From positions 1-64,000 of the forward strand of contig JABHFS010000148.1 in NCBI GenBank assembly GCA_018672475.1: a stretch of DNA of 64,000 nt, given 5' to 3'. This document shows positions 1 through 64,000 of the stretch, one piece after another. This stretch comes from Gemmatimonadota bacterium. Lineage in GTDB: Bacteria; Latescibacterota; UBA2968; UBA8231. A program made the translations under genes and the position numbers. Numbering within the stretch: the first letter of the stretch is position 1; the number at the start of each line of letters is the position of its first letter. Below the pieces are notes generated by a model. It saw nothing but the letters and a program-made list of their open reading frames with translations. It made no database searches and was not told the origin of the DNA.

Positions 1-120
1 CGACAACGGCGACACACCACCGGCCAGCGACGACAACGGCGACACACCACCGGCCAGCGACGACAACGGCGACACACCACCGGCCAGCGACGACAACGGC
101 GACACACCACCGGCCGCCGA
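1..120 (+). repeat. 30-bp in-frame tandem repeat (4 visible units, last diverged), encoding DNGDTPPASD
   Basis: cgacaacggcgacacaccaccggccagcga repeats with period 30 at 1, 31, 61 and 91; the window edge cuts the array so total copy number is unknown. Confidence 0.95.
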
Positions 121-415
121 TGGTGCAACCGCCTCGCCATCCAATGATGAAACGGCTCCAGATTCGATTGCCGAGCCGGTAAGCCCGCAAGGAATGGTCT
201 TCTTCGACGCCTTCGGCCAACCGATCCACGGTCTATTCGACGACGACATGAAGGTAGGATTCGAAGACTATTTTCTTTTCGCCGAGCACTATGGTTCGAC
301 CCCCGAACAATCCGGCTACGACGCCCGCTTCGACCTCGACGGCAATGGCCAAGTCGGCCTAAGCGATTTCTTCCTCTTCGCCGACTCCTTCGGCAAAGAA
401 GCCGTAGTGCCGTAA
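2..415 (+). CDS. C-terminal part of an exported protein: Asp/Pro-rich repeat linker plus dockerin/EF-hand-like tail
   Basis: Frame 2 is open from the window edge to the stop at 413-415; tail FEDYFLFAEHYGS...FDLDGNGQVGLSDFFLFADSFG resembles a duplicated Ca-binding dockerin-like motif. 5' end outside window. Confidence 0.75.
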   Translation, partial: DNGDTPPASDDNGDTPPASDDNGDTPPASDDNGDTPPAADGATASPSNDETAPDSIAEPVSPQGMVFFDAFGQPIHGLFDDDMKVGFEDYFLFAEHYGSTPEQSGYDARFDLDGNGQVGLSDFFLFADSFGKEAVVP

Positions 416-736
416 TGGCGGCAAGGGAAAGAAGCCCCATGGCGCAAAACCAGTATCGCGTAACCGGCTGAGCGATTACATCGCAAAAGACGAGCCGGGA
501 ATTCCTCCCCGAGTTAAGCGCAGGACCGGGGATCTACGGCGTAGCAAAGCCTCCCCAGCCCATCTATTGCCACTATATCGCCCCGCCTCCCCTTCCCCAT
601 TCAGGTGGCTGTGCCACGCGCCGAAGCGACCTCCCGCAAGCTTATCGGACCGCCTTAGCTTTGCCCGCAGGCAACCCCCCGGCCCGAAGCGCCCTCCCCC
701 TTTTGGCGATCCCCTTCAACCCTTATCTTATCGCCA

Positions 737-766
737 TTGCAAAACCGCCCATAAACCGACGATAAA
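737..766 (+). promoter_or_regulatory. putative sigma70-like promoter of mutS
   Basis: TTGCAA (737-742), 18-bp spacer, GATAAA (761-766), just upstream of the mutS ATG at 782. Confidence 0.35.
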
Positions 767-781
767 AACTGACGATAAAAC

Positions 782-3484
782 ATGCCAGCCAAAACAAAAC
801 TCACCCCGGCGATGGAACAGTACATGCACTTCAAGCGCCGCCATAAGGATGCGATTTTATTTTTCCGCATGGGTGATTTCTACGAGATGTTTTTCGACGA
901 CGCCAAAGAAGTCTCCAAGTTATTAGGGTTGACCCTAACCGCGCGCAACCACGGCAAGACGACCGGTTCGGTGCCCCTGGCCGGTCTCCCCCACCACGCG
1001 ATGGAAGGTTATCTGGCCAAACTGATCCAACTCGGCCGCAAAGTCGCCATCTGCGAGCAAGTCGAAGACCCCAAACAGGCCAAGGGCGTCGTCAAACGCG
1101 ACGTAGTGCAGGTTGTTTCGCCGGGCACCGCGCTTTCCGATTCGATGCTCGACCAACAGCGCAATAACTTTCTCGTCGGCCTCTGCCTGCATCCCGACCG
1201 GGTCGGCCTCGCCAGTATCGATCTGTCGACCGGCGATTTCACCCTCGACGAAGTCGATATAGCCAGCCTCGCCGACGAATTGCAGAGCCTGGCACCAGCC
1301 GAACTGCTTATCGCCGAAGGAGCCGACGAAAAATGGGTCGAGCAATTACAGGCCACCCTGCCGCGCGTCGCCCTCAGCCGCATCGACGACTGGCACTTCG
1401 CCGCCGATACGGCCTACGAAGTGCTCACCAACCAGTTGCAGGTCCAATCACTCAAGGGTTTCGGCTGCGATGGAATGGACGCTGCCGTCCGCGCAGGCGG
1501 GGCGACGATCGCCTATTTGCGCGATAACCAGCGCGGCGCCGTCCAACATATCAACCGCCTCCAGCGCAAACACCGCGAAGACTTCGCGCTGATCGACGCC
1601 ACCGCCCAACGCAATCTCGAACTATTGGCCAACCAACACGACGGGGACCGCGGCAATACCTTGCTCGAAGTGCTCGACCGCACCTGCACGCCGATGGGCG
1701 CCCGACTCCTGCGTCAGTGGATCATGCAGCCGCTCAAGAACCCGGAGCAGATCGAAGCGCGCTTAGAAGCGGTCGACGCGCTACTCGGGCAACGCGAAAA
1801 CCGCCGCACCCTGCGCCAACTGCTCGGACAAGTCGGCGATCTCGAACGGCTTATGGCGAGGATCTGCTGTCTACGGGCCAATGGCCGCGACATGGTCTCC
1901 CTCGCCAATTCGTTATCCGTCGCGCCCGGTATCTCCTCGGCGGTCGCCGCAGTACCCAGTTCGCTCTTACAGGAACTGCGCGGCGAAGGCCTGCCCGACG
2001 TATCGGCACTGGTCGACGAAATTCTCGGCGCCCTCGTCGACGAGCCCCCCGCAACCCTGACCGAAGGCAGCTTGATACGCGACGGCTACCACCAGCAGGT
2101 TGACGAACTGCGGCAAATCGCCAGCGGCGGCAAGACCTATATCGCCCGGCTACAAACCACCGAACGCGAACGCACCGGCATCGCCTCACTCAAGATCGGC
2201 TACAATCAAGTCTTTGGTTATTATATCGAGATCAGTAGAGCCAACCTCGACAAGGCCCCCGAGGAATACCACCGTAAGCAAACCCTGGCCAATGCCGAGC
2301 GCTTCATCACCCCCGAGCTTAAGGAATACGAAGAAAAAGTCATCGGCGCCGAAGACCGTCTCAAAGACCTCGAAAACGAGCTCTTCCTAAAGTTGAGAGT
2401 CCGCGCCGCCGTCTGGACGCCGCAAGTCCAACAGATCGCCCGCACCTTGGCGCGCATGGACACACTTTGTTCTTTCGCCGAGACCGCTGAGGGCGAATCC
2501 TATGTCCGCCCCGAAATAGACGATTCCGGCAAGATCGAGATTGTCGACGGGCGCCACCCCGTGGTTGAACGCCAACTGCGCGACGGGCGCTTCGTGCCCA
2601 ACGATATGCAGCTCGACTCCGCCGGGGCACAGATCATGCTGATCACCGGCCCCAACATGGCCGGCAAGAGCACCATCATCCGCCAGGTCGGGCTTATCGT
2701 GCTGATGGGGCAGATCGGCAGCTTTGTACCCGCGCGCAGCGCCAAAATCGGCGTCGTCGACCGCATTTTCACCCGCGTTGGCGCCTCCGACAACCTCGCC
2801 CGCGGCGAGAGCACCTTTATGGTCGAGATGAACGAGGCGGCCAATATCCTCAACAATACGACCGCCAAGAGCCTGATACTGATGGACGAGCTCGGCCGCG
2901 GCACCAGTACCTTCGATGGCTTGAGCATCGCTTGGGCGATCGTCGAATTTTTACACCAGCGCACCAACGCACACCCGCGCACCCTCTTTGCCACACACTA
3001 CCACGAGATGACCGAACTCGAAAGCCACCTCGAACGCGTTGTCAACTTCAACGTGCAAGTGCGTGAGGAAGGCGATCGGGTGATCTTCCTGCACCGCCTG
3101 GCCCCCGGCCCCGCCGACCAGAGCTACGGCATCAACGTCGCGCAAATGGCCGGCATGCCGCAACAAGTCGTCAGCCGCGCCAAAGAGATCCTCGCCCGCC
3201 TTGAAAAAGAACAGATCGACACCGATAACATCCACGACACGCATGCACCTCAGCCCGCAATACCCGAGCCACAAAATGAAAGCGCACCCGCAGAAATCGA
3301 ATCGCCACCGATAAGCGTGCCGACTAAAGCCCCAGCGCAGCTCAACCTCTTCCCCGACGCCTCCGATACCCCGCTGACAAAAGAGTTGCTCGCCCTGGAC
3401 CTGAGCCAGATCACTCCGCTCCAGGCCTTGCTAAAGTTGAACGAGTGGAAAGAAACGATACGGGAAGAAAGCCAAAGGCCATGA
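782..3484 (+). CDS. mutS: DNA mismatch repair protein MutS
   Basis: 900 aa; Walker A TGPNMAGKST, LMDELGRGTSTFDG, ATHYHEMTEL; N-terminal MEQYMHFKRRHKDAILFFRMGDFYEMF. Confidence 0.98.
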   Translation: MPAKTKLTPAMEQYMHFKRRHKDAILFFRMGDFYEMFFDDAKEVSKLLGLTLTARNHGKTTGSVPLAGLPHHAMEGYLAKLIQLGRKVAICEQVEDPKQAKGVVKRDVVQVVSPGTALSDSMLDQQRNNFLVGLCLHPDRVGLASIDLSTGDFTLDEVDIASLADELQSLAPAELLIAEGADEKWVEQLQATLPRVALSRIDDWHFAADTAYEVLTNQLQVQSLKGFGCDGMDAAVRAGGATIAYLRDNQRGAVQHINRLQRKHREDFALIDATAQRNLELLANQHDGDRGNTLLEVLDRTCTPMGARLLRQWIMQPLKNPEQIEARLEAVDALLGQRENRRTLRQLLGQVGDLERLMARICCLRANGRDMVSLANSLSVAPGISSAVAAVPSSLLQELRGEGLPDVSALVDEILGALVDEPPATLTEGSLIRDGYHQQVDELRQIASGGKTYIARLQTTERERTGIASLKIGYNQVFGYYIEISRANLDKAPEEYHRKQTLANAERFITPELKEYEEKVIGAEDRLKDLENELFLKLRVRAAVWTPQVQQIARTLARMDTLCSFAETAEGESYVRPEIDDSGKIEIVDGRHPVVERQLRDGRFVPNDMQLDSAGAQIMLITGPNMAGKSTIIRQVGLIVLMGQIGSFVPARSAKIGVVDRIFTRVGASDNLARGESTFMVEMNEAANILNNTTAKSLILMDELGRGTSTFDGLSIAWAIVEFLHQRTNAHPRTLFATHYHEMTELESHLERVVNFNVQVREEGDRVIFLHRLAPGPADQSYGINVAQMAGMPQQVVSRAKEILARLEKEQIDTDNIHDTHAPQPAIPEPQNESAPAEIESPPISVPTKAPAQLNLFPDASDTPLTKELLALDLSQITPLQALLKLNEWKETIREESQRP

Positions 3485-3571
3485 GCCCAAGCCCGATCTT
3501 GAAAGACCGTCTCAAATTGCGGTTATTGCACTCTTTCGGTCGCTGCGAATGGATCCGCTAAGGCGTACGCT

Positions 3572-3859
3572 TTGAATGTACTGCGCCGGTTCTGGGATCC
3601 GTATACGCTGCGCGCGCAGACCTTTGCCGAATACCGTCCTTCGGTACGAATCGAGTTCTCGCCGTCGACGCAGGAGACCTTCACCAACGTGGATAAATTC
3701 CGTTCGCTCCTGCCCGCCGATTACGAGATAGTCACCGCCAACCCGCATAACACGGTCAGCGGCGTATTCAGTTCCTCGTCCTACCAACTGATCGATTTCG
3801 ACTTCAACTGCCCTGGCTCCGGCCTCAACATCCTCTTGCCCCCCGAGAAGAGCAATTAG
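3572..3859 (+). CDS. hypothetical protein
   Basis: 95-aa ORF (TTG start) between mutS and the FliG-N-like gene; no recognised family. Confidence 0.35.
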   Translation: MNVLRRFWDPYTLRAQTFAEYRPSVRIEFSPSTQETFTNVDKFRSLLPADYEIVTANPHNTVSGVFSSSSYQLIDFDFNCPGSGLNILLPPEKSN

Positions 3860-3877
3860 CCCCGAGACACAAACATC

Positions 3878-4369
3878 ATGCCCCCAGCCAACGACCGCTT
3901 CACGCGCTTGCAGAAGATCGCCATCTTCCTCATCGTCATGGGCCCCCACAAGGCGCGTGAGATCCTCGGCGATCTCAGCTTGGACACCATCGAGTCGATC
4001 AACGAGGCAATACAAAACCTCAAGCAAATAACGCCCCAGGAAAAAGCGGCGACGATGATCGAATTCGGGGATTTTTTCTATAAGGGAAAACCGCTCTCGG
4101 CCAAACTCAAAGAACCGACGGCGAAGAAGAAGGCTAAGCCAAAAGCAACGGCTGAAACACAAGCGAAGAAAAAGCTGGGGAAGCCTGAAACGAAAAAGGC
4201 GGCAAAAGAAATGCCCCCGATGGTACACCTAGCTGAATTAGACGAAAAAACCATCGCCGAGACACTGGCCAAACTCAAGGACAAGGTCGACCCCGGCAAA
4301 ATCGATTGGGGCAAAGCCGGTTATGACTTTGGTGAGGGGTTCAGCGGATCAAGCAATCGACCACGGTAA
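3878..4369 (+). CDS. FliG N-terminal-domain-like protein with Lys/Ala-rich linker
   Basis: RFTRLQKIAIFLIVMGPHKAREILGDLSLDTIESINEAIQNLKQITPQEKAATMIEFGDFF resembles the FliG N-terminal fold (LTGxQKAAILLxxLG...). Confidence 0.5.
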   Translation: MPPANDRFTRLQKIAIFLIVMGPHKAREILGDLSLDTIESINEAIQNLKQITPQEKAATMIEFGDFFYKGKPLSAKLKEPTAKKKAKPKATAETQAKKKLGKPETKKAAKEMPPMVHLAELDEKTIAETLAKLKDKVDPGKIDWGKAGYDFGEGFSGSSNRPR

Positions 4370-4377
4370 TTACTCTC

Positions 4378-4506
4378 TTACCCCTTATCACCCGCCAATA
4401 AACCAAGATCCTGCATCCGTTCTACCAAGGCCCGAGTAATAAAACCAAGAAAACCCAAAGCCAGTGCCAGCTGGCCCAATAACATAGCAGTAGTCACGAT
4501 ATTCAT
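4378..4506 (-). CDS. small putative single-TM membrane protein (about 39-42 aa)
   Basis: M(N)IVTTAMLLGQLALALGFLGFITRALVERMQDLGLLAGDKG; GAGGAG SD-like sequence next to the ATG and 9 nt before a GTG. Confidence 0.35.
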   Translation of the reverse strand: MNIVTTAMLLGQLALALGFLGFITRALVERMQDLGLLAGDKG

Positions 4507-4663
4507 CTCCTCGTAAAAGTCTACTGCAGCTATAGCAAAGCACGGGCCAGATTGCACAATATTCCACAAGTCATTTACTTACATATAGTAATATATTTCA
4601 TAAATCTCGACCGATCGCCACGAAACGGAAGAGACCTCCATTTGCCCTGCGAGTATTTTTCCC

Positions 4664-5407
4664 ATGACAGAGACACAAACGCAAGACGATCTAATCTGGG
4701 GACGCCACCCCGTACTTGAAGCGCTGCGCGGCAAACGCCCGCTGCGCCGACTGCTCGTAGCGAAAGAGGCGCATGGCCCGATTATCGACGAGATATTCGA
4801 CCTGGCTCGACAGGTGCGCATCCCCTATGACCTCTACGACAAGATCCATCTCGATCGCATCGCCGGTACCCGTCACCAAGGTGTCGTCGCCTATGCGGCA
4901 GCGGCAAGCTATGCCGACTTCGAGCAGATCCTCGCCGACTTGTCACCGCAAGCCTTCTTGGTTTTTCTCGACCAAATACAGGATCCTCACAACCTAGGCG
5001 CCATCATCCGCAGCGCGCACGCCCTCGGTGCGCACGCCGTTATCGTGCCGGAACGCGAAGCCGCCGGACTCTCTCCTACCGTGCTCAAAACTTCAGCCGG
5101 CGCCGCCGCCCACCTGCCCGTCTGCCGGGTCGCCAACCTGCAGAAGGCATTGCAAAACGTCGCTGAACGCGGCCTCCTTATCGCCGGGCTCGACGCCGAA
5201 GGGGAACAGTCCTTCACTGCGGTCGACTTCAATCAGCCTTGCGCCCTGGTCATCGGCAGTGAAGGCAAGGGACTCAGGCGCATGGTGCAAAAACGTTGTG
5301 ATACCTTGATCCGCATCCCCATGGCCCAGGACTCGGTCGGCTCATTCAACGCCTCAGTAGCCGCCGGCATCGTCCTCTACGAAGTGTTCCGCCAACGCCA
5401 ATCATGA
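4664..5407 (+). CDS. rlmB: TrmH/SpoU family 23S rRNA (guanosine-2'-O-)-methyltransferase RlmB
   Basis: WGRHPVLEAL, LDQIQDPHNLGAIIRSAHALGAHAVI, IGSEGKGL, IRIPMAQDSVGSFNASVAAGIVLYE. Confidence 0.93.
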   Translation: MTETQTQDDLIWGRHPVLEALRGKRPLRRLLVAKEAHGPIIDEIFDLARQVRIPYDLYDKIHLDRIAGTRHQGVVAYAAAASYADFEQILADLSPQAFLVFLDQIQDPHNLGAIIRSAHALGAHAVIVPEREAAGLSPTVLKTSAGAAAHLPVCRVANLQKALQNVAERGLLIAGLDAEGEQSFTAVDFNQPCALVIGSEGKGLRRMVQKRCDTLIRIPMAQDSVGSFNASVAAGIVLYEVFRQRQS

Positions 5408-7953
5408 TCCACCCCCTGGTGCTCTGTCTCGCCCTCACCAGCCCGCTTTACGCCCAGCAGGCATCGACCGGCGAGCAAGCCCAACCAGCCCCACTGCAAC
5501 AAGCATCGACCGGAGAATCCGTAGAGCTTAAACTGGTTCGCCCGCCAGAAGAGCCCGCCGTCGAGGCCAGCGAAATAGACCAAGCGCTACAAGATTCGAC
5601 CGCAGGGACTGCGGATCTGCAACAAGCGCGCGCCCTGCTCGCCACCGCGCGCGGCACAGACAAAGGCAAGGGCTTCGAATATCAGGCCACCTATATGCGC
5701 TATTACGAGGTTGGCGATTCGATCCTATTGCAAGGGCAAGCCGTGGTGCTGCACAAAGGGGCGAAGCTCGAAGCAGCCGAGATGGTCTTCCGCCGCAAAA
5801 TCGACCAAGTTGAAGCGCGGGCGGCACTCGATTCGAGCGGGCGAATCGTCGGTCACCCGGTATTGCGCAAGGGCGACGAGACCCTGCGCGGCGAGCGCAT
5901 CCTCTACGACCTCGAAAGCGAACAAGGCACCATTCTATCGGGTCGAATTCACCGCGACAAGGGTTTTTTCTCTGGCAGTATCATACAGACCCGCACCGCC
6001 GAAGAATTCCATGTGCACCGGGGTTCGTATACCACCTGCGACAAAGACCACCCGCACTTCGATTTCTACAGCCCGCGCATCAAGGTCCTCGCCGGCGATC
6101 TGGCCGTCGCGCGGCCGGTCTATTTTCGTATCGCCAGACGACGACTATTCTGGATCCCCTTCTATGTATTCTCGCTGCGCGAAGACCGCCAATCCGGTAT
6201 CCTAACACCGAGCTTCGGCAACCGCCCATTGAACTTCGGCGCCAGCCAGAGCGAATGGGAATTGCGCAATATAGGGTATTATTTGGCCCCCAACGATTAT
6301 TGGGACCTCTCGCTGGCGACCGACCTCAGACAGCGCTCGGGCTGGTTGGGCCGCGCCCGTTTCAACTACGCTTTGCGCTACCGTTTCAAGGGCCGAATCA
6401 ACGCGCAACTCGAAAACCGCCAGCAGGGCCGCAACGCATCCCGCAACTGGCGCGTCGAATTTAACCACAGCCAGGAACTCGGCCGCGACGCGAGCCTGCG
6501 GGCGGCGGGCACCTTCCAGAGCAACAAGAGTTTTTCGCAGGACAATAGTTCGAGCCTGCAAGACCGCCTCAACCGCACGCTGCGCTCAAACTTGAGTTAT
6601 TCCAAACGCTGGCGCGGTTCGGGCAATAGCCTGAGCCTCAAGGCCAGCCAGACCAAAAACCTCGACACCGAGACCTTCGACACCGTCCTGCCTGAAATCA
6701 GCCTGCGCAAAAGTCGCAAACCCCTTTGGGGCGGCGAACAGAAAAAGGGCCAGCCCCAGCAGCAACCCTGGTATAGCCGCATCTTCTACGACGGCAACGC
6801 CCGACTCCGCAACTCCACCCGCGGCACAAGCACCGACACCACCGACCGCACCAACGCCGATATCGGCTTGCGCCTCAGCGCGCAATACCGCCCTTTCACC
6901 TGGTTCAATATCAACCCCTCGCTCTCGGAAGACTGGCGCGACCAAGACCTGCGCGACGGCGATACCCGCAGTCTGCACAGCGACCGCTTCGCGACCCGCC
7001 TCGCCCTGACGCAAACCGCCTACGGCCTCTTTAACCCGCAAATCGGTCCGCTCCAGGCCATCCGACACGTGTTTAAACCGAACCTGTCGCTCAACTATCA
7101 GGCGACGCGCGCCGACACCGGCGGCGTTCTCGGCTTCGGCGGCGACGCCAGCCCGCTCAAACAGCAACGCAAATTGGATATCCGCCTCGACAACACCTTC
7201 TGGGCCAAGATCCAACGCGGCGAGGACGAACTCAAGGTTCGCTTAGCTCAGCTCAACTTCTCGACCTCTTATGAGTTCGAAAAGAAAGAACGCCCGCTAA
7301 CAGATCTGCGCAGCAGCATGAGCATCGAGGCTGGGCGCTATCTCGATTCGCGGTTGACCCTACAGAACGAATTCTACGACTCCCAGGACCAACTCCAGCT
7401 CTTTTCGCCCCGTCTACGGCAATTCGAAATACGCACTTCGGCGAATTGGTCGAGGCGTGCAACCGCCCGACAAAACGATGCCGCCCCGTCAAACCAGCAA
7501 GACCGCCGCAGCGACGACTTCGGCTCCAGCCAGCAGCGTCAACCGAGCAATTATGGCCAGCAGCAATTTGGTTTCGAAAGCGGCCTGCTCAACGACATCG
7601 ACAATCGCCGCCGCGGCAGCCGTTTCCAATTTAGCCACTATTATTCACAAACTCGGACCACCCGTTCCAAGACCGTGCGTTCCTGGTTTCGGGCTTCAGC
7701 GGGTTTTAGCCTGACGCCGAGTTGGCACTGCAACTACTCGATTAATTATAATTTGCGTGCACCGGGCACAGCGCTCTTCGCCACCGACCGCATCACCTCT
7801 GAACTGCTCTCACTGCAAAAAGAATTCCACGATTGGACCGCGACGCTCAACCTCGAACCGAGCACCTTCCACAAAAACAGGGCGTTCTTCTTTAAGGCGC
7901 AATTCAAGGATATTCCGCAGATAAAATTTGAACGAGGGGAACGGCGTTTTTAG
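5404..7953 (+). CDS. lptD: LPS-assembly protein LptD-like outer membrane protein
   Basis: 849 aa, signal peptide (ALTSPLYAQ), OstA-like segment (LLQGQAVVLHKGAKLEAAEMVFRRK...LRGERILYDLES), YTTCDKDHPHFDFYSPRIKVLAGD, barrel-like C-terminus. ATGA overlap with rlmB. Confidence 0.82.
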   Translation: MIHPLVLCLALTSPLYAQQASTGEQAQPAPLQQASTGESVELKLVRPPEEPAVEASEIDQALQDSTAGTADLQQARALLATARGTDKGKGFEYQATYMRYYEVGDSILLQGQAVVLHKGAKLEAAEMVFRRKIDQVEARAALDSSGRIVGHPVLRKGDETLRGERILYDLESEQGTILSGRIHRDKGFFSGSIIQTRTAEEFHVHRGSYTTCDKDHPHFDFYSPRIKVLAGDLAVARPVYFRIARRRLFWIPFYVFSLREDRQSGILTPSFGNRPLNFGASQSEWELRNIGYYLAPNDYWDLSLATDLRQRSGWLGRARFNYALRYRFKGRINAQLENRQQGRNASRNWRVEFNHSQELGRDASLRAAGTFQSNKSFSQDNSSSLQDRLNRTLRSNLSYSKRWRGSGNSLSLKASQTKNLDTETFDTVLPEISLRKSRKPLWGGEQKKGQPQQQPWYSRIFYDGNARLRNSTRGTSTDTTDRTNADIGLRLSAQYRPFTWFNINPSLSEDWRDQDLRDGDTRSLHSDRFATRLALTQTAYGLFNPQIGPLQAIRHVFKPNLSLNYQATRADTGGVLGFGGDASPLKQQRKLDIRLDNTFWAKIQRGEDELKVRLAQLNFSTSYEFEKKERPLTDLRSSMSIEAGRYLDSRLTLQNEFYDSQDQLQLFSPRLRQFEIRTSANWSRRATARQNDAAPSNQQDRRSDDFGSSQQRQPSNYGQQQFGFESGLLNDIDNRRRGSRFQFSHYYSQTRTTRSKTVRSWFRASAGFSLTPSWHCNYSINYNLRAPGTALFATDRITSELLSLQKEFHDWTATLNLEPSTFHKNRAFFFKAQFKDIPQIKFERGERRF

Positions 7954-7975
7954 GAAGTGAGCCAGCGCAATAGAG

Positions 7976-8003
7976 TACCAAGCCATTATACAGGGCTTGG
8001 GTA
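7976..8003. other. stem-loop downstream of lptD
   Basis: CCAAGCC (7978-7984)/GGCTTGG (7994-8000), extended by TA/TA around a bulged G; 9-nt loop. Confidence 0.5.
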
Positions 8004-8009
8004 ATGCGT

Positions 8010-8068
8010 TCAGCAAAAAATCAACATAGTTTGCCCTCTTTCGTCAGACCAAGTTGATCTTTTGCTGA
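8010..8068. repeat. 16-bp inverted repeat (one mismatch) between lptD and dtd
   Basis: TCAGCAAAAAATCAAC (8010-8025) and GTTGATCTTTTGCTGA (8053-8068), 27-nt spacer. Confidence 0.75.
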
Positions 8069-8179
8069 TTCCCGCTCCAACACACCGTGCTTGCCAAAGA
8101 AGTATTGTTACTATAAATTCCTTTTAAACAAATGTTTACAACAATTACAATGATCGAATATTAAAAGACAACCTGCTCT

Positions 8180-8623
8180 GTGAAAGCCCTAGTCCAGCGC
8201 GTCAGCCAAGCAAGCGTAACTGTCGACAAACAGATCGTCGGCCAAATTGCTGAGGGCCTGCTACTCTTTGTCGGATTCCGCCCCGGCGACGACGACAAAG
8301 CCCTGCGCTTCTGCACAGATAAATGCGTCAACTTGCGCATTTTCGCCGACGACGAGGGCAAAATGAACCGCTCCGTGCTCGATATCGGCGGCCGTATTCT
8401 GTGCATTTCGCAATTCACCCTCTACGGCGATTGCCGCAAGGGCCGCCGACCCAGTTTCGTAGAGGCCGCCCGCCCCGTAGAGGCCGAAGCCCTCTACGAA
8501 CGTTTCCTCGTTATGCTCGCCGACCAGGGGCTGCAACCCCAACGCGGCGTTTTCGGAGCCCATATGCAGGTAGAAATCCACAACGACGGCCCCGTCACCC
8601 TAATGGTGGAGTCCCCACAGTGA
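8180..8623 (+). CDS. dtd: D-aminoacyl-tRNA deacylase
   Basis: MKALVQRVSQASVTVD, SQFTLYGDCRKGRRPSF, GVFGAHMQVEIHNDGPVTLMVES; GTG start. Confidence 0.97.
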   Translation: MKALVQRVSQASVTVDKQIVGQIAEGLLLFVGFRPGDDDKALRFCTDKCVNLRIFADDEGKMNRSVLDIGGRILCISQFTLYGDCRKGRRPSFVEAARPVEAEALYERFLVMLADQGLQPQRGVFGAHMQVEIHNDGPVTLMVESPQ

Positions 8624-9222
8624 AACGCCTAATTCTCGGCTCGGGCTCGCCCCGGCGCGCGGATCTTATGCGCCAACTCGAATTGCCTTGCGAAATCATC
8701 CCTAGCCCCGAAGAAGAACCGATACCCGCGACTTCGGTTCCCTCCGACTACGCGATCGAATCGGCGAGCGCCAAAGCCCGTGCTGTCATGAACCTGCTCG
8801 CATCGCGCGGCCAAGCTGAAGACGCGATTGTCATCGGCGCCGACACCATCGTATGCCTCGACGACGCCATCTTGGGCAAACCCGCAGGCGCCACCGAAGC
8901 CGCCGCTATGCTCACGCGCCTCTCGGGACGGGTCCATACGGTATATACAGGCCTGGCCCTGCGATACGGCGAAGAACTGTTATGCGAAGCCGTTTGCACC
9001 CAGGTTTCGATGAACGCCTTTACCGCCGACGATGTCGCAGCCTATGTCAAAAGCGACGAACCGCTCGACAAAGCCGGAGCCTATGGCATACAGGGTTTGG
9101 GCGCCCGATTTATTGAACGCATCGAAGGTTGTTATTATAATGTAGTAGGCCTTCCCCTAGCCCGTCTCTGCGCCCTATTAGGCTCGGCTGGATATCATCT
9201 GAACGACAAGACGATAAAATGA
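8620..9222 (+). CDS. maf: Maf-family nucleotide pyrophosphatase
   Basis: MKRLILGSGSPRRADLMRQL, IGADTIVCLDDAILGKP, SGRVHTVYTGLAL, DKAGAYGIQGLGARFIERIEGCYYNVVGLPL. Start moved to GTG 8620 (GTGA overlap with dtd) instead of the 8323 ORF start. Confidence 0.95.
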   Translation: MKRLILGSGSPRRADLMRQLELPCEIIPSPEEEPIPATSVPSDYAIESASAKARAVMNLLASRGQAEDAIVIGADTIVCLDDAILGKPAGATEAAAMLTRLSGRVHTVYTGLALRYGEELLCEAVCTQVSMNAFTADDVAAYVKSDEPLDKAGAYGIQGLGARFIERIEGCYYNVVGLPLARLCALLGSAGYHLNDKTIK

Positions 9223-10505
9223 GCGAAGAGCAGCAAAGCATATCACAGATCCTACGCGCCGCGCGCGAACAACGCGGACTCGACACCGACACGGTATATC
9301 GCCAAACCGGCATCAGCCTGCCCGTCCTGCAAGGGATGGAAAACGACCACTTAGATATCATCGAGCCGGTCTTTGCCCGCATGGCCTTACAGGCCTACGC
9401 CGAATACCTAGATATAGACGCCAAACCGCTCATCGACCGCTTCAACCAAGAACATGGCCCAGCCATTTCTCCTACCCCGGTTGCCGTGCAGCCAGTGAGT
9501 ACGGCGACCACCGGCCCCCAACTGCCCTTGCCGCCGATTAGCACTACCCTGCGCACCATCGGATTAGGCGTCGGCGCACTTTTGTTACTCGTGTTGGCCA
9601 TTTCGTTCTTCGGCGGCTCTGACAAGCCCAAAGCGGCGCAAGCCCCACCACCGGAACCGACACCCGTCGTAAAATCATCGCCGGTACAGGAGCAAAGAAA
9701 AGAGCCCACAACCGAAATGGCTCGCATAGCCACCCCACTTCCAACAGCGGTTAGCGAAGCACCGCGAACCGTCGAGCAACGCGATCTCACATCAACGGAA
9801 AATTCCGCGCAACAAACTCCGCAGCAGCAAGCACCAACACCCCAGCAAAACACACAAGCGGCGGTGCAAGAAACGCCTCTGGCGAATACCATCGACCCTG
9901 CGATCGAACCGATGCCCCTGGTCTCTGCTGCTATAGCTAATTCCAGAGTCGGTATCGCGGATCGTGAAACCGATACAAACACTGATCCTACCACTAATAC
10001 AAACTCCAACGCACAAGCCCGACTCGTCGCCCCGGCTGCCACTGCAACCCCGGCGCAACCGACCGAAGGCATAGATCTCAGTGGGAGTGCGCCAAGCACT
10101 AGCCCGCCCATCAGCACCACCACAAACAGTGCGCTACCCATCGGCCTGGATCGCGCTTCTCAAGAACCATCTTCAGTCGCCCCGTTATCGCCGTCCTCCG
10201 GTCTGGTACTCGAAGTCGAGGCCGTAGACTCTACATGGATATATATCCGCTGGGACGACAAAGGCAATTTCAGAGGCATCGTCCCGCGCGGCGAGCGCCG
10301 ACGCTTTGAAGCCGACGACCACTTTCTCGTGCTCTCCGGGCGGGCGCACGGTCTGCGCTACAGGTTTAATGACAAACTATTGGGCAATGGCCAACTCGGC
10401 GAAGCCACTAAAGTGCTGCGCTTCCGCGCCAATAGCGACGGCATCGAATTCCTCGGACGCAATTTCGCACCCCTCACGAGCGATGCCGCTACCGAACAGC
10501 CATGA
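9219..10505 (+). CDS. rodZ: RodZ-like protein (HTH + TM + C-terminal DUF4115-like domain)
   Basis: SISQILRAAREQRGLDTDTVYRQTGISLPVLQGMEND HTH, TM LGVGALLLLVLAISFF, C-terminal VDSTWIYIRWDDKGNFRGIVPRGERRRFEADDHFLVLSGRAHGLRYRFNDKLL. Confidence 0.8.
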   Translation: MSEEQQSISQILRAAREQRGLDTDTVYRQTGISLPVLQGMENDHLDIIEPVFARMALQAYAEYLDIDAKPLIDRFNQEHGPAISPTPVAVQPVSTATTGPQLPLPPISTTLRTIGLGVGALLLLVLAISFFGGSDKPKAAQAPPPEPTPVVKSSPVQEQRKEPTTEMARIATPLPTAVSEAPRTVEQRDLTSTENSAQQTPQQQAPTPQQNTQAAVQETPLANTIDPAIEPMPLVSAAIANSRVGIADRETDTNTDPTTNTNSNAQARLVAPAATATPAQPTEGIDLSGSAPSTSPPISTTTNSALPIGLDRASQEPSSVAPLSPSSGLVLEVEAVDSTWIYIRWDDKGNFRGIVPRGERRRFEADDHFLVLSGRAHGLRYRFNDKLLGNGQLGEATKVLRFRANSDGIEFLGRNFAPLTSDAATEQP

Positions 10506-12958
10506 CCCGCAACTATGTGGAGGTCGCCCTGCCGCCTCCTTTGGCGCGCGAGCTTACATACGGCGTCCCCGACGAACTCGCCGACGAAATGCAACCGGGC
10601 GCCCTGGTGTTGGTGCCGGTGGTCCAACGCCTGCTCACCGGTATCGTGCTCGGACCGGCCGATATCGGCGAACTCTCTCCCGGCAAAATTCGCAATATCG
10701 TGCAAATCCTCGACACCTCGCTACTCAGCCCCGAGGTCGTCGAAGTCTGCCGCTGGATGGCCGGCTATTATATCGCCCCGCTCGGTAGCGCACTGATGGC
10801 GGCCTTGCCGCCCGGTGTCAAGCTCAGCTCCAATCGCTTGGTGCAATTGCGCGATACGCCGCCCGAGCAAGACCACAACGACGAACTCGCGGCAAAAATC
10901 CTCGACGAACTCACGGTGAACGGTCCGCTCAAGGTCAGCACCCTCAAACGAAGGCTCGGCAGCAAGGGCCTGGAAAAAAGCCTGCGCACCCTGCGCCGCA
11001 CCGGCCACGTTGAAATCGCCCCGGTGCTCGATGACAAGCGCACCAGAGTCCTGAACGAGCGCTGTTATCGTTTACCCGACGAGCAAGCCGCCCGCACCGC
11101 CATTGCCGAAATCGAAAAACGCGCGCCACGCCAGGCCTCCTGCCTGCACCACCTGCTCGCGCACCCCGCTAGCACCCGCCGCGACCTGATCGCCGCCGGT
11201 TTTTCCGCTGCGGTACTGAAGGGACTCGAACAACGCGAACTCATCGAAGGTTTCGACGAAGAAGTCGTGCGCGACCCACTTGCCCATATCGAAAGCGCTG
11301 CCCCCCCCGATCTAACGCCGACCTCTGACCAACAGCAGATCCTCGACCCGCTTTCGGCCGCCCTCGACAAAAACTCCTTCTACCCGGCTTTATTGCACGG
11401 CGTCACCGGCTCGGGCAAGACCCTGGTGTATATCCGTCTCGTCGCGCAGGCTTTGGCAAGCGGTCGCGGCTCGATTATCCTCGTGCCCGAAATTGCCCTC
11501 GCCTGGCAGATGGTTCGGCGCTTCAAGGAACACTTCGGCAAACAGGTCGCCGTCCTGCACAGCCAGCTCTCGGCCGGAGAGCGCTACGACACCTGGCGCC
11601 GCCTGCGCCGCGGCGAACAACGCGTGGTCATCGGAGCCCGTTCGGCAATACTCGCACCCGTCGACAATCTAGGCCTGATCGTCGTCGACGAGGAGCACGA
11701 CACCTCCTACAAACAAGAAGACCTCGACAGCAGCCATCCGCTCAGTTATAGCGCCCGCGACCTGGCCCTGATCCGCGGCCAACGCTCCAAAGCCGTGGTC
11801 CTGCTCGGCTCGGCGACCCCCAGCCTCGAATCCTATTGGAACGCCACTACCGGCAAATACCATCTACACGCCTTGCCGCGCCGCGTCGACGACCGCCCGC
11901 TGCCCGAGGTAACGGTGGTCGACATGAAACTCGAGCCCTTCCAAAAAAAGCAGCGCGCCATTTTCTCGCGCGAATTGCGGCTCAAGATGCAGGAGCGCCT
12001 AGAGCGGGGTGAGAAAATCGTCCTGCTGCAAAATCGCCGTGGTTTTTCGCCCTTTATCACCTGTGTCTCCTGCGGCGAGTCGGTCCAGTGCAAGAGCTGC
12101 CGCGTCACCCTGACCTACCACCGCAGCGAAACCGCACCCGAAACCCGCTGTCACTACTGCGACTTCCAGTCCCCGCCACCGCCCTTTTGCCCGACCTGCA
12201 ATAGCGCCGAGCTGCGCTTCGACGGCATCGGCACACAAAAGGTCGAAAGCGCCCTGCTCGAACAGTTCCCCGGCATCCGCGTCATCCGCATGGATGTCGA
12301 TACCACCGGCTGGAAAGGCGCGCACGACGCGTTGGTCGAACGCTTCCGCCACGGCGAAGCCGACGTGCTGCTCGGTACCCAGATGGTGGCCAAAGGCCTG
12401 GACTTCCCCGAAGTCACGCTCGTCGGCGTCATTTCCGCCGATACCGGCATGCACATGCCCGACTTCCGCGCCGCCGAACGCACCTTCCAGCTCTTGACCC
12501 AGGTCGCCGGCCGTTCTGGTCGTGGACAGACCGCCGGCGAAGTGGTCATCCAGACCTTATTGCCCGATGACCAGGCGCTGCGTTCGGCCTCGCGCCAAGA
12601 TTACGCGGCGTTTTCCGAGCGCGAACTCGAAGAGCGCCGCCAATCCGGCTTTCCGCCCTTTGGCCGCTTGATGATCTTCCGCTGGCGCGGCATAGACGAA
12701 GACGAAGTCACCAAGGCCGCGCAACAGGGCGTCGCCGCCCTGCGCCGGGGGTTGGACCAACACGCACTACTGCTCGGCCCCGGCCCCGCGCCATTAGCCC
12801 GCCTGCGCGGCCACTTCCGCTGGCAGGCACTATTGCGCGGCGAATCGGTCCGCCACCTGCACCAGCTAGTCGCCGGCGCGCTGCCGACCATGCGCGAAAC
12901 GGCCAAAAACCACGCGACCACTTTTGCCATCAACGTCGACCCCCTGACCATGATGTAG
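10502..12958 (+). CDS. priA: primosomal replication protein N' (PriA helicase)
   Basis: LLHGVTGSGKTLVYIRL, VDEEHDTSYKQED, CVSCGESVQCKSCRVTLTYH...CHYCDFQSPPPPFCPTCNS zinc-binding region, LLGTQMVAKGLDFPEVTLVGV. Confidence 0.97.
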   Translation: MTRNYVEVALPPPLARELTYGVPDELADEMQPGALVLVPVVQRLLTGIVLGPADIGELSPGKIRNIVQILDTSLLSPEVVEVCRWMAGYYIAPLGSALMAALPPGVKLSSNRLVQLRDTPPEQDHNDELAAKILDELTVNGPLKVSTLKRRLGSKGLEKSLRTLRRTGHVEIAPVLDDKRTRVLNERCYRLPDEQAARTAIAEIEKRAPRQASCLHHLLAHPASTRRDLIAAGFSAAVLKGLEQRELIEGFDEEVVRDPLAHIESAAPPDLTPTSDQQQILDPLSAALDKNSFYPALLHGVTGSGKTLVYIRLVAQALASGRGSIILVPEIALAWQMVRRFKEHFGKQVAVLHSQLSAGERYDTWRRLRRGEQRVVIGARSAILAPVDNLGLIVVDEEHDTSYKQEDLDSSHPLSYSARDLALIRGQRSKAVVLLGSATPSLESYWNATTGKYHLHALPRRVDDRPLPEVTVVDMKLEPFQKKQRAIFSRELRLKMQERLERGEKIVLLQNRRGFSPFITCVSCGESVQCKSCRVTLTYHRSETAPETRCHYCDFQSPPPPFCPTCNSAELRFDGIGTQKVESALLEQFPGIRVIRMDVDTTGWKGAHDALVERFRHGEADVLLGTQMVAKGLDFPEVTLVGVISADTGMHMPDFRAAERTFQLLTQVAGRSGRGQTAGEVVIQTLLPDDQALRSASRQDYAAFSERELEERRQSGFPPFGRLMIFRWRGIDEDEVTKAAQQGVAALRRGLDQHALLLGPGPAPLARLRGHFRWQALLRGESVRHLHQLVAGALPTMRETAKNHATTFAINVDPLTMM

Positions 12959-12973
12959 GAGACCTAAAGACCT

Positions 12974-15190
12974 ATGTTTCTGCTCAGATTCGTTCCACTC
13001 CTGTTATTAGCCCTGCCCGCCGGCGCGCAACTCTCCGGTGCCGAATGGCAAGCCTTTACCAGTATGCGCAGCGTCAACCGCCTACTGGTCCTCGGAAACA
13101 CGGTATGGTGTACTACCAACGGCGGCGTCCTGCGCTACGACCTGGAGACACAGACCTATGACCGTTTCACCCGCCTCGATGGTCTGCCCGGCAACCGCAT
13201 ATCCAGCATCGCCGCCGACCGCAATGGCCATATCTGGTTTGGCACCCTCTTTCAGGGGTTGAGCCGCTACCGCCCCGAGGAAAACCGCTTCGACCCGCCC
13301 TTCTTCGACTTCTTGAGTCTCGGCATCAACGCACTCGAAACCCATGAGGACCGCATCTACGTCGGCAGCGAACGCGGCGTCAGCGCCTTCCTCACCGACA
13401 AGGAGGAGGTCAAGGAGACCTACCGCCAACTCGGACGCATGCCCAAAGACAGCGAGGTAAAAGCGATCAAAGTTTATGCCGGCCATCTGTGGGTCGGCAC
13501 CGTCAACGGACTCGCCTGGGCTAATTTGGAGCAACCCAACCTCCAGGACCCCGACAGTTGGCGAACTTCGACGCTATTGGGCCGCGTCCACGACATCCTG
13601 GTCCACAACGACACGCTCTTTATCGCCTCGGCGCGCAGCGTCTGGCATATGCTGCCGGAATTCAACCGCCCCGAACAGGATTACTCGGGCGTCGATATTA
13701 TCTCGTTGGGTCTCTTGTCCGGTAACCTCACCGCCGGGACCAGGGACGGCCGCATCTTTCACCGCGACAGGGCCCTCGGTTGGCGGCGGATCACCGCCAG
13801 CAGCATCAGCAACGCCGCCGACCTTTCGGACAGCGAGGGCCCGATGTGGGTCGCCAGTTCCAGCGGCTTACGCGTTATGGGCGCCGACCCACCGCCGCCA
13901 CCGCGTGAACCGGCCGGCAATTTCTTTTTCGATATCACCAAAGCCGCCGACGGCCATATCTGGGTGGCCTCGGTACCCAAGGACAACCTGGACGCCTATG
14001 GGGCCTACGAGTACGATGGCGAAGGTTGGGACACCCATAACCTCGCCACCAACCTATCCAACGAGACGGTCACCTCCGTCGAAACAGATGCGAACGGCTT
14101 GCTGTGGGTCGGCAATTGGGGCCGGGGCGTCGATGTGCGCGACTCCACGGGCACCTGGCGTCGTCTCAACGCCGGTAACTCCGCGCTCAAAGGCATCGAC
14201 GGCGGCTCTTTTGTCGCCGTCAGTGATATCGACCGCGATGACGAAGGGCTGATGTGGATCGGTACTGTGCTGGTCGGCTTGGTCGTCATGGACGGTTGGC
14301 GACCACAACAATCCATGCTCTACGACCAAGAGACGATCAAGGCGCCGCGCGATATCAGCAAAATAGACATCGGCCCCGACCGCCTGAAGTGGATCGCCAC
14401 ACCCCGCGACGGCTTTATCCTCTTCGATGACGGCGACACGCCCTTCAAACTCGGCGACGAATCAGGCGTCATCTTCAACACCCTCACCCAGCCCGATCTG
14501 AGCAGCGACCGCGTCAGTGATATCCTCGCCGACCGCTCCGGCCGCATCTGGATCGCCACCGACAGCGGGCTCAACGCCATGCGCGGGACCTACACCCGCG
14601 AGGACGAGCATTTTGCCGTGGAAAGCTGGACGGTCTACAATACCCTCAACGGCCTGCCGACCGGCGTGACTACAGCCCTCGCCGAAGACGACCGCGGCAA
14701 TATCTGGGTCGGTACCGAGGACGGTATAGCGCGCATCGGCACGTCGGGGGTGGTCGAATTCGTCCTCAACACCTCCAATAGTGGCCTGGTTGACAACCGC
14801 ATCAACTCGCTTTTCTTTGACGCGGAAGAAGGCGAGTTGTGGATCGGCACTCTCGACGGCATGAGCCGCCTACAGATCGGCGGCAAAGCAGGGGCCACCG
14901 CGCTAAAAACCCAGACCTACCCCAACCCCTTCCTGATCGGCCAGTTCGGCGCGACCATGACTTTCACGGATCTGCCCTTGGGCGCCACAGTACAAATCTT
15001 CACCGCCGCCGGTCAACTGGTCCACCGCATCGAGGGCATACCCGGCCAAGGCACAGTGACTTGGGACGGCTTGAACGGCGCCGAAGGCACGGACAGGGGC
15101 CTCGTCGGCTCGGGCATTTATTTCTTCTTTGCCCAGGACGAAGCCGGCAACTCGGCCAAGGGGAAATTCGCCGTGATCAACAACCGCTAG
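12974..15190 (+). CDS. exported two-component-regulator-propeller-type beta-propeller protein with FlgD/T9SS-like C-terminal domain
   Basis: Signal peptide (LLALPAGAQ); repeated DRNGHIWFGT / DRSGRIWIAT / DRGNIWVGTEDGIARI units; C-terminal PNPFLIGQFGATMTFTDLPLGATVQIFTAAGQLVHRI...TWDGLNG..GSGIYFFFA. Confidence 0.85.
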   Translation: MFLLRFVPLLLLALPAGAQLSGAEWQAFTSMRSVNRLLVLGNTVWCTTNGGVLRYDLETQTYDRFTRLDGLPGNRISSIAADRNGHIWFGTLFQGLSRYRPEENRFDPPFFDFLSLGINALETHEDRIYVGSERGVSAFLTDKEEVKETYRQLGRMPKDSEVKAIKVYAGHLWVGTVNGLAWANLEQPNLQDPDSWRTSTLLGRVHDILVHNDTLFIASARSVWHMLPEFNRPEQDYSGVDIISLGLLSGNLTAGTRDGRIFHRDRALGWRRITASSISNAADLSDSEGPMWVASSSGLRVMGADPPPPPREPAGNFFFDITKAADGHIWVASVPKDNLDAYGAYEYDGEGWDTHNLATNLSNETVTSVETDANGLLWVGNWGRGVDVRDSTGTWRRLNAGNSALKGIDGGSFVAVSDIDRDDEGLMWIGTVLVGLVVMDGWRPQQSMLYDQETIKAPRDISKIDIGPDRLKWIATPRDGFILFDDGDTPFKLGDESGVIFNTLTQPDLSSDRVSDILADRSGRIWIATDSGLNAMRGTYTREDEHFAVESWTVYNTLNGLPTGVTTALAEDDRGNIWVGTEDGIARIGTSGVVEFVLNTSNSGLVDNRINSLFFDAEEGELWIGTLDGMSRLQIGGKAGATALKTQTYPNPFLIGQFGATMTFTDLPLGATVQIFTAAGQLVHRIEGIPGQGTVTWDGLNGAEGTDRGLVGSGIYFFFAQDEAGNSAKGKFAVINNR

Positions 15191-15194
15191 GCTC

Positions 15195-15869
15195 ATGCAC
15201 CGTATTATTCTTATCCTTCTCTGGCTCGTCGCTGGCCTCGCTCCAGCGACGAGCCAGGCGCAGTCCTCGACGCCCCCCCTGTTCACCATCGCCCGCCTGC
15301 AATACAATGGCGGCGGCGACTGGTATAGCGACCCCTCCTCACTACCCAACCTGCTGCGCTTCATCAAAGAAAACACCCAGATCGACGCCGCCGAAGAAGA
15401 AGCACAGGTCGCGATCATGGACGAGGAGCTTTTTTCCTTCCCTTATATCTATATGACGGGACACGGAAACATTGACTTCAGCGCCGAAGAAGTGACCCGG
15501 CTCAGGCACTATCTCGAAAGCGGCGGTTTTTTACACGCCGACGACAACTACGGCATGGACAAATCCTTCCGCCGCGAAATGCACAAGGTCTTCCGCAAGG
15601 CCGCATGGGTCGAACTTCCGGCGGAGCACCCGCTTTTCCACTGTCATTTTGAATTGGCCGAAGGCCTGCCCAAAGTCCACGAGCACGACGGCAAAAGACC
15701 GCAAGCGCTCGGCCTTTTCATCGAAGAACGATTAGCCGTACTCTATACTTATGAGGCGGATTTGGGCGATGGCTGGGAAGACCCACACGTGCACAACGAC
15801 CCGGAGGGCAAGCGATTGAACGCGCTTAAAATGGGCGCCAATATCGCGGTATGGGCACTGAGCCATTGA
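15195..15869 (+). CDS. DUF4159-like exported protein
   Basis: FTIARLQYNGGGDWYSDPSSLPNLLRFI, YIYMTGHGNIDFSAEEVTRLRHYLESGGFLHADDNYGMDKSFRREM, NALKMGANIAVWAL. Confidence 0.8.
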   Translation: MHRIILILLWLVAGLAPATSQAQSSTPPLFTIARLQYNGGGDWYSDPSSLPNLLRFIKENTQIDAAEEEAQVAIMDEELFSFPYIYMTGHGNIDFSAEEVTRLRHYLESGGFLHADDNYGMDKSFRREMHKVFRKAAWVELPAEHPLFHCHFELAEGLPKVHEHDGKRPQALGLFIEERLAVLYTYEADLGDGWEDPHVHNDPEGKRLNALKMGANIAVWALSH

Positions 15870-15956
15870 GCGCAGTGGAGCGCGACGAAAAACACCAGCA
15901 ATACAAACGCCTACAATTCCCGTAGACTGCTGCCCTTCGATATCCGCGCAAACCCT

Positions 15957-17663
15957 TTATTGTTCCTGTTCAACCAATACATAGCGGTCCAAAGGCAAAT
16001 CGCTGACTCGCTGTAGCGCGCCACCGGGCCAATAGACGTGCAGCGAGTCAGCCGAACCCGCCGCCAAACCGAAGTGCAGACGCCGATCGCCGCTGCCGAG
16101 AAAACTCTCGCCGCAAAGCACGTCCCGCCTTTGCCGCCGCCCTTCGCTCCACACAAAAACCCTGGCCCCGACCCCCTCGCGATTCTGCGTATGGCCGCGC
16201 AGATGCACACCGAGCCAGTGGTGTCCGGTCTCGGTGTTGTTGTACAGCAACGAGGGGCGGCCGTTGAGATTGGTGACAAACAGATCCAAACGACCATCAT
16301 CGTCGAAGTCCCCAGCTACCGCCCCGCGGCTGACCCCTGCCGCCATTTCCGGTCCCACTACCGGATCGACCAGATTAAACCGCCCCCCGTCATTGGCAAA
16401 AAGATGATTCTTTTGGGGGTAGGTCGCGCTACCGTCGGGGCTCTCGATCTGGGGGTAAACATGGCCGTTGGCGACAAAAAGATCCTGGTCGGCGTCGTTG
16501 TCGTAATCGAGGAAAACCGCTCCGAATCCCACATAGGGCAGGCTGACCCGTCCGAGACCGGCGGCAAAACTCATATCGGTAAAGGTGCCGCCCGCGTTCC
16601 GATAAAGCGTATTGTAATCGTCCTCGAAATTGGTGACGAACAAATCGCCGTCGCCATCGCCGTCGTAATCACCCCACGCGACGCCCATGCCCGCTTGCGC
16701 CAGCCCCATTTCATTGAAAGCAGCATTCGCCCGCAGCCCGACCTCGACGAAGGTACCATCCCCCGTATTGCGATAGAGGAAATTGGGCGTCGAATCGTTG
16801 GCGATATAGAGATCCTGGTCGCCGTCGTCGTCGAGATCAACGAAGAGCACCCCGAAGCCATAACCTGGTTCGTGCCGGCCAATGCCGCTCGCCCCCGTCA
16901 TATCCACAAAAGTCCCGTCGCCCTCGTTGCGGTACAATACGTCAGGAGAGGCCGGTAAACTCAACGGACCGACAAAAACATCCCGGCCCTTCCACTGGGT
17001 CCCCAAAGGCCGAATTTCGTCCACGGAGAATTCGACATAATTCGCTACATACAAGTCCAGATCCCCGTCGAGATCGGCATCGCCCATCGCAGCACCGGTG
17101 CTCCATAAGGGCATCGCGACCCCTGCCTGCTCAGTCTGGTCGGCGAATCGGCCCCGCCCGTCATTGCGATAGAGGATATTATCCCGCAGACAGGTGATAT
17201 ACAGATCCTGGTCGCCGTCGTTGTCGTAGTCGGCGCTCAGCGCCCCCATGCCCCAGCCATGGCCCTCCACGCCGGCCGCCGCGGCGATATCGACAAAACC
17301 AACCTCTCCGTCGTTGCGATAGAGCGCGTTGCCTCCGCCGAGACCCGGAGTCGCCAATGGCGCGCCGTTGACCCAATAGATATCGAGGTCTCCATCGCCC
17401 TCGGCGTCCAACAACGCCGCACCACCGCCTTTAGCTTCGACGATATAACGCTTTTCGGGACCGCCGCCGGTGTGGATACGCGTCAAGTTCAAGGCAGCCG
17501 CCTTATCCACGAAGGGTGTCTCGACAACTGCCGCCGAAACAAGATGCTCCGCAGGCCCTGGAGACGAATCCTCTACCCCAGATTGCGAACAAGCCACCGT
17601 CACCAACGACAAAAGAGCCCAGTAGATCGGATTAGCCGAGTTAGATCTCACCACCGTTTTCAT
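15957..17663 (-). CDS. CRTAC1-like FG-GAP/VCBS repeat protein with ASPIC/UnbV-like C-terminus (paralog 1)
   Basis: Repeated DYDNDGDQDLY motifs, YIVEAKGGGAALLDAEGDGDLDIYWVNG, C-terminal REGVGARVFVW...SFLGSGDRRLHFGLAAGSADSLHVYWPGGALQRV; N-terminal export signal. Confidence 0.9.
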   Translation of the reverse strand: MKTVVRSNSANPIYWALLSLVTVACSQSGVEDSSPGPAEHLVSAAVVETPFVDKAAALNLTRIHTGGGPEKRYIVEAKGGGAALLDAEGDGDLDIYWVNGAPLATPGLGGGNALYRNDGEVGFVDIAAAAGVEGHGWGMGALSADYDNDGDQDLYITCLRDNILYRNDGRGRFADQTEQAGVAMPLWSTGAAMGDADLDGDLDLYVANYVEFSVDEIRPLGTQWKGRDVFVGPLSLPASPDVLYRNEGDGTFVDMTGASGIGRHEPGYGFGVLFVDLDDDGDQDLYIANDSTPNFLYRNTGDGTFVEVGLRANAAFNEMGLAQAGMGVAWGDYDGDGDGDLFVTNFEDDYNTLYRNAGGTFTDMSFAAGLGRVSLPYVGFGAVFLDYDNDADQDLFVANGHVYPQIESPDGSATYPQKNHLFANDGGRFNLVDPVVGPEMAAGVSRGAVAGDFDDDGRLDLFVTNLNGRPSLLYNNTETGHHWLGVHLRGHTQNREGVGARVFVWSEGRRQRRDVLCGESFLGSGDRRLHFGLAAGSADSLHVYWPGGALQRVSDLPLDRYVLVEQEQ

Positions 17664-20600
17664 TTTTGCAATCCCGCCTCGTAAATTTTCAATTGCTCGA
17701 CCAACGGCTTTCTCAATTGTGGCGGCGTCAACTCGATCGCCTGCCGCTGACGAAGACTCGCTACAGATAACGCCCCCTCCCCAGCCTGGACCTGAGCCAC
17801 CTGCAACAGGGCCATCACCAGAATTTTGCGGGCCAGCGGCAGTGCCACCTGCCGCGCCGCAGCCCGCGCGAACGCCTGCCGCGCCTCATCAATGCGCCCG
17901 GCCCGCGCCAATCCCGTGACGAAGTTATTGCCGGCCCGCGCGTCATCCGGGTCCAGGTCAACCGCGCGACGAAAGTGATGCAACGCCTCTTGCGGACGAT
18001 GCTGTTCCGCCAGTATTACGCCAATATTTATATGCGCCTTGGCAAAGTTCGGCCGGAATTCCAGCGCATCTTCGAGCGCCCGCAACGCCTGCACCGCCTC
18101 CCCCTTGGCATAATACGCCATGCCCAAGCCATACCGGGCTTCCGCCAGATTCGGATCATCCACAAGCGCTTGCGCGAAGTGCCCCAGCGCCGCCTCGACT
18201 TCCCCTTGACGCAATAGCACATTGGCCAAATTGGTCCGCGTTTCGGCGACCGGGTCCAAGGCCAACGAACGAGAGAACGCCTGTTCCGCCGCCGCCAGGC
18301 GCCCAGCTTCGGCCAGCGCCAACCCCAGTTTGGCATGGGAGGCCGAACGTTGGGGATTCGCCTCGACGGCCTGGCGGTAGTGATCGATCTGCTGCTGTAG
18401 CGGCTGCAGAATTTCAAAGCGCTGCAGCGCCTGCTGCGCAGCCATCTCCCGCCCCAAGCGCTTGTGCATCCTAGCCAAGTGCAAATGTGGCATTGGTTCG
18501 TCGGGCGCCAACTCGCGCGCACGTTCAAAAGCCGCGATCGCCGCGGTGTCGGCGCCGAGGCGGTTGTGGGCTAAACCGAGCCGAAAAAGCGTCTGCCAAT
18601 CCTCGGGCACCAATACCCGAACACTTTCCAACACCGTCACGGCCTTGTCGGGCTCGTTGAGCTGGAGATAAATGACCCCCAGCAGCTGCATCACCTCGAT
18701 CCCGGAGGCATCCTGCACCACGGCCCGCTCTAGGACTTCGACCGCTTCCGCATAACGCCCTAATCCCGAATAGAGCACGACCCCGGCGATATAATGCAAT
18801 TGCGTCTCGCGCGGATAACGCGCCAACACCGGCCGCAACAAAGCCAGCGTCTCCCGATAGCGCCCCTGTGCGTAAAGCGCGCTAGCTCGCTCGTAATACA
18901 TCGACGGCGTCCAACCTGGCTTGGGCTCTACGGCCGGTATTCGCACCGCCGGATTTTGCAAAACTGGCTCAGGCACCGACGGCACCACTGATACGGGATT
19001 GTTATAATCGGCAACGACCGCTCCGCTACCTTCCCTCATGAGCAAATAGCGCCCGACTTGTGGCCGCTCCACCACCTCGATCCGCCCCGACGGCCAACGA
19101 ACTTCGATCTTTTCTACCGTAGTCGCGTCGCCCAAGCCAAAAAGCACCCTACCGTCGCTCGACGACAAATAACCATAGCCGCGCTTGGCCCGGCGCCGTA
19201 ATTCCCGATCACCAACCCAGAGCCTCACCACAGCGCCCATCGCGTCGCGCCCTTGCGCGCCGACCAGGTCCAACCCCAGCCAATGGTTGCGATTACCGCC
19301 GTCGTTGCGCAATAAGCTCGGACGGTCGTTGAGGTTATTGACGACGATATCGAGGTCGCCGTCGTTGTCGTAATCGCCAAAGGCGGCGCCCCGGCTCACC
19401 CGCTCAGCTTCCAACCCTGCGATCGCCGCCGGAGCAAATACACCCGCCCTGTTCCAATAGAGCTGATTGCGCTGCCGATAACTGAGCCCCAATGGATGGG
19501 TTTCTAGCTGCGGGTAGAGATGCCCATTGGCCACGAAGATATCGAGCCAGCCATCCAGGTTGAAATCCGCCAGCGCCGTACTCCACCCGAGCAAAGGCCG
19601 CGCCGCACCGCCCAAACCTGCGGTATGTGTCGCGTCGGCAAAAGAGCCATGGCCCTGGTTCCGGTATAACGTATTAACGTCGTCGGAAAAATTGGTGACG
19701 AAGATATCCTCATCGCCGTCGTTGTCGTAATCACCCGCATCGACCCCCATCCCAGCCTGGACCCGCCCCTCTTCGCTATAGGCCACCCCGGCGAAAGCAC
19801 CGACCTCACTCAAGTGCCAGTCGCCGTCGTTGCGATACAACTGGTTCGGCGTTGAGTCGTTGGCGATATAGAGATCGGCATCGCCGTCCTGGTCGTAGTC
19901 TGTAAAAAGCACCCCGAGCCCCAAATAAGCCGTCCGGTCGATCCCGGTCGCCGCGCTCATATCGATAAAACCTCCGTGCTGCCCATTGGCCCGTGCCGCC
20001 CCTGCGTTGCGATATAGCACATCAGCCTGACCATCGAGACCGTGCGGGCCGCAAAAAACGGTCAATCCCTTCCAGCCGCTGCACAACTCGCCGCCGCTGG
20101 GCGGATCATCGAGGTCGAAAGCCACGTAATTGGCCACGTAGAGGTCCTGCCAACCGTCCGCGTCCACATCACCGAATGCCGCACTGGCCCCCCAACGACG
20201 ATCCTCTACGCCCATGACCACCGGTGAAAATGTGCCATCGCTCTCGTTGCGGTAGAGCGCGTTCGGCCCCCAATGGGTGACATAGAGATCCAGATCGCCG
20301 TCGTTGTCGTAGTCGGCGACCGCCGCGCCCATCCCCCAACCGACCCGCCGTAAACCCGCCTCTTCGGTCACCTCTGTGAATACCCGCTGCCCGGTGGCCG
20401 ACGGCAGATTACGCCATAAGCGATTGCCCGATTCCGGCGCATCCCGCAACCGGGTGCCGCTGATCGCAAAAAAGTCCAGCCAACCATCCGCATCAAAATC
20501 GAAGAACGCGGATCCCGAGCCCATCGCCTCCAGAATATAGCGTTGCTCTGGGCCGCCTGATATATGCACGAAGTCGAGTCCCGCTGCCTGGGTTACGTCG

Positions 20601-20746
20601 ACAAAACGCATCGCAGGCTCCACCGCAGCGACAAGCTCCGGTCTCCCAACTGCAATATCCGCACGCGCTCCTTCAGGCACAGGTTCTTCCGCACAGCCCA
20701 AGCCGCCCAACGCGAGCAACGCAAGCGACACGACCCTTTTCTCCAT
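17660..20746 (-). CDS. lipoprotein: CRTAC1-like FG-GAP + ASPIC/UnbV + TPR repeats (paralog 2)
   Basis: MEKRVVSLALLALGGLGCAEE lipobox (ATG at 20744-20746, preferred over 20818); VCBS repeats; ASPIC; more than 8 C-terminal TPR-like units (NLANVLLRQGEVEAALGHFAQALVDDPNLAEARYGLGMAYYAKGE). ATGA overlap with the downstream gene. Confidence 0.9.
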   Translation of the reverse strand: MEKRVVSLALLALGGLGCAEEPVPEGARADIAVGRPELVAAVEPAMRFVDVTQAAGLDFVHISGGPEQRYILEAMGSGSAFFDFDADGWLDFFAISGTRLRDAPESGNRLWRNLPSATGQRVFTEVTEEAGLRRVGWGMGAAVADYDNDGDLDLYVTHWGPNALYRNESDGTFSPVVMGVEDRRWGASAAFGDVDADGWQDLYVANYVAFDLDDPPSGGELCSGWKGLTVFCGPHGLDGQADVLYRNAGAARANGQHGGFIDMSAATGIDRTAYLGLGVLFTDYDQDGDADLYIANDSTPNQLYRNDGDWHLSEVGAFAGVAYSEEGRVQAGMGVDAGDYDNDGDEDIFVTNFSDDVNTLYRNQGHGSFADATHTAGLGGAARPLLGWSTALADFNLDGWLDIFVANGHLYPQLETHPLGLSYRQRNQLYWNRAGVFAPAAIAGLEAERVSRGAAFGDYDNDGDLDIVVNNLNDRPSLLRNDGGNRNHWLGLDLVGAQGRDAMGAVVRLWVGDRELRRRAKRGYGYLSSSDGRVLFGLGDATTVEKIEVRWPSGRIEVVERPQVGRYLLMREGSGAVVADYNNPVSVVPSVPEPVLQNPAVRIPAVEPKPGWTPSMYYERASALYAQGRYRETLALLRPVLARYPRETQLHYIAGVVLYSGLGRYAEAVEVLERAVVQDASGIEVMQLLGVIYLQLNEPDKAVTVLESVRVLVPEDWQTLFRLGLAHNRLGADTAAIAAFERARELAPDEPMPHLHLARMHKRLGREMAAQQALQRFEILQPLQQQIDHYRQAVEANPQRSASHAKLGLALAEAGRLAAAEQAFSRSLALDPVAETRTNLANVLLRQGEVEAALGHFAQALVDDPNLAEARYGLGMAYYAKGEAVQALRALEDALEFRPNFAKAHINIGVILAEQHRPQEALHHFRRAVDLDPDDARAGNNFVTGLARAGRIDEARQAFARAAARQVALPLARKILVMALLQVAQVQAGEGALSVASLRQRQAIELTPPQLRKPLVEQLKIYEAGLQK

Positions 20747-20884
20747 CTCTGCAAACACCAACCGTCTCTCCAATCCCCGCTTACGCGCCGTCGAGAATGT
20801 ACATTTGACCGCAGGCACCGGGCCGCCGCGCAGGTTTATGCCGCGACAAAAAACGAGCCTTTACCGCGCAAAACCACACCCATA

Positions 20885-20914
20885 TATATAGACTACTTGG
20901 GCGACTGGCGGCAA
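20885..20914 (-). promoter_or_regulatory. putative sigma70-like promoter for the 20746-15957 operon
   Basis: Minus strand TTGCCG, 18-bp spacer, TATATA. Confidence 0.35.
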
Positions 20915-21071
20915 GGCCGCAATCACGCCTTTGTCCGTTCGATCCGCAGCAGCGTGGTCCGACTATCCGCGAACCCTGTCCCTGCGAAAGCGCATTTTAT
21001 ACCCGACCTAAAACCGGCTTATTTGTAGGTAAGTACTGCACGAACGGGCCTCTTTGTTTTATCTTGTTAGC

Positions 21072-21893
21072 ATGGACAAAAAATCACCAGCACGCCTATG
21101 CACAGTGCTCTGCAACCAGAAATACCCTTTTATCGCGTGGCTTTGTGGTTTGCTGCTGGTCGGGCAGGCCACGGCCCAAGTCCAAGTCCCGGCCGGTCCC
21201 TTCACCATGGGCACCAACCATCCTCGGGCCACGGATGAACAGCCCAGCCATCAAGTCGAGATGAGTGCCTTTACTATCGACCGCAACGAGGTCGACAACG
21301 CCCGCTTTGCCGCCTTTGTCGCGGACACCGGCTATCGGACGGCTGCCGAAGCCGAAGACGCCCCCGAAACCGCAGACGGCATCAGCTGGCGCCACCCGCA
21401 AGGTCCCGGCTCAACGGCCATTCCCGAACATCCCGCGGTCTATCTCAACTGGCACGACGCACAAGCCTATTGCACTTGGCGGGGCGCGCGCCTGCCCACC
21501 GAAGCCGAATGGGAGAAAAGTGCCCGTGGCGACAATGCCCGCCTCTGGCCCTGGGGTTCGACCTTCGACGCGAAACGCGCCAATCACTGGGGCTCAGAAG
21601 ACGGCTACGCGGGTCTTGCGCCGGTCGGTTCCTTCCCCGAAGGCGCAAGCTCCTATGGCGCGCTCGATCTGGCCGGCAATGTCTGGGAGTGGTGCGCCGA
21701 CTGGTACGACGCCGACTATTACGCCACCGCCCCGTCACAGGCCCCGCAAGGCCCTGCGACAGGCCGATTCAAGGTCCTGCGCGGCGGCTCGTGGATCAAC
21801 CCCGGCCCCGCGCTGCGCAGCAGCAACCGCTTTGAGATCCTCCCCATCGAACGCGGCCCCTATATCGGCTTCCGCTGCGTCGAAGCGCCATGA
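21072..21893 (+). CDS. formylglycine-generating-enzyme-like (SUMF1 fold) protein without catalytic cysteines
   Basis: PAGPFTMGTNHPRATDEQPSHQVEMSAFTIDRNEVDNARFAAFV, HPAVYLNWHDAQAYCTWRGARLPTEAEWEKSARG, DLAGNVWEWCADWY, VLRGGSWIN...YIGFRCV. ATG at 21072. Confidence 0.9.
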   Translation: MDKKSPARLCTVLCNQKYPFIAWLCGLLLVGQATAQVQVPAGPFTMGTNHPRATDEQPSHQVEMSAFTIDRNEVDNARFAAFVADTGYRTAAEAEDAPETADGISWRHPQGPGSTAIPEHPAVYLNWHDAQAYCTWRGARLPTEAEWEKSARGDNARLWPWGSTFDAKRANHWGSEDGYAGLAPVGSFPEGASSYGALDLAGNVWEWCADWYDADYYATAPSQAPQGPATGRFKVLRGGSWINPGPALRSSNRFEILPIERGPYIGFRCVEAP

Positions 21894-23578
21894 GCCCCCT
21901 CCATTACTGTTGCGCGCTCCTGCTGGCTACGACCGCCTGTACATCCGAGCCCGCCCCCCCCGACCGAGCCCAAGAAATCGCAGACCTTTCGCCCGTGCTC
22001 TTTGCCGATATGACCACAACCGCCGGTATAGATTTCAGCATGCGTTCAGGGGGGCGAATAAAGAACTATATCGTCGAATCCAAAGGCGGCGGCGGAGCCT
22101 TCTTCGACTACGACGGCGATAGCTGGCTCGATGTCTACCTGGTTAACGGCTCGCGCTTCGCGGCATCCCCCGACTCGGTCGCGCCACCGGGTAACGCGCT
22201 CTACCGCAATATCGGCGACGGCACCTTCCAAGAGCGCACCAAGACCGCCGGCGTCGGCGATACGGGCTGGGGCATGGGCGTCGCCGTCGCCGACTACGAC
22301 AACGACAACGACGCAGACCTCTACGTATCCAACTACGGCGCCAATATCCTCTACCGCAACGACGGTGACGGCCATTTTGCCGACGTCGGCAAAGCGGCGG
22401 GCGTCGATCTGGCCGGCTGGAGCACCAGCGCCACCTTCGCCGACTACGACAACGACGGCGACCTAGATTTCTACGTGGCGCAATATCTGGATTTTGCCCC
22501 CGAACGCGCACCACCGCGCGGAGGCATGTGGAAAGGCGTGTTGGTCTTTGCCGGCCCGCTCGGCCTGCCCGGCGCCCAGGACGCGCTCTATCGCAACGAG
22601 GGCGATGGCACCTTCATCGATATGACCCGCAAAGCCAAGGTAGGCCGCGCCAAACCCACTTATGGCTTGGGCGCGATTTTTTGCGACTATGACCAAGACG
22701 GCGATCCGGACCTCTATGTCGCCAACGACTCGGCACCCAATTTTCTCTACCGCAACCAAGGCAATGGCACCTTCGCTGACGTGGCGGTCGAATCCGGCGT
22801 CGCCCTCAGCGCCGAGGGCATCGCGCAAGCCGGTATGGGCATCGCCTACGGCGACTACGACAACGACGGCTTCTCCGATTTTTTCGTCACGCATTTCGAA
22901 GACGATTACAACACCCTCTACCGCAACCGGGGCGACGGCAGCTTCGGTGTGGCCAGCGCCGACGCAGGCCTCACCGAGCCGAGCCTGCCCCGCCTGGCCT
23001 TCGGCACCAACTTCCTCGACTACGACAACGACCGGGACCTCGACCTCTTCGTCGCCAACGGACACGTCTACCCACAGATCCGCCACATCAACCCCGCCGG
23101 TTATAGCGAAGCTAATCAGCTATTCGCCAATCAAGGGCCAGACGGCGGACACCGCTTCGCCGAAGTCGCGGCCGGCGATTTAAACCGCGCCAATGTCAGC
23201 CGCGGCAGCGCCAAGGGCGACTACGACAACGACGGCGATATCGATCTGTTGGTCTGCAACCTCGACGCCCCCCCGGCGCTTTTGCGCAACGACGGCGGCA
23301 ACCAACGCCATTGGCTAAGCCTGCGTCTGTTGGGCACAGCCTCAAACCGCGACGGCATCGGCGCCATCATCACCATCATCGCCGACGGCGTCGAGCAACA
23401 AATAGAACATACCAACGGAGGCAGTTTTCTCTCGCACAGCGACGCGCGCGTGCATTTCGGCTTGGGTTTTAGCGAGACCGTCGATGCGCTCGAGGTCCGA
23501 TGGCCTTCGGGCCGCCTACAACGCCTAGAGAACATACCCGCCGACCAATTTCTGCTCATCGAAGAGCCGTTGCCTTGA
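21890..23578 (+). CDS. CRTAC1-like FG-GAP/VCBS + ASPIC/UnbV protein (paralog 3)
   Basis: YIVESKGGGGAFFDYDGDSWLDVYLVNG, DYDNDGDLDFY repeats, C-terminal NRDGIGAIITII...GGSFLSHSDARVHFGLGFSETVDALEVRWPSGRLQRL; ATGA overlap with the FGE-like gene. Confidence 0.92.
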   Translation: MSPLHYCCALLLATTACTSEPAPPDRAQEIADLSPVLFADMTTTAGIDFSMRSGGRIKNYIVESKGGGGAFFDYDGDSWLDVYLVNGSRFAASPDSVAPPGNALYRNIGDGTFQERTKTAGVGDTGWGMGVAVADYDNDNDADLYVSNYGANILYRNDGDGHFADVGKAAGVDLAGWSTSATFADYDNDGDLDFYVAQYLDFAPERAPPRGGMWKGVLVFAGPLGLPGAQDALYRNEGDGTFIDMTRKAKVGRAKPTYGLGAIFCDYDQDGDPDLYVANDSAPNFLYRNQGNGTFADVAVESGVALSAEGIAQAGMGIAYGDYDNDGFSDFFVTHFEDDYNTLYRNRGDGSFGVASADAGLTEPSLPRLAFGTNFLDYDNDRDLDLFVANGHVYPQIRHINPAGYSEANQLFANQGPDGGHRFAEVAAGDLNRANVSRGSAKGDYDNDGDIDLLVCNLDAPPALLRNDGGNQRHWLSLRLLGTASNRDGIGAIITIIADGVEQQIEHTNGGSFLSHSDARVHFGLGFSETVDALEVRWPSGRLQRLENIPADQFLLIEEPLP

Positions 23579-23588
23579 CGCAGCGCGC

Positions 23589-25511
23589 CTATTCTTCCGC
23601 GATCACCAATAGCTTATTGGTCTCAATAGGCCCAACCAAGGTCTGCGTATGGCCAGACAGCCAACGCACCTCGATCTGCTCAATCACCGTAGCATCGCCC
23701 AGACCGAAATAAAGCGGCATCAAGCTCTGCGATAGATAACCCGATTTGCCGTCGCGAACTTTTGTATAGCTTTGCCCATCGGCCCGCACCTTGACAATCG
23801 CGCCCAGACCGTCGCGATTGGACCGCGTCCCCTCTAAGTCGATCTTGAGAAAGCGGAGCTCCTTTTTTTCGCTCAGATCACTGATCAAAACCTGGGGTGC
23901 TGCGTTGAATTCGTTAGTGACGATATCGAGGTCGCCATCGCCGTCTATATCCAAAATCGCCGACGAGCGCGAACCCAGCGCACCCCAAATCTCGATAGAG
24001 CCGTCCTGGTCCTTGCAACGCGGATGTTCACTGTCCGCTCCGGCGCAATCGAGCGCGAACCAGGGTTTGGCGGTCCGGTGGCCGCGGCGCGGTTCGACCC
24101 CCAAGACAAACTCGCTGTCGAGGAATCTTTCACCCCGTTCGTTCAGCAGCAAAGAATTAACCCCGTAGCGAAAGGGGTAATTCATACTCGAGGTGATAAA
24201 CACGTCTTCATAACCGTCGGCATTGAGGTCGCCGACGCTCAAGCCCCAAGGCCAGTAATTTTCCACCCCGACCTCATCAGAGACCTCGACGAAAGTTCCC
24301 TTTTCCGTCTTGCGATAGAAGGCGTTGCCGTAGATACTGCGCCCCTCGCTCAAGAGGAAATCCTCGCCATACTGCACATCGGCTTTCAATTTCTCTTGCT
24401 CCGGCCCGACGGGCTGGCTCATATCCGCGTGCATATCGGTAAGGATCATGTCCATGCGACCGTCGTTATCGCCGTCAAAGACCTTGACCCCCATCGTCCC
24501 CCAAGGCGTGCGAGGAAAGACCTCGCGGCTTTTGTCGCTGAAGTATTCGCCTTGCACATTTTCGTAGTAGTGGTCATGCCCCTGCATATTCAGCACATAG
24601 AGGTCGAGCCAACCATCTTCGTTGGCGTCCAAGGCACTCGCATCACCGGACCAACTGCTATCCTGCAACCGGCTTTGCGCCGATACGTCGACAAAACGAT
24701 TATCGCTCGAATTTTTAAATAATACGCTCTGTTCCGTGCGTTCGGGTTTGAGGTGGCCGTGGAAGGCGTCCTCCAGGCCGATGTAATATTCGTATTCGAC
24801 ATCCATGCGCAAATCCGCATTGTACGTCTTCGCCGAAATCGCCACTTCGGTGGTGTAATTGCCGACATTCGCCAAAAACAGGTCGAGCAAGCCGTCGTTG
24901 TTATAATCAAAAAATAAGGCGCCGGAGGAATGCCCCTTGTAATCGAGGCCGGAACGAGCAGAAATATCGGTAAATTTCCCCGTGCCGTCGTTTTCGAATA
25001 GGCGATTGCCGTCGCGGATAACCGTGACATAGAGGTCCGGATCACCGTCATTGTCAATATCGGCAAACGACGCGGTGACACTGATCGTAGCGGCGACGGC
25101 GACACCGGCAACCTGGGTAATATCCTCAAAAGTCCCATCGCGCAAATTGCGCCACAATTGATTGCCGCCGGACTGAGTGGTGAAATACAGATCGAGCCAT
25201 CCGTCGCCGTCCACGTCGGCGACCGCGACGCCATTGCCGTGGTCATAGTGAATGGGCTGCCAGTGCTTGCCCGATTCGTCGGTGATTTGGTTGCGAAAGC
25301 GGATACCGCTTTTTTCGACCTGGTCAGAAAAGGAGAATTGGTGATAGACCTCATATTGCCCCGCTGATTCGAGCTGGGCCGCGCGGCGGTCCGTCAACCA
25401 GGGTGGATCGGCGATCGCGGGGGGGATATGCACCTTTCTGGGGCTTTGCGCCTCGAGGATGCAGCAGGTCGCGATAATTGAAAGATATGCAAGCGCCATT
25501 AGTCTATTCAT
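23589..25511 (-). CDS. CRTAC1-like FG-GAP/VCBS + ASPIC/UnbV protein (divergent paralog 4)
   Basis: GNGVAVADVDGDGWLDLYFTTQSGGNQLWRNLRDGTF, DNDGDPDLYVTV, C-terminal NRDGLGAIVKVRADGQSYTKVRDGKSGYLSQSLMPLYFGLGDATVIEQIEVRWLSGHTQTL. Confidence 0.9.
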   Translation of the reverse strand: MNRLMALAYLSIIATCCILEAQSPRKVHIPPAIADPPWLTDRRAAQLESAGQYEVYHQFSFSDQVEKSGIRFRNQITDESGKHWQPIHYDHGNGVAVADVDGDGWLDLYFTTQSGGNQLWRNLRDGTFEDITQVAGVAVAATISVTASFADIDNDGDPDLYVTVIRDGNRLFENDGTGKFTDISARSGLDYKGHSSGALFFDYNNDGLLDLFLANVGNYTTEVAISAKTYNADLRMDVEYEYYIGLEDAFHGHLKPERTEQSVLFKNSSDNRFVDVSAQSRLQDSSWSGDASALDANEDGWLDLYVLNMQGHDHYYENVQGEYFSDKSREVFPRTPWGTMGVKVFDGDNDGRMDMILTDMHADMSQPVGPEQEKLKADVQYGEDFLLSEGRSIYGNAFYRKTEKGTFVEVSDEVGVENYWPWGLSVGDLNADGYEDVFITSSMNYPFRYGVNSLLLNERGERFLDSEFVLGVEPRRGHRTAKPWFALDCAGADSEHPRCKDQDGSIEIWGALGSRSSAILDIDGDGDLDIVTNEFNAAPQVLISDLSEKKELRFLKIDLEGTRSNRDGLGAIVKVRADGQSYTKVRDGKSGYLSQSLMPLYFGLGDATVIEQIEVRWLSGHTQTLVGPIETNKLLVIAEE

Positions 25512-27475
25512 TGTTCTCGCTCCAGTTGCGATAGTTGTTCCTGCGCCTTTAAATGGTCGGGGTTTCGTTTAAGCATATCGACAAAAATGCCGCGCGCCCT
25601 GTCCGCATCACCATAACGGCGCAACAACACTCCCTGGCCGTAGCGCGCCTCCAAATGATCCGGGTCGATTTCCAGGCACGACTGAAAACTGCGCGCGGCG
25701 CGGTCGAACTGCCGCAAGCGCATAAAGGCCGCAGCGAGCAAATAATGGCTCTCGGCGTGGTCGGGGTTGATCGCCAGCGCCTGGTGGAGGCCGGCGATGG
25801 CCGCGGCCGAATCCCCGGCTTGGAACGCCGCCTTGGCACGACCATACCGCGCCCGCACCGAAGTCGAATCCAGCGCCAGCGCCCGGGCAAAGAAATGACG
25901 CGCCGAATCCGGCCGCCCAGTCGACGAATAAGCCTCGCCCAACAAACAATGCGCTTCCACATTGTCCGGGTCTAGGCCCACCGCTTGTTCCAGCGCTAAA
26001 ATACCCTTTGCCGGCGTATTCCGATACAGGTGCACCATCGCCAGGCGAATACGCGCCTGTACGTGCGAAGAATCGATCGCAATGGCCCGATTCAGCAGTG
26101 CGGCGGCGCGGTCCCAGTAGCGCTGCTGCGCATTGCGAATCCCCTGCGTATAGTGGCGTTCGGCCGCACTCAAACGCTCGAACGCGGCCAATGAAGCATC
26201 GGCACGGTCTCGTTGCCCGGCCTGCGCCTGCGCCTGGCCCAAAAGATTGTATACAGTATGGTTCGTCGGATCGAGGACGAGCGCCTCCTCCAGCGCCGAG
26301 ACCGCTTCTACATGCCGTTGTTGTTTGCCGTAGATCCGCGCCAGGTCAATTAGGGCTGCCGCATATTTCGGTTCCATTGCGAGAACGCTTTCGAAACCGG
26401 CCGCCGCACCGTCTAAATCGCCATTGCGGCCCGACAGATCACTCTGGCGGTAGCGGGCTTCGACATATCCCGGATCTAACGCGACGGTCGCACCGTAAGC
26501 CACCAGCGCCCGGTCGAAATTCGCCAGCGCCCGATGCGCCTCTCCCAAATGAAAGTGATAATGCGGCTGGTCGGCCTTGCGCTCGATCGCCTGTTCAAAA
26601 CGGATGACAGCCTCTGCGGGGCGGTTTAACATCTGCAGGGCGCTGCCTAAGGCATAATAGAGATCCGGCAGATCCGGATCCAACGCGATGGCCCGTTCGA
26701 AGGAGGATAAGGCCTGCTCGTTTTGCTGTAGCCGGGCATGCGCTAACCCGGTATAGAGATGGGTCTGGGCCAACGCTGGCGCATAAACGGCGGCCCTCGC
26801 CAGAACGGCTAGAGCCTTGCGCAAACGTCCCTGCTTGAGGAACACTCCACCGCGGCGACTCAACAGCGCACCGCGCTCGACATTCTTCCGTTCGACGAGC
26901 GTATCGGCCAGGGCCTGTTCCAGTTGTTGCGGAAAGACCTCAACCTCGGCAGCGCGTTGCGCCCGCAGGCCAGGTAATAAGTGCTGCAGGTCGGCATCCG
27001 CCCACTGGTGCTCCACGCGCACACGCACCTCGGCAGCGGCCTGAGCATAGGGCTGCAGACCCTGGGCCGCTTCGTCGTAAAATTGTTCGGGGTGATCGTT
27101 GTAATAGTGGCGCAGTTCCACAGCAGACAGTGGTACCCGCGTCGTCGATATCTTCTTTTGCAGGACAGCAATCAAGCTATCGTCACTGGCTGTTTCCGCG
27201 GCATGCAAACCTCGGTCACGCGCTGCAAGCAGCAATAAGCCGCGATCGATCAGCGGCTGTAGATACTGATATTTATCGGTAGCGGGACCGCGGGGGAAAA
27301 GTTCATTTTCCGCGCGGTCGACATATTGCGCGGCCGAAGCCCCTTCGACAGCGGTGCGCAGCGCGGCGGCCGTAATCTGCTGCGCCCCGACAATGGCCAC
27401 AACCGGAGATTCAGCCGGATTACAAGCCGAACACAGACACGCCAAAACAATACACAACGGCCATAAAAATCGCAC
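25508..27475 (-). CDS. exported/lipoprotein: SurA-N-like (parvulin chaperone-type) N-terminus fused to TPR array
   Basis: Signal CIVLACLCSACNPAES; VVAIVGAQQITAAALRTAVE...LIDRGLLLLAARDRGL...ELRHYYNDHPEQF; then tandem TPRs. ATGA overlap with 23589-25511. Confidence 0.75.
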   Translation of the reverse strand: MRFLWPLCIVLACLCSACNPAESPVVAIVGAQQITAAALRTAVEGASAAQYVDRAENELFPRGPATDKYQYLQPLIDRGLLLLAARDRGLHAAETASDDSLIAVLQKKISTTRVPLSAVELRHYYNDHPEQFYDEAAQGLQPYAQAAAEVRVRVEHQWADADLQHLLPGLRAQRAAEVEVFPQQLEQALADTLVERKNVERGALLSRRGGVFLKQGRLRKALAVLARAAVYAPALAQTHLYTGLAHARLQQNEQALSSFERAIALDPDLPDLYYALGSALQMLNRPAEAVIRFEQAIERKADQPHYHFHLGEAHRALANFDRALVAYGATVALDPGYVEARYRQSDLSGRNGDLDGAAAGFESVLAMEPKYAAALIDLARIYGKQQRHVEAVSALEEALVLDPTNHTVYNLLGQAQAQAGQRDRADASLAAFERLSAAERHYTQGIRNAQQRYWDRAAALLNRAIAIDSSHVQARIRLAMVHLYRNTPAKGILALEQAVGLDPDNVEAHCLLGEAYSSTGRPDSARHFFARALALDSTSVRARYGRAKAAFQAGDSAAAIAGLHQALAINPDHAESHYLLAAAFMRLRQFDRAARSFQSCLEIDPDHLEARYGQGVLLRRYGDADRARGIFVDMLKRNPDHLKAQEQLSQLEREQ

Positions 27476-27725
27476 TGGTTGTTCCTATTTAAAATAAGCG
27501 GGCGAGATCAAAAAAATATACCGACTACAGGAATATAATCTCAGTGATGGTCAAATTCAAAAAGGCCATCCTGTGGGATTTTAGCGGCCACAAAGGTGCA
27601 AGTTATGCATTGCAGATCCCCCCATGCCCCACCGTGATTTCACTCCCGCGATGATCGCTCTCTTTTAAAACGCGCCGCAAAAGCATCGATCGATTATCAC
27701 CACCATTGCATCTGAAGCTACGTTT

Positions 27726-27757
27726 GTGGCATATTGTAGACGAGTTCAATATGCCAC
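27726..27757. promoter_or_regulatory. perfect 11-bp inverted repeat (putative operator or 5'-UTR hairpin)
   Basis: GTGGCATATTG (27726-27736), 10-nt spacer, CAATATGCCAC (27747-27757), upstream of the preferred ATG at 27820. Confidence 0.65.
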
Positions 27758-27819
27758 GGGTGCAATCACAGTCTAAAAGGGCTATCACCAGCAAAATCCT
27801 CCAGGCAAGGAACAGTCAG

Positions 27820-30246
27820 ATGCACCGACTCATTCTCGTAATTCTAATGGGTAGCGCAGCCTACGGCCAAGACGCGTACCCACCCGGCACCTTTCAGTTC
27901 AACCCCCAGGTGGATCTGCAATTACAGCCCGTCCAGGTCGTCGTGCCGGACAAATACGCCGAACGTATACCCGACCAGCCCGTACTCAACCTGCCGCCCG
28001 GTTTTTCCGCTCGAGTCTTCGCGATCCCCGGCGGGCCAGGACGCCCGCGGTTAATGGCCTTCAATGCCGACGGCGTATTGCACGTCGCCCACGTCAATAG
28101 CGTAATGGCTCTGCCCGACCGCGACAACGACGGGGTCGCCGACGCGGAGATCACAGCGGTATCCGGCCTGAGCCAGGCCAATAGCATCGCCTTTTACCGG
28201 GACGCGATGTATGTGGCCGAAACCGACAAAGTCATTCGCTACCGCGATCCGGACGGTGACCTGGTCTACGAAGAACGGGAAATCCTGGTAAACGACATCC
28301 CGTCGGAAGGTTGGCACACTTCACGCACTATCGCCATCGACGCGATAAACGAGAGATTTTATATCGCCGTCGGCTCGCCGTGCGATCTTTGCCGCTTAGA
28401 ACAACCCGTATACGGCTATTCCGAAGATCCGATCGCAAAAAGCGACGAATGGGACGCGATTCTCGAATTCAATATGGACGGCAGCGGCCGCCGCATTTTC
28501 GCCACCGGCATGCGCAACGCCGTCGGCCTCGACATCCATCCGGCCACCAACGAACTGTGGGCCACGCACAACCACTTCGACCTCGGCGGAGCGGACCTGC
28601 CACCCGAATGGATCGATATCGTGCGCAACGGCGATTTCATGGGCTATCCCCTATCCTACGGCTACCAGGTCTGGGTGGACGAAAAAGTGGAAAACTACCA
28701 ACGCATCTGGCCCTATACCCAGGCAGATTCACTGCGGGTCCAACGGATGAAGAAACCGGCGGGATTAGTTGAAGCCCATCAGGCACCGCTGGGCATGTTC
28801 TTTTACGACCATCCACTCTTTCCCGACCGCTTCCGCCACGCCGCCTTTATCGCCCTACACGGCGGCCTGACCGGCGGCAACCTGTCGGTGGTGCCTGGGT
28901 TCAAGGTCGTAGCCCTTTTTGACACGCCAGGTGACGGCCAAGCGCAAATGGCGGATTTTCTAACCGGCTTCGGACCGCCGCATACGCAAGTCTGGGGTAA
29001 ACCCGTAGGCATCACCGCCGATCCCCAGGGCCGTCTCTATGTCTCCAGCGACGCCGGATCACCCGCCGTCTTCCGCATCGAACCCACGGTCATCCAAGGG
29101 TCTTGGCAGCATAGCCTGCCGACGATCGTCGCCAGCGGCGGCTCTTTGCAGTTGCAGGCGACGATCCACGTCGAGCGCTTTGACCCCGAGGGCGAAATGC
29201 CCGTAGTAACGGCCGATCTCAGCGCTTTTGGCGGTTCCGCCGCACAACCACTGACCCCCGACGTCAATGGGGAGTACCGTCTGGAGGAAATCCTGGCCGT
29301 CGAGCGATCCAACGGCCAAGCGGAGGTGATCGTCTGGATACGCCAGCGCAATGATGCGGGTTTGCACAGCGTCAAACTCATCCACGCCGTCACCATTGCC
29401 CCGGTCTCCGACGCGGTGATCTTCGCCGACCGGCCGACCCTGGGTTGGACCCTCGAACACAGCAATCTAATACAGCTGCAAACCACCGAATTAGACGGGG
29501 CCACCGCCATCGCCCTAACCGCCACCCCCAGCCGTCTAGCCGGCTGGAACATCGAATTCAAGATCGACCAGCCTTTCCTCAAGGACGGCTATAAGAGCCT
29601 GCGTTTCGCCTTCCACCCCGGTGACATAGCAGACACCGACAGCGGCACGTTCCAAATAAGGATCAACCAGCGCTCCGTCGGCAACCGCACACACACTGGC
29701 CACTACACCCTCGACCGCGAATTCGGCAAACTGGTCAACTTACTGGGCGAAGGTGTCGGCGGCGTAGCCGGCTACGAGGTCGACCTGACGCGGCGCGAAT
29801 GGCAGGCGGTGGAAATCCCGCTGGATATCCTGCAACCCGAGGGCGCGATAGAATTAATCCGCTTCTCGGGCAATATCGCCGGCACCTTCTATCTCGACGA
29901 CCTGCGCCTGATCACCTCAGTCCCACCACCAACCCTCGTAACGGAGGAATACCAGGCCACGGCCCCGACCACCTTGGCCCTGGAAAACAACCGCCCCAAC
30001 CCGTTTAACAGCAACACCGTCATCCACTACCAACTCCCCGAAACCGGCCAGATCGAGCTGGCCATCTACAATCTCGCCGGCCAGCAAGTCGCACAATTAG
30101 TACGCGATCTACGCCCAGCCGGCCGCCATGCGGTCCGCTGGGACGGCCGTAACGATCAAGGCCAAGCATTGGCCAGCGGCGTATATCTCTATCGCTTGCG
30201 CGCAGGCGATAGCGTGCAAGTTCGCAAGCTATTGCTGCTAAAATAA
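27820..30246 (+). CDS. exported PQQ-dependent glucose/sorbosone dehydrogenase-like beta-propeller with FlgD/T9SS-A-like C-terminal sorting domain
   Basis: Signal peptide MHRLILVILMGSAAYGQ; LPPGFSARVFAIPGGPGRPRLMAFNADGVLHVA, FATGMRNAVGLDIHPATNELWATHNHFD, NGDFMGYPL; C-terminal NRPNPFNSNTVIHYQLPETGQIELAIYNLAGQQVAQL...GVYLYRLRAGDSVQVRKLLLLK. Confidence 0.85.
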   Translation: MHRLILVILMGSAAYGQDAYPPGTFQFNPQVDLQLQPVQVVVPDKYAERIPDQPVLNLPPGFSARVFAIPGGPGRPRLMAFNADGVLHVAHVNSVMALPDRDNDGVADAEITAVSGLSQANSIAFYRDAMYVAETDKVIRYRDPDGDLVYEEREILVNDIPSEGWHTSRTIAIDAINERFYIAVGSPCDLCRLEQPVYGYSEDPIAKSDEWDAILEFNMDGSGRRIFATGMRNAVGLDIHPATNELWATHNHFDLGGADLPPEWIDIVRNGDFMGYPLSYGYQVWVDEKVENYQRIWPYTQADSLRVQRMKKPAGLVEAHQAPLGMFFYDHPLFPDRFRHAAFIALHGGLTGGNLSVVPGFKVVALFDTPGDGQAQMADFLTGFGPPHTQVWGKPVGITADPQGRLYVSSDAGSPAVFRIEPTVIQGSWQHSLPTIVASGGSLQLQATIHVERFDPEGEMPVVTADLSAFGGSAAQPLTPDVNGEYRLEEILAVERSNGQAEVIVWIRQRNDAGLHSVKLIHAVTIAPVSDAVIFADRPTLGWTLEHSNLIQLQTTELDGATAIALTATPSRLAGWNIEFKIDQPFLKDGYKSLRFAFHPGDIADTDSGTFQIRINQRSVGNRTHTGHYTLDREFGKLVNLLGEGVGGVAGYEVDLTRREWQAVEIPLDILQPEGAIELIRFSGNIAGTFYLDDLRLITSVPPPTLVTEEYQATAPTTLALENNRPNPFNSNTVIHYQLPETGQIELAIYNLAGQQVAQLVRDLRPAGRHAVRWDGRNDQGQALASGVYLYRLRAGDSVQVRKLLLLK

Positions 30247-30358
30247 TGTGTTATTTTGCCGATTATTCCATCGGGCGGAAGCATCTCGTGCGGCTCGACA
30301 TTTCGCGATGACACCGACTCCAGCCAACAATCGCACACATCACCATAGCAACGCGAGA

Positions 30359-32503
30359 TCAATAAACCAGCGAAATAGTGCCGGTCCGGTTGCCGATCTC
30401 TTCGTCGGTGTCCAGTGAAATACGATAGATATAATTTCCTGGCGCCACCTGCTCGCCCTCGTCGTCGCGGCCGTCCCATTCCGGCACGTCGGGGCCCTGG
30501 TCGAAGAGCCCGCGAATCACGTTCAGCCGCTCCAGACGGCGGATGCGCCGGCCGGCCAGATCGTAAATATCAATGGTCAGTTCGCGCTGCACTGACACGT
30601 CGTAGAGTTGGAAACGAAATTCAGCAGCATCGTTGACGCCATCGCCATTCGGGGTAAATGGATTGGGCGCGATGCGTACCTGCGCCAGCGGGTTCGCGCC
30701 CAACTCATCAGTGCGTACCCCCAGCGAATTGCCCGGAAAGTCGACATTGGCGTCACCCGGATCGATCAGTTGTTTGACGCCGTTGCTCTCGCTGTCGAAA
30801 ACCCAGCCCTGGAATTGGGTACCATAACGCACCACGTGCACGTCGAACTCCACTTCGATGAGCTTGAAGGTGTCGTCGGCCCCCTCGAGTTTGGGCAGGG
30901 AGACGATAATGCGGTCGTCGAGGATCTCAATGGGAAAGCCGTCATCCAATTCGACCCCGTCGACACGCACTGCACGCACCTGATCCACTCGCGTCAAAGT
31001 GAAAATTTCCAGACGGTCAAAACCGGTATCACCGCCCTCGAAGGTTGGACGTACGCTATAAGTGAAGGCGGTAATCTCGGTGCGCGAGACGTCTTGCGGC
31101 CAAATCTCGCCGACGATACCCAATGCCGACGGGGGCGCGAACTGGACCTCTAACTCGCGCAGTTGCCCGGCCTTGCTCAAACTGGACAAGAAAATCACCT
31201 GGACTTGCAGATAGCGACTGGGCCCCGGCGAAAGGATCGGCGTACCGTCCAGCCAATCGGCCGCCTCCAACTCCGGGTCGCTTTGGCCGACTACCAACGG
31301 ATAGGGGGCCGACCAGAAGCTCCAGTTTCCCGTGTCGAGGGTAGTAAAACGTATCGACTGGTCCGCGCGTTCGAACTCCACACGGTCCAACGAAGTCGGC
31401 TCGCCTTCGATATTGCTGGGCACCCAATAGAGACTGGGGTCCAGATCATTGCCCGAGCGGGTGCGGATGATCACATTCGAATCCTCGTTGAACAGGCCGT
31501 CCCAACGGATTTTCCCCCAGGCCATCGGCGTGCCGAAATCGAGCACGGCGGTGGTATAGACGGCGCGCTCGACATAGCCCTCACCAAAGATCTCGAACTC
31601 GGCGATTTCCCAGCTTTCGATCGGGTTGAGCGGCCGCACGGCAACCCACTGGAACTGTTGGCTCGGAAAACGGATATCGACGATCGCATCCAGGTTTTCG
31701 GTTTCTTTGCTCAACGTAATCAGTCGCGGGTCATTGGGCGCGTCGACGCGGTTGCGGCTGATCGTATTGAACCAACGATTTTCGGAGGTGCTCAAATAGC
31801 AGTGGGAGGCAAAACCGTGTCGGCTATTGGCCCCTGAAACTTCGAACCAGGGCAGAAAATTCTCGGTAAAATCCTCCTCGGCCAGGCTTTCCTTGAGCAA
31901 CCGGGGTTCCCCCATCCGCTCGAGTAACTCGTCTATTTTGGGATTGGCAGTACCCAACCGCGGATAGAAGCGAATCCGGTTAATCGGATAGTTGACCCCC
32001 AACTCGACAATCGAATTCTGCACATACAGCCGGCTCTCAATTCCGCTATTCTCGCTGGTACTGACATTGAAGAACGCCGCGGTATTGGGATCGCCGTCGT
32101 ACATCGGACCGACCTGCACCAATTGCGTCGAGATATTGCTGCAGTTTCCGCTGGTCGTGATGTTGTTGGAAATCCCACGGGCGATGCGAGTGCGGGCGGC
32201 CGGATGGGCCAGGTTCAGGTCCGGCGGCACGAAAAAGGGACGCATCCACCGGCGACCGTCAATATCGAGGATTTCGTTGAGCGTGTCTTCCCAAGTCGAA
32301 TAAGAGATATTGGAAGCTATTCTCTCGGTTGCAATAGAAACGCCCGAAGCATTGAGCACTGTGTAGTTGCCCGGCTCAAACGACAGTGCAGTATCCCAGG
32401 CGTTACCATCCTCGCCACCGAGTTTATATACGTTGAATGCCGATACGGGCCCGGTAAGGGTCGCTATGAGCAAGACACTGAGCCAACAGCCGGAGAGAGA
32501 CAT
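30359..32503 (-). CDS. large exported surface protein: discoidin-like segment, WSxWS motif, CHU_C/FlgD-like Ig C-terminus (family member A)
   Basis: Signal peptide; EIAEFEIFGEGYV, IIRTRSGNDLDPSLYW, WSFWS, ILSPGPSRYLQVQ, GEIWPQDVS, RIAPNPFTPNGDGVNDAAEFRFQLYD..IYDLAGRRIRRL..WDGRDDEGEQVAPGNYIYRI..ISLVY. Confidence 0.8.
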   Translation of the reverse strand: MSLSGCWLSVLLIATLTGPVSAFNVYKLGGEDGNAWDTALSFEPGNYTVLNASGVSIATERIASNISYSTWEDTLNEILDIDGRRWMRPFFVPPDLNLAHPAARTRIARGISNNITTSGNCSNISTQLVQVGPMYDGDPNTAAFFNVSTSENSGIESRLYVQNSIVELGVNYPINRIRFYPRLGTANPKIDELLERMGEPRLLKESLAEEDFTENFLPWFEVSGANSRHGFASHCYLSTSENRWFNTISRNRVDAPNDPRLITLSKETENLDAIVDIRFPSQQFQWVAVRPLNPIESWEIAEFEIFGEGYVERAVYTTAVLDFGTPMAWGKIRWDGLFNEDSNVIIRTRSGNDLDPSLYWVPSNIEGEPTSLDRVEFERADQSIRFTTLDTGNWSFWSAPYPLVVGQSDPELEAADWLDGTPILSPGPSRYLQVQVIFLSSLSKAGQLRELEVQFAPPSALGIVGEIWPQDVSRTEITAFTYSVRPTFEGGDTGFDRLEIFTLTRVDQVRAVRVDGVELDDGFPIEILDDRIIVSLPKLEGADDTFKLIEVEFDVHVVRYGTQFQGWVFDSESNGVKQLIDPGDANVDFPGNSLGVRTDELGANPLAQVRIAPNPFTPNGDGVNDAAEFRFQLYDVSVQRELTIDIYDLAGRRIRRLERLNVIRGLFDQGPDVPEWDGRDDEGEQVAPGNYIYRISLDTDEEIGNRTGTISLVY

Positions 32504-32576
32504 ACTTTGTACCTCGACCTCTAAGAGGGTAGAATGAAATTAAAATAAAGAAAAATTGTCCGATTTGTGAATTTAT

Positions 32577-32606
32577 TTGACTAATCTTAATATTGCCTTA
32601 TATAAA
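32577..32606 (+). promoter_or_regulatory. putative sigma70-like promoter for the 32670/32676 gene
   Basis: TTGACT (32577-32582), 18-bp spacer, TATAAA (32601-32606), in the divergent intergenic region. Confidence 0.5.
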
Positions 32607-32627
32607 ACAGAACGCTCGCGTGTTGTA

Positions 32628-32671
32628 TGCTACATTAAAAGGCAGACGTTGCTACATTAAAAGGCAGACGT
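32628..32671. repeat. perfect 22-bp tandem duplication
   Basis: TGCTACATTAAAAGGCAGACGT at 32628-32649 and 32650-32671. Confidence 0.97.
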
Positions 32672-35459
32672 GAACATGATACAACGGTTGGTGCGAACCC
32701 CTATTTTTTTGTTGAGCATTTTTTACGGGCTAATCTCGTTTAGCACCGACCTTCAGGCCTTGGACACGCTGCGGGTCGGCAATGGCGGCAATGTCTCCTG
32801 GGCCGGGACGGTTTTCGGCGCAGCGGCAACCACGACCCTCCCCGAATACAAAGTTAGCCGCTTCTCCACCGAAATAGGCAACGTACCGGGCAATCTAATC
32901 GATCTTTCCAACTTCGACACGGTCAACCCGCAAGTCCTGGTCAAAACCCTGGTCGACGCCCCACCCGAATTGCTCGCTGGAGAGGTCGCGCTGGTCGAAG
33001 AGGCCCTGCTCGAAGCGCTCTCCTCCCTGGCGGGAGCGACCGCCATTACCCCTTCTAACAATGAGGGACTGTCGCTAATTCGTCTCGATTTTTCCGACAA
33101 TATTCCACTGACCGAGGCCGTCGCTCGAACCACGGCAGCCATCAACACTATAAGACCGATCCCCGCAACCAGTGCAGAGCCCGGTGAGGCGGCGGGAAAA
33201 TTCCTGCTCCAGGACCCCGCGCGTCTACCGCTGGGCGTCGACCCGATAATTTTACCCATTACACTGAACCCAGACCACGTGGCCAAGGGGGAGAATGTCG
33301 CCTTGCGCGCCTTGGGTTGGGGCGGCCGTATTACAGCACCGGCGATCAAAGACGTTACGGCGGCCGAGTTAGCCGTTACGTTGCTCGAACTCATTGAACC
33401 GGGAGGCGCCGAAGACGCCTTCGTCCGCAAGGGGCTATTCGGCGCGCTGGGTACTTTTATCGTCCTCGACCTGGGCAGCCCCATCGGCATCAACCGCATC
33501 CGCTTCTTTCCGCGCAATACCGTGCAGGACGCTCCCCAGTATCCTTTTCAAACCGATTTTATCCGCCAATTCGAACTGCTGGTGCACGATGGCCAGGATC
33601 TGGTATTGGACGGTACCGGCCGCCTGGTACCGCAACTCGACGATTTCGAGGTTTTGGAACGCACCACGAACAATGAAGACGCCGTGGTCGAGGTAAAGTT
33701 GGACCCGGCGCAAACGGCGCGTTTCGTACGGCTAAAATCCACTTCTTCCTTTCCCTACGAAATCGACGAGTTTGAGGTCTTCGGCCAGGGTTTTATCAGC
33801 TCTAGCCGCTATATATCCCACGTCTACGACCTCGGCTCGCCCGCGACCTGGGGCAACCTGAGCTGGATGGAACAAACTGTGGACTTGCGCACATCCAATA
33901 ATCGAACCGACCAGATTGCGGCAGGCGGCGGTTGCCAGGTTAACTCGCAGATATTTATAACGGCGGACGACATCCCCGACACCTGGGGCGATTGCGACAC
34001 CGTAGCGCGTTTCACTAACGAGTTCGGCTATAGCAATGTCTGGCAATGTTTTCAGTCAGAGTGCGAAGATACCAACGGCGATCTCTCTGTGCTGCCGGGT
34101 CGCCAGGAGAGCGGCAAGCCGGTAGCCTCCAAGAAGCTGGCCGACGACTTCTCGCAGGTTATCGTTCGCACCCGCACCGGCACCGACCCGACCCCCGTGC
34201 TCTACAAACGCAGCAACGTGCAGCGCGTTTCAGACGATCAACTCTCGGCTTCGTTGGTCAATCCCGACCAACAAATAAACCGCGACGAATACATGAACCT
34301 GGTGCCCAATCTGGAAGCGACCCCGCCGCAGGTATGGGGCAAGGGCGAGATCGAGGAGGATCTGCAAAACTGGAGCCCGTGGTCGTCGCCCCACCTGAGC
34401 GGCGAACGAGAGGGCGGCACCCCGGTCTTGTCACCTGGCCCCAGACGCTATATCCAATTTTCGGTGGATTTCCTCAATAGCGAAATCAACGCGACCAAAG
34501 CATTGGAACAACTCGCGATCGAATACCTTTTGCCACCCATCGCCGAAGAGTTGGTCGCCGAGATCTTCCCCCGCGAAGTCGATGTCTTCGAGCCGGTGGA
34601 TTTCACCTATGCCGTGCGCGCCAAGATGGAGTTCGAAGGCGTCAAGGGTTTCGATACCTTTGAATTGCTGACAACCACCCGGGTTCTGAGTATCAACAAG
34701 ATCGAGATCTGGGAAGTCCCCGACCAGTTGGTCACCGAACAGGAATTGAACGTCGACATAGTGACAGACCCAAACGGCCAAGCCGCGGTACAAACAGCCG
34801 ACGGTATGCAACACCCCTTGCCCTATACGGTGCAATCGGAGACCGGCGAGGTCTTTACCATCCAAGCAGTGACCCAACGCAATGTGATCGTTCGTTTTCC
34901 ACAAATCACCAGACCCGAGGGCGGAGGCGAGATGCTGCTAAAGCTCAAGTTCAGCGGCCGGGTGCTCTTGTTCAGCACCCTGTTCAGAGGCCAAGCCGTG
35001 CTGTCGTCGCAAACCGGCAGTATCCAGCGCATTGCCTCGGGCAACGCGGACTTCCTCGGCGAAGGCGATCTGCCTGCTTCCTCGGGCATTACCGTCTTGA
35101 GCCCCGATATCAATAAGGGCGACTTATTCGGATCGTTCGCGGCCGTGCCGCAGGTATTCACCCCCAATGGCGACGATATCAACGAGACCACAGAAATCGG
35201 CTACGATATCCTGGCGGTAACCCGGCCGACCGATGTAACCGTGCAGATTTTTGATTTATCCGGACGGTTGGTCCGATCGCTCTATAGCGGATCGGACTTG
35301 AGCGGGCACTTCGACGCCAAGCGGGTGCCGCAACTGGCCTGGGACGGCCGCGACCAGGCGGGTGACAGAGTGCCGCCGGGCCTGTATCTGGTCACTCTGA
35401 CCGTCGATGGAGACGCGCGCCAGACCCGGCGCGCCCGCACCGTCGGCGTCGCCTACTGA
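32670..35459 (+). CDS. large exported surface protein of the WSxWS/CHU_C family (member B)
   Basis: EIDEFEVFGQGFISSSRYISHVYDLGSPATWGNLSW, VIVRTRTGTDPTPVLYK, WSPWS, VLSPGPRRYIQFS, AEIFPREVD, VFTPNGDDINETTEIGYDILA..IFDLSGRLVRSL..WDGRDQAGDRVPPGLYLVTL..VGVAY. GTG 32670 or ATG 32676 start. Confidence 0.8.
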   Translation: MNMIQRLVRTPIFLLSIFYGLISFSTDLQALDTLRVGNGGNVSWAGTVFGAAATTTLPEYKVSRFSTEIGNVPGNLIDLSNFDTVNPQVLVKTLVDAPPELLAGEVALVEEALLEALSSLAGATAITPSNNEGLSLIRLDFSDNIPLTEAVARTTAAINTIRPIPATSAEPGEAAGKFLLQDPARLPLGVDPIILPITLNPDHVAKGENVALRALGWGGRITAPAIKDVTAAELAVTLLELIEPGGAEDAFVRKGLFGALGTFIVLDLGSPIGINRIRFFPRNTVQDAPQYPFQTDFIRQFELLVHDGQDLVLDGTGRLVPQLDDFEVLERTTNNEDAVVEVKLDPAQTARFVRLKSTSSFPYEIDEFEVFGQGFISSSRYISHVYDLGSPATWGNLSWMEQTVDLRTSNNRTDQIAAGGGCQVNSQIFITADDIPDTWGDCDTVARFTNEFGYSNVWQCFQSECEDTNGDLSVLPGRQESGKPVASKKLADDFSQVIVRTRTGTDPTPVLYKRSNVQRVSDDQLSASLVNPDQQINRDEYMNLVPNLEATPPQVWGKGEIEEDLQNWSPWSSPHLSGEREGGTPVLSPGPRRYIQFSVDFLNSEINATKALEQLAIEYLLPPIAEELVAEIFPREVDVFEPVDFTYAVRAKMEFEGVKGFDTFELLTTTRVLSINKIEIWEVPDQLVTEQELNVDIVTDPNGQAAVQTADGMQHPLPYTVQSETGEVFTIQAVTQRNVIVRFPQITRPEGGGEMLLKLKFSGRVLLFSTLFRGQAVLSSQTGSIQRIASGNADFLGEGDLPASSGITVLSPDINKGDLFGSFAAVPQVFTPNGDDINETTEIGYDILAVTRPTDVTVQIFDLSGRLVRSLYSGSDLSGHFDAKRVPQLAWDGRDQAGDRVPPGLYLVTLTVDGDARQTRRARTVGVAY

Positions 35460-35467
35460 GCGAGTTA

Positions 35468-37702
35468 TCAGTGCTGCGGCCCTTGCAGCTTATCGTCCCA
35501 CTGCTCCTTGAGTTGCTTGAAAAGCTCGGCTGAACGCCCTTCCCTGTAATACTCTGTAAAACGGCCCAGGTATTCGACGCCTTTGATCGTGTCTCCTTGC
35601 GCCATATACAAATGGCCGATCAGACGATTGGCCTGCTGATGCTCCGGTTGCATCGCCAGGATCGCCTGCACCTGGTCCATCGCCTCGGACGCGCGGCGTT
35701 CAACGATATACTGAGTCGCAAGCAACAAGCGGGCATCTACAGCCTGCGGGTCCAAGGCGATCGCGTGCTCCAAATGCGTGCGCGCCTTTAGCGGCTCGTC
35801 GGCGAAAAAAAGTAATCGCGCCAACCGATGGCGCACTGCAGTCTGGCTCGGATCTACAGCCAGGATCTTCTCGTATTCGCTACGAGCGATATCCGGATGT
35901 TCTAACGTTTCATGCAACTGCCCCCACTGAAACCGCGCCTGCAGCGAATCGGGTTTTACCGCGATCAACGCGCCATAGGCCTCCACCGCCTCTTCGAGTC
36001 GCCCCGCCTGGGTATAAGCATACCCCAATCGCCCCTGTATATCGGCCGTATCCGCACCCGGTGCAGTCTGTAATCGACGGTATTCGCCTATCGCCTCTGG
36101 ATAGCGCCGGGTCTGCAGATAGACATTGCCCAGGGCCAAGCGCGCCCGTTCGACATCGGGAAAACGCCGAATAAAGTCGCGGTAGACGGCGATTGCCCTG
36201 CCGTAGTCGCCGCGCCGAGCGTATTGCGATGCCAGGTTAAAACGAGCCCACTTGATATCGGGGTCCAGCTCTAGGGCTTTGTGGTAGGCAACAATGGCGT
36301 TAACTGGCAGCCCTTTTTTTTCGTAGACATACCCCAATCGATAGTGGGTCTGCGCGTCACCGTCCATATCCATCGACCCCACCCCCCAATTGCAGACCAC
36401 GAGCAAAGCCACCACTGTGCCGCACCCCGCGAGCAAGCCCCCATAGGCCCTTTGCCGCCACAACTGATAGAGTTCCCTCCCACCGTAAGCGGCGAAGAGC
36501 AAGAGCGGTGGAATCACCGGCAAACGGTATCTAGCGCTAATGAAAAAAGCGACTACAGACAGCATATAGGTTGCCGTGAACAACCCGAGAAGCAAAGACT
36601 CAGGGCGACGCAGTATACCACGACGCCAGCCCAGAGCGAAACCCGTCAACGCCAAAGGCGCCAATAGGCCAAAGGGAAAGGCTATCCCGTATTTCCACAA
36701 CAAGACCTGTAACAAGGAAGAATACTGGCGGGCGAAATAGAGTTCCTGGTTGCGGCCGATCTCGTCGCCGTTCCAGAATAAATACAACTTGTAGAACTGT
36801 AATTTTGTGAAGGCCACGGGCTGGTTGCGAAAAAAGTCCCAGGATTGCGCGAAGAAAAAGTGGGATTGCGCCGAGGGCTTCGTCACGCCGGCCTCGACGC
36901 GCGGGCGACTAGTCAGATCCAGCCAGGCCGGCCCCGGCTGAATCGCCACGGTCTCGTGATACCGGGCGTTGTTGCCGATGTAAAAGTTGAGACCGGCATT
37001 CGACGAAACCAATACCAGGTCGTCGCCCACCAGATAATTGCGCAGGCTAACTGGCGCAACCGCCAAGACCACGCCCAACAGCAACACCGCCGGGCGCAAC
37101 AACCGCTGGCGCACGGGCAAGTCCCGGCATAAATAAAAAAGCCAGCCGGCAGCCACAGGCGTGAACAACAAGATATTGGCGACGCACAAGGCCGAAAGCC
37201 CAAAGAGCAGCCCGGGCAATAGCAGCCGCCGAATTTGTCCCTCAACCGCCCACAAAAGCGCCAGCAACGCGCTAAGATTTAATAGGATCGCCAGGACCGG
37301 GGGCAGGAATTCCCCTTCAAAAAAAACAAAGGGGGCATAAAAAACAGCCAGGCCTGCCGCACACCAGGCAACTGCAGAAGAAAAAACCCGCCGACCGAGC
37401 CAGTAGACCTGCAGGCAGATCGTCGCCCCCAACGCCGCCTGTACCAGTCGCGGCAAAGTAAAACCAGGTTCAAAAAGGGCAAAGAGTACACCGAGGAAAT
37501 GCGGATAGAGTGGCGGTTGCCAGAAGGGCTGGCTATTCCCCACCCAATCGCCTAGGCCCATCGCCGTAGCCGCCTGCACATAAGTCTTGGCGTCGACCAG
37601 GGGGAAATCGTAGAAGGGACTCTGCTGGCTCTGGACGACATAGAGCAGGCGCACCGCAAAGGCGGCGGCCCAGACCGACGCGAGTCTTATTATCTGGCCC
37701 AT
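35468..37702 (-). CDS. GT-C type (PMT_2/ArnT-like) integral membrane glycosyltransferase with C-terminal TPR repeats
   Basis: About 10 hydrophobic helices; early acidic motif FPLVDAKTYVQAA; C-terminal TPRs (HYRLGYVYEKKGLPVNAIVAYHKALELDPDIKWARFNLASQYARRGDYGRAIAVY). Confidence 0.8.
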   Translation of the reverse strand: MGQIIRLASVWAAAFAVRLLYVVQSQQSPFYDFPLVDAKTYVQAATAMGLGDWVGNSQPFWQPPLYPHFLGVLFALFEPGFTLPRLVQAALGATICLQVYWLGRRVFSSAVAWCAAGLAVFYAPFVFFEGEFLPPVLAILLNLSALLALLWAVEGQIRRLLLPGLLFGLSALCVANILLFTPVAAGWLFYLCRDLPVRQRLLRPAVLLLGVVLAVAPVSLRNYLVGDDLVLVSSNAGLNFYIGNNARYHETVAIQPGPAWLDLTSRPRVEAGVTKPSAQSHFFFAQSWDFFRNQPVAFTKLQFYKLYLFWNGDEIGRNQELYFARQYSSLLQVLLWKYGIAFPFGLLAPLALTGFALGWRRGILRRPESLLLGLFTATYMLSVVAFFISARYRLPVIPPLLLFAAYGGRELYQLWRQRAYGGLLAGCGTVVALLVVCNWGVGSMDMDGDAQTHYRLGYVYEKKGLPVNAIVAYHKALELDPDIKWARFNLASQYARRGDYGRAIAVYRDFIRRFPDVERARLALGNVYLQTRRYPEAIGEYRRLQTAPGADTADIQGRLGYAYTQAGRLEEAVEAYGALIAVKPDSLQARFQWGQLHETLEHPDIARSEYEKILAVDPSQTAVRHRLARLLFFADEPLKARTHLEHAIALDPQAVDARLLLATQYIVERRASEAMDQVQAILAMQPEHQQANRLIGHLYMAQGDTIKGVEYLGRFTEYYREGRSAELFKQLKEQWDDKLQGPQH

Positions 37703-37711
37703 CGACGCAAA

Positions 37712-40420
37712 TCAGTTGCCCAGCCCGGCGTAGACGGTGATAAACCCTTCGGTCACGGTACGCGTTTTGATGTCTGGATCCTTAAAATCACGCGCGTCAA
37801 ATTTCAACCCAACCTGGGTCGTCAAAACATAACCCTGGTATTCGGCCACATTGGTGATTTGGGTGGCGGTAATAAAAGACTGGAAGTTGTTGATCTTGTC
37901 GTTCAGATCCTTGAACAGCACATATTCGATACCAGCCGATACCGTGGTCCGACGCAACACCGGGCGCTCAATAATGATGCCGAAAATCTCGGTCAATTCT
38001 TCGCGATTGTCGCCGCTGAACAGATCGTAGGTCTGACGGCGGTATTCGCTTTTCCAACGCGGTAACACGCGTATCTTGGACAACTCGATCAGATAATCGG
38101 CCTTGTTGAGGATGCCGAAGAAAAATTCTTCCTCGCCAAGACCGAATTCGGCGCGTTCGGTGCTATCGAGACGCTGGTTCCACAAATCGTATTTAAGCGA
38201 ATTTTTGATGGTCAAGGCTTCGAGCGGCGAATAGGTATGGCCGATATAAAACGAATTATAGAGGGCGTCGCGCCCCAGCAGTGGATCGATTACCTCGACA
38301 TTGCGCGAGTCGCGCAACGTATTGCGGCTGTCCCACTGCAGCAGGTCGTCGGGAATATTGTCCTTGACGCTCTTGAGCACCTCCAGGACCTTGAGCCGCC
38401 CCCAAGTTGGGTGGTCGGCGTCGACGGTGATTAGGCCGTAGGTTGCGTTGTTGCGCTGGTTCGATGTGATCCGGTCCTCGCGAGTATGGCCGACGGTCAG
38501 GCGGATTTCCGGGGTCAGATTCGCGCCCCCATATATATTGAATCCCTGGCGGTCGCGTTTGTAGGGAAAGTCCGGTTCGTTGTCGTTTTCGAAGCGGTCC
38601 ACCCAGCCGTTGTTGTTGGCGTCGATGCCGTAGAGAAACTCCGGCCGATCGACGTGCTGGCGCAGGAACGGTTCCTCGTAATCAGGGATGACATTGATGA
38701 CACTGCCGTTATCATTCTGGTTGAAGTCGGGAATAAAATCGTTATTCTCGTCCCATCCCGGGAAGACCGCCCGGTCGACCGACAGCGCGTCGTTGCGGCC
38801 CCAATCGGGGATCCGGTCCTGGTCGTCATTGTCTTCGACGAATTCGACCAAGAAACGCTCATTGCTACCCGGATTATGGTCTTCGTAATAACCCGAGTTA
38901 TAATCGATAAAACCATCTTGCTCGCTGATATAGGTGGATGTCGCGTAGTCGGGATCCATATGGAACGCCTCGCCGAAAAAGAAATAGGGGTCAGCGCGTT
39001 TCCACAGGTTGAGCATCCAAGCGTCGGACGAGGGCTTGTTCGAAATACCCGACGAAGTGCTGTGGTCGGTATTGCCCTGATCGGTGCTGGGATAGGGATA
39101 TTTGCGGTAGTTGCGGCTATTGTCCCACTCCCCATAGAGATGAAAACCCTTGACGTCCTCCAACGCGAGCGTGAACCCGAAAATCTGCGTCGCGGTCGGC
39201 AGTCCGTATTCGAACGAAACGACGCTCAAGTTGGTATTGTCCTTGACATTGCCTTCGGCCCGGGTAACCAATAGAAAAATCGGGTCGTTGTTGCGCCCGG
39301 TCTGGCGGTTGGAAGTCGACTGCATTTTATAGTCGTTGCCGAGCACTATATCAAATTCGACTTTGCGGATCTGCGATTTGTCCTGTGAGGCCACCAACAG
39401 GAAATCAGCGCTGTTAAAGTCATAGCGCAGGCGGATCTGCTCGTTGCCGTCGGCCGAAATAAAACCCTCCTGTGGGAACCCGCCTTCGATCACTGGTTCG
39501 AAACCGATCTCCTTGCCGCGGTCGACACTGCCGTCGAGGTAGGTGATGATGATATCCGAACCAGCCGGGAAAAATGCCGCGCCCCCCTCGCCATCGCCCG
39601 GCGAGTCATCGCTGAGCAAAAGCTCGATCCAGGAAACGGCTTCGTTTTTTTGGTCTACGGTCAACTCGCCCGAAAGCGGGTTGCCGCCGAAACCGTCGGT
39701 GAGGGTGTTCGACTGGTGGGAGTTGACGAAGTTGAAACCCAAGGTAGTGAAATCTCCGACCTGGATCGTGGTGCGCCCACCCATCAGCGTGGTGTTGTTG
39801 GTGCGGTTAATGCCCTCGCGGTTGGTTTGGTCGCCTCCCGACTCGCTCAAACGCGAATACAGGAATGTGAGCATGTATTTATCGGTGGCCAGGTCGAACT
39901 GGACCCCGTCAAAATCCGGTTTGGAGAACGTCATCGGCGTCAGGGTCGTGCGCAGGCCATTGCCGATAGTCAGGGCGTAGTAGTATTCGCCGACCGAGTC
40001 GGAGGCCACCAGCAGGCTGTTGAACCAGTTGTTGAAACGACTGTCCTTAAACAGCTCGTTGCCGCGCTGTAATGGCTGGCTCTGGTTGTTGTTGAAGATC
40101 AGCCAACCACGATTGACAAAATTGCCGAAGAAGTCGTAAAAATAACTCCCCTCCAACGCGGTATCGACATAGCGCTGATAAGGCCTTCGGGCGTAATTCG
40201 AGTATTCCCATTGCCGCCAGCGGTACTCGTTGAAGAGTTCCTGCGGGATATACCATTTTTTTACTGCCGGATCGATCGCATCAAAAAGAACGCCCGCCCC
40301 TTCGGGCTCGAATGTAGTCCTGCCGCCCCGCTGGACGCCAAGCCGGTTGCCGTAATCTAGGGCGCTGACCGCGCCGGCCAAAAGCCAAAACAAAGACAGA
40401 GCGAATAAAAGCGTTCGCAT
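37712..40420 (-). CDS. large exported protein, probable beta-barrel/surface protein
   Basis: 902 aa; signal peptide (LFWLLAGAVSA); Asp/Asn-rich DxNxNGWVD-type motifs; alternating C-terminus ending GFITVYAGLGN; 9 bp upstream of the GT-C gene on the same strand. Confidence 0.6.
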   Translation of the reverse strand: MRTLLFALSLFWLLAGAVSALDYGNRLGVQRGGRTTFEPEGAGVLFDAIDPAVKKWYIPQELFNEYRWRQWEYSNYARRPYQRYVDTALEGSYFYDFFGNFVNRGWLIFNNNQSQPLQRGNELFKDSRFNNWFNSLLVASDSVGEYYYALTIGNGLRTTLTPMTFSKPDFDGVQFDLATDKYMLTFLYSRLSESGGDQTNREGINRTNNTTLMGGRTTIQVGDFTTLGFNFVNSHQSNTLTDGFGGNPLSGELTVDQKNEAVSWIELLLSDDSPGDGEGGAAFFPAGSDIIITYLDGSVDRGKEIGFEPVIEGGFPQEGFISADGNEQIRLRYDFNSADFLLVASQDKSQIRKVEFDIVLGNDYKMQSTSNRQTGRNNDPIFLLVTRAEGNVKDNTNLSVVSFEYGLPTATQIFGFTLALEDVKGFHLYGEWDNSRNYRKYPYPSTDQGNTDHSTSSGISNKPSSDAWMLNLWKRADPYFFFGEAFHMDPDYATSTYISEQDGFIDYNSGYYEDHNPGSNERFLVEFVEDNDDQDRIPDWGRNDALSVDRAVFPGWDENNDFIPDFNQNDNGSVINVIPDYEEPFLRQHVDRPEFLYGIDANNNGWVDRFENDNEPDFPYKRDRQGFNIYGGANLTPEIRLTVGHTREDRITSNQRNNATYGLITVDADHPTWGRLKVLEVLKSVKDNIPDDLLQWDSRNTLRDSRNVEVIDPLLGRDALYNSFYIGHTYSPLEALTIKNSLKYDLWNQRLDSTERAEFGLGEEEFFFGILNKADYLIELSKIRVLPRWKSEYRRQTYDLFSGDNREELTEIFGIIIERPVLRRTTVSAGIEYVLFKDLNDKINNFQSFITATQITNVAEYQGYVLTTQVGLKFDARDFKDPDIKTRTVTEGFITVYAGLGN

Positions 40421-40439
40421 AACCGGACTCCCTCCCTAT

Positions 40440-40477
40440 ACAAAAATGAGGCGATGGGCTGGTCCGCCCATCGCCTC
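40440..40477 (-). terminator. rho-independent terminator downstream of the 40539-41438 gene
   Basis: Perfect 12-bp stem GAGGCGATGGGC (40448-40459)/GCCCATCGCCTC (40466-40477), 6-nt loop, minus-strand T run opposite 40442-40446. Confidence 0.85.
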
Positions 40478-40538
40478 TAAACCGAATATCTAGCACGCGA
40501 TCCTAGTCAGCAACCAAAGATCGCGTTAGCCAGCAATT

Positions 40539-41438
40539 TTAGTACTTAAACTCGGTCTTAATACGGCCCCAGCTATTGGACTCGACAGCCGTGGCCTGGT
40601 CGCCCCAAGCGATCGAATCATCTAACTCGCTCATGACCATGTCGTTATCTGCACGGCAACAGCCATTGGGCGAAACCGACCAGAAACCCTGGTAGTCTTC
40701 GAGCGCGGCACCACCGGGCGTATCGAAATCGCCGAAGGTCCAGCTAATGGCGATGACCTGGCCTTCTTCTAAGTCCGTCTCTTCGGCCACAGCCCGATCA
40801 CCATCATCGGGGATAAAGTCGAAGGGGCGTATCCAGGCTTCGTAAAAATAGGTGCTCTCGCCAAACTCTTCGCCGGAGAAAGTGTAGGCCATGCTCCACG
40901 CGTCGTTATTCGCGGGATCTGTGACCCAGTCAAAGGGAGGGTTGTAACCACCCCATGCGCCAGCGGTCGGCGGCATCGAGAAGTTATAACCGATTTTGAT
41001 GATACCTTCCTGGCCCGGCGCATAACCACCGCCGCCTTCGATCTCCGGATGCGTCGGGGAAATATAAATTTCCCAGGCGTCGTCGGCCCACCAAGCATTG
41101 GGGGTTTCGGCATCGCGACTATGCACGTTGTCGAATACCTCAGCCATCAGATAGATCAAGTTGGTATTGTCGTTCCAACCAACAACCTGACGCACACTCA
41201 AATCGCTGACGTCAATCTCGCCGCGCAACTTGCTGTAGACGGAGTCGGAGTAGCGATCATTGCCAACTTCATAAGGCACCTGCGGAACGACGCCCCAATC
41301 AGCGTGATTGCCGTCGATAACCGGGATGTTGGCATCGGGAAACTGCACGGCAAAAAAGAACTCTCCCGGAGGAAAGTGAGCCAAGGCCGGTAAGGCCAAG
41401 GCAACGGTAAGGACTGCACTTAAAACTATTTTACGCAT
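40539..41438 (-). CDS. exported CBM9/DOMON-like carbohydrate-binding protein
   Basis: Signal peptide VLTVALALPALA; VIDGNHADWG, WNDNTNLIYLMAEVFDNVH, WWADDAWEIYISP, FYEAWIRPFDF; strong SD AAAGGAG upstream. Confidence 0.75.
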   Translation of the reverse strand: MRKIVLSAVLTVALALPALAHFPPGEFFFAVQFPDANIPVIDGNHADWGVVPQVPYEVGNDRYSDSVYSKLRGEIDVSDLSVRQVVGWNDNTNLIYLMAEVFDNVHSRDAETPNAWWADDAWEIYISPTHPEIEGGGGYAPGQEGIIKIGYNFSMPPTAGAWGGYNPPFDWVTDPANNDAWSMAYTFSGEEFGESTYFYEAWIRPFDFIPDDGDRAVAEETDLEEGQVIAISWTFGDFDTPGGAALEDYQGFWSVSPNGCCRADNDMVMSELDDSIAWGDQATAVESNSWGRIKTEFKY

Positions 41439-41557
41439 CTTCTACTGATCTCCTTTTGAGAGATAATGTGAAAAACACGAACGAGAAGTGCACGAAAATG
41501 ACTATCGCAGACTAAACATGTAGCTTGCTATCTTTTCATTCGAATTTGACAATTGCT

Positions 41558-41622
41558 AACCGGACTAAACAAAATGAAAATAAAACTAAAAATCAAGCAT
41601 TTTTTTCTTTTATGAGCCGGTT
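41558..41622. other. composite stem-loop in AT-rich intergenic region
   Basis: AACCGG (41558-41563)/CCGGTT (41617-41622) enclosing ATAAAA-CT-AAAAAT (41580-41593), loop CAAGC, ATTTTT-TTC-TTTTAT (41599-41613). Confidence 0.5.
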
Positions 41623-41764
41623 CTATCTACTTTTTTAACAAATAACATAAGGCGATTATAATCAATTACTTAAAATTATCATAAATATAGTAATAATTGA
41701 CATTTCTAACATTCCACAATGAATTGTAATAATTACCACCTATAACGAAATTTTATCGGTAACT

Positions 41765-43546
41765 CTACTGTAATAATCGACGAATGCGCTCACCTTCCGG
41801 ATGGTTCGGCTGCAAACGCAGCAAAGTCGTCCAAGCGCTGGCCATCTCTTGATAACGCTGTTGAACATAATACACTTCGCCCAAACGGTAATAAGCCTTT
41901 GACGCATTGCCATCTAAGCCTATAAGCGCGGTGTATTGCGCAATGGCCGCCTCTGGGCGATCGACGCGTTCATACGCTCGGCCAAGATTGTAGTAGGCTT
42001 TCAGATGGCCCGGTTGCAAACTGAGCACCGACAGATAATGCCCTATTGCCTGTTCGTAACGTCTGGTCTTCTGATAGGTCAGCCCTAGATTAAAGTGAGA
42101 TTCAACATGGTTTGGATATACGCTCAGTGCCGTTTTGAACAAAGTGACCGCCTCTTCGTAGCGCCGCGACTGGCTATACAACAACCCGAGATTAAAGAGC
42201 GCCCGCAAGCGCGTCGGCTGGATGGCGACGGCCTTTTGATAATGGTGTATAGCTTGTGCGTATTGCCCTTGTTGGTAATAGGCAAAACCTAAATTGTCGT
42301 GGGCGCGAGCGTTTTCGGGATAGTGCCGCAACACCGCCGAGAACAGGCTAAAATCGCTATGCCAATCCCGATTGCGAGAGACGGTGCCGACGGCAAACAT
42401 TACGACAAGGCATAATATCGCAGCCCAAGCACCACGCCGCGTCGCCCATTTGGCGCCTTGCCATCCACCCCACCCCGCCATCAGCGATACCGGAATCATC
42501 GCCAGATGTAAATAGCGCTCGGCCATACCGCTAGGCGCCAAAACAAATAGGTTACTCACCGGCAACAAGCATATCCAGAAAAACAGGCTGAAAAAGCCGA
42601 AAAAACGCGACCTCGTATACCGCGACAGGATGACGAATACCGCGATGCTGAGCACACCGAATGCAAACCACGGGTCCACTAATGAGGTAATGGGAGGAAT
42701 CGACGCATAGGAATAATCAGCCGACAGATGCCGCGGCACGACGAGCAACAGAAGATACCGCGGCAAGATCGCCACAATCGTGCCGATCCGTTGCCAGGTG
42801 TCGAGGTCAGCAAGGAAATTCGTCGAAGCCGGTCCGGCGGGAGCCGACGAGTCCGCCAAGGCGAGCCAACGCAAAACCAGCGCAGCGAGTAAAACCACGC
42901 CATATCCGCAATTGCGCTTGATCCAGGTCCATAAAAAGACGGTTCGACTATCCTCAGATCGATCCAGATACCAGGTCTGCAAAAAAAGTACCGCCGGCAA
43001 GACCACGGCCGTTTCCTTAGACAAAACGGCGGCACCGTACAAGATCCAAGCTGCGATACGCCAGCGCCACAAGTCGCGCCGATGGGCTAAAAAAGCACCG
43101 AGGAAAAACAAGGTCGCCAGCAGATCGCCACGGGCCGAAACCCAGGCCACTACCTCGGTCTGGATCGGATGGCTCACATACAATAAAGCAGCCCACAACG
43201 CCGCCTGGTCCTCGCCGAGAAGATCTCTGGCGAGCATATAAAGCAGCACGCCATTGATCAAGTGCAACACGAGGTTACTCAGATGGTAGCCTAGTGGAGT
43301 TTCCTGGTAGAGGGAGAAATCAAGGCCCAACGAAAGCAAAGTGAGGGGCCGGTAGATATCCAAGCCCAGCCAGTTGGTGCGCAATAAATCGCCGATGGCC
43401 GGATTCCTCACCAGCGCGCTGGTCAGATAGGCTGAGTCATCAAATACAAAACCATTGCCCAAAGTATTGGCATAACATACCAGCCCGAGCAGAGCGATAT
43501 ACAGGTGATGCGGTATGACAGCCAACAAGCGTGCGATAAACCCCAT
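41765..43546 (-). CDS. TMTC-like GT-C O-mannosyltransferase-type membrane protein with C-terminal TPR array
   Basis: FVFDDSAYLTSALVRNP, YRPLTLLSLGLDFSLY...GYHLSNLVLHLINGVLLYMLAR, SHPIQTEVVAWVSARGDLLATLFFLGAFL, then TPRs (AHDNLGFAYYQQGQYAQAIHHYQKAVAIQPT). Confidence 0.85.
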   Translation of the reverse strand: MGFIARLLAVIPHHLYIALLGLVCYANTLGNGFVFDDSAYLTSALVRNPAIGDLLRTNWLGLDIYRPLTLLSLGLDFSLYQETPLGYHLSNLVLHLINGVLLYMLARDLLGEDQAALWAALLYVSHPIQTEVVAWVSARGDLLATLFFLGAFLAHRRDLWRWRIAAWILYGAAVLSKETAVVLPAVLFLQTWYLDRSEDSRTVFLWTWIKRNCGYGVVLLAALVLRWLALADSSAPAGPASTNFLADLDTWQRIGTIVAILPRYLLLLVVPRHLSADYSYASIPPITSLVDPWFAFGVLSIAVFVILSRYTRSRFFGFFSLFFWICLLPVSNLFVLAPSGMAERYLHLAMIPVSLMAGWGGWQGAKWATRRGAWAAILCLVVMFAVGTVSRNRDWHSDFSLFSAVLRHYPENARAHDNLGFAYYQQGQYAQAIHHYQKAVAIQPTRLRALFNLGLLYSQSRRYEEAVTLFKTALSVYPNHVESHFNLGLTYQKTRRYEQAIGHYLSVLSLQPGHLKAYYNLGRAYERVDRPEAAIAQYTALIGLDGNASKAYYRLGEVYYVQQRYQEMASAWTTLLRLQPNHPEGERIRRLLQ

Positions 43547-43668
43547 AAGGGCGAATTTCCTTGAGCGAGTCTAATCTTTATGTATCTTTAGCCTTATGTC
43601 GGGCTAGGGAGCCCGTGCGCAATGTAGTCATCAACACCGGAGCGGAAAAGCCCAGGGAGCAGGTTTTG

Positions 43669-45393
43669 CAGCGAAAATACTACAGTATAGATATAGGGCG
43701 GTACGTAGCTATATGGGCAGTATTGGCCCTAATGGCTGCATGCGGTCAAAACCGGGAACAACAAGCAACGCAGGAACCGGTCGCCCAAGTAGGCGACGTG
43801 CAGATCACCGGCGAGCAATTGCGTCGTTTTGCGTTAGATGTCCTTCCTGGATTGCGTCCGGCCAAGCAAGGCCAAGCCGCGCGGCAGGACTATCTGCAAA
43901 CCCTGATCGACCGCCAGTTGATGCTGCGCGCCGCGCGCGACATGGAACTTGCAGAAGAGCCGGCGATACGGGTTAAGGGCCTGCTCCAGCGGCGCGAATA
44001 TCTCGCCAACCTATACCGCCAACGCGATCTGCATCCCCGCGCACAGATCGACGACGCCGATATCGAACGTTTTTTTTATGAGCAAGGTCTAGATCGCGAA
44101 CGCCAAGTAACCGCTATCATGGTGAGGACCGAGGCCGAAGCACAAAAGATTCGTCAACAACTAGTCGCCGGCGCCTCGTTCGCGGAAATGGCCGCGCAAC
44201 ACACGCTGGACCCGCGCGTTGCAGAAAGAGGCGGCAAACTGGGGTATATGAATCGCTCCATGGCCCGCAGCATAGGGATCCCCAACCAAGTATTCGACGA
44301 TCAGCAGAGCAATGCCATTTCCGCTCCCTTGCCCATTGGTCCGCGTTTTCACTTAGTGCGTTTTATCGACGAACGCCAGGCCGAGATGAGCAGCCAACGC
44401 GAATTTCTCGCCAAAGGCCTGGTCAAAACAAAAAAGAGGGAAATAGAACAGCAGCAAGTAGAACTGTTCGCCTACGAACTGAACTGGCAGTTGACCGCAC
44501 AGGGTCTGGCCAATGTCAGATCGCTGGCCAAGGCCCAGACCGAGGCCGATCGCCAGCACCTCGCCGCAAATGCAGCGCTATTCACTTATGACGGCGGCCA
44601 AGTTCCCGTCGATGAGTATCTCGAAGTAGTGAAAAAACACCAGGTCACCAATCCCGCAGCTCTGCAAGACAGCGCCGCCATTGCAGCCTTCGCCCGCCGC
44701 ACGATCCTGCCCGAACTGATGCTCGCAGAGGCCGCACAGAAAGCCGAGTACCACCAGCAACCGAAGGCCGCCAGATGGTTAGCCGGCGCCGCCGAGGAAT
44801 TATTGGTAAAGGCCATCTACCAGCGGCAAGTCGGCGATAAGGTGGCCGTCAGCGAAGCGGAAATCGACCGTTATATAGAAGTGCACCCCGATCGATTTAT
44901 GATCCCCGAGTCCATTTGTTTCGACGAGCTTATCGCGCACGACAAACAAGAGGCGCAACAACTCAAAGAGCGTTTGACGGGGGAGGAAGATTGGGTGGCG
45001 CTGGCCGATGCTCGAAACTTAGAGCTCAGACCACGAGGTGAAAACGGGTTGGTATGTATGCACAGTTATAATAGCATCCCCTACCCCGACCTTTGGCAAG
45101 CGCTGCAGCAAGCAAAAATCGGCACCGTGGAAGGACCGGTACAAACCCGCGAGGGATTCGCTCTCTTCAAGGTCGCCAGCAAAACGCCGGCGCAACCCGA
45201 ACCGACCCAACAGGCCCAACAAAGGGCGCGGGCGATGTTGCTACAACAAGCCGAGCAAAGCCGGTTCGACCAGTGGTTGGCCGAGCTGCATATGAAGCAT
45301 CGAGACGAGATCAATATCTATGAAGAGCAACTCACCGCGGCGTTGCCCGAGGCGTTATTAGCCAGTCTAGTCCGAGAAACACAAGACAATTAA
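43669..45393 (+). CDS. parvulin-type (PpiC/SurA-like) peptidyl-prolyl isomerase lipoprotein
   Basis: Lipobox AVLALMAACGQN; VAQVGDVQITGEQLRRFALDV; RQVTAIMVRTEAEAQKIRQQLVAGASFAEMAAQHTLDPRVAERGGKLGYMNR parvulin-like; second divergent parvulin-like region. ORF extends to 43561; TTG 43669 preferred because it places the signal sequence at the N-terminus. Confidence 0.85.
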   Translation, partial: QRKYYSIDIGRYVAIWAVLALMAACGQNREQQATQEPVAQVGDVQITGEQLRRFALDVLPGLRPAKQGQAARQDYLQTLIDRQLMLRAARDMELAEEPAIRVKGLLQRREYLANLYRQRDLHPRAQIDDADIERFFYEQGLDRERQVTAIMVRTEAEAQKIRQQLVAGASFAEMAAQHTLDPRVAERGGKLGYMNRSMARSIGIPNQVFDDQQSNAISAPLPIGPRFHLVRFIDERQAEMSSQREFLAKGLVKTKKREIEQQQVELFAYELNWQLTAQGLANVRSLAKAQTEADRQHLAANAALFTYDGGQVPVDEYLEVVKKHQVTNPAALQDSAAIAAFARRTILPELMLAEAAQKAEYHQQPKAARWLAGAAEELLVKAIYQRQVGDKVAVSEAEIDRYIEVHPDRFMIPESICFDELIAHDKQEAQQLKERLTGEEDWVALADARNLELRPRGENGLVCMHSYNSIPYPDLWQALQQAKIGTVEGPVQTREGFALFKVASKTPAQPEPTQQAQQRARAMLLQQAEQSRFDQWLAELHMKHRDEINIYEEQLTAALPEALLASLVRETQDN

Positions 45394-45428
45394 CGCGGGG
45401 CTTATCGTCCAGCCCAAGGATAAGAGCG

Positions 45429-48400
45429 ATGATGACCAGACGAGCCGTAAGCCAGTATCCCGGCGTCCTGTTCTTCCTCATCACAGTAAGCCTTACCGTA
45501 CCGCAAGCGGGCGCGCAGGAGGGTTTTGCGCTCACCGTCGACGGGCTGGTTGTCGACCGGGCGGAGCAGTGGGAGCAATGGACGCGGCCTAAACACGCGG
45601 TGCGCATCGACCCCGAAACGCATGTCGTCACGCCCCGACGCATTAACCGGGCGACCAACGCCATCCTCGACATCGATGACTTCCAAACGCTGATAGGCAA
45701 CAACAAGGCCTACGACAAATTGGTCAAGGAGTTGAACCGCGCCGACCGGCCGATACCGCTCAATATCCGCACCGCGCCGGCGACGATCGCTGGCGTGCCG
45801 ATCGTCTATCTGAAAGCCAGCGAAAAAAATAACATCGAAGTCGGCGACCCGATTATCTGGTTTTATTTTCATGGCGGCATTCGCCAAGCCGGCACCAGCA
45901 TCGCGACGGCTTCCGCCGCCATCGACGGCGATCCCACCACCTATTGGGAACCCAGCACTTTGGTCACCAAGGCCAAATACGACGACTTGACACCAGCGGT
46001 AAAAGGCCCAGCCTATTTCTTTGCCATCAACGCGGACGGCAAAGAGCAGCGGGTGGACAAAGCCACCTTCGACGCGGCTTCCAGCAGAGACCGCCGTGTC
46101 GAATACCACAGCCATTCGCTCGAAAATTGGACGCTCGACATCGATCTGGGCCGCCTAGTCCCGATTGCAAAGGTGGTCCTGCGCTTTTTACACGGTAGCG
46201 AGGGCGAGCCTTTCCGCCAGGTGCGGCTGCTCGGTACTCCCTCGGACCTGCGCGGCGCGGCCCTCTCGTTGATAGACCGCACCATCGCCCCGGTCGAAAA
46301 TAGCAATGTGGTAGAATTCAACCTGGACCCCGACGACCAGGGCGTCTTCGAGCAATTGCACAACCTGCGCATCGCGGTTACCGACAGCAAATTCGACAAG
46401 TTCAAGGTCATTACGGCCGCCGAGTTCGCAGCGCTGCCGCTCGACGAACAGGGCGGCATCGACTACCACATCGTCAACGCCGCCGGCAGCGAGACCAAGG
46501 TCGCGGGGGAAATCTACGATGAAGTCAGCCCCGAACGCCGTGGCCGCCTAGTCTATTACAGCCGCGAACGCCCTCGCCTAGCCGAGGTCGAAGTCTGGAC
46601 CCAGGGCGACAACATCGCCCTCGAAATCATCGACGGCGGCGGCAGCGTCGACCTGACCGGCACCTTCGGCGGTTTGCCCGGTTTCGACGGTCGCTTCGAA
46701 AGCAAGTTCCTGCAATTTATCTGGTCGCCCGATCCGCGTTTCGAGGACCGCGGCATTATGACCCTGGACCTCGGCGCCCGATTCTGGCTCGACTACTTTC
46801 GCATGGTCGGCGAGATCAGCGGGGTCGACGAGATGATCGTGCAAATATCGGACGGCACGCGCGACTCCAATGGCAGCCTCAAATGGCGCGAGATGCACCG
46901 CCAGACCGGCGGCACCGTCGAGAGCCCCTTCGAAAAACCCGAGCAGGTGCGCTACCTGACCAGCCAGATCTTCACCAGCCAAGGCGGCCGCGCCGGCGGC
47001 TACAACACCGGCGACAATATCCGCGAGGTCCAACTATTCGGCGAAGGTTATCCGTCCGAGGTCACCCTCACCTCCCCGATGATAGAATTGCCGGGTTCGG
47101 TTATCCTCGGCCGCATAACATGGGACGCGGACCTGCCCGACGAGGAAATTGTAGATCTGCAAATTCGCACCCGCACCGGCGACCGGCTAGTGGAGGTCGT
47201 CGAATTCTACGGCAGCGGCGGCGAGACCAAAACCGAAGGCGATTACAACAACCTTCCGACCAGCTTTCAAGGGCCGATCGTCAACCGCCTGATACCCGGC
47301 GGCGGTTGGAGCAGTTGGAGCCAACGCTATACCCGCTCGGGCCAACTAATCACCTCGCCCAGCCCGCGGCGCTTTTTGCAGATTCAGGCCAGATTGTTGT
47401 CCACCTCGCCCGACCTGGCCGCTAGTCTGCAATCGGTCAATGTCGAGTTCCTACCGCCGGTCGCCCGCCAGACCATTGCCGAGATCTGGCCCGATGATGT
47501 TACCGCCAGGGAAGACCACGAATTCGAGCTCTATCTCAATCCAACCTTTGTCGAACGCCAGCCCGGCGGCCAGGTCAGCCAGCGCTTCGACGAGATCCTG
47601 CTCGACGCCACCCCGATAGAAGCCATTGAGCTGCTCGACGTTTCGCTCGGCCGGGAAGAGGATTTCACCACCGGACAGACCCGGCAGTTCTCCGAACCGG
47701 GCCAGTACCGCGATCCCGCCACCGGCGCAACGACCCCCTGGTTTACCAACGCGGACGGCCAGCGCTACCAAGCCCGAATCAACCCCGACAGCGGCGATTC
47801 GCTCAAGATCTTTCCCGCCGAGACCGGGACCGGCCTGTTATTGCACCTGCCGCAAAAGATCGCCTTGCAACCGCAGGGCGAAGATACGCGCCTCTATTAC
47901 CGGGTCATTGAAGAAGACGGCGAAGCAGTCCCTGTCGACAACGACGGCCGGACCCTCAACGAACTCACTTATCTCGGGCTATCACTCGAAGAACAGGGGG
48001 ATATTCTCTATTTCGCCATCCAGGGCCGCGATGCCGACGGCAAAGCGATCCTGGAAGCCGTCGAGAAATTCGCCTATCTGAGCCTGGCGGATTCACTGCA
48101 AGGCGAGATCCGTTATTTCCGCAAATTAGTCGGCAAAGGCGGCGAGTTTCCCTTTGATGAGGAAGGCAACGCATTGACCGCTGCCGACTACAACGCCCTT
48201 TCCCCGAGCCGTCAGGGGGCCATTGTCGCCGCCGGCGAGTTGGTGCAGGTGCGCTTTAGAGCCTCGATATTGCTCAATGGCACCACCGTAGACGCGTCGA
48301 TCCGCGACTCGGCCTTCCCAGAGACCTGGCAGCAGGTTGACCCAGGTGACGCCACCGACCTGCGACCAGGCACCGCCTTGAGCATTGCCGTGCCTTTTTC

Positions 48401-48728
48401 GCCCAGCGTGGTGCAAGAAGTCAAAATCTCACCTAATCCATTTACGCCCAACGGCGACGGCATCAACGACCGGACCAGTATTCGCTTTGCCTTGGGCAAC
48501 CTAAATATCGCGCGCGACATCCAGATTTATATTTTCGACCTTGCCGGGCGCCGAATCTGGAGCGGCAGCCAGCCGGGTTTCGGACAACAGGAATTCGCCT
48601 GGGACGGTCGGGCCGACGACGGGCAAACCGTCGCCCCAGGGGTCTACGTGTGTAAAATCGATGCGGAGGTAGACGCCGAATCGGCGTCCAATACCAGCAA
48701 GGTACACCTGATCTCGGTGGCCTACTGA
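45429..48728 (+). CDS. large exported surface protein of the WSxWS/CHU_C family (member C)
   Basis: NIREVQLFGEGY, LQIRTRTGDRLVEV, WSSWS, ITSPSPRRFLQIQ, AEIWPDDVT, KISPNPFTPNGDGINDRTSIRFALG..IFDLAGRRIWSG..WDGRADDGQTVAPGVYVCKI..LISVAY. Confidence 0.82.
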   Translation: MMTRRAVSQYPGVLFFLITVSLTVPQAGAQEGFALTVDGLVVDRAEQWEQWTRPKHAVRIDPETHVVTPRRINRATNAILDIDDFQTLIGNNKAYDKLVKELNRADRPIPLNIRTAPATIAGVPIVYLKASEKNNIEVGDPIIWFYFHGGIRQAGTSIATASAAIDGDPTTYWEPSTLVTKAKYDDLTPAVKGPAYFFAINADGKEQRVDKATFDAASSRDRRVEYHSHSLENWTLDIDLGRLVPIAKVVLRFLHGSEGEPFRQVRLLGTPSDLRGAALSLIDRTIAPVENSNVVEFNLDPDDQGVFEQLHNLRIAVTDSKFDKFKVITAAEFAALPLDEQGGIDYHIVNAAGSETKVAGEIYDEVSPERRGRLVYYSRERPRLAEVEVWTQGDNIALEIIDGGGSVDLTGTFGGLPGFDGRFESKFLQFIWSPDPRFEDRGIMTLDLGARFWLDYFRMVGEISGVDEMIVQISDGTRDSNGSLKWREMHRQTGGTVESPFEKPEQVRYLTSQIFTSQGGRAGGYNTGDNIREVQLFGEGYPSEVTLTSPMIELPGSVILGRITWDADLPDEEIVDLQIRTRTGDRLVEVVEFYGSGGETKTEGDYNNLPTSFQGPIVNRLIPGGGWSSWSQRYTRSGQLITSPSPRRFLQIQARLLSTSPDLAASLQSVNVEFLPPVARQTIAEIWPDDVTAREDHEFELYLNPTFVERQPGGQVSQRFDEILLDATPIEAIELLDVSLGREEDFTTGQTRQFSEPGQYRDPATGATTPWFTNADGQRYQARINPDSGDSLKIFPAETGTGLLLHLPQKIALQPQGEDTRLYYRVIEEDGEAVPVDNDGRTLNELTYLGLSLEEQGDILYFAIQGRDADGKAILEAVEKFAYLSLADSLQGEIRYFRKLVGKGGEFPFDEEGNALTAADYNALSPSRQGAIVAAGELVQVRFRASILLNGTTVDASIRDSAFPETWQQVDPGDATDLRPGTALSIAVPFSPSVVQEVKISPNPFTPNGDGINDRTSIRFALGNLNIARDIQIYIFDLAGRRIWSGSQPGFGQQEFAWDGRADDGQTVAPGVYVCKIDAEVDAESASNTSKVHLISVAY

Positions 48729-48739
48729 GCAACCGCACC

Positions 48740-50305
48740 ATGTCACATACAACACGCCGCCGTCTGCTCAACTTCCTATCGCTATTGTTAAGCCTCGGCG
48801 CGATCGGCGGCGCGGAGGCCCTGCTACACCTATTCGATATCGGCCCGTCAAACCGACTCTTCCTGCTCACCCAAAACCGCCGGGAGCCGGCCTACGCAAT
48901 CAATCCCAAAGCCGCCCACCGTTTTTTTCAACCCCAGTATTTGCGGCACGTGCCCTTTGACGCCCGGTTCCCGGCCGACAAAGCCCGAGATACCGTGCGG
49001 ATCTTCGCTCTCGGGGCTTCCACTCTGGTCGGTTTCCCCAATCCCCCCGAGACCGCATTCCCGCATTTCCTCGAACGCATGCTCGCCGACGCATACCCCG
49101 ACAAGCGCTTCGAGGTCATCAATTGCGGCATTACCGCGATCAACACCTTCTGTCTGTTGGATTTTGCCGAAGAGGTTCTCTCTTACCAACCGGACTTGCT
49201 GCTGATCTATGCCGGCCACAACGAATTCGTCGGCCCCTACGGGTCGACGACGCCTTTCGTGTATTTTGGCGATAACCGCACCATCGTCCGGAGCCTGATG
49301 CGCTTGCAATCGTCGCGGTTATACGGCGTGTTGCAGAATATCGTCAGACGCGTCCTGCCCGAACCGCCGCAGGGGCGTTTCGGATTGCACTTGGTAACTC
49401 GCCACGTCGACATCCTCGACGATGCCTATCGCGCCACAGGCGAGAATTATCGCCGCAACCTGGAAACAATTATCGCCGCCGCCGCCGACCGCAATGTCCC
49501 GGTCATGTTGTCGACGCTGGTATCTAATCTCAAGGATTTCCATCCGCTGCGTTCGGCCTGCCCCGAGCTCGGAGAACTATCGACCGCCGACCTCGCGCTA
49601 CAGGGCGAACGAACCATAAAGGACAAGCTCGGGCAATCCCCCTATTGCGCCGCCTTGCATTTTGAACTCGGCCGACATTATTACGACCGGAGCCAATCCA
49701 ACCAGGCGCAACAGGCCTTTGTCCGGGCGCGCGATATGGACCGCCTGCCCTTTCGCGCACCGACTTTTTTTAACCGAATCCTGCACCAATTGGCCGACGA
49801 CAAGAATCAGGTCATCCTCAGCGACACCGAAGCCGCCTTCAGGACCGCCTCGCCCCAAGGCATCATCGGCAGCGAACTGATCACCGAGCATCTGCACCCC
49901 ACGGTCTACGGCCATTATCTCATCGCCCGCACCATGGTCGAGGCACTAGCCCGCGACGACGCCAGCCGCCATTGGGACCAAGCCGACTTGACACGACTTC
50001 GGCCCTACGACGAATACGCCCGCCAAGTGGGTTATACGCTCGCGCAACAGGTCGACCGCCGCAACGCGCTAATCCTCATGCTCAAACAGATGCCCTATGA
50101 ACGACCGCCGGCGATGTTGTATCGACAGATCACCAACCTTATCCGCCAGCAAATCCGCGATATCCCGCGGTTGTCATCGACTGATTTTACTATTTTTCGC
50201 GGCAAAGGAGGAGAGCGCTTCCTTCGGCAAATGTTGGAATTTGCGATACCGAGCGAACGCGCCGACCTGCACGAGCAATTGAACGCTCTCTTTATGTCAA
50301 CTTAA
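48740..50305 (+). CDS. membrane-anchored SGNH/GDSL-type hydrolase
   Basis: N-terminal TM; VRIFALGASTLVGFPNPPETAFPHFLERML, FEVINCGITAINTFCLLD, YQPDLLLIYAGHNEFVGPYG, ITEHLHPTVYGHYLIA. Confidence 0.8.
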   Translation: MSHTTRRRLLNFLSLLLSLGAIGGAEALLHLFDIGPSNRLFLLTQNRREPAYAINPKAAHRFFQPQYLRHVPFDARFPADKARDTVRIFALGASTLVGFPNPPETAFPHFLERMLADAYPDKRFEVINCGITAINTFCLLDFAEEVLSYQPDLLLIYAGHNEFVGPYGSTTPFVYFGDNRTIVRSLMRLQSSRLYGVLQNIVRRVLPEPPQGRFGLHLVTRHVDILDDAYRATGENYRRNLETIIAAAADRNVPVMLSTLVSNLKDFHPLRSACPELGELSTADLALQGERTIKDKLGQSPYCAALHFELGRHYYDRSQSNQAQQAFVRARDMDRLPFRAPTFFNRILHQLADDKNQVILSDTEAAFRTASPQGIIGSELITEHLHPTVYGHYLIARTMVEALARDDASRHWDQADLTRLRPYDEYARQVGYTLAQQVDRRNALILMLKQMPYERPPAMLYRQITNLIRQQIRDIPRLSSTDFTIFRGKGGERFLRQMLEFAIPSERADLHEQLNALFMST

Positions 50306-50413
50306 ATACAGACCTTGGCGCCGCCGCCTCGGTGACCGATCAAGCTAAATGCTTATGACACAAGTCGTCTGCCGCTTCCCGCAGTGAAATCCGGCATCGG
50401 CGGACCCGTTTTA

Positions 50414-50442
50414 TTGACAGCCGCCGAACCCGGCGATATCCT
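50414..50442 (+). promoter_or_regulatory. sigma70-like promoter upstream of or overlapping the DUF6785-like gene start
   Basis: TTGACA (50414-50419), 17-bp spacer, TATCCT (50437-50442). Confidence 0.5.
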
Positions 50443-52452
50443 ATGCCCGTACTCGTGGCCGAATTCACGTCGAGAAGCCAGGTAGTTTTGCGCAAAAATC
50501 CACCAAATCCGCAGCAACTGGGCCTGCGCGCCCTCCTCGTCGGCGCCGTCGGCGCCTTTGGAATCGGCACCGTCGTCCCCTACTGCAATATGGTGCTGCA
50601 CGGCTCCAGGATCGCCTCCTACTTCAACACCCCCGCCGCCATTATCCTGTTCTTCTTTTTAGTCTTCGTCGGCAATACCCTAATCGGCCTGCTGCGCCGT
50701 TCATGGATGCTCAACCGGGCCGAGTTAGCGCTTATCTACATCATGTGGATCGTCGCCACTTCGATTCCCGAATGGGGCCTGACGGCCTTTCTCCTGCCCG
50801 ATATCACCAGTGTTATCTACTACGCCACACCTGAAAACAACTGGGCCGACCTGCTACAACCCCTCATCCCCGATTGGATGATCCCGCACTACGACTTCAA
50901 CCAGATCAAAAATTTCTACGAAGGCGCCCCCAAAGGGCAGGGCATCCCATGGGCGCTATGGCTGCCCCCTTTGGCGTTCTGGGTGCCCTTCGTACTGGCC
51001 CTCTACCTGGCGATGATCTCGACCATGGTCGTTTTGCGCAAACAGTGGATCGAAAACGAGCGCCTGGTCTTTCCGCTGGTGCAACTACCCATCGCCATGC
51101 TGCAGGAAGAAGACGGAGACGGAGACGGGCGCCCCGGGCTGCTCAACGCCTTTTTTAAAAACCCGTTGATGTGGATCGGTTTCGCGGTGCCCGCCATTAT
51201 ACAGAGCATCAACGGCATCAACTTCTACTTCCCTTATTTCGCCCGCATCAGCCTCGACAGTTCAATCCCACTCTTCCGCGATACGATGACCATTCCGCTC
51301 AGGCTGAGCTTCCAAATGCTGGGCTTCAGCTATTTCGTCAACCGCGACGTCGCCTTCGGGCTGTGTTTTTTCTATCTGCTCAACACCGTGCAACAAGGGC
51401 TCTTCAATGTACTCGGGGTGCAGAAGGTCGACCCGGTATTAGGCGCCTACAGCACCTATACCGGCTCGATTATCGTGCACCAAGGTTTCGGCGCCCTCAT
51501 CACGCTGGTCCTCTACGGTCTGTGGAACGCCCGCGACCACTTGCGCGACGTCTTCCGCAAGGCGATCACCGGCACGCCCGCAGTCGACGACTCCGACGAG
51601 ATCCTATCCTACCGGGCGGCGCTGCTGATCCTCTGCGGCAGTTTGGCTTTTATGGGGATCTGGATCTGGCAGTCGGGCCTGCCCGCCTGGATCACCCCCA
51701 TCTACCTGTTCTTCACCTTCGTCCTTTTCATCGGCATCACCCGCGTCGTCGCCGAAGGGGGGCTGGCCTTTATCTTCGCACCGATGATCGCCTCCGACTT
51801 CGTCGCCGCCGGCTTCGGCACCCGCACCATCGGCGCCTCCGGTGTCATGGCCCTGGCCTTCACCTATATATGGGCCAGCGATATTCTAACTTTCGTCATG
51901 GCCTCCTGCGCCAATGGCCTAAAGCTCGCCGAAGAGACCATAAAAAAAGGCCGCCGCATCGTCTTCTGGGCTATGCTATTGGCCATTCTCGTCACTCTAT
52001 TCAGCTCGATCTGGTCGATCCTCGATTTGGCCTACCGCTACGGTGGCATCAATACCGACGGCTTCTTTTTTGACGGGGCCGCGCGCTATCCCTTCGACAA
52101 CGCCGCCGCCCGGATTCAGTCCCTCGACGGGCCGCATTGGGAAAATTGGGGGTATACCGCCATCGGCGCCGGCATTATGGGGCTGTTGATGATGGCCCGC
52201 CAACACCTCTTTTGGTGGCCTTTCCACCCCTTGGGTTTTCCGATCAGCGCCGTCTTCGGCACCATGTTCTTCAGCGTCTTTCTCGCCTGGCTGTGCAAAA
52301 GCCTCGTCCTGCGCTACGGGGGACCGGCACTTTACCTGCGCACCCGCCCTTTCTTTATGGGGTTAATCCTCGGGCAGTTTGTCACCGCCGGCATCTGGTA
52401 CGCTATCGACCACTTCGCCGGCGGCAGCGGTAATACCGTGATGACTTGGTAA
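50443..52452 (+). CDS. multi-spanning membrane protein, DUF6785/DUF6784-like
   Basis: About 12-14 hydrophobic segments; LHGSRIASYFNTPAAIILFFFLVF, LNRAELALIYIMWIVATSIPEWGLTAFLLPDITSVIYYATPENNW. Start uncertain (TTG 50488 possible). Confidence 0.75.
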   Translation: MPVLVAEFTSRSQVVLRKNPPNPQQLGLRALLVGAVGAFGIGTVVPYCNMVLHGSRIASYFNTPAAIILFFFLVFVGNTLIGLLRRSWMLNRAELALIYIMWIVATSIPEWGLTAFLLPDITSVIYYATPENNWADLLQPLIPDWMIPHYDFNQIKNFYEGAPKGQGIPWALWLPPLAFWVPFVLALYLAMISTMVVLRKQWIENERLVFPLVQLPIAMLQEEDGDGDGRPGLLNAFFKNPLMWIGFAVPAIIQSINGINFYFPYFARISLDSSIPLFRDTMTIPLRLSFQMLGFSYFVNRDVAFGLCFFYLLNTVQQGLFNVLGVQKVDPVLGAYSTYTGSIIVHQGFGALITLVLYGLWNARDHLRDVFRKAITGTPAVDDSDEILSYRAALLILCGSLAFMGIWIWQSGLPAWITPIYLFFTFVLFIGITRVVAEGGLAFIFAPMIASDFVAAGFGTRTIGASGVMALAFTYIWASDILTFVMASCANGLKLAEETIKKGRRIVFWAMLLAILVTLFSSIWSILDLAYRYGGINTDGFFFDGAARYPFDNAAARIQSLDGPHWENWGYTAIGAGIMGLLMMARQHLFWWPFHPLGFPISAVFGTMFFSVFLAWLCKSLVLRYGGPALYLRTRPFFMGLILGQFVTAGIWYAIDHFAGGSGNTVMTW

Positions 52453-52504
52453 GCTGCCCACCCGTTTCTAAGCTATTCACGGACGAGACGCTTATCGGCT
52501 AAGC

Positions 52505-52532
52505 TTGTCTAAGGGCAAAACTCGCTTATAAT
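52505..52532 (+). promoter_or_regulatory. sigma70-like promoter upstream of the DUF4175-like operon
   Basis: TTGTCT (52505-52510), 16-bp spacer, TATAAT (52527-52532). Confidence 0.6.
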
Positions 52533-52625
52533 TACGTTCTATAACGGAACTATTCTCCGGCCCCGACATCTACACAAGAGCCGCGCACTCCCCTGCGGGA
52601 CGCGGGTCGCGTTATCCCATTGAAT

Positions 52626-55600
52626 ATGGACTCATTGCAATCCATTCTCGCGCGCCTGACCGCGCTACGCCACCGCGCCTTGGGCCTGACCTTGGGCGCT
52701 GGAGCTGTTCTGGCTTTAGCTACGGGTTTAGGGCTGGCGTTGTTGTGGGTCGCCTGCGAGGCGCTGCTATTCCTCTCGCCCGCTTGGCGTCTGACCGGCG
52801 GCGTCTTTGTCCTGTTCGCTGCCGGGACGGTGTCGGCCCTTTTCCTCAGACGCACCTTGCCCGTCGTCTTGTCGCAGCACCGCTTCGCCCTCTTCGTCGA
52901 AAAACGCTACCCACAACTAGGTCAACGGCTGATCAGCGCATTAGAGCTTTCAGCCGCCGAAGGCCCAGTCCACCAATCGCCTGAACTGCTCGCCGCCGCG
53001 ACGCAACGAGCCGCCGAACTGCTGCGGGAAACCACTGCGGGCCAAATCCTCGACCGCCGACCGCTCGTCGCCCACCTGCGCCTACTCGGTGCAACCACCG
53101 TCCTTACTTGCGTTTGTTTCGCGCTATTCTACAGCGACTTAACCGCCGCCGCCGGACGTTGCGCCACCCCCCTTACTACCTACGAGCAACCGCCGCGCAC
53201 CCTGATCGAAATACACCCTGGCGACCTCGAAGTGGTCAAGGGCGAAGACGCGACGCTGCACATATACTTCGCCGCACACAAACCGCGCCTGGCCCGTATC
53301 ATGCGCCGTCCGAACCCCGATACACCTTGGCAGGACGAGACACTCATCGTCGAACGCGCTGACTCGATACGCCACACTTTCCGCCAAGTGCTGCGCCCTT
53401 TCCACTATGCCATCGCCGCCGACGACGGCCGATCGGCCGAATATCAGGTCCGCGTAATCGACCCACCCGCCATCGAACGCTTGCGCCTGCACTACGAGTA
53501 TCCGGCCTATAGCCGGCTGCCAGCCCGTATCGAAGAGGAAAGCGGCGATATACAATGCCTAGCCGGAACCCGGGTCGATATCGAAATTTTCGTTAGCAAG
53601 CAGCTGACCGAAGCGGTCTTGATACTCGACGACACCTTGAGCGTCCCGGCCCGCGTCGACGGCGAAACCGCGCGCGTCTCTTTTGAGGTCCGGCACTCGG
53701 GCTATTATCAGATAGCCTTAACCGATCGCAAGGGCGTGCGCAACCGCAACCCGATCCGCTACGCGATTAGGGTGAGTGAGGACATGCCACCGGAAATAAC
53801 CATCGTCGACCCCGGTCGCGATATAGATCTGCCCGAGTCACTCAATATCCTGCTCAAAGCCGAAGCCATCGACGACTTTTCAATCGAGCGGATCGTCCTA
53901 GTCCACCGAATTAACGACGGTCCGCAAAAGCGCCGCGAACTACACGCGCGCCCCGACCGCGAAATCCTACTCAGCCACGTCTGGGATCTCGCCTCGGCCA
54001 ACCTGTTGCCCGAGGACCGAGTCTATTATCATCTCGAAGTCTTCGACAACGACCAAGTCTCCGGGCCTAAGAAAGGCCAAAGCCGCCAGTACTCGTTGCG
54101 CTTCCCCTCCCTCTACGAACTCTATGAAGAGGCCAATAAAGCCCAGGAAGAGCAATTAAATGACCTAGAGGAATTGGCACAGGAAGGGCAGGAACACCAG
54201 GAATACCTCGAACGGGTCCGCCGCGAACTGCTCAAGAGCGAAGAGCTCAGCTGGGAGCAGAAGAAGGAGCTCGAATCGACACTCGAACGAGAAGCCGACC
54301 GCGCCCGCGCCTTAGAAGAGCTGACCGCTGAACTGGAAGAGACGATAAAAGAAGCCGAAGAGAAAGGTACTGGCAGCGCAAACCTGCTCGATAAGCTCGA
54401 ACGCATCCGCGAATTGATGGGCGATATCGCCGCCCCCGAATTACAGCGCGCGCTCTCCGAGTTACAGCAAGCCGCGGAAAACCCCGACCCCAAAGCCATG
54501 GCCGAAGCCCTCAAGCAATTCAATGAGGACCAACAAGCCTTCCAAGAACGGCTCGACCGCACCATCGCCCTGCTCGAACAGGTGCAAAGCGAGCAAAAGC
54601 TGCAAGCCGCTGTCGAGCAAGCCGCCGAACTGGCCAAACGGCAAGAGCAAATCAACAACGAACTCGCCCAAGAACAAAACGGCCTGCGCCAACAGCAACA
54701 GGAGGGCAGCCTGCAGCGCGACGCAGAAAGACTCAACGAGCAATTGCGCGAATTAGGCGATTCGATGGAAGCGCAAAATCCGCAGACCGCTGCGCAACTC
54801 GCGCAACAAGCCGACGCGATGGAGCAGGGAAAGATGAGCGGGCGCATGCGCAAGATGGTGCAGGAGATGCAAGCCAAGGCCAACGCCCAGGCACAAAAGA
54901 TCGGCAAAGGGCTCGAAGAGGACCTCGGCAAGCTCGCAGCGAACCTGCAAGGCATCCAGGCCAAATTCAACGCCGGCGAAAAAGACCAGTTGAGCCAACA
55001 TCTGCGGCGAGCGATGCGCGAAGTAGTACAACTCTCCCAACGCCAGGAAAACCTACTCGATACCACTCGCGACACCCGTCAACCCACCGAGGCAACGCTC
55101 GCCGAAGACCAGTTCGCTCTCTTTCTGGGTACCGGCCAGGTGACCGAACGCCTCGCAGCGGTCGGCCGCCGCACCATGAGTGTGGCCCAAGGGCTAAACA
55201 CTACCATCGGCTACGCGCTGCGCCACATGCAAGAAGCCGCGGAAAACCTGGGCCAGCGCGAGACGCAACGAGCGCAGAAACCGCAAGAGCAAGCCATGCG
55301 CTACCTCAACGAAACGGTCCTGCTACTGCGTGAGAGCCTCGACAATCTAGCTCAAGCGCAATCGCCCTCCGGCTTTAGTGAAGCCATGCAGAAGATGCTC
55401 GGTCTCTCCGAACAGCAATCTCAACTGAACGAGGCCTCGCAACAGGCCATGGCGCAAGCACAACAACAGGGCCCCGGCCAAGGCGGGCAGGAATTCCGGC
55501 GCCAACTCGGGCGCATCAGTGCCGAGCAGAACCGCCTGATGCAGGCCCTTGGCGAACTCGGGCGTTCGCTGCGCGGTAACCGCGGCGCACAACAGCGCGT

Positions 55601-55946
55601 CGAGGCGATCGAAAAAGACATCCGCGAGGTCCTCACCGACCTGGGCCAACGCCGCCTCGACCAGCGCACGTTGCAGAAACAGGAACGCATCTACCAACGC
55701 ATGCTCGACGCCAGCCGTTCGCTGCACAGCCGGGGCTTCAAAGAGAAACGCCAAGGCAAAACGGGCGCTGACCAGCCCTATGCCGGCCCGACCGCTCTGC
55801 CAACAGACCTCGGACAGGTGCCCGACCGCTGGCGCCAAGCCTTGCGCCAAGCCCTCGAAGGCCCCTATCCCGACGAATACCACGCCCTGCTCAAACGCTA
55901 TTACGAGCAGGTCTACCAGGACGCCCAGGAGCGCGAAACTCAGTGA
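52626..55946 (+). CDS. DUF4175-like membrane protein with long coiled-coil region
   Basis: N-terminal TM pair; long Q/E/A-rich coiled coil (EEANKAQEEQLNDLEELAQEGQEHQEYLERVRRELLKSEELSWEQKKELE). ATG 52626 (ORF opens at TTG 52620). Confidence 0.75.
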   Translation: MDSLQSILARLTALRHRALGLTLGAGAVLALATGLGLALLWVACEALLFLSPAWRLTGGVFVLFAAGTVSALFLRRTLPVVLSQHRFALFVEKRYPQLGQRLISALELSAAEGPVHQSPELLAAATQRAAELLRETTAGQILDRRPLVAHLRLLGATTVLTCVCFALFYSDLTAAAGRCATPLTTYEQPPRTLIEIHPGDLEVVKGEDATLHIYFAAHKPRLARIMRRPNPDTPWQDETLIVERADSIRHTFRQVLRPFHYAIAADDGRSAEYQVRVIDPPAIERLRLHYEYPAYSRLPARIEEESGDIQCLAGTRVDIEIFVSKQLTEAVLILDDTLSVPARVDGETARVSFEVRHSGYYQIALTDRKGVRNRNPIRYAIRVSEDMPPEITIVDPGRDIDLPESLNILLKAEAIDDFSIERIVLVHRINDGPQKRRELHARPDREILLSHVWDLASANLLPEDRVYYHLEVFDNDQVSGPKKGQSRQYSLRFPSLYELYEEANKAQEEQLNDLEELAQEGQEHQEYLERVRRELLKSEELSWEQKKELESTLEREADRARALEELTAELEETIKEAEEKGTGSANLLDKLERIRELMGDIAAPELQRALSELQQAAENPDPKAMAEALKQFNEDQQAFQERLDRTIALLEQVQSEQKLQAAVEQAAELAKRQEQINNELAQEQNGLRQQQQEGSLQRDAERLNEQLRELGDSMEAQNPQTAAQLAQQADAMEQGKMSGRMRKMVQEMQAKANAQAQKIGKGLEEDLGKLAANLQGIQAKFNAGEKDQLSQHLRRAMREVVQLSQRQENLLDTTRDTRQPTEATLAEDQFALFLGTGQVTERLAAVGRRTMSVAQGLNTTIGYALRHMQEAAENLGQRETQRAQKPQEQAMRYLNETVLLLRESLDNLAQAQSPSGFSEAMQKMLGLSEQQSQLNEASQQAMAQAQQQGPGQGGQEFRRQLGRISAEQNRLMQALGELGRSLRGNRGAQQRVEAIEKDIREVLTDLGQRRLDQRTLQKQERIYQRMLDASRSLHSRGFKEKRQGKTGADQPYAGPTALPTDLGQVPDRWRQALRQALEGPYPDEYHALLKRYYEQVYQDAQERETQ

Positions 55947-57703
55947 GACCGCCGACTTTTTTTAGTGCCTTAGTTCTATGGGCTCTGATCCCACTCACCT
56001 TGCACGACGCCCACGCGCAAAACGACGATGCTACGCTCGCAAAACGCGTGCAGGTTCTAGAAAGAGGGGGGCGCTTCGCCGAGGCCGTCCTCCTCTACGA
56101 AGAATGGCAACGCCTCTCCCCCAATCAGGCGCCCATCGTCCGCGGACACGCCCGCGCGCTGAGCGCCATCGGCGCGCACCAACGCGTAATCACACTACTC
56201 GACACTTGGCTGGAAAAACGGCGTGATAGCCCCGCCGCCCTATTATTAGGCGATGCCTATCACGCCCTAGAGGACGACAACAAAGCCGTCGCCAGTTGGC
56301 GTCTGGCCATCGACAAAACTTCCGCCGCCAGCTACGGCCCGGTCGCCGATCGCTGCCGCATCGCCGGTTTGCGCCAGCACGCGATCCGCATATTGCGCGA
56401 AGGGCAAAAAGCGCATGGCGGCGAAAGCGCATCAGGGCTCTACAGTTGGGAACTGGCCGCCCTCTATCTGGAAGAGGGCGATTACCGCCCTTCCTTCGAG
56501 ATGTTTCTCGCCAATATCGAGCGAGTCCCCCAGCGCCTGCCCGTCGTCGCCGGCCGCTTAGAAAGCGTCTGCCTCACACAAGGGACCAAAGCGCTGCAAA
56601 CGCTACAGGCACTATCCTCCGAGCGGCCGCTCTTCGTCGCCCAGCTTATCGCCTCCTGCGCCCTTGCCGCCGGCGATCCGGAAAGCGGTCTCACCGCGCT
56701 CGGCGGCCTCGCCGACCAGGAAGTCGAACACCTCTTCCAATACGCCGCCCGCGCCGAGGCCATGGGCTACGCCGCAACCGCCGGCCGCGCCTACGCGCTC
56801 TTCGCCGAACGCCGCCCAGATTCCCCCTATCGCTACCAGGCCCTCAGCCGCCAGGCCGCGTTGACCGCGCGCGCAGACAGCGAGACCGCGCTCGAACTCT
56901 ACCGTCGCCTGGCACGCGATTTCCCCAATCGCCCCGAAACCCTACAGACGCTGGTCGGCATGGCGCGGTTACAACTAGAACAAAACGGAGATATCGAAGA
57001 GGCCATACGTTCGTTACAAAGCGTTATCGACTCGCCGCGTCGCGGCGAATGGACTCCCCAGGCCCTGGTCCTGCTCGCCGAGTGCAGCCTGCGTTTAGGT
57101 GATTTTAACCGCAGCGAACGCGCGCTCGACGCCCTAGAAAAGCTAGGCCCCAACGCCTACGAAGCCCGTTATCGCCGCGCCGAGTTATTTTATTTTCGCG
57201 AAAATTTTGCCGCCGCGGAAACGCTGTTGGTCGAATTGTCCACAACCAACCCGGCCCACCGCCTCGCCAACGATGTTTTCGACCTCTTGCTACTTTGCGA
57301 AGACCACAGCAAATCCCCCGGGCTTGCCACACTCGGCCGCGCGCAATTATTAGAACGCCAGGGCAAGAGCAAAAAAGCGCGAGAACAATGGATTTGGCTC
57401 GAAGAAAACGCCGAACCCGCGCTCGCCGAACGCAGTCTGCTCACCCAAGCCCGGTTGCGCGAGCAAGAAGGGCATATCGCGCAGGCACTGAGCCTCTACG
57501 AACGCCAGGCCGCGCGTTTCCCCGACGGGGAGTATATCGTCTCGGCGCAATTGCGCCGGGCCGACCTCTACGAACGCCGCGGCAACCGCCAACAAGCGCT
57601 CAAAACCTACGAAACCACCCTGCTGCAACACCCAGACGACGCCCTCATCCCCGAGATTCGCCTGCGTATACAACGCCTCAGGCGCCTACACGAGAGCGAC
57701 TAA
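55943..57703 (+). CDS. exported TPR protein
   Basis: Signal peptide; repeated TPR-like helices (RFAEAVLLYEEWQRLSPNQAPIVRGHARALSAIGAHQRVITLLDTWL); GTGA overlap with the upstream gene. Confidence 0.8.
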   Translation: MRPPTFFSALVLWALIPLTLHDAHAQNDDATLAKRVQVLERGGRFAEAVLLYEEWQRLSPNQAPIVRGHARALSAIGAHQRVITLLDTWLEKRRDSPAALLLGDAYHALEDDNKAVASWRLAIDKTSAASYGPVADRCRIAGLRQHAIRILREGQKAHGGESASGLYSWELAALYLEEGDYRPSFEMFLANIERVPQRLPVVAGRLESVCLTQGTKALQTLQALSSERPLFVAQLIASCALAAGDPESGLTALGGLADQEVEHLFQYAARAEAMGYAATAGRAYALFAERRPDSPYRYQALSRQAALTARADSETALELYRRLARDFPNRPETLQTLVGMARLQLEQNGDIEEAIRSLQSVIDSPRRGEWTPQALVLLAECSLRLGDFNRSERALDALEKLGPNAYEARYRRAELFYFRENFAAAETLLVELSTTNPAHRLANDVFDLLLLCEDHSKSPGLATLGRAQLLERQGKSKKAREQWIWLEENAEPALAERSLLTQARLREQEGHIAQALSLYERQAARFPDGEYIVSAQLRRADLYERRGNRQQALKTYETTLLQHPDDALIPEIRLRIQRLRRLHESD

Positions 57704-57712
57704 AGGAAATAA

Positions 57713-58972
57713 ATGCGACTCCTCTTTGTACTATCTCTGTCTTTTTTCTGTCTCCGCCCCGCGCAAGCCGAGCGCCTGCTGATCCCCATGGACACCACCC
57801 AGCGCGACCACCTAAAATCATATGGCTTGGCCTTTTGGATTCTCGAACACGGTGGCACCATTGAATGGCTACTCAATTATCGCGGCGGCACCTTCCTTAT
57901 CGATTTCCAACCGTCGGTCGCCGCCGAAGCCCAGATACGAGGCATCACCACTGCCCGTATATCCGAAGCCCAGGCCGCGCAAATCTACGCCGAGATCGAC
58001 GGCGGCAACATGGATATCGTCCGCCTAGAAAAATTACCAAAAATCGCCGTCTACACCCCGCCCAACAAACAACCTTGGGACGACGCGGTGACCATGGCAC
58101 TCGAATACGCACAAATCAACTACGAAAAAATATGGGACGAAGACGTATTAGAAGGCGCCCTCGACGACTACGATTGGCTGCACCTGCACCACGAGGATTT
58201 CACCGGCCAGTATGGCAAGTTCTACGGTTCATACGGCCGCGAAGCCTGGTACCGGGAGCAACAAACCACCTACGAGGCGATGGCCCAGCGCCTGGGCTAC
58301 GCCAAAGTCTCCGAGCAGAAGAAAGCCGTCACGATCAAGATCTACGAATACATGGCCTCCGGCGGTTTCCTCTTCGCCATGTGCTCGGCCACCGACACCT
58401 TCGACATCGCCCTCGCCGCCCTCGACCTGGACATCTGCCACCAGATCTTTGACGGCGACGGCGCCAACACCCAAGTGCAAGGCAAACTCAACTTCGACCG
58501 CACGATGGCCTTCGAAAACTTCACCTTGGAAATGAACCCCCTCGTCTACGAATTCTCCGACATCGACACCACCCCCACCGATATGCGCCAAATCCGCACC
58601 GCCGAGGCCGAGTATTTCACCCTCTTCGAATTCTCCGCCAAATACGACCCGGTCCCGACCATGCTCACCCAGTGCCACACCAATATCGTCGACGGCTTCC
58701 TCGGCCAGACCACCGCCTTCCGCAAAGGGTTGATCAAAAAATCCGTGGTCCTACTCGGCCAAGAGGAGGGCACCGACAATGTCAAATACATCCACGGCCG
58801 CGCCGGCAAAGGCACCTTCACTTTTTATGCCGGCCACGACCCCGAAGACCACAAACACCACGTCGGCGACCCGCCGACCAACCTCGCCCTGCACCCCAAC
58901 TCACCCGGCTACCGGTTGATCCTGAACAACGTGCTCTTCCCGGCGGCGAAAAAGAAGGAACGCAAAACCTGA
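57713..58972 (+). CDS. conserved exported protein of a family often labelled asparagine synthetase B in Bacteroidota
   Basis: MDTTQRDHLKSYGLAFWILEHGGTIEWLLNYRGGTFLIDF, DYDWLHLHHEDFTGQYGKF, SGGFLFAMCSATDTFDIALAA, LNLHPNSPGYRLILNNVLFPAAKKKE-like ending (here LALHPNSPGYRLILNNVLFPAAKKKE). Confidence 0.7.
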   Translation: MRLLFVLSLSFFCLRPAQAERLLIPMDTTQRDHLKSYGLAFWILEHGGTIEWLLNYRGGTFLIDFQPSVAAEAQIRGITTARISEAQAAQIYAEIDGGNMDIVRLEKLPKIAVYTPPNKQPWDDAVTMALEYAQINYEKIWDEDVLEGALDDYDWLHLHHEDFTGQYGKFYGSYGREAWYREQQTTYEAMAQRLGYAKVSEQKKAVTIKIYEYMASGGFLFAMCSATDTFDIALAALDLDICHQIFDGDGANTQVQGKLNFDRTMAFENFTLEMNPLVYEFSDIDTTPTDMRQIRTAEAEYFTLFEFSAKYDPVPTMLTQCHTNIVDGFLGQTTAFRKGLIKKSVVLLGQEEGTDNVKYIHGRAGKGTFTFYAGHDPEDHKHHVGDPPTNLALHPNSPGYRLILNNVLFPAAKKKERKT

Positions 58973-58973
58973 T

Positions 58974-59576
58974 ATGAAGGAAGTCAAAGCGCTCTTGTTC
59001 GACCTGGGCGGCGTGGTAATCGAAATTGACTTCGACCGCGTCCTGAAACGATGGGAGCCGATCTCAAAACTCTCTTTCACCGAACTGAAAGCCACATTCC
59101 ATTTCGACGCGGCCTATGAGCGACACGAACGCGGCGAGATCGAAGCCGCCGAGTATTTCGCCCATCTGCGCGATTTTTTGCAACTCGACGCCAGCGACGA
59201 CGAAATAGCCGCCGGCTGGAACGCCGTCTTCGTCGCTGAACTGCCCGAAGTATTGGCAGCCATCGCGCAAGCCCGCGCGAAACGGCCCTGTTACGCCTTC
59301 ACCAATACCAACCCCACGCACCTAGCCGCCTGGAAAGCCGGCTTTCCCGCGATATTCAACGGCTTCGATAAAATTTTCATCTCCTCCGACCTCGGCCTGC
59401 GTAAGCCCGAACAACAATCCTTCGACGCCATCGCCGCCGATATTGCAGTCGCGCATGAACACATCCTGTTCTTCGACGACACCTTTGAAAACATCACCGG
59501 CGCGCGAGAAGCTGGCCTGCAGACAGTCTATGTGCAATCACCGAAAGACGTACACAACGTCATGGCCAACCTATAA
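58974..59576 (+). CDS. HAD-superfamily hydrolase
   Basis: ALLFDLGGVVIEIDFDRVLKRW, YAFTNTNPTHLAAW, ISSDLGLRKPEQQSFDAIA, HILFFDDTFENITGAREAGL. Confidence 0.93.
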   Translation: MKEVKALLFDLGGVVIEIDFDRVLKRWEPISKLSFTELKATFHFDAAYERHERGEIEAAEYFAHLRDFLQLDASDDEIAAGWNAVFVAELPEVLAAIAQARAKRPCYAFTNTNPTHLAAWKAGFPAIFNGFDKIFISSDLGLRKPEQQSFDAIAADIAVAHEHILFFDDTFENITGAREAGLQTVYVQSPKDVHNVMANL

Positions 59577-59688
59577 TAAAACCCACTACAACCAACCCGC
59601 ATCTCCGTGAGTAGACCCCTCTGGCGAACACCCGAAACCTTATCTATCTTGTGTCAGCCCAACAACCTGCACATTTGAAAGGAAGTAC

Positions 59689-60678
59689 ATGTCGGACGTC
59701 GAGGCCGTAGCCCAACTCAGCCAAACCAGGGACCAAATCTACGCCGAAGTCGGCAAAGCCGTCATCGGACAGAAGCAAATCGTCGAAGAGCTGCTCATCG
59801 CCCTGCTCTCCGGCGGCCACTGCCTATTGGTCGGCGTGCCCGGCCTCGCCAAAACCACACTTATCCAGACGATCGCGCGCACCCTCGACTTGTCCTTCGG
59901 CCGCATCCAATTCACCCCGGACCTGATGCCCTCCGACATCACCGGCACCGACGTGCTCGAAGAAGATGCCGAAACCGGTCACAAGGCTTTCCGCTTTATC
60001 CGTGGCCCGCTCTTCGCCAATATCATCCTCGCCGACGAGATTAACCGCACCCCGCCCAAAACGCAGGCCGCGCTGCTGCAGGCGATGCAAGAACACGCCG
60101 TCACCGCCGGCGGCGAGACCATGAGCCTCGACGAGCCCTTCTTCGTACTCGCGACGCAAAACCCCATTGAGCAGGAAGGCACCTACCCGCTGCCCGAAGC
60201 CCAACTCGATCGCTTTATCTTCGAACTATGGATCGACTACCCGAACCAAGCCGAAGAAGAAGAGATCGTGCGCACGACCACCAGCGGCGAAAAAGCCGAA
60301 GTCGCTAAAGTCATCAACGCACAACAGATCATCGCGCTGCAGGAGCTAGTGCGCAGGGTGCCTGTAGCCGAGCACTGCATCCGCTACGCCGTCGAGCTAG
60401 TACGCGCCTCTCGCCCTGGCGACGAGAAGGCCCCCGACTACATCCGCGAAATGGTCAATTGGGGCGCTGGGCCGCGCGCATCACAATACCTGATCCTCGC
60501 CGCCAAAGCACGGACTATCCTCGCCGGCCGCCATTCCGTCGCCATCGACGATATCCGCGCGGTGGCCCTACCCATCATGCGCCACCGCATCGTCGTAAAC
60601 TTTCATGCCGAGGCACAAAACGTCAGCGCGACCAACTTAATAGGCCGCCTGCTCAACGACATCGTGCCGCAAAGCTAA
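59689..60678 (+). CDS. MoxR-family AAA+ ATPase
   Basis: GGHCLLVGVPGLAKTTLIQTIARTLDLSFGRIQFTPDLMPSDITGTDV, ANIILADEINRTPPKTQAALLQAMQEHAVT, VLATQNPIEQEGTYPLPEAQLDRF. Confidence 0.97.
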   Translation: MSDVEAVAQLSQTRDQIYAEVGKAVIGQKQIVEELLIALLSGGHCLLVGVPGLAKTTLIQTIARTLDLSFGRIQFTPDLMPSDITGTDVLEEDAETGHKAFRFIRGPLFANIILADEINRTPPKTQAALLQAMQEHAVTAGGETMSLDEPFFVLATQNPIEQEGTYPLPEAQLDRFIFELWIDYPNQAEEEEIVRTTTSGEKAEVAKVINAQQIIALQELVRRVPVAEHCIRYAVELVRASRPGDEKAPDYIREMVNWGAGPRASQYLILAAKARTILAGRHSVAIDDIRAVALPIMRHRIVVNFHAEAQNVSATNLIGRLLNDIVPQS

Positions 60679-60679
60679 T

Positions 60680-61579
60680 TTGAGCAAGAACACCGCCCAC
60701 CTCGACCCCGAGACCATCTCGCGGATTTCGCGCCTGGACCTCGTCGCGCGCCTGGTCGTCGAGGGGTTTATCACCGGCCTGCACCGAAGCCCCTATCACG
60801 GTTTCTCCGTCGAGTTCTCCGAGCACCGCCCCTATATGCCGGGCGACCCGCTGCGCGATATCGATTGGAAGGCTTACGCTAAATCCGACCGCCTCTACGT
60901 CAAGCAGTACGAAGAAGAGACGAACCTCAAAGCCTATATCCTGCTCGACATCTCCGGCTCGATGAATTTTAAGGCCGGGGCGCCGTTGAGCAAATTCCGC
61001 TACGCGACCTCTTTGGCCGCCGCCCTCTCGTATCTGATGCTCAAACAGCGCGATGCTGTCGGGCTGCTGCTCTACCACCATCAGATCGAGACCTACATAC
61101 CGCCGCGATCAATGCAGAGCCACCTACAAGTCTTGCTCAAAACCATCGAACAAGCGCAACCGCAAAAAGAGACCAAGATGGCCCCGGCCTTCCACGACCT
61201 GGCCGAGCGCATATCGCGTCGGGGTTTGGTCATTGTGCTCTCCGATCTGCTCGACGACCCGGCTGAAGTACTCAAGGGGTTGCGCCATTTTCGCCACCTC
61301 GGGCACGAGGTAATCGTCTTCCATCTACTCGACCCCCGCGAACGCGACCTCGACTTCCGCGACGAAACCCGATTCTACGACCTCGAAGCCCCCGACGAGA
61401 CCCTCACGACGCAACCGCGGCATATCCACCACGAATACCGCGCGATGATGGACGACCTCATACAAAGCTATCGAACAGGATGTGCCGAGGCCCGTATCGA
61501 CTACGCCCTGCTCGACACCGCAACCCCCTTCGACACCGCGCTCTCCCGCTATTTAGCCCAGCGTAAAAAAATCGGCTAA
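60680..61579 (+). CDS. DUF58 domain-containing protein
   Basis: GLHRSPYHGFSVEFSEHRPYMPGDPLRDIDWKAYAKSDRLYVKQYEEETNLKAYILLDISGSMNF; VWA-like fold. TTG start. Confidence 0.95.
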   Translation: MSKNTAHLDPETISRISRLDLVARLVVEGFITGLHRSPYHGFSVEFSEHRPYMPGDPLRDIDWKAYAKSDRLYVKQYEEETNLKAYILLDISGSMNFKAGAPLSKFRYATSLAAALSYLMLKQRDAVGLLLYHHQIETYIPPRSMQSHLQVLLKTIEQAQPQKETKMAPAFHDLAERISRRGLVIVLSDLLDDPAEVLKGLRHFRHLGHEVIVFHLLDPRERDLDFRDETRFYDLEAPDETLTTQPRHIHHEYRAMMDDLIQSYRTGCAEARIDYALLDTATPFDTALSRYLAQRKKIG

Positions 61580-61601
61580 ACTGCTGACTTCTTTTTATTT
61601 A

Positions 61602-61687
61602 CCTTCAATCTTGACTTTTTCGTCAGGATTCATAGTTTCTATTATCTGACGGTGATGGATAGTCGTCTTCTTTTGTCCTTCAATCTT
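61602..61687 (+). promoter_or_regulatory. candidate suf operon control region (direct repeat + imperfect inverted repeat)
   Basis: CCTTCAATCTT at 61602-61612 and 61677-61687; CGTCAG (61621-61626)/CTGACG (61646-61651), extendable with one bulge. Confidence 0.4.
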
Positions 61688-61736
61688 TATTTTTATCCAT
61701 ATTAAAGCGGAATTCAGACCCTTTTGAGGAGTTAAA

Positions 61737-63227
61737 ATGAGCGAATCGACCGCACAGCAAACCGAGGACGAAACCGAAGTCCTCGAAGAATTCGCCAATC
61801 GCGATTACGAGTGGGGTTTTATCACCGATATCGAAGCCGATTCGGCTCCTCCCGGTCTCAACGAAGAAATTATCCGCTTTATTTCCGCCAAGAAGAACGA
61901 GCCCGATTTCATGCTCGAAACAAGGCTCAAAGCCTATCGTCACTGGCTTGAGATGGAGGACCCGACCCAACGCAAAGAAAGCGAGCGCTGGGCCATGGTC
62001 GACTACCCCAAGATCGATTACCAGGATATCATCTACTACTCGGCGCCCAAAACGCCCCAAACGCTCGAAAGCCTCGACGAGGTCGACCCCGAATTGCTGG
62101 CGACCTACGAGAAACTCGGCATCTCGCTCGACGAGCAGAAAAGGCTCAGCAATGTCGCCGTCGACGCGGTCTTCGACAGCGTCTCAGTGGCCACGACCTT
62201 TAAAGACAAACTCGGCGAACTGGGCATCATCTTCTGCTCCTTCTCCGAAGCGGTGCAAGAACACCCCGAGCTCATAAAGAAATACCTCGGCTCAGTCGTG
62301 CCCTACAACGACAACTTCTACGCCACGCTCAATTCCGCGGTCTTCACCGACGGCTCCTTCGTCTACGTGCCCAAGGGCGTGCGTTGCCCGATGGAACTGT
62401 CGACCTATTTCCGTATCAACGCCGCCAAGACCGGGCAGTTCGAACGCACGCTGATCATCGCCGACGAAGGGTCCTATGTCTCCTATCTCGAAGGTTGCAC
62501 CGCGCCGATGCGCGACGAGAACCAGTTGCACGCCGCCGTCGTCGAATTGATCGCCCTCGACAACGCGCAAATCAAATACTCCACCGTGCAAAACTGGTAT
62601 CCGGGCAACGATGAGGGCGTCGGCGGCATCTACAATTTCGTCACCAAGCGCGGCGCCTGCCGCGGCGTCAACTCCAAGATCTCCTGGACTCAAGTCGAGA
62701 CCGGCTCGGCGATTACCTGGAAATATCCGAGTTGCATCCTACAGGGCGACAACTCGGTCGGTGAATTCTATTCGGTCGCCTTGACCTCCAAGCACCAACA
62801 GGCCGATACCGGCACCAAGATGATCCACATCGGCAAAAACACGCGCAGCACCATCATCTCCAAGGGCATCTCGGCTAAACACGGCCAGAACACCTATCGC
62901 GGCGAAGTCAAGATCATGAAGCGAGCGGAAAATGCCCGCAACTTCACGCAATGTGACTCGATGCTTATCGGCGACCAATGCGGCGCGCACACCTTCCCGT
63001 ATATAGATGTGCGCAACCCCACGGCCCATGTAGAGCACGAAGCCTCGACCTCCAAAATCGGCGAGGACCAGATCTTCTATTGCAACCAGCGCGGCCTCTC
63101 CACCGAAGATGCCGTCTCGATGATCGTCAACGGCTTCTGCAAGGAAGTCCTGGCCGAATTGCCAATGGAATTCGCCGTCGAGGCGCAGAAGCTGCTCGGA
63201 ATCAGTCTCGAAGGCAGCGTCGGCTAA
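61737..63227 (+). CDS. sufB: Fe-S cluster assembly protein SufB
   Basis: NREYEWGF-like start ([15 protein letters not shown]), [121 protein letters not shown]. Confidence 0.98.
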
Positions 63228-63268
63228 AAAACTCCGGACCAACCGCATAACAAGGAACATCATTTAAA

Positions 63269-64000
63269 ATGCTCAAAATCGAAAACCTACACGCCCGCAT
63301 CGAAGACACCGAGATCCTCAAGGGCATCGACCTCGAAATAAACGCCGGCGAAGTCCACGCCATTATGGGCCCCAACGGCTCCGGGAAAAGCACCCTCGCC
63401 CAGGTTTTAGCTGGGCGCGAGGGCTACGAAATTACCGCCGGGTCTGTCTCCTATCTCGAAAAGGACCTGCTCGATCTCGACCCGGAAGAAAGAGCGCGTG
63501 AGGGCCTCTTCCTCGCCTTCCAATACCCGGTCGAAATCCCCGGCGTCAACTCGACCTACTTCCTGCGTACCGGCTACAACGAAATGCGCAGGCACCGCGG
63601 CGAAGATCCGGTAGACGCAATGGACTTCCTAAAATTGATCCGCGAAAAACTCGCCCTAGTCGAAATGGATGAGAGCTTTCTCAAACGCCCCGTCAACGAA
63701 GGTTTTTCCGGCGGTGAGAAAAAACGCCACGAAGTATTGCAGATGGCCGTCTTGGAGCCCAAGCTCTCGATCCTCGACGAGACTGACTCAGGGCTCGACA
63801 TCGACGCACTGCGCATCGTCGCCAATGGCGTCAACCAGTTGCACGCCCCCGACAAAGCCGTTGTCGTCGTCACCCACTACCAGCGCCTGCTCGACTATAT
63901 CGTGCCCGACTTCGTGCACGTTTTATACCAGGGCCGCATCGTCAAGTCCGGTGACAAAACTTTAGCCCTCGAACTTGAAGCAAAAGGCTACGACTGGGTC
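63269..64000 (+). CDS. sufC: Fe-S cluster assembly ATPase SufC (truncated by window end)
   Basis: MLKIENLHARIEDTEILKGIDLEINAGEVHAIMGPNGSGKSTLAQVLAG, FSGGEKKRHEVLQMAVLEPKLSILDETDSGLDIDALRIVANGVN; no stop before 64000, so absent from the ORF track. Confidence 0.97.
   Translation, partial: MLKIENLHARIEDTEILKGIDLEINAGEVHAIMGPNGSGKSTLAQVLAGREGYEITAGSVSYLEKDLLDLDPEERAREGLFLAFQYPVEIPGVNSTYFLRTGYNEMRRHRGEDPVDAMDFLKLIREKLALVEMDESFLKRPVNEGFSGGEKKRHEVLQMAVLEPKLSILDETDSGLDIDALRIVANGVNQLHAPDKAVVVVTHYQRLLDYIVPDFVHVLYQGRIVKSGDKTLALELEAKGYDWV

Follow-up and report, generated by a model that had tools for sequence, protein, structure and literature searches.

A stretch of 64,000 nucleotides (hereafter, the window) from the 6.6-Mb genome of a member of the Latescibacterota carries three genes for large proteins with a common series of short motifs, and it raises the question of what these proteins are, how they could reach the cell surface, and with which partners they might work there. 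A first-pass annotation had described them as a three-member, locally expanded family of surface proteins with an invariant WSxWS motif. The three open reading frames (Table 1) were all verified, and so were their motifs, FG[EQ]G[YF], RTR[TS]G, WSxWS, SP[GS]P[RS]R, [AG]EI[WF]P, FTPNGD, and WDGR following one another in the same order in 3/3 proteins, with the WSxWS sites at 31310–31324 (minus strand), 34371–34385, and 47307–47321. Each of the first five patterns appears in less than 0.4% of shuffled copies of the same three proteins and, thus, the series is not due to chance. BLASTP links all pairs (E = 6e-41, 2e-27, and 2e-13), and profile–profile comparison of short-form with long-form relatives aligns 520 columns collinearly (probability 100, E = 6e-89), so that the view of a collinear paralogous family of large surface proteins stands. 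The three proteins belong to a very large Latescibacterota cell-surface protein family, which comprises short (F0) and long (F1) forms.

The size of this family is far beyond what had been supposed. A search of the own genome with the F1 protein of the window, P0003, returned more than 150 matching segments, and in the stretches fetched around these matches at least 89 open reading frames match P0003, about 80 of them being full-length members that cluster into about 46 F0 and about 34 F1 proteins, all of these counts being lower bounds. Instead of three members, the genome contains at least about 80 full-length ones, and instead of a local expansion, they are scattered over some 35 contigs. 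Likewise, WSxWS is constant only among the three window proteins, since it is present in 39/43 long-form and 34/66 short-form relatives.

The anatomy of these proteins comprises two discoidin (F5/8 type C) domains in F1 or one in F0, followed by the core and by a CHU_C domain at the extreme C-terminus, where the final residue is Tyr in 77/81 own-genome members of at least 500 aa. Both the discoidin-like segments and the CHU_C/FlgD-like end, already proposed at first pass, are borne out by domain profile matches. At E up to 0.1, F5_F8_type_C is detected in 39/43 long forms, PF00754 or PF22633 (F5/8 type C) matching 39/43 and 34/43 of them, and CHU_C in 43/43 long and 64/66 short relatives. P0003 alone gives a weak F5/8 type C match in Pfam (15.4 bits vs. 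28.2), the PDB profile matches of family proteins are to CBM32 and discoidin domains, and CHU_C reaches 29.6–37.1 bits in the three window proteins, in all cases above the curated cut-off of 27. Alignment A4 also includes two phosphoesterase proteins (probably L098:4920 and L099:4764, with 17–18% identity to the first row), which have only the C-terminal domain in common with the other rows. The AlphaFold model of P0003 (mean pLDDT 85) displays beta-sandwich domains in a string; comparison of this fold with solved structures yielded no whole-chain homologue (TMq ≤ 0.14), and the matches are generic beta-sandwich strings (complement, galactose oxidase, neuropilin, and PorU). The WSXWS motif of class I cytokine receptors sits within a fibronectin type III domain; the five letters are the sole likeness to it, and a link was rejected because no fibronectin type III match was found in any family member scanned.

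The RTRTG–WSxWS–SPxPRRY core has no Pfam model, and the first-pass annotation knew of no named family with this exact series. Unlike other F5/8 type C (discoidin, CBM32) proteins, whose fold is present by profile match twice in F1 and once in F0, the family combines discoidin, core, and CHU_C in an order for which the papers searched yielded no description. However, the motif series of the core is not unique to the family: in relatives that lack F0/F1, an RSGN...TWSxWS...RFLQYR version of the module is located after a beta-propeller-type region in the single proteins L177, L179, and L180, which lack discoidin and CHU_C and in which the core halves adjoin without the ~35-residue insert of F1. 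In F1, the two halves are separated by an insert belonging to a module of ~21 residues (consensus VEEATYEALPPEERGPIRYFR), which is repeated across several domains of one protein. The insert profile detects 255 copies in 80/99 long-form proteins and none in shuffled ones and, of all the proteins encoded in the loci, only F0/F1 carry the insert.

Table 1. Features of the window around the three family genes, with coordinates in the window and, for domains and inserts, residues of the protein.
Feature	Coordinates	Strand	Details
F0 short-form protein, 714 aa	30359..32503	-	One discoidin-like domain, RTRSG/WSFWS/SPGPSRYLQ core, C-terminal CHU_C/FlgD_ig, end ...SLVY
F0-like protein, 929 aa, long insertions	32670..35459	+	Module order as in other members; end ...GVAY
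PMT_2-type mannosyltransferase membrane domain + TPR repeats	35468..37702	-	39 genes in 38 cluster loci, 0 controls
F3 outer-membrane beta-barrel (predicted), ~23-24 strands, 902 aa	37712..40420	-	Inserted domain aa 239-406; D/N-rich stretch aa 489-623 with EF-hand-like loops
F5 secreted CBM9-like protein, 299 aa	40539..41438	-	CBM9_1 22.5 bits, just below cut-off 23.4; 14/20 cluster loci, 0/20 controls
TMTC/PMT-like O-mannosyltransferase + TPR repeats	41765..43546	-	TMTC_DUF1736 31.8 bits, cut-off 27; 10 loci, 0 controls
F6 parvulin-type peptidyl-prolyl isomerase, 610 aa	43561..45393	+	Two parvulin domains; 17/20 cluster loci, 0/20 controls
F1 long-form protein P0003, 1099 aa	45429..48728	+	Two discoidin-like domains, core, CHU_C, end ...SVAY
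Insert copy (~21-aa beta-alpha-beta), aa 330-348 of F1	46416..46472	+	
Insert copy, aa 359-377 of F1	46503..46559	+	
Core module of F1, aa 548-700	47070..47528	+	RTRTG, WSSWS, SPSPRRFLQ, AEIWP
Insert copy within core module, aa 602-618 of F1	47232..47282	+	
Insert copy, aa 848-862 of F1	47970..48014	+	
Insert copy, aa 878-898 of F1	48060..48122	+	
Insert copy, aa 918-933 of F1	48180..48227	+	
CHU_C domain (Pfam PF13585) of F1, aa 1002-1081	48432..48671	+	37.1 bits, cut-off 27
GDSL/SGNH-domain protein, recurrent neighbour	48740..50305	+	14 loci, 0 controls
DUF6785/DUF6784 membrane protein, recurrent neighbour	50443..52452	+	28 loci, 2 control genes

The three genes form part of a repeated cluster, the rest of which the first-pass annotation overlooked, including the partner barrel gene F3 (37712–40420). 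The gene order of the window, namely F1, parvulin, TPR-mannosyltransferase, CBM9-like protein, F3, TPR-mannosyltransferase, F0, and F0, is kept in several named relatives (e.g., L057–L059 and L066), and F3 match segments number 32 in the own genome and 47 and 50 in two complete relatives. In the complete genome G001, a comparison of 20 F3 loci with 20 random ones gave F1 in 18 vs. 0, F0 in 19 vs. 4, parvulin in 17 vs. 0, the CBM9-like protein in 14 vs. 0, and TPR-mannosyltransferase in 6 vs. 0. The gene at 41765–43546 has the marks of a TMTC O-mannosyltransferase, TMTC_DUF1736 above the cut-off together with TPR repeats, and TPR proteins and UnbV/ASPIC proteins are further recurrent neighbours. 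A same-strand F0 or F1 gene is located directly upstream of F3 in 74/101 named-locus cases and 17/23 own-genome cases, the two genes being separated by gaps close to zero or, in several instances, overlapping by 1 or 4 bases, while the F3 gene of the window lies directly downstream of the CBM9-like gene, not of F0/F1, and many F0/F1 genes have no adjacent F3. Along the F3 tree, the upstream cargo type changes 7 times vs. a mean of 24 in shuffled data, that is, F3 subtype follows cargo type. The divergences of F3 and cargo are also correlated (Mantel r 0.78–0.89), but this value is confounded by the linkage of both genes and is, therefore, no proof of pairing.

F3 is an undescribed barrel family and the centre of the system. 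Its sequence has no match in Pfam, NCBIfam, or the PDB, and a Pfam scan of 19 members gave nothing beyond single chance hits and no TonB-dependent receptor plug or barrel; moreover, no relationship to PorP_SprF could be detected with PF11751 or other PorP/SprF models of Pfam and NCBIfam. Structure prediction (mean pLDDT 77) gives F3 the shape of an outer-membrane barrel with about 23–24 strands, in which almost every long loop comes after an even-numbered strand and most of the very short turns come after odd-numbered ones. Since the long loops follow even-numbered strands, the inserted domain (239–406) and the D/N-rich stretch (489–623) would lie on the same face, presumably the outer one, as the long loops of outer-membrane barrels usually face outside. 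The stretch 525–628 is more conserved than the strands (mean conservation 0.75 vs. 0.58), and EF-hand-like loops of strict pattern are present in 32/59 members vs. 0.07% of shuffles, so that calcium binding by F3 seems likely from these loops and the better-conserved stretch that contains them. Fold comparison by Foldseek retrieved assorted large barrels with low TM-scores, the best-ranked one being MtrB at 0.27; an MtrB-like electron conduit was considered but abandoned, as the genes that recur in the clusters showed no cytochrome family.

Regarding export, type B cargo of the type IX secretion system (T9SS) depends, in Flavobacterium johnsoniae, on a cognate barrel of the SprF-like type, whose gene commonly follows immediately downstream (PMC12618676); cargo of this kind is bound and anchored by PorP-like barrels (PMC9143113). 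The loci described here resemble pairs such as SprB–SprF and PG1035–PorP (PMC9143113, PMC12618676) in having large surface proteins that end in a CHU_C-type domain, an outer-membrane barrel gene that is often directly downstream, and a barrel subtype that tracks cargo type. However, F3 differs from SprF/PorP in its ~900 aa and ~23–24 strands besides lacking a PorP_SprF match, about 80 cargo proteins are found here vs. 12 in F. johnsoniae, and the F3 cluster additionally contains parvulin, the CBM9-like protein, and mannosyltransferases. With the stricter type B model TIGR04131, the three proteins score 21.2–25.8 bits, below the cut-off of 35, and, thus, F0/F1 are treated as proteins that would work like type B cargo rather than as certified members. 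The own genome encodes SprA_N in a 2129-aa open reading frame, PorU (637 bits, over the cut-off) at about 250 bp from a PorV-family gene (258 bits), and further PorV-family proteins, and a PorZ-like propeller protein is encoded within the window at 12974–15190. Models of the T9SS motor component GldM and of PorP_SprF found no match in the own genome nor in any control genome; as these searches had no positive control, they are not taken as evidence of absence. SprA_N was detected in 60/64 genomes of the phylum, with or without the F0/F1 family, and, thus, the presence of the T9SS alone does not link it to the family.

On balance, F0 and F1 are probably, if by no means assuredly, discoidin adhesins that leave the cell by way of the T9SS and are retained by cognate F3 barrels in the role of SprF/PorP. 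As T9SS cargo, F0/F1 would be collected by a cognate F3 barrel of ~900 aa that would also hold them on the surface, as SprF/PorP do in Bacteroidota. Their exposed discoidin and beta-sandwich domains could then bind glycans or other matrix ligands, and the TPR-mannosyltransferases may O-glycosylate the cargo. Judging from the domains, a function of F0/F1 as adhesin or glycan-binding protein is plausible, and the discoidin and CBM9-like domains suggest glycans as the candidate ligand; many copies with ligand-binding domains would, therefore, amount to a repertoire of binding specificities. By analogy with the T9SS cargo–shuttle pairing, whose working principle it most likely follows, F3 would be a non-homologous counterpart of SprF/PorP. 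More tentatively, and with somewhat less than even expectation, F3 might represent a new class of T9SS shuttle/anchor barrel that forms, together with the parvulin, the CBM9-like protein, and the TPR-mannosyltransferases, a surface-display cassette multiplied to dozens of loci in Latescibacterota and carrying a diversified repertoire of adhesins with domains interrupted by the ~21-residue insert. If true, the logic of T9SS cargo plus cognate barrel would reach beyond Bacteroidota by means of an unrelated barrel, and an uncultured phylum would devote a noticeable share of its genome to one surface-display system. The literature searched includes no paper linking Latescibacteria with type IX secretion, T9SS, or discoidin. 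About 80 otherwise unannotated large proteins per genome gain names, profiles, and neighbours, and a clear test of cargo–barrel pairing is now possible.

Other functions can be envisaged for the same genes. Many paralogous clusters in which an outer-membrane barrel is paired with carbohydrate-binding-type surface proteins also recall polysaccharide utilisation loci, and the clusters might be SusC/SusD-like nutrient-uptake loci where F0/F1 and the CBM9-like protein, through their discoidin and CBM9-like domains, capture glycans that F3 imports. This seems unlikely, as neither the plug nor the barrel domain of TonB-dependent receptors is matched in F3, F0/F1 carry a C-terminal CHU_C domain and show no match to SusD, and no recurrent cluster family looks like a glycoside hydrolase, judging from sequence starts and, for the window genes, from Pfam; SusC/SusD identity as such was rejected on the same domain grounds. 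The very high copy number of F0/F1 would also be consistent with an S-layer-like coat or extracellular matrix, in which F3 acts as membrane tether and the TPR-mannosyltransferases recurrent in the clusters glycosylate the coat, and Deinococcus SlpA/SDBC envelope barrels occupy ranks 2–4 of the F3 Foldseek matches. Nevertheless, their TM-scores are low (0.17–0.25), like those of every other large barrel, and a set of about 80 paralogues that have diverged from one another is more in keeping with a repertoire than with one lattice protein, which makes the coat, as a separate explanation, comparably improbable, although it is compatible with T9SS export and could be the final function of the exported F0/F1.

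Less probable still is that F3 acts on its own, as a translocon or a channel of the usher type, and secretes F0/F1 independently of the T9SS. Often, almost no sequence separates the F3 gene from the cargo gene, and FimD ushers, which hold a plug domain within a ~24-strand barrel, are among the Foldseek hits; however, the TM-scores to ushers are about 0.2, and the inserted domain of F3, to go by the loop pattern, would be placed on the long-loop side, unlike the usher plug. The CHU_C domain of the cargo and the presence of SprA, PorU, and PorV in the genome also speak against this reading.

The family also has a restricted taxonomic spread with consistent neighbours, a pattern anticipated at first pass as support for a new family. 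Named relatives of the gene neighbourhood are mostly Candidatus Latescibacterota, several being titled Gemmatimonadetes. Across a phyletic survey of 64 genomes of the phylum, divided into families f1–f10, F3 and the core are clearly found together in f1, f5, f6, f8, and f9: they co-occur in 25/25 genomes of the window's family and in nearly all genomes of f5, f6, f8, and f9, one incomplete f9 genome being without F3. In the same survey, F3 is not matched in f2, f3, f4, or f10, where the core is matched weakly at best; the core matches that were inspected, in G040, G023, and G018, are the propeller proteins. In f7, finally, both F3 (about 1e-80) and an F0-like protein, L178, are divergent, the latter showing discoidin-like, WSNWS, and CHU_C-like features.

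The GSDH/DUF7133 protein adjoining the cluster, which carries an FlgD_ig domain and a sub-threshold type A (Por_Secre_tail) match at its C-terminus, is a cargo type other than F0 and F1, the short and long forms of the surface protein family proposed as type IX secretion system (T9SS) cargo. The two-component-regulator-type propeller protein of the window matches the PorZ N-terminal propeller (32.2 bits against a cut-off of 27) and could possibly be the PorZ of the same T9SS. UnbV/ASPIC-type proteins are recurrent near clusters containing the outer-membrane beta-barrel F3, with 30 genes in 25 loci versus 4 control genes.

Window genes, including F1, and divergent F3 tandem arrays
Feature	Location
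Propeller protein	window 12974-15190
UnbV/ASPIC and FG-GAP protein run, with TPR and FGE-sulfatase-like proteins	window 15957-27475
GSDH/DUF7133 protein	window 27706-30246
F1	window 45429-48728
F3 array	G000:C109:61917-71348
F3 array	G001:C1:3633547-3641999
F3 array	G001:C1:5530274-5538899
F3 array	G002:C1:1235992-1246357
F3 array	G002:C1:392182-400288

A divergent F3 subtype is arranged in tandem arrays at five sites in three genomes, and in the f7 family of genomes F3 is present only at about the same divergence as this subtype. Latescibacterota-type loci, at identities of up to 87%, also occur in public records titled Gemmatimonadetes or Gemmatimonadota (L058, L060, L066, L069 and L071), names that may be outdated.

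F1 and its long-form relatives (loci L055-L134) contain a repeated beta-alpha-beta insert of ~21 residues, with up to 8 copies per protein spread over different beta-sandwich domains. In relatives that lack the F0/F1 family (L177, L179 and L180), a propeller-type region is followed by an RTRSG-WSxWS-RFLQYR core without the insert.
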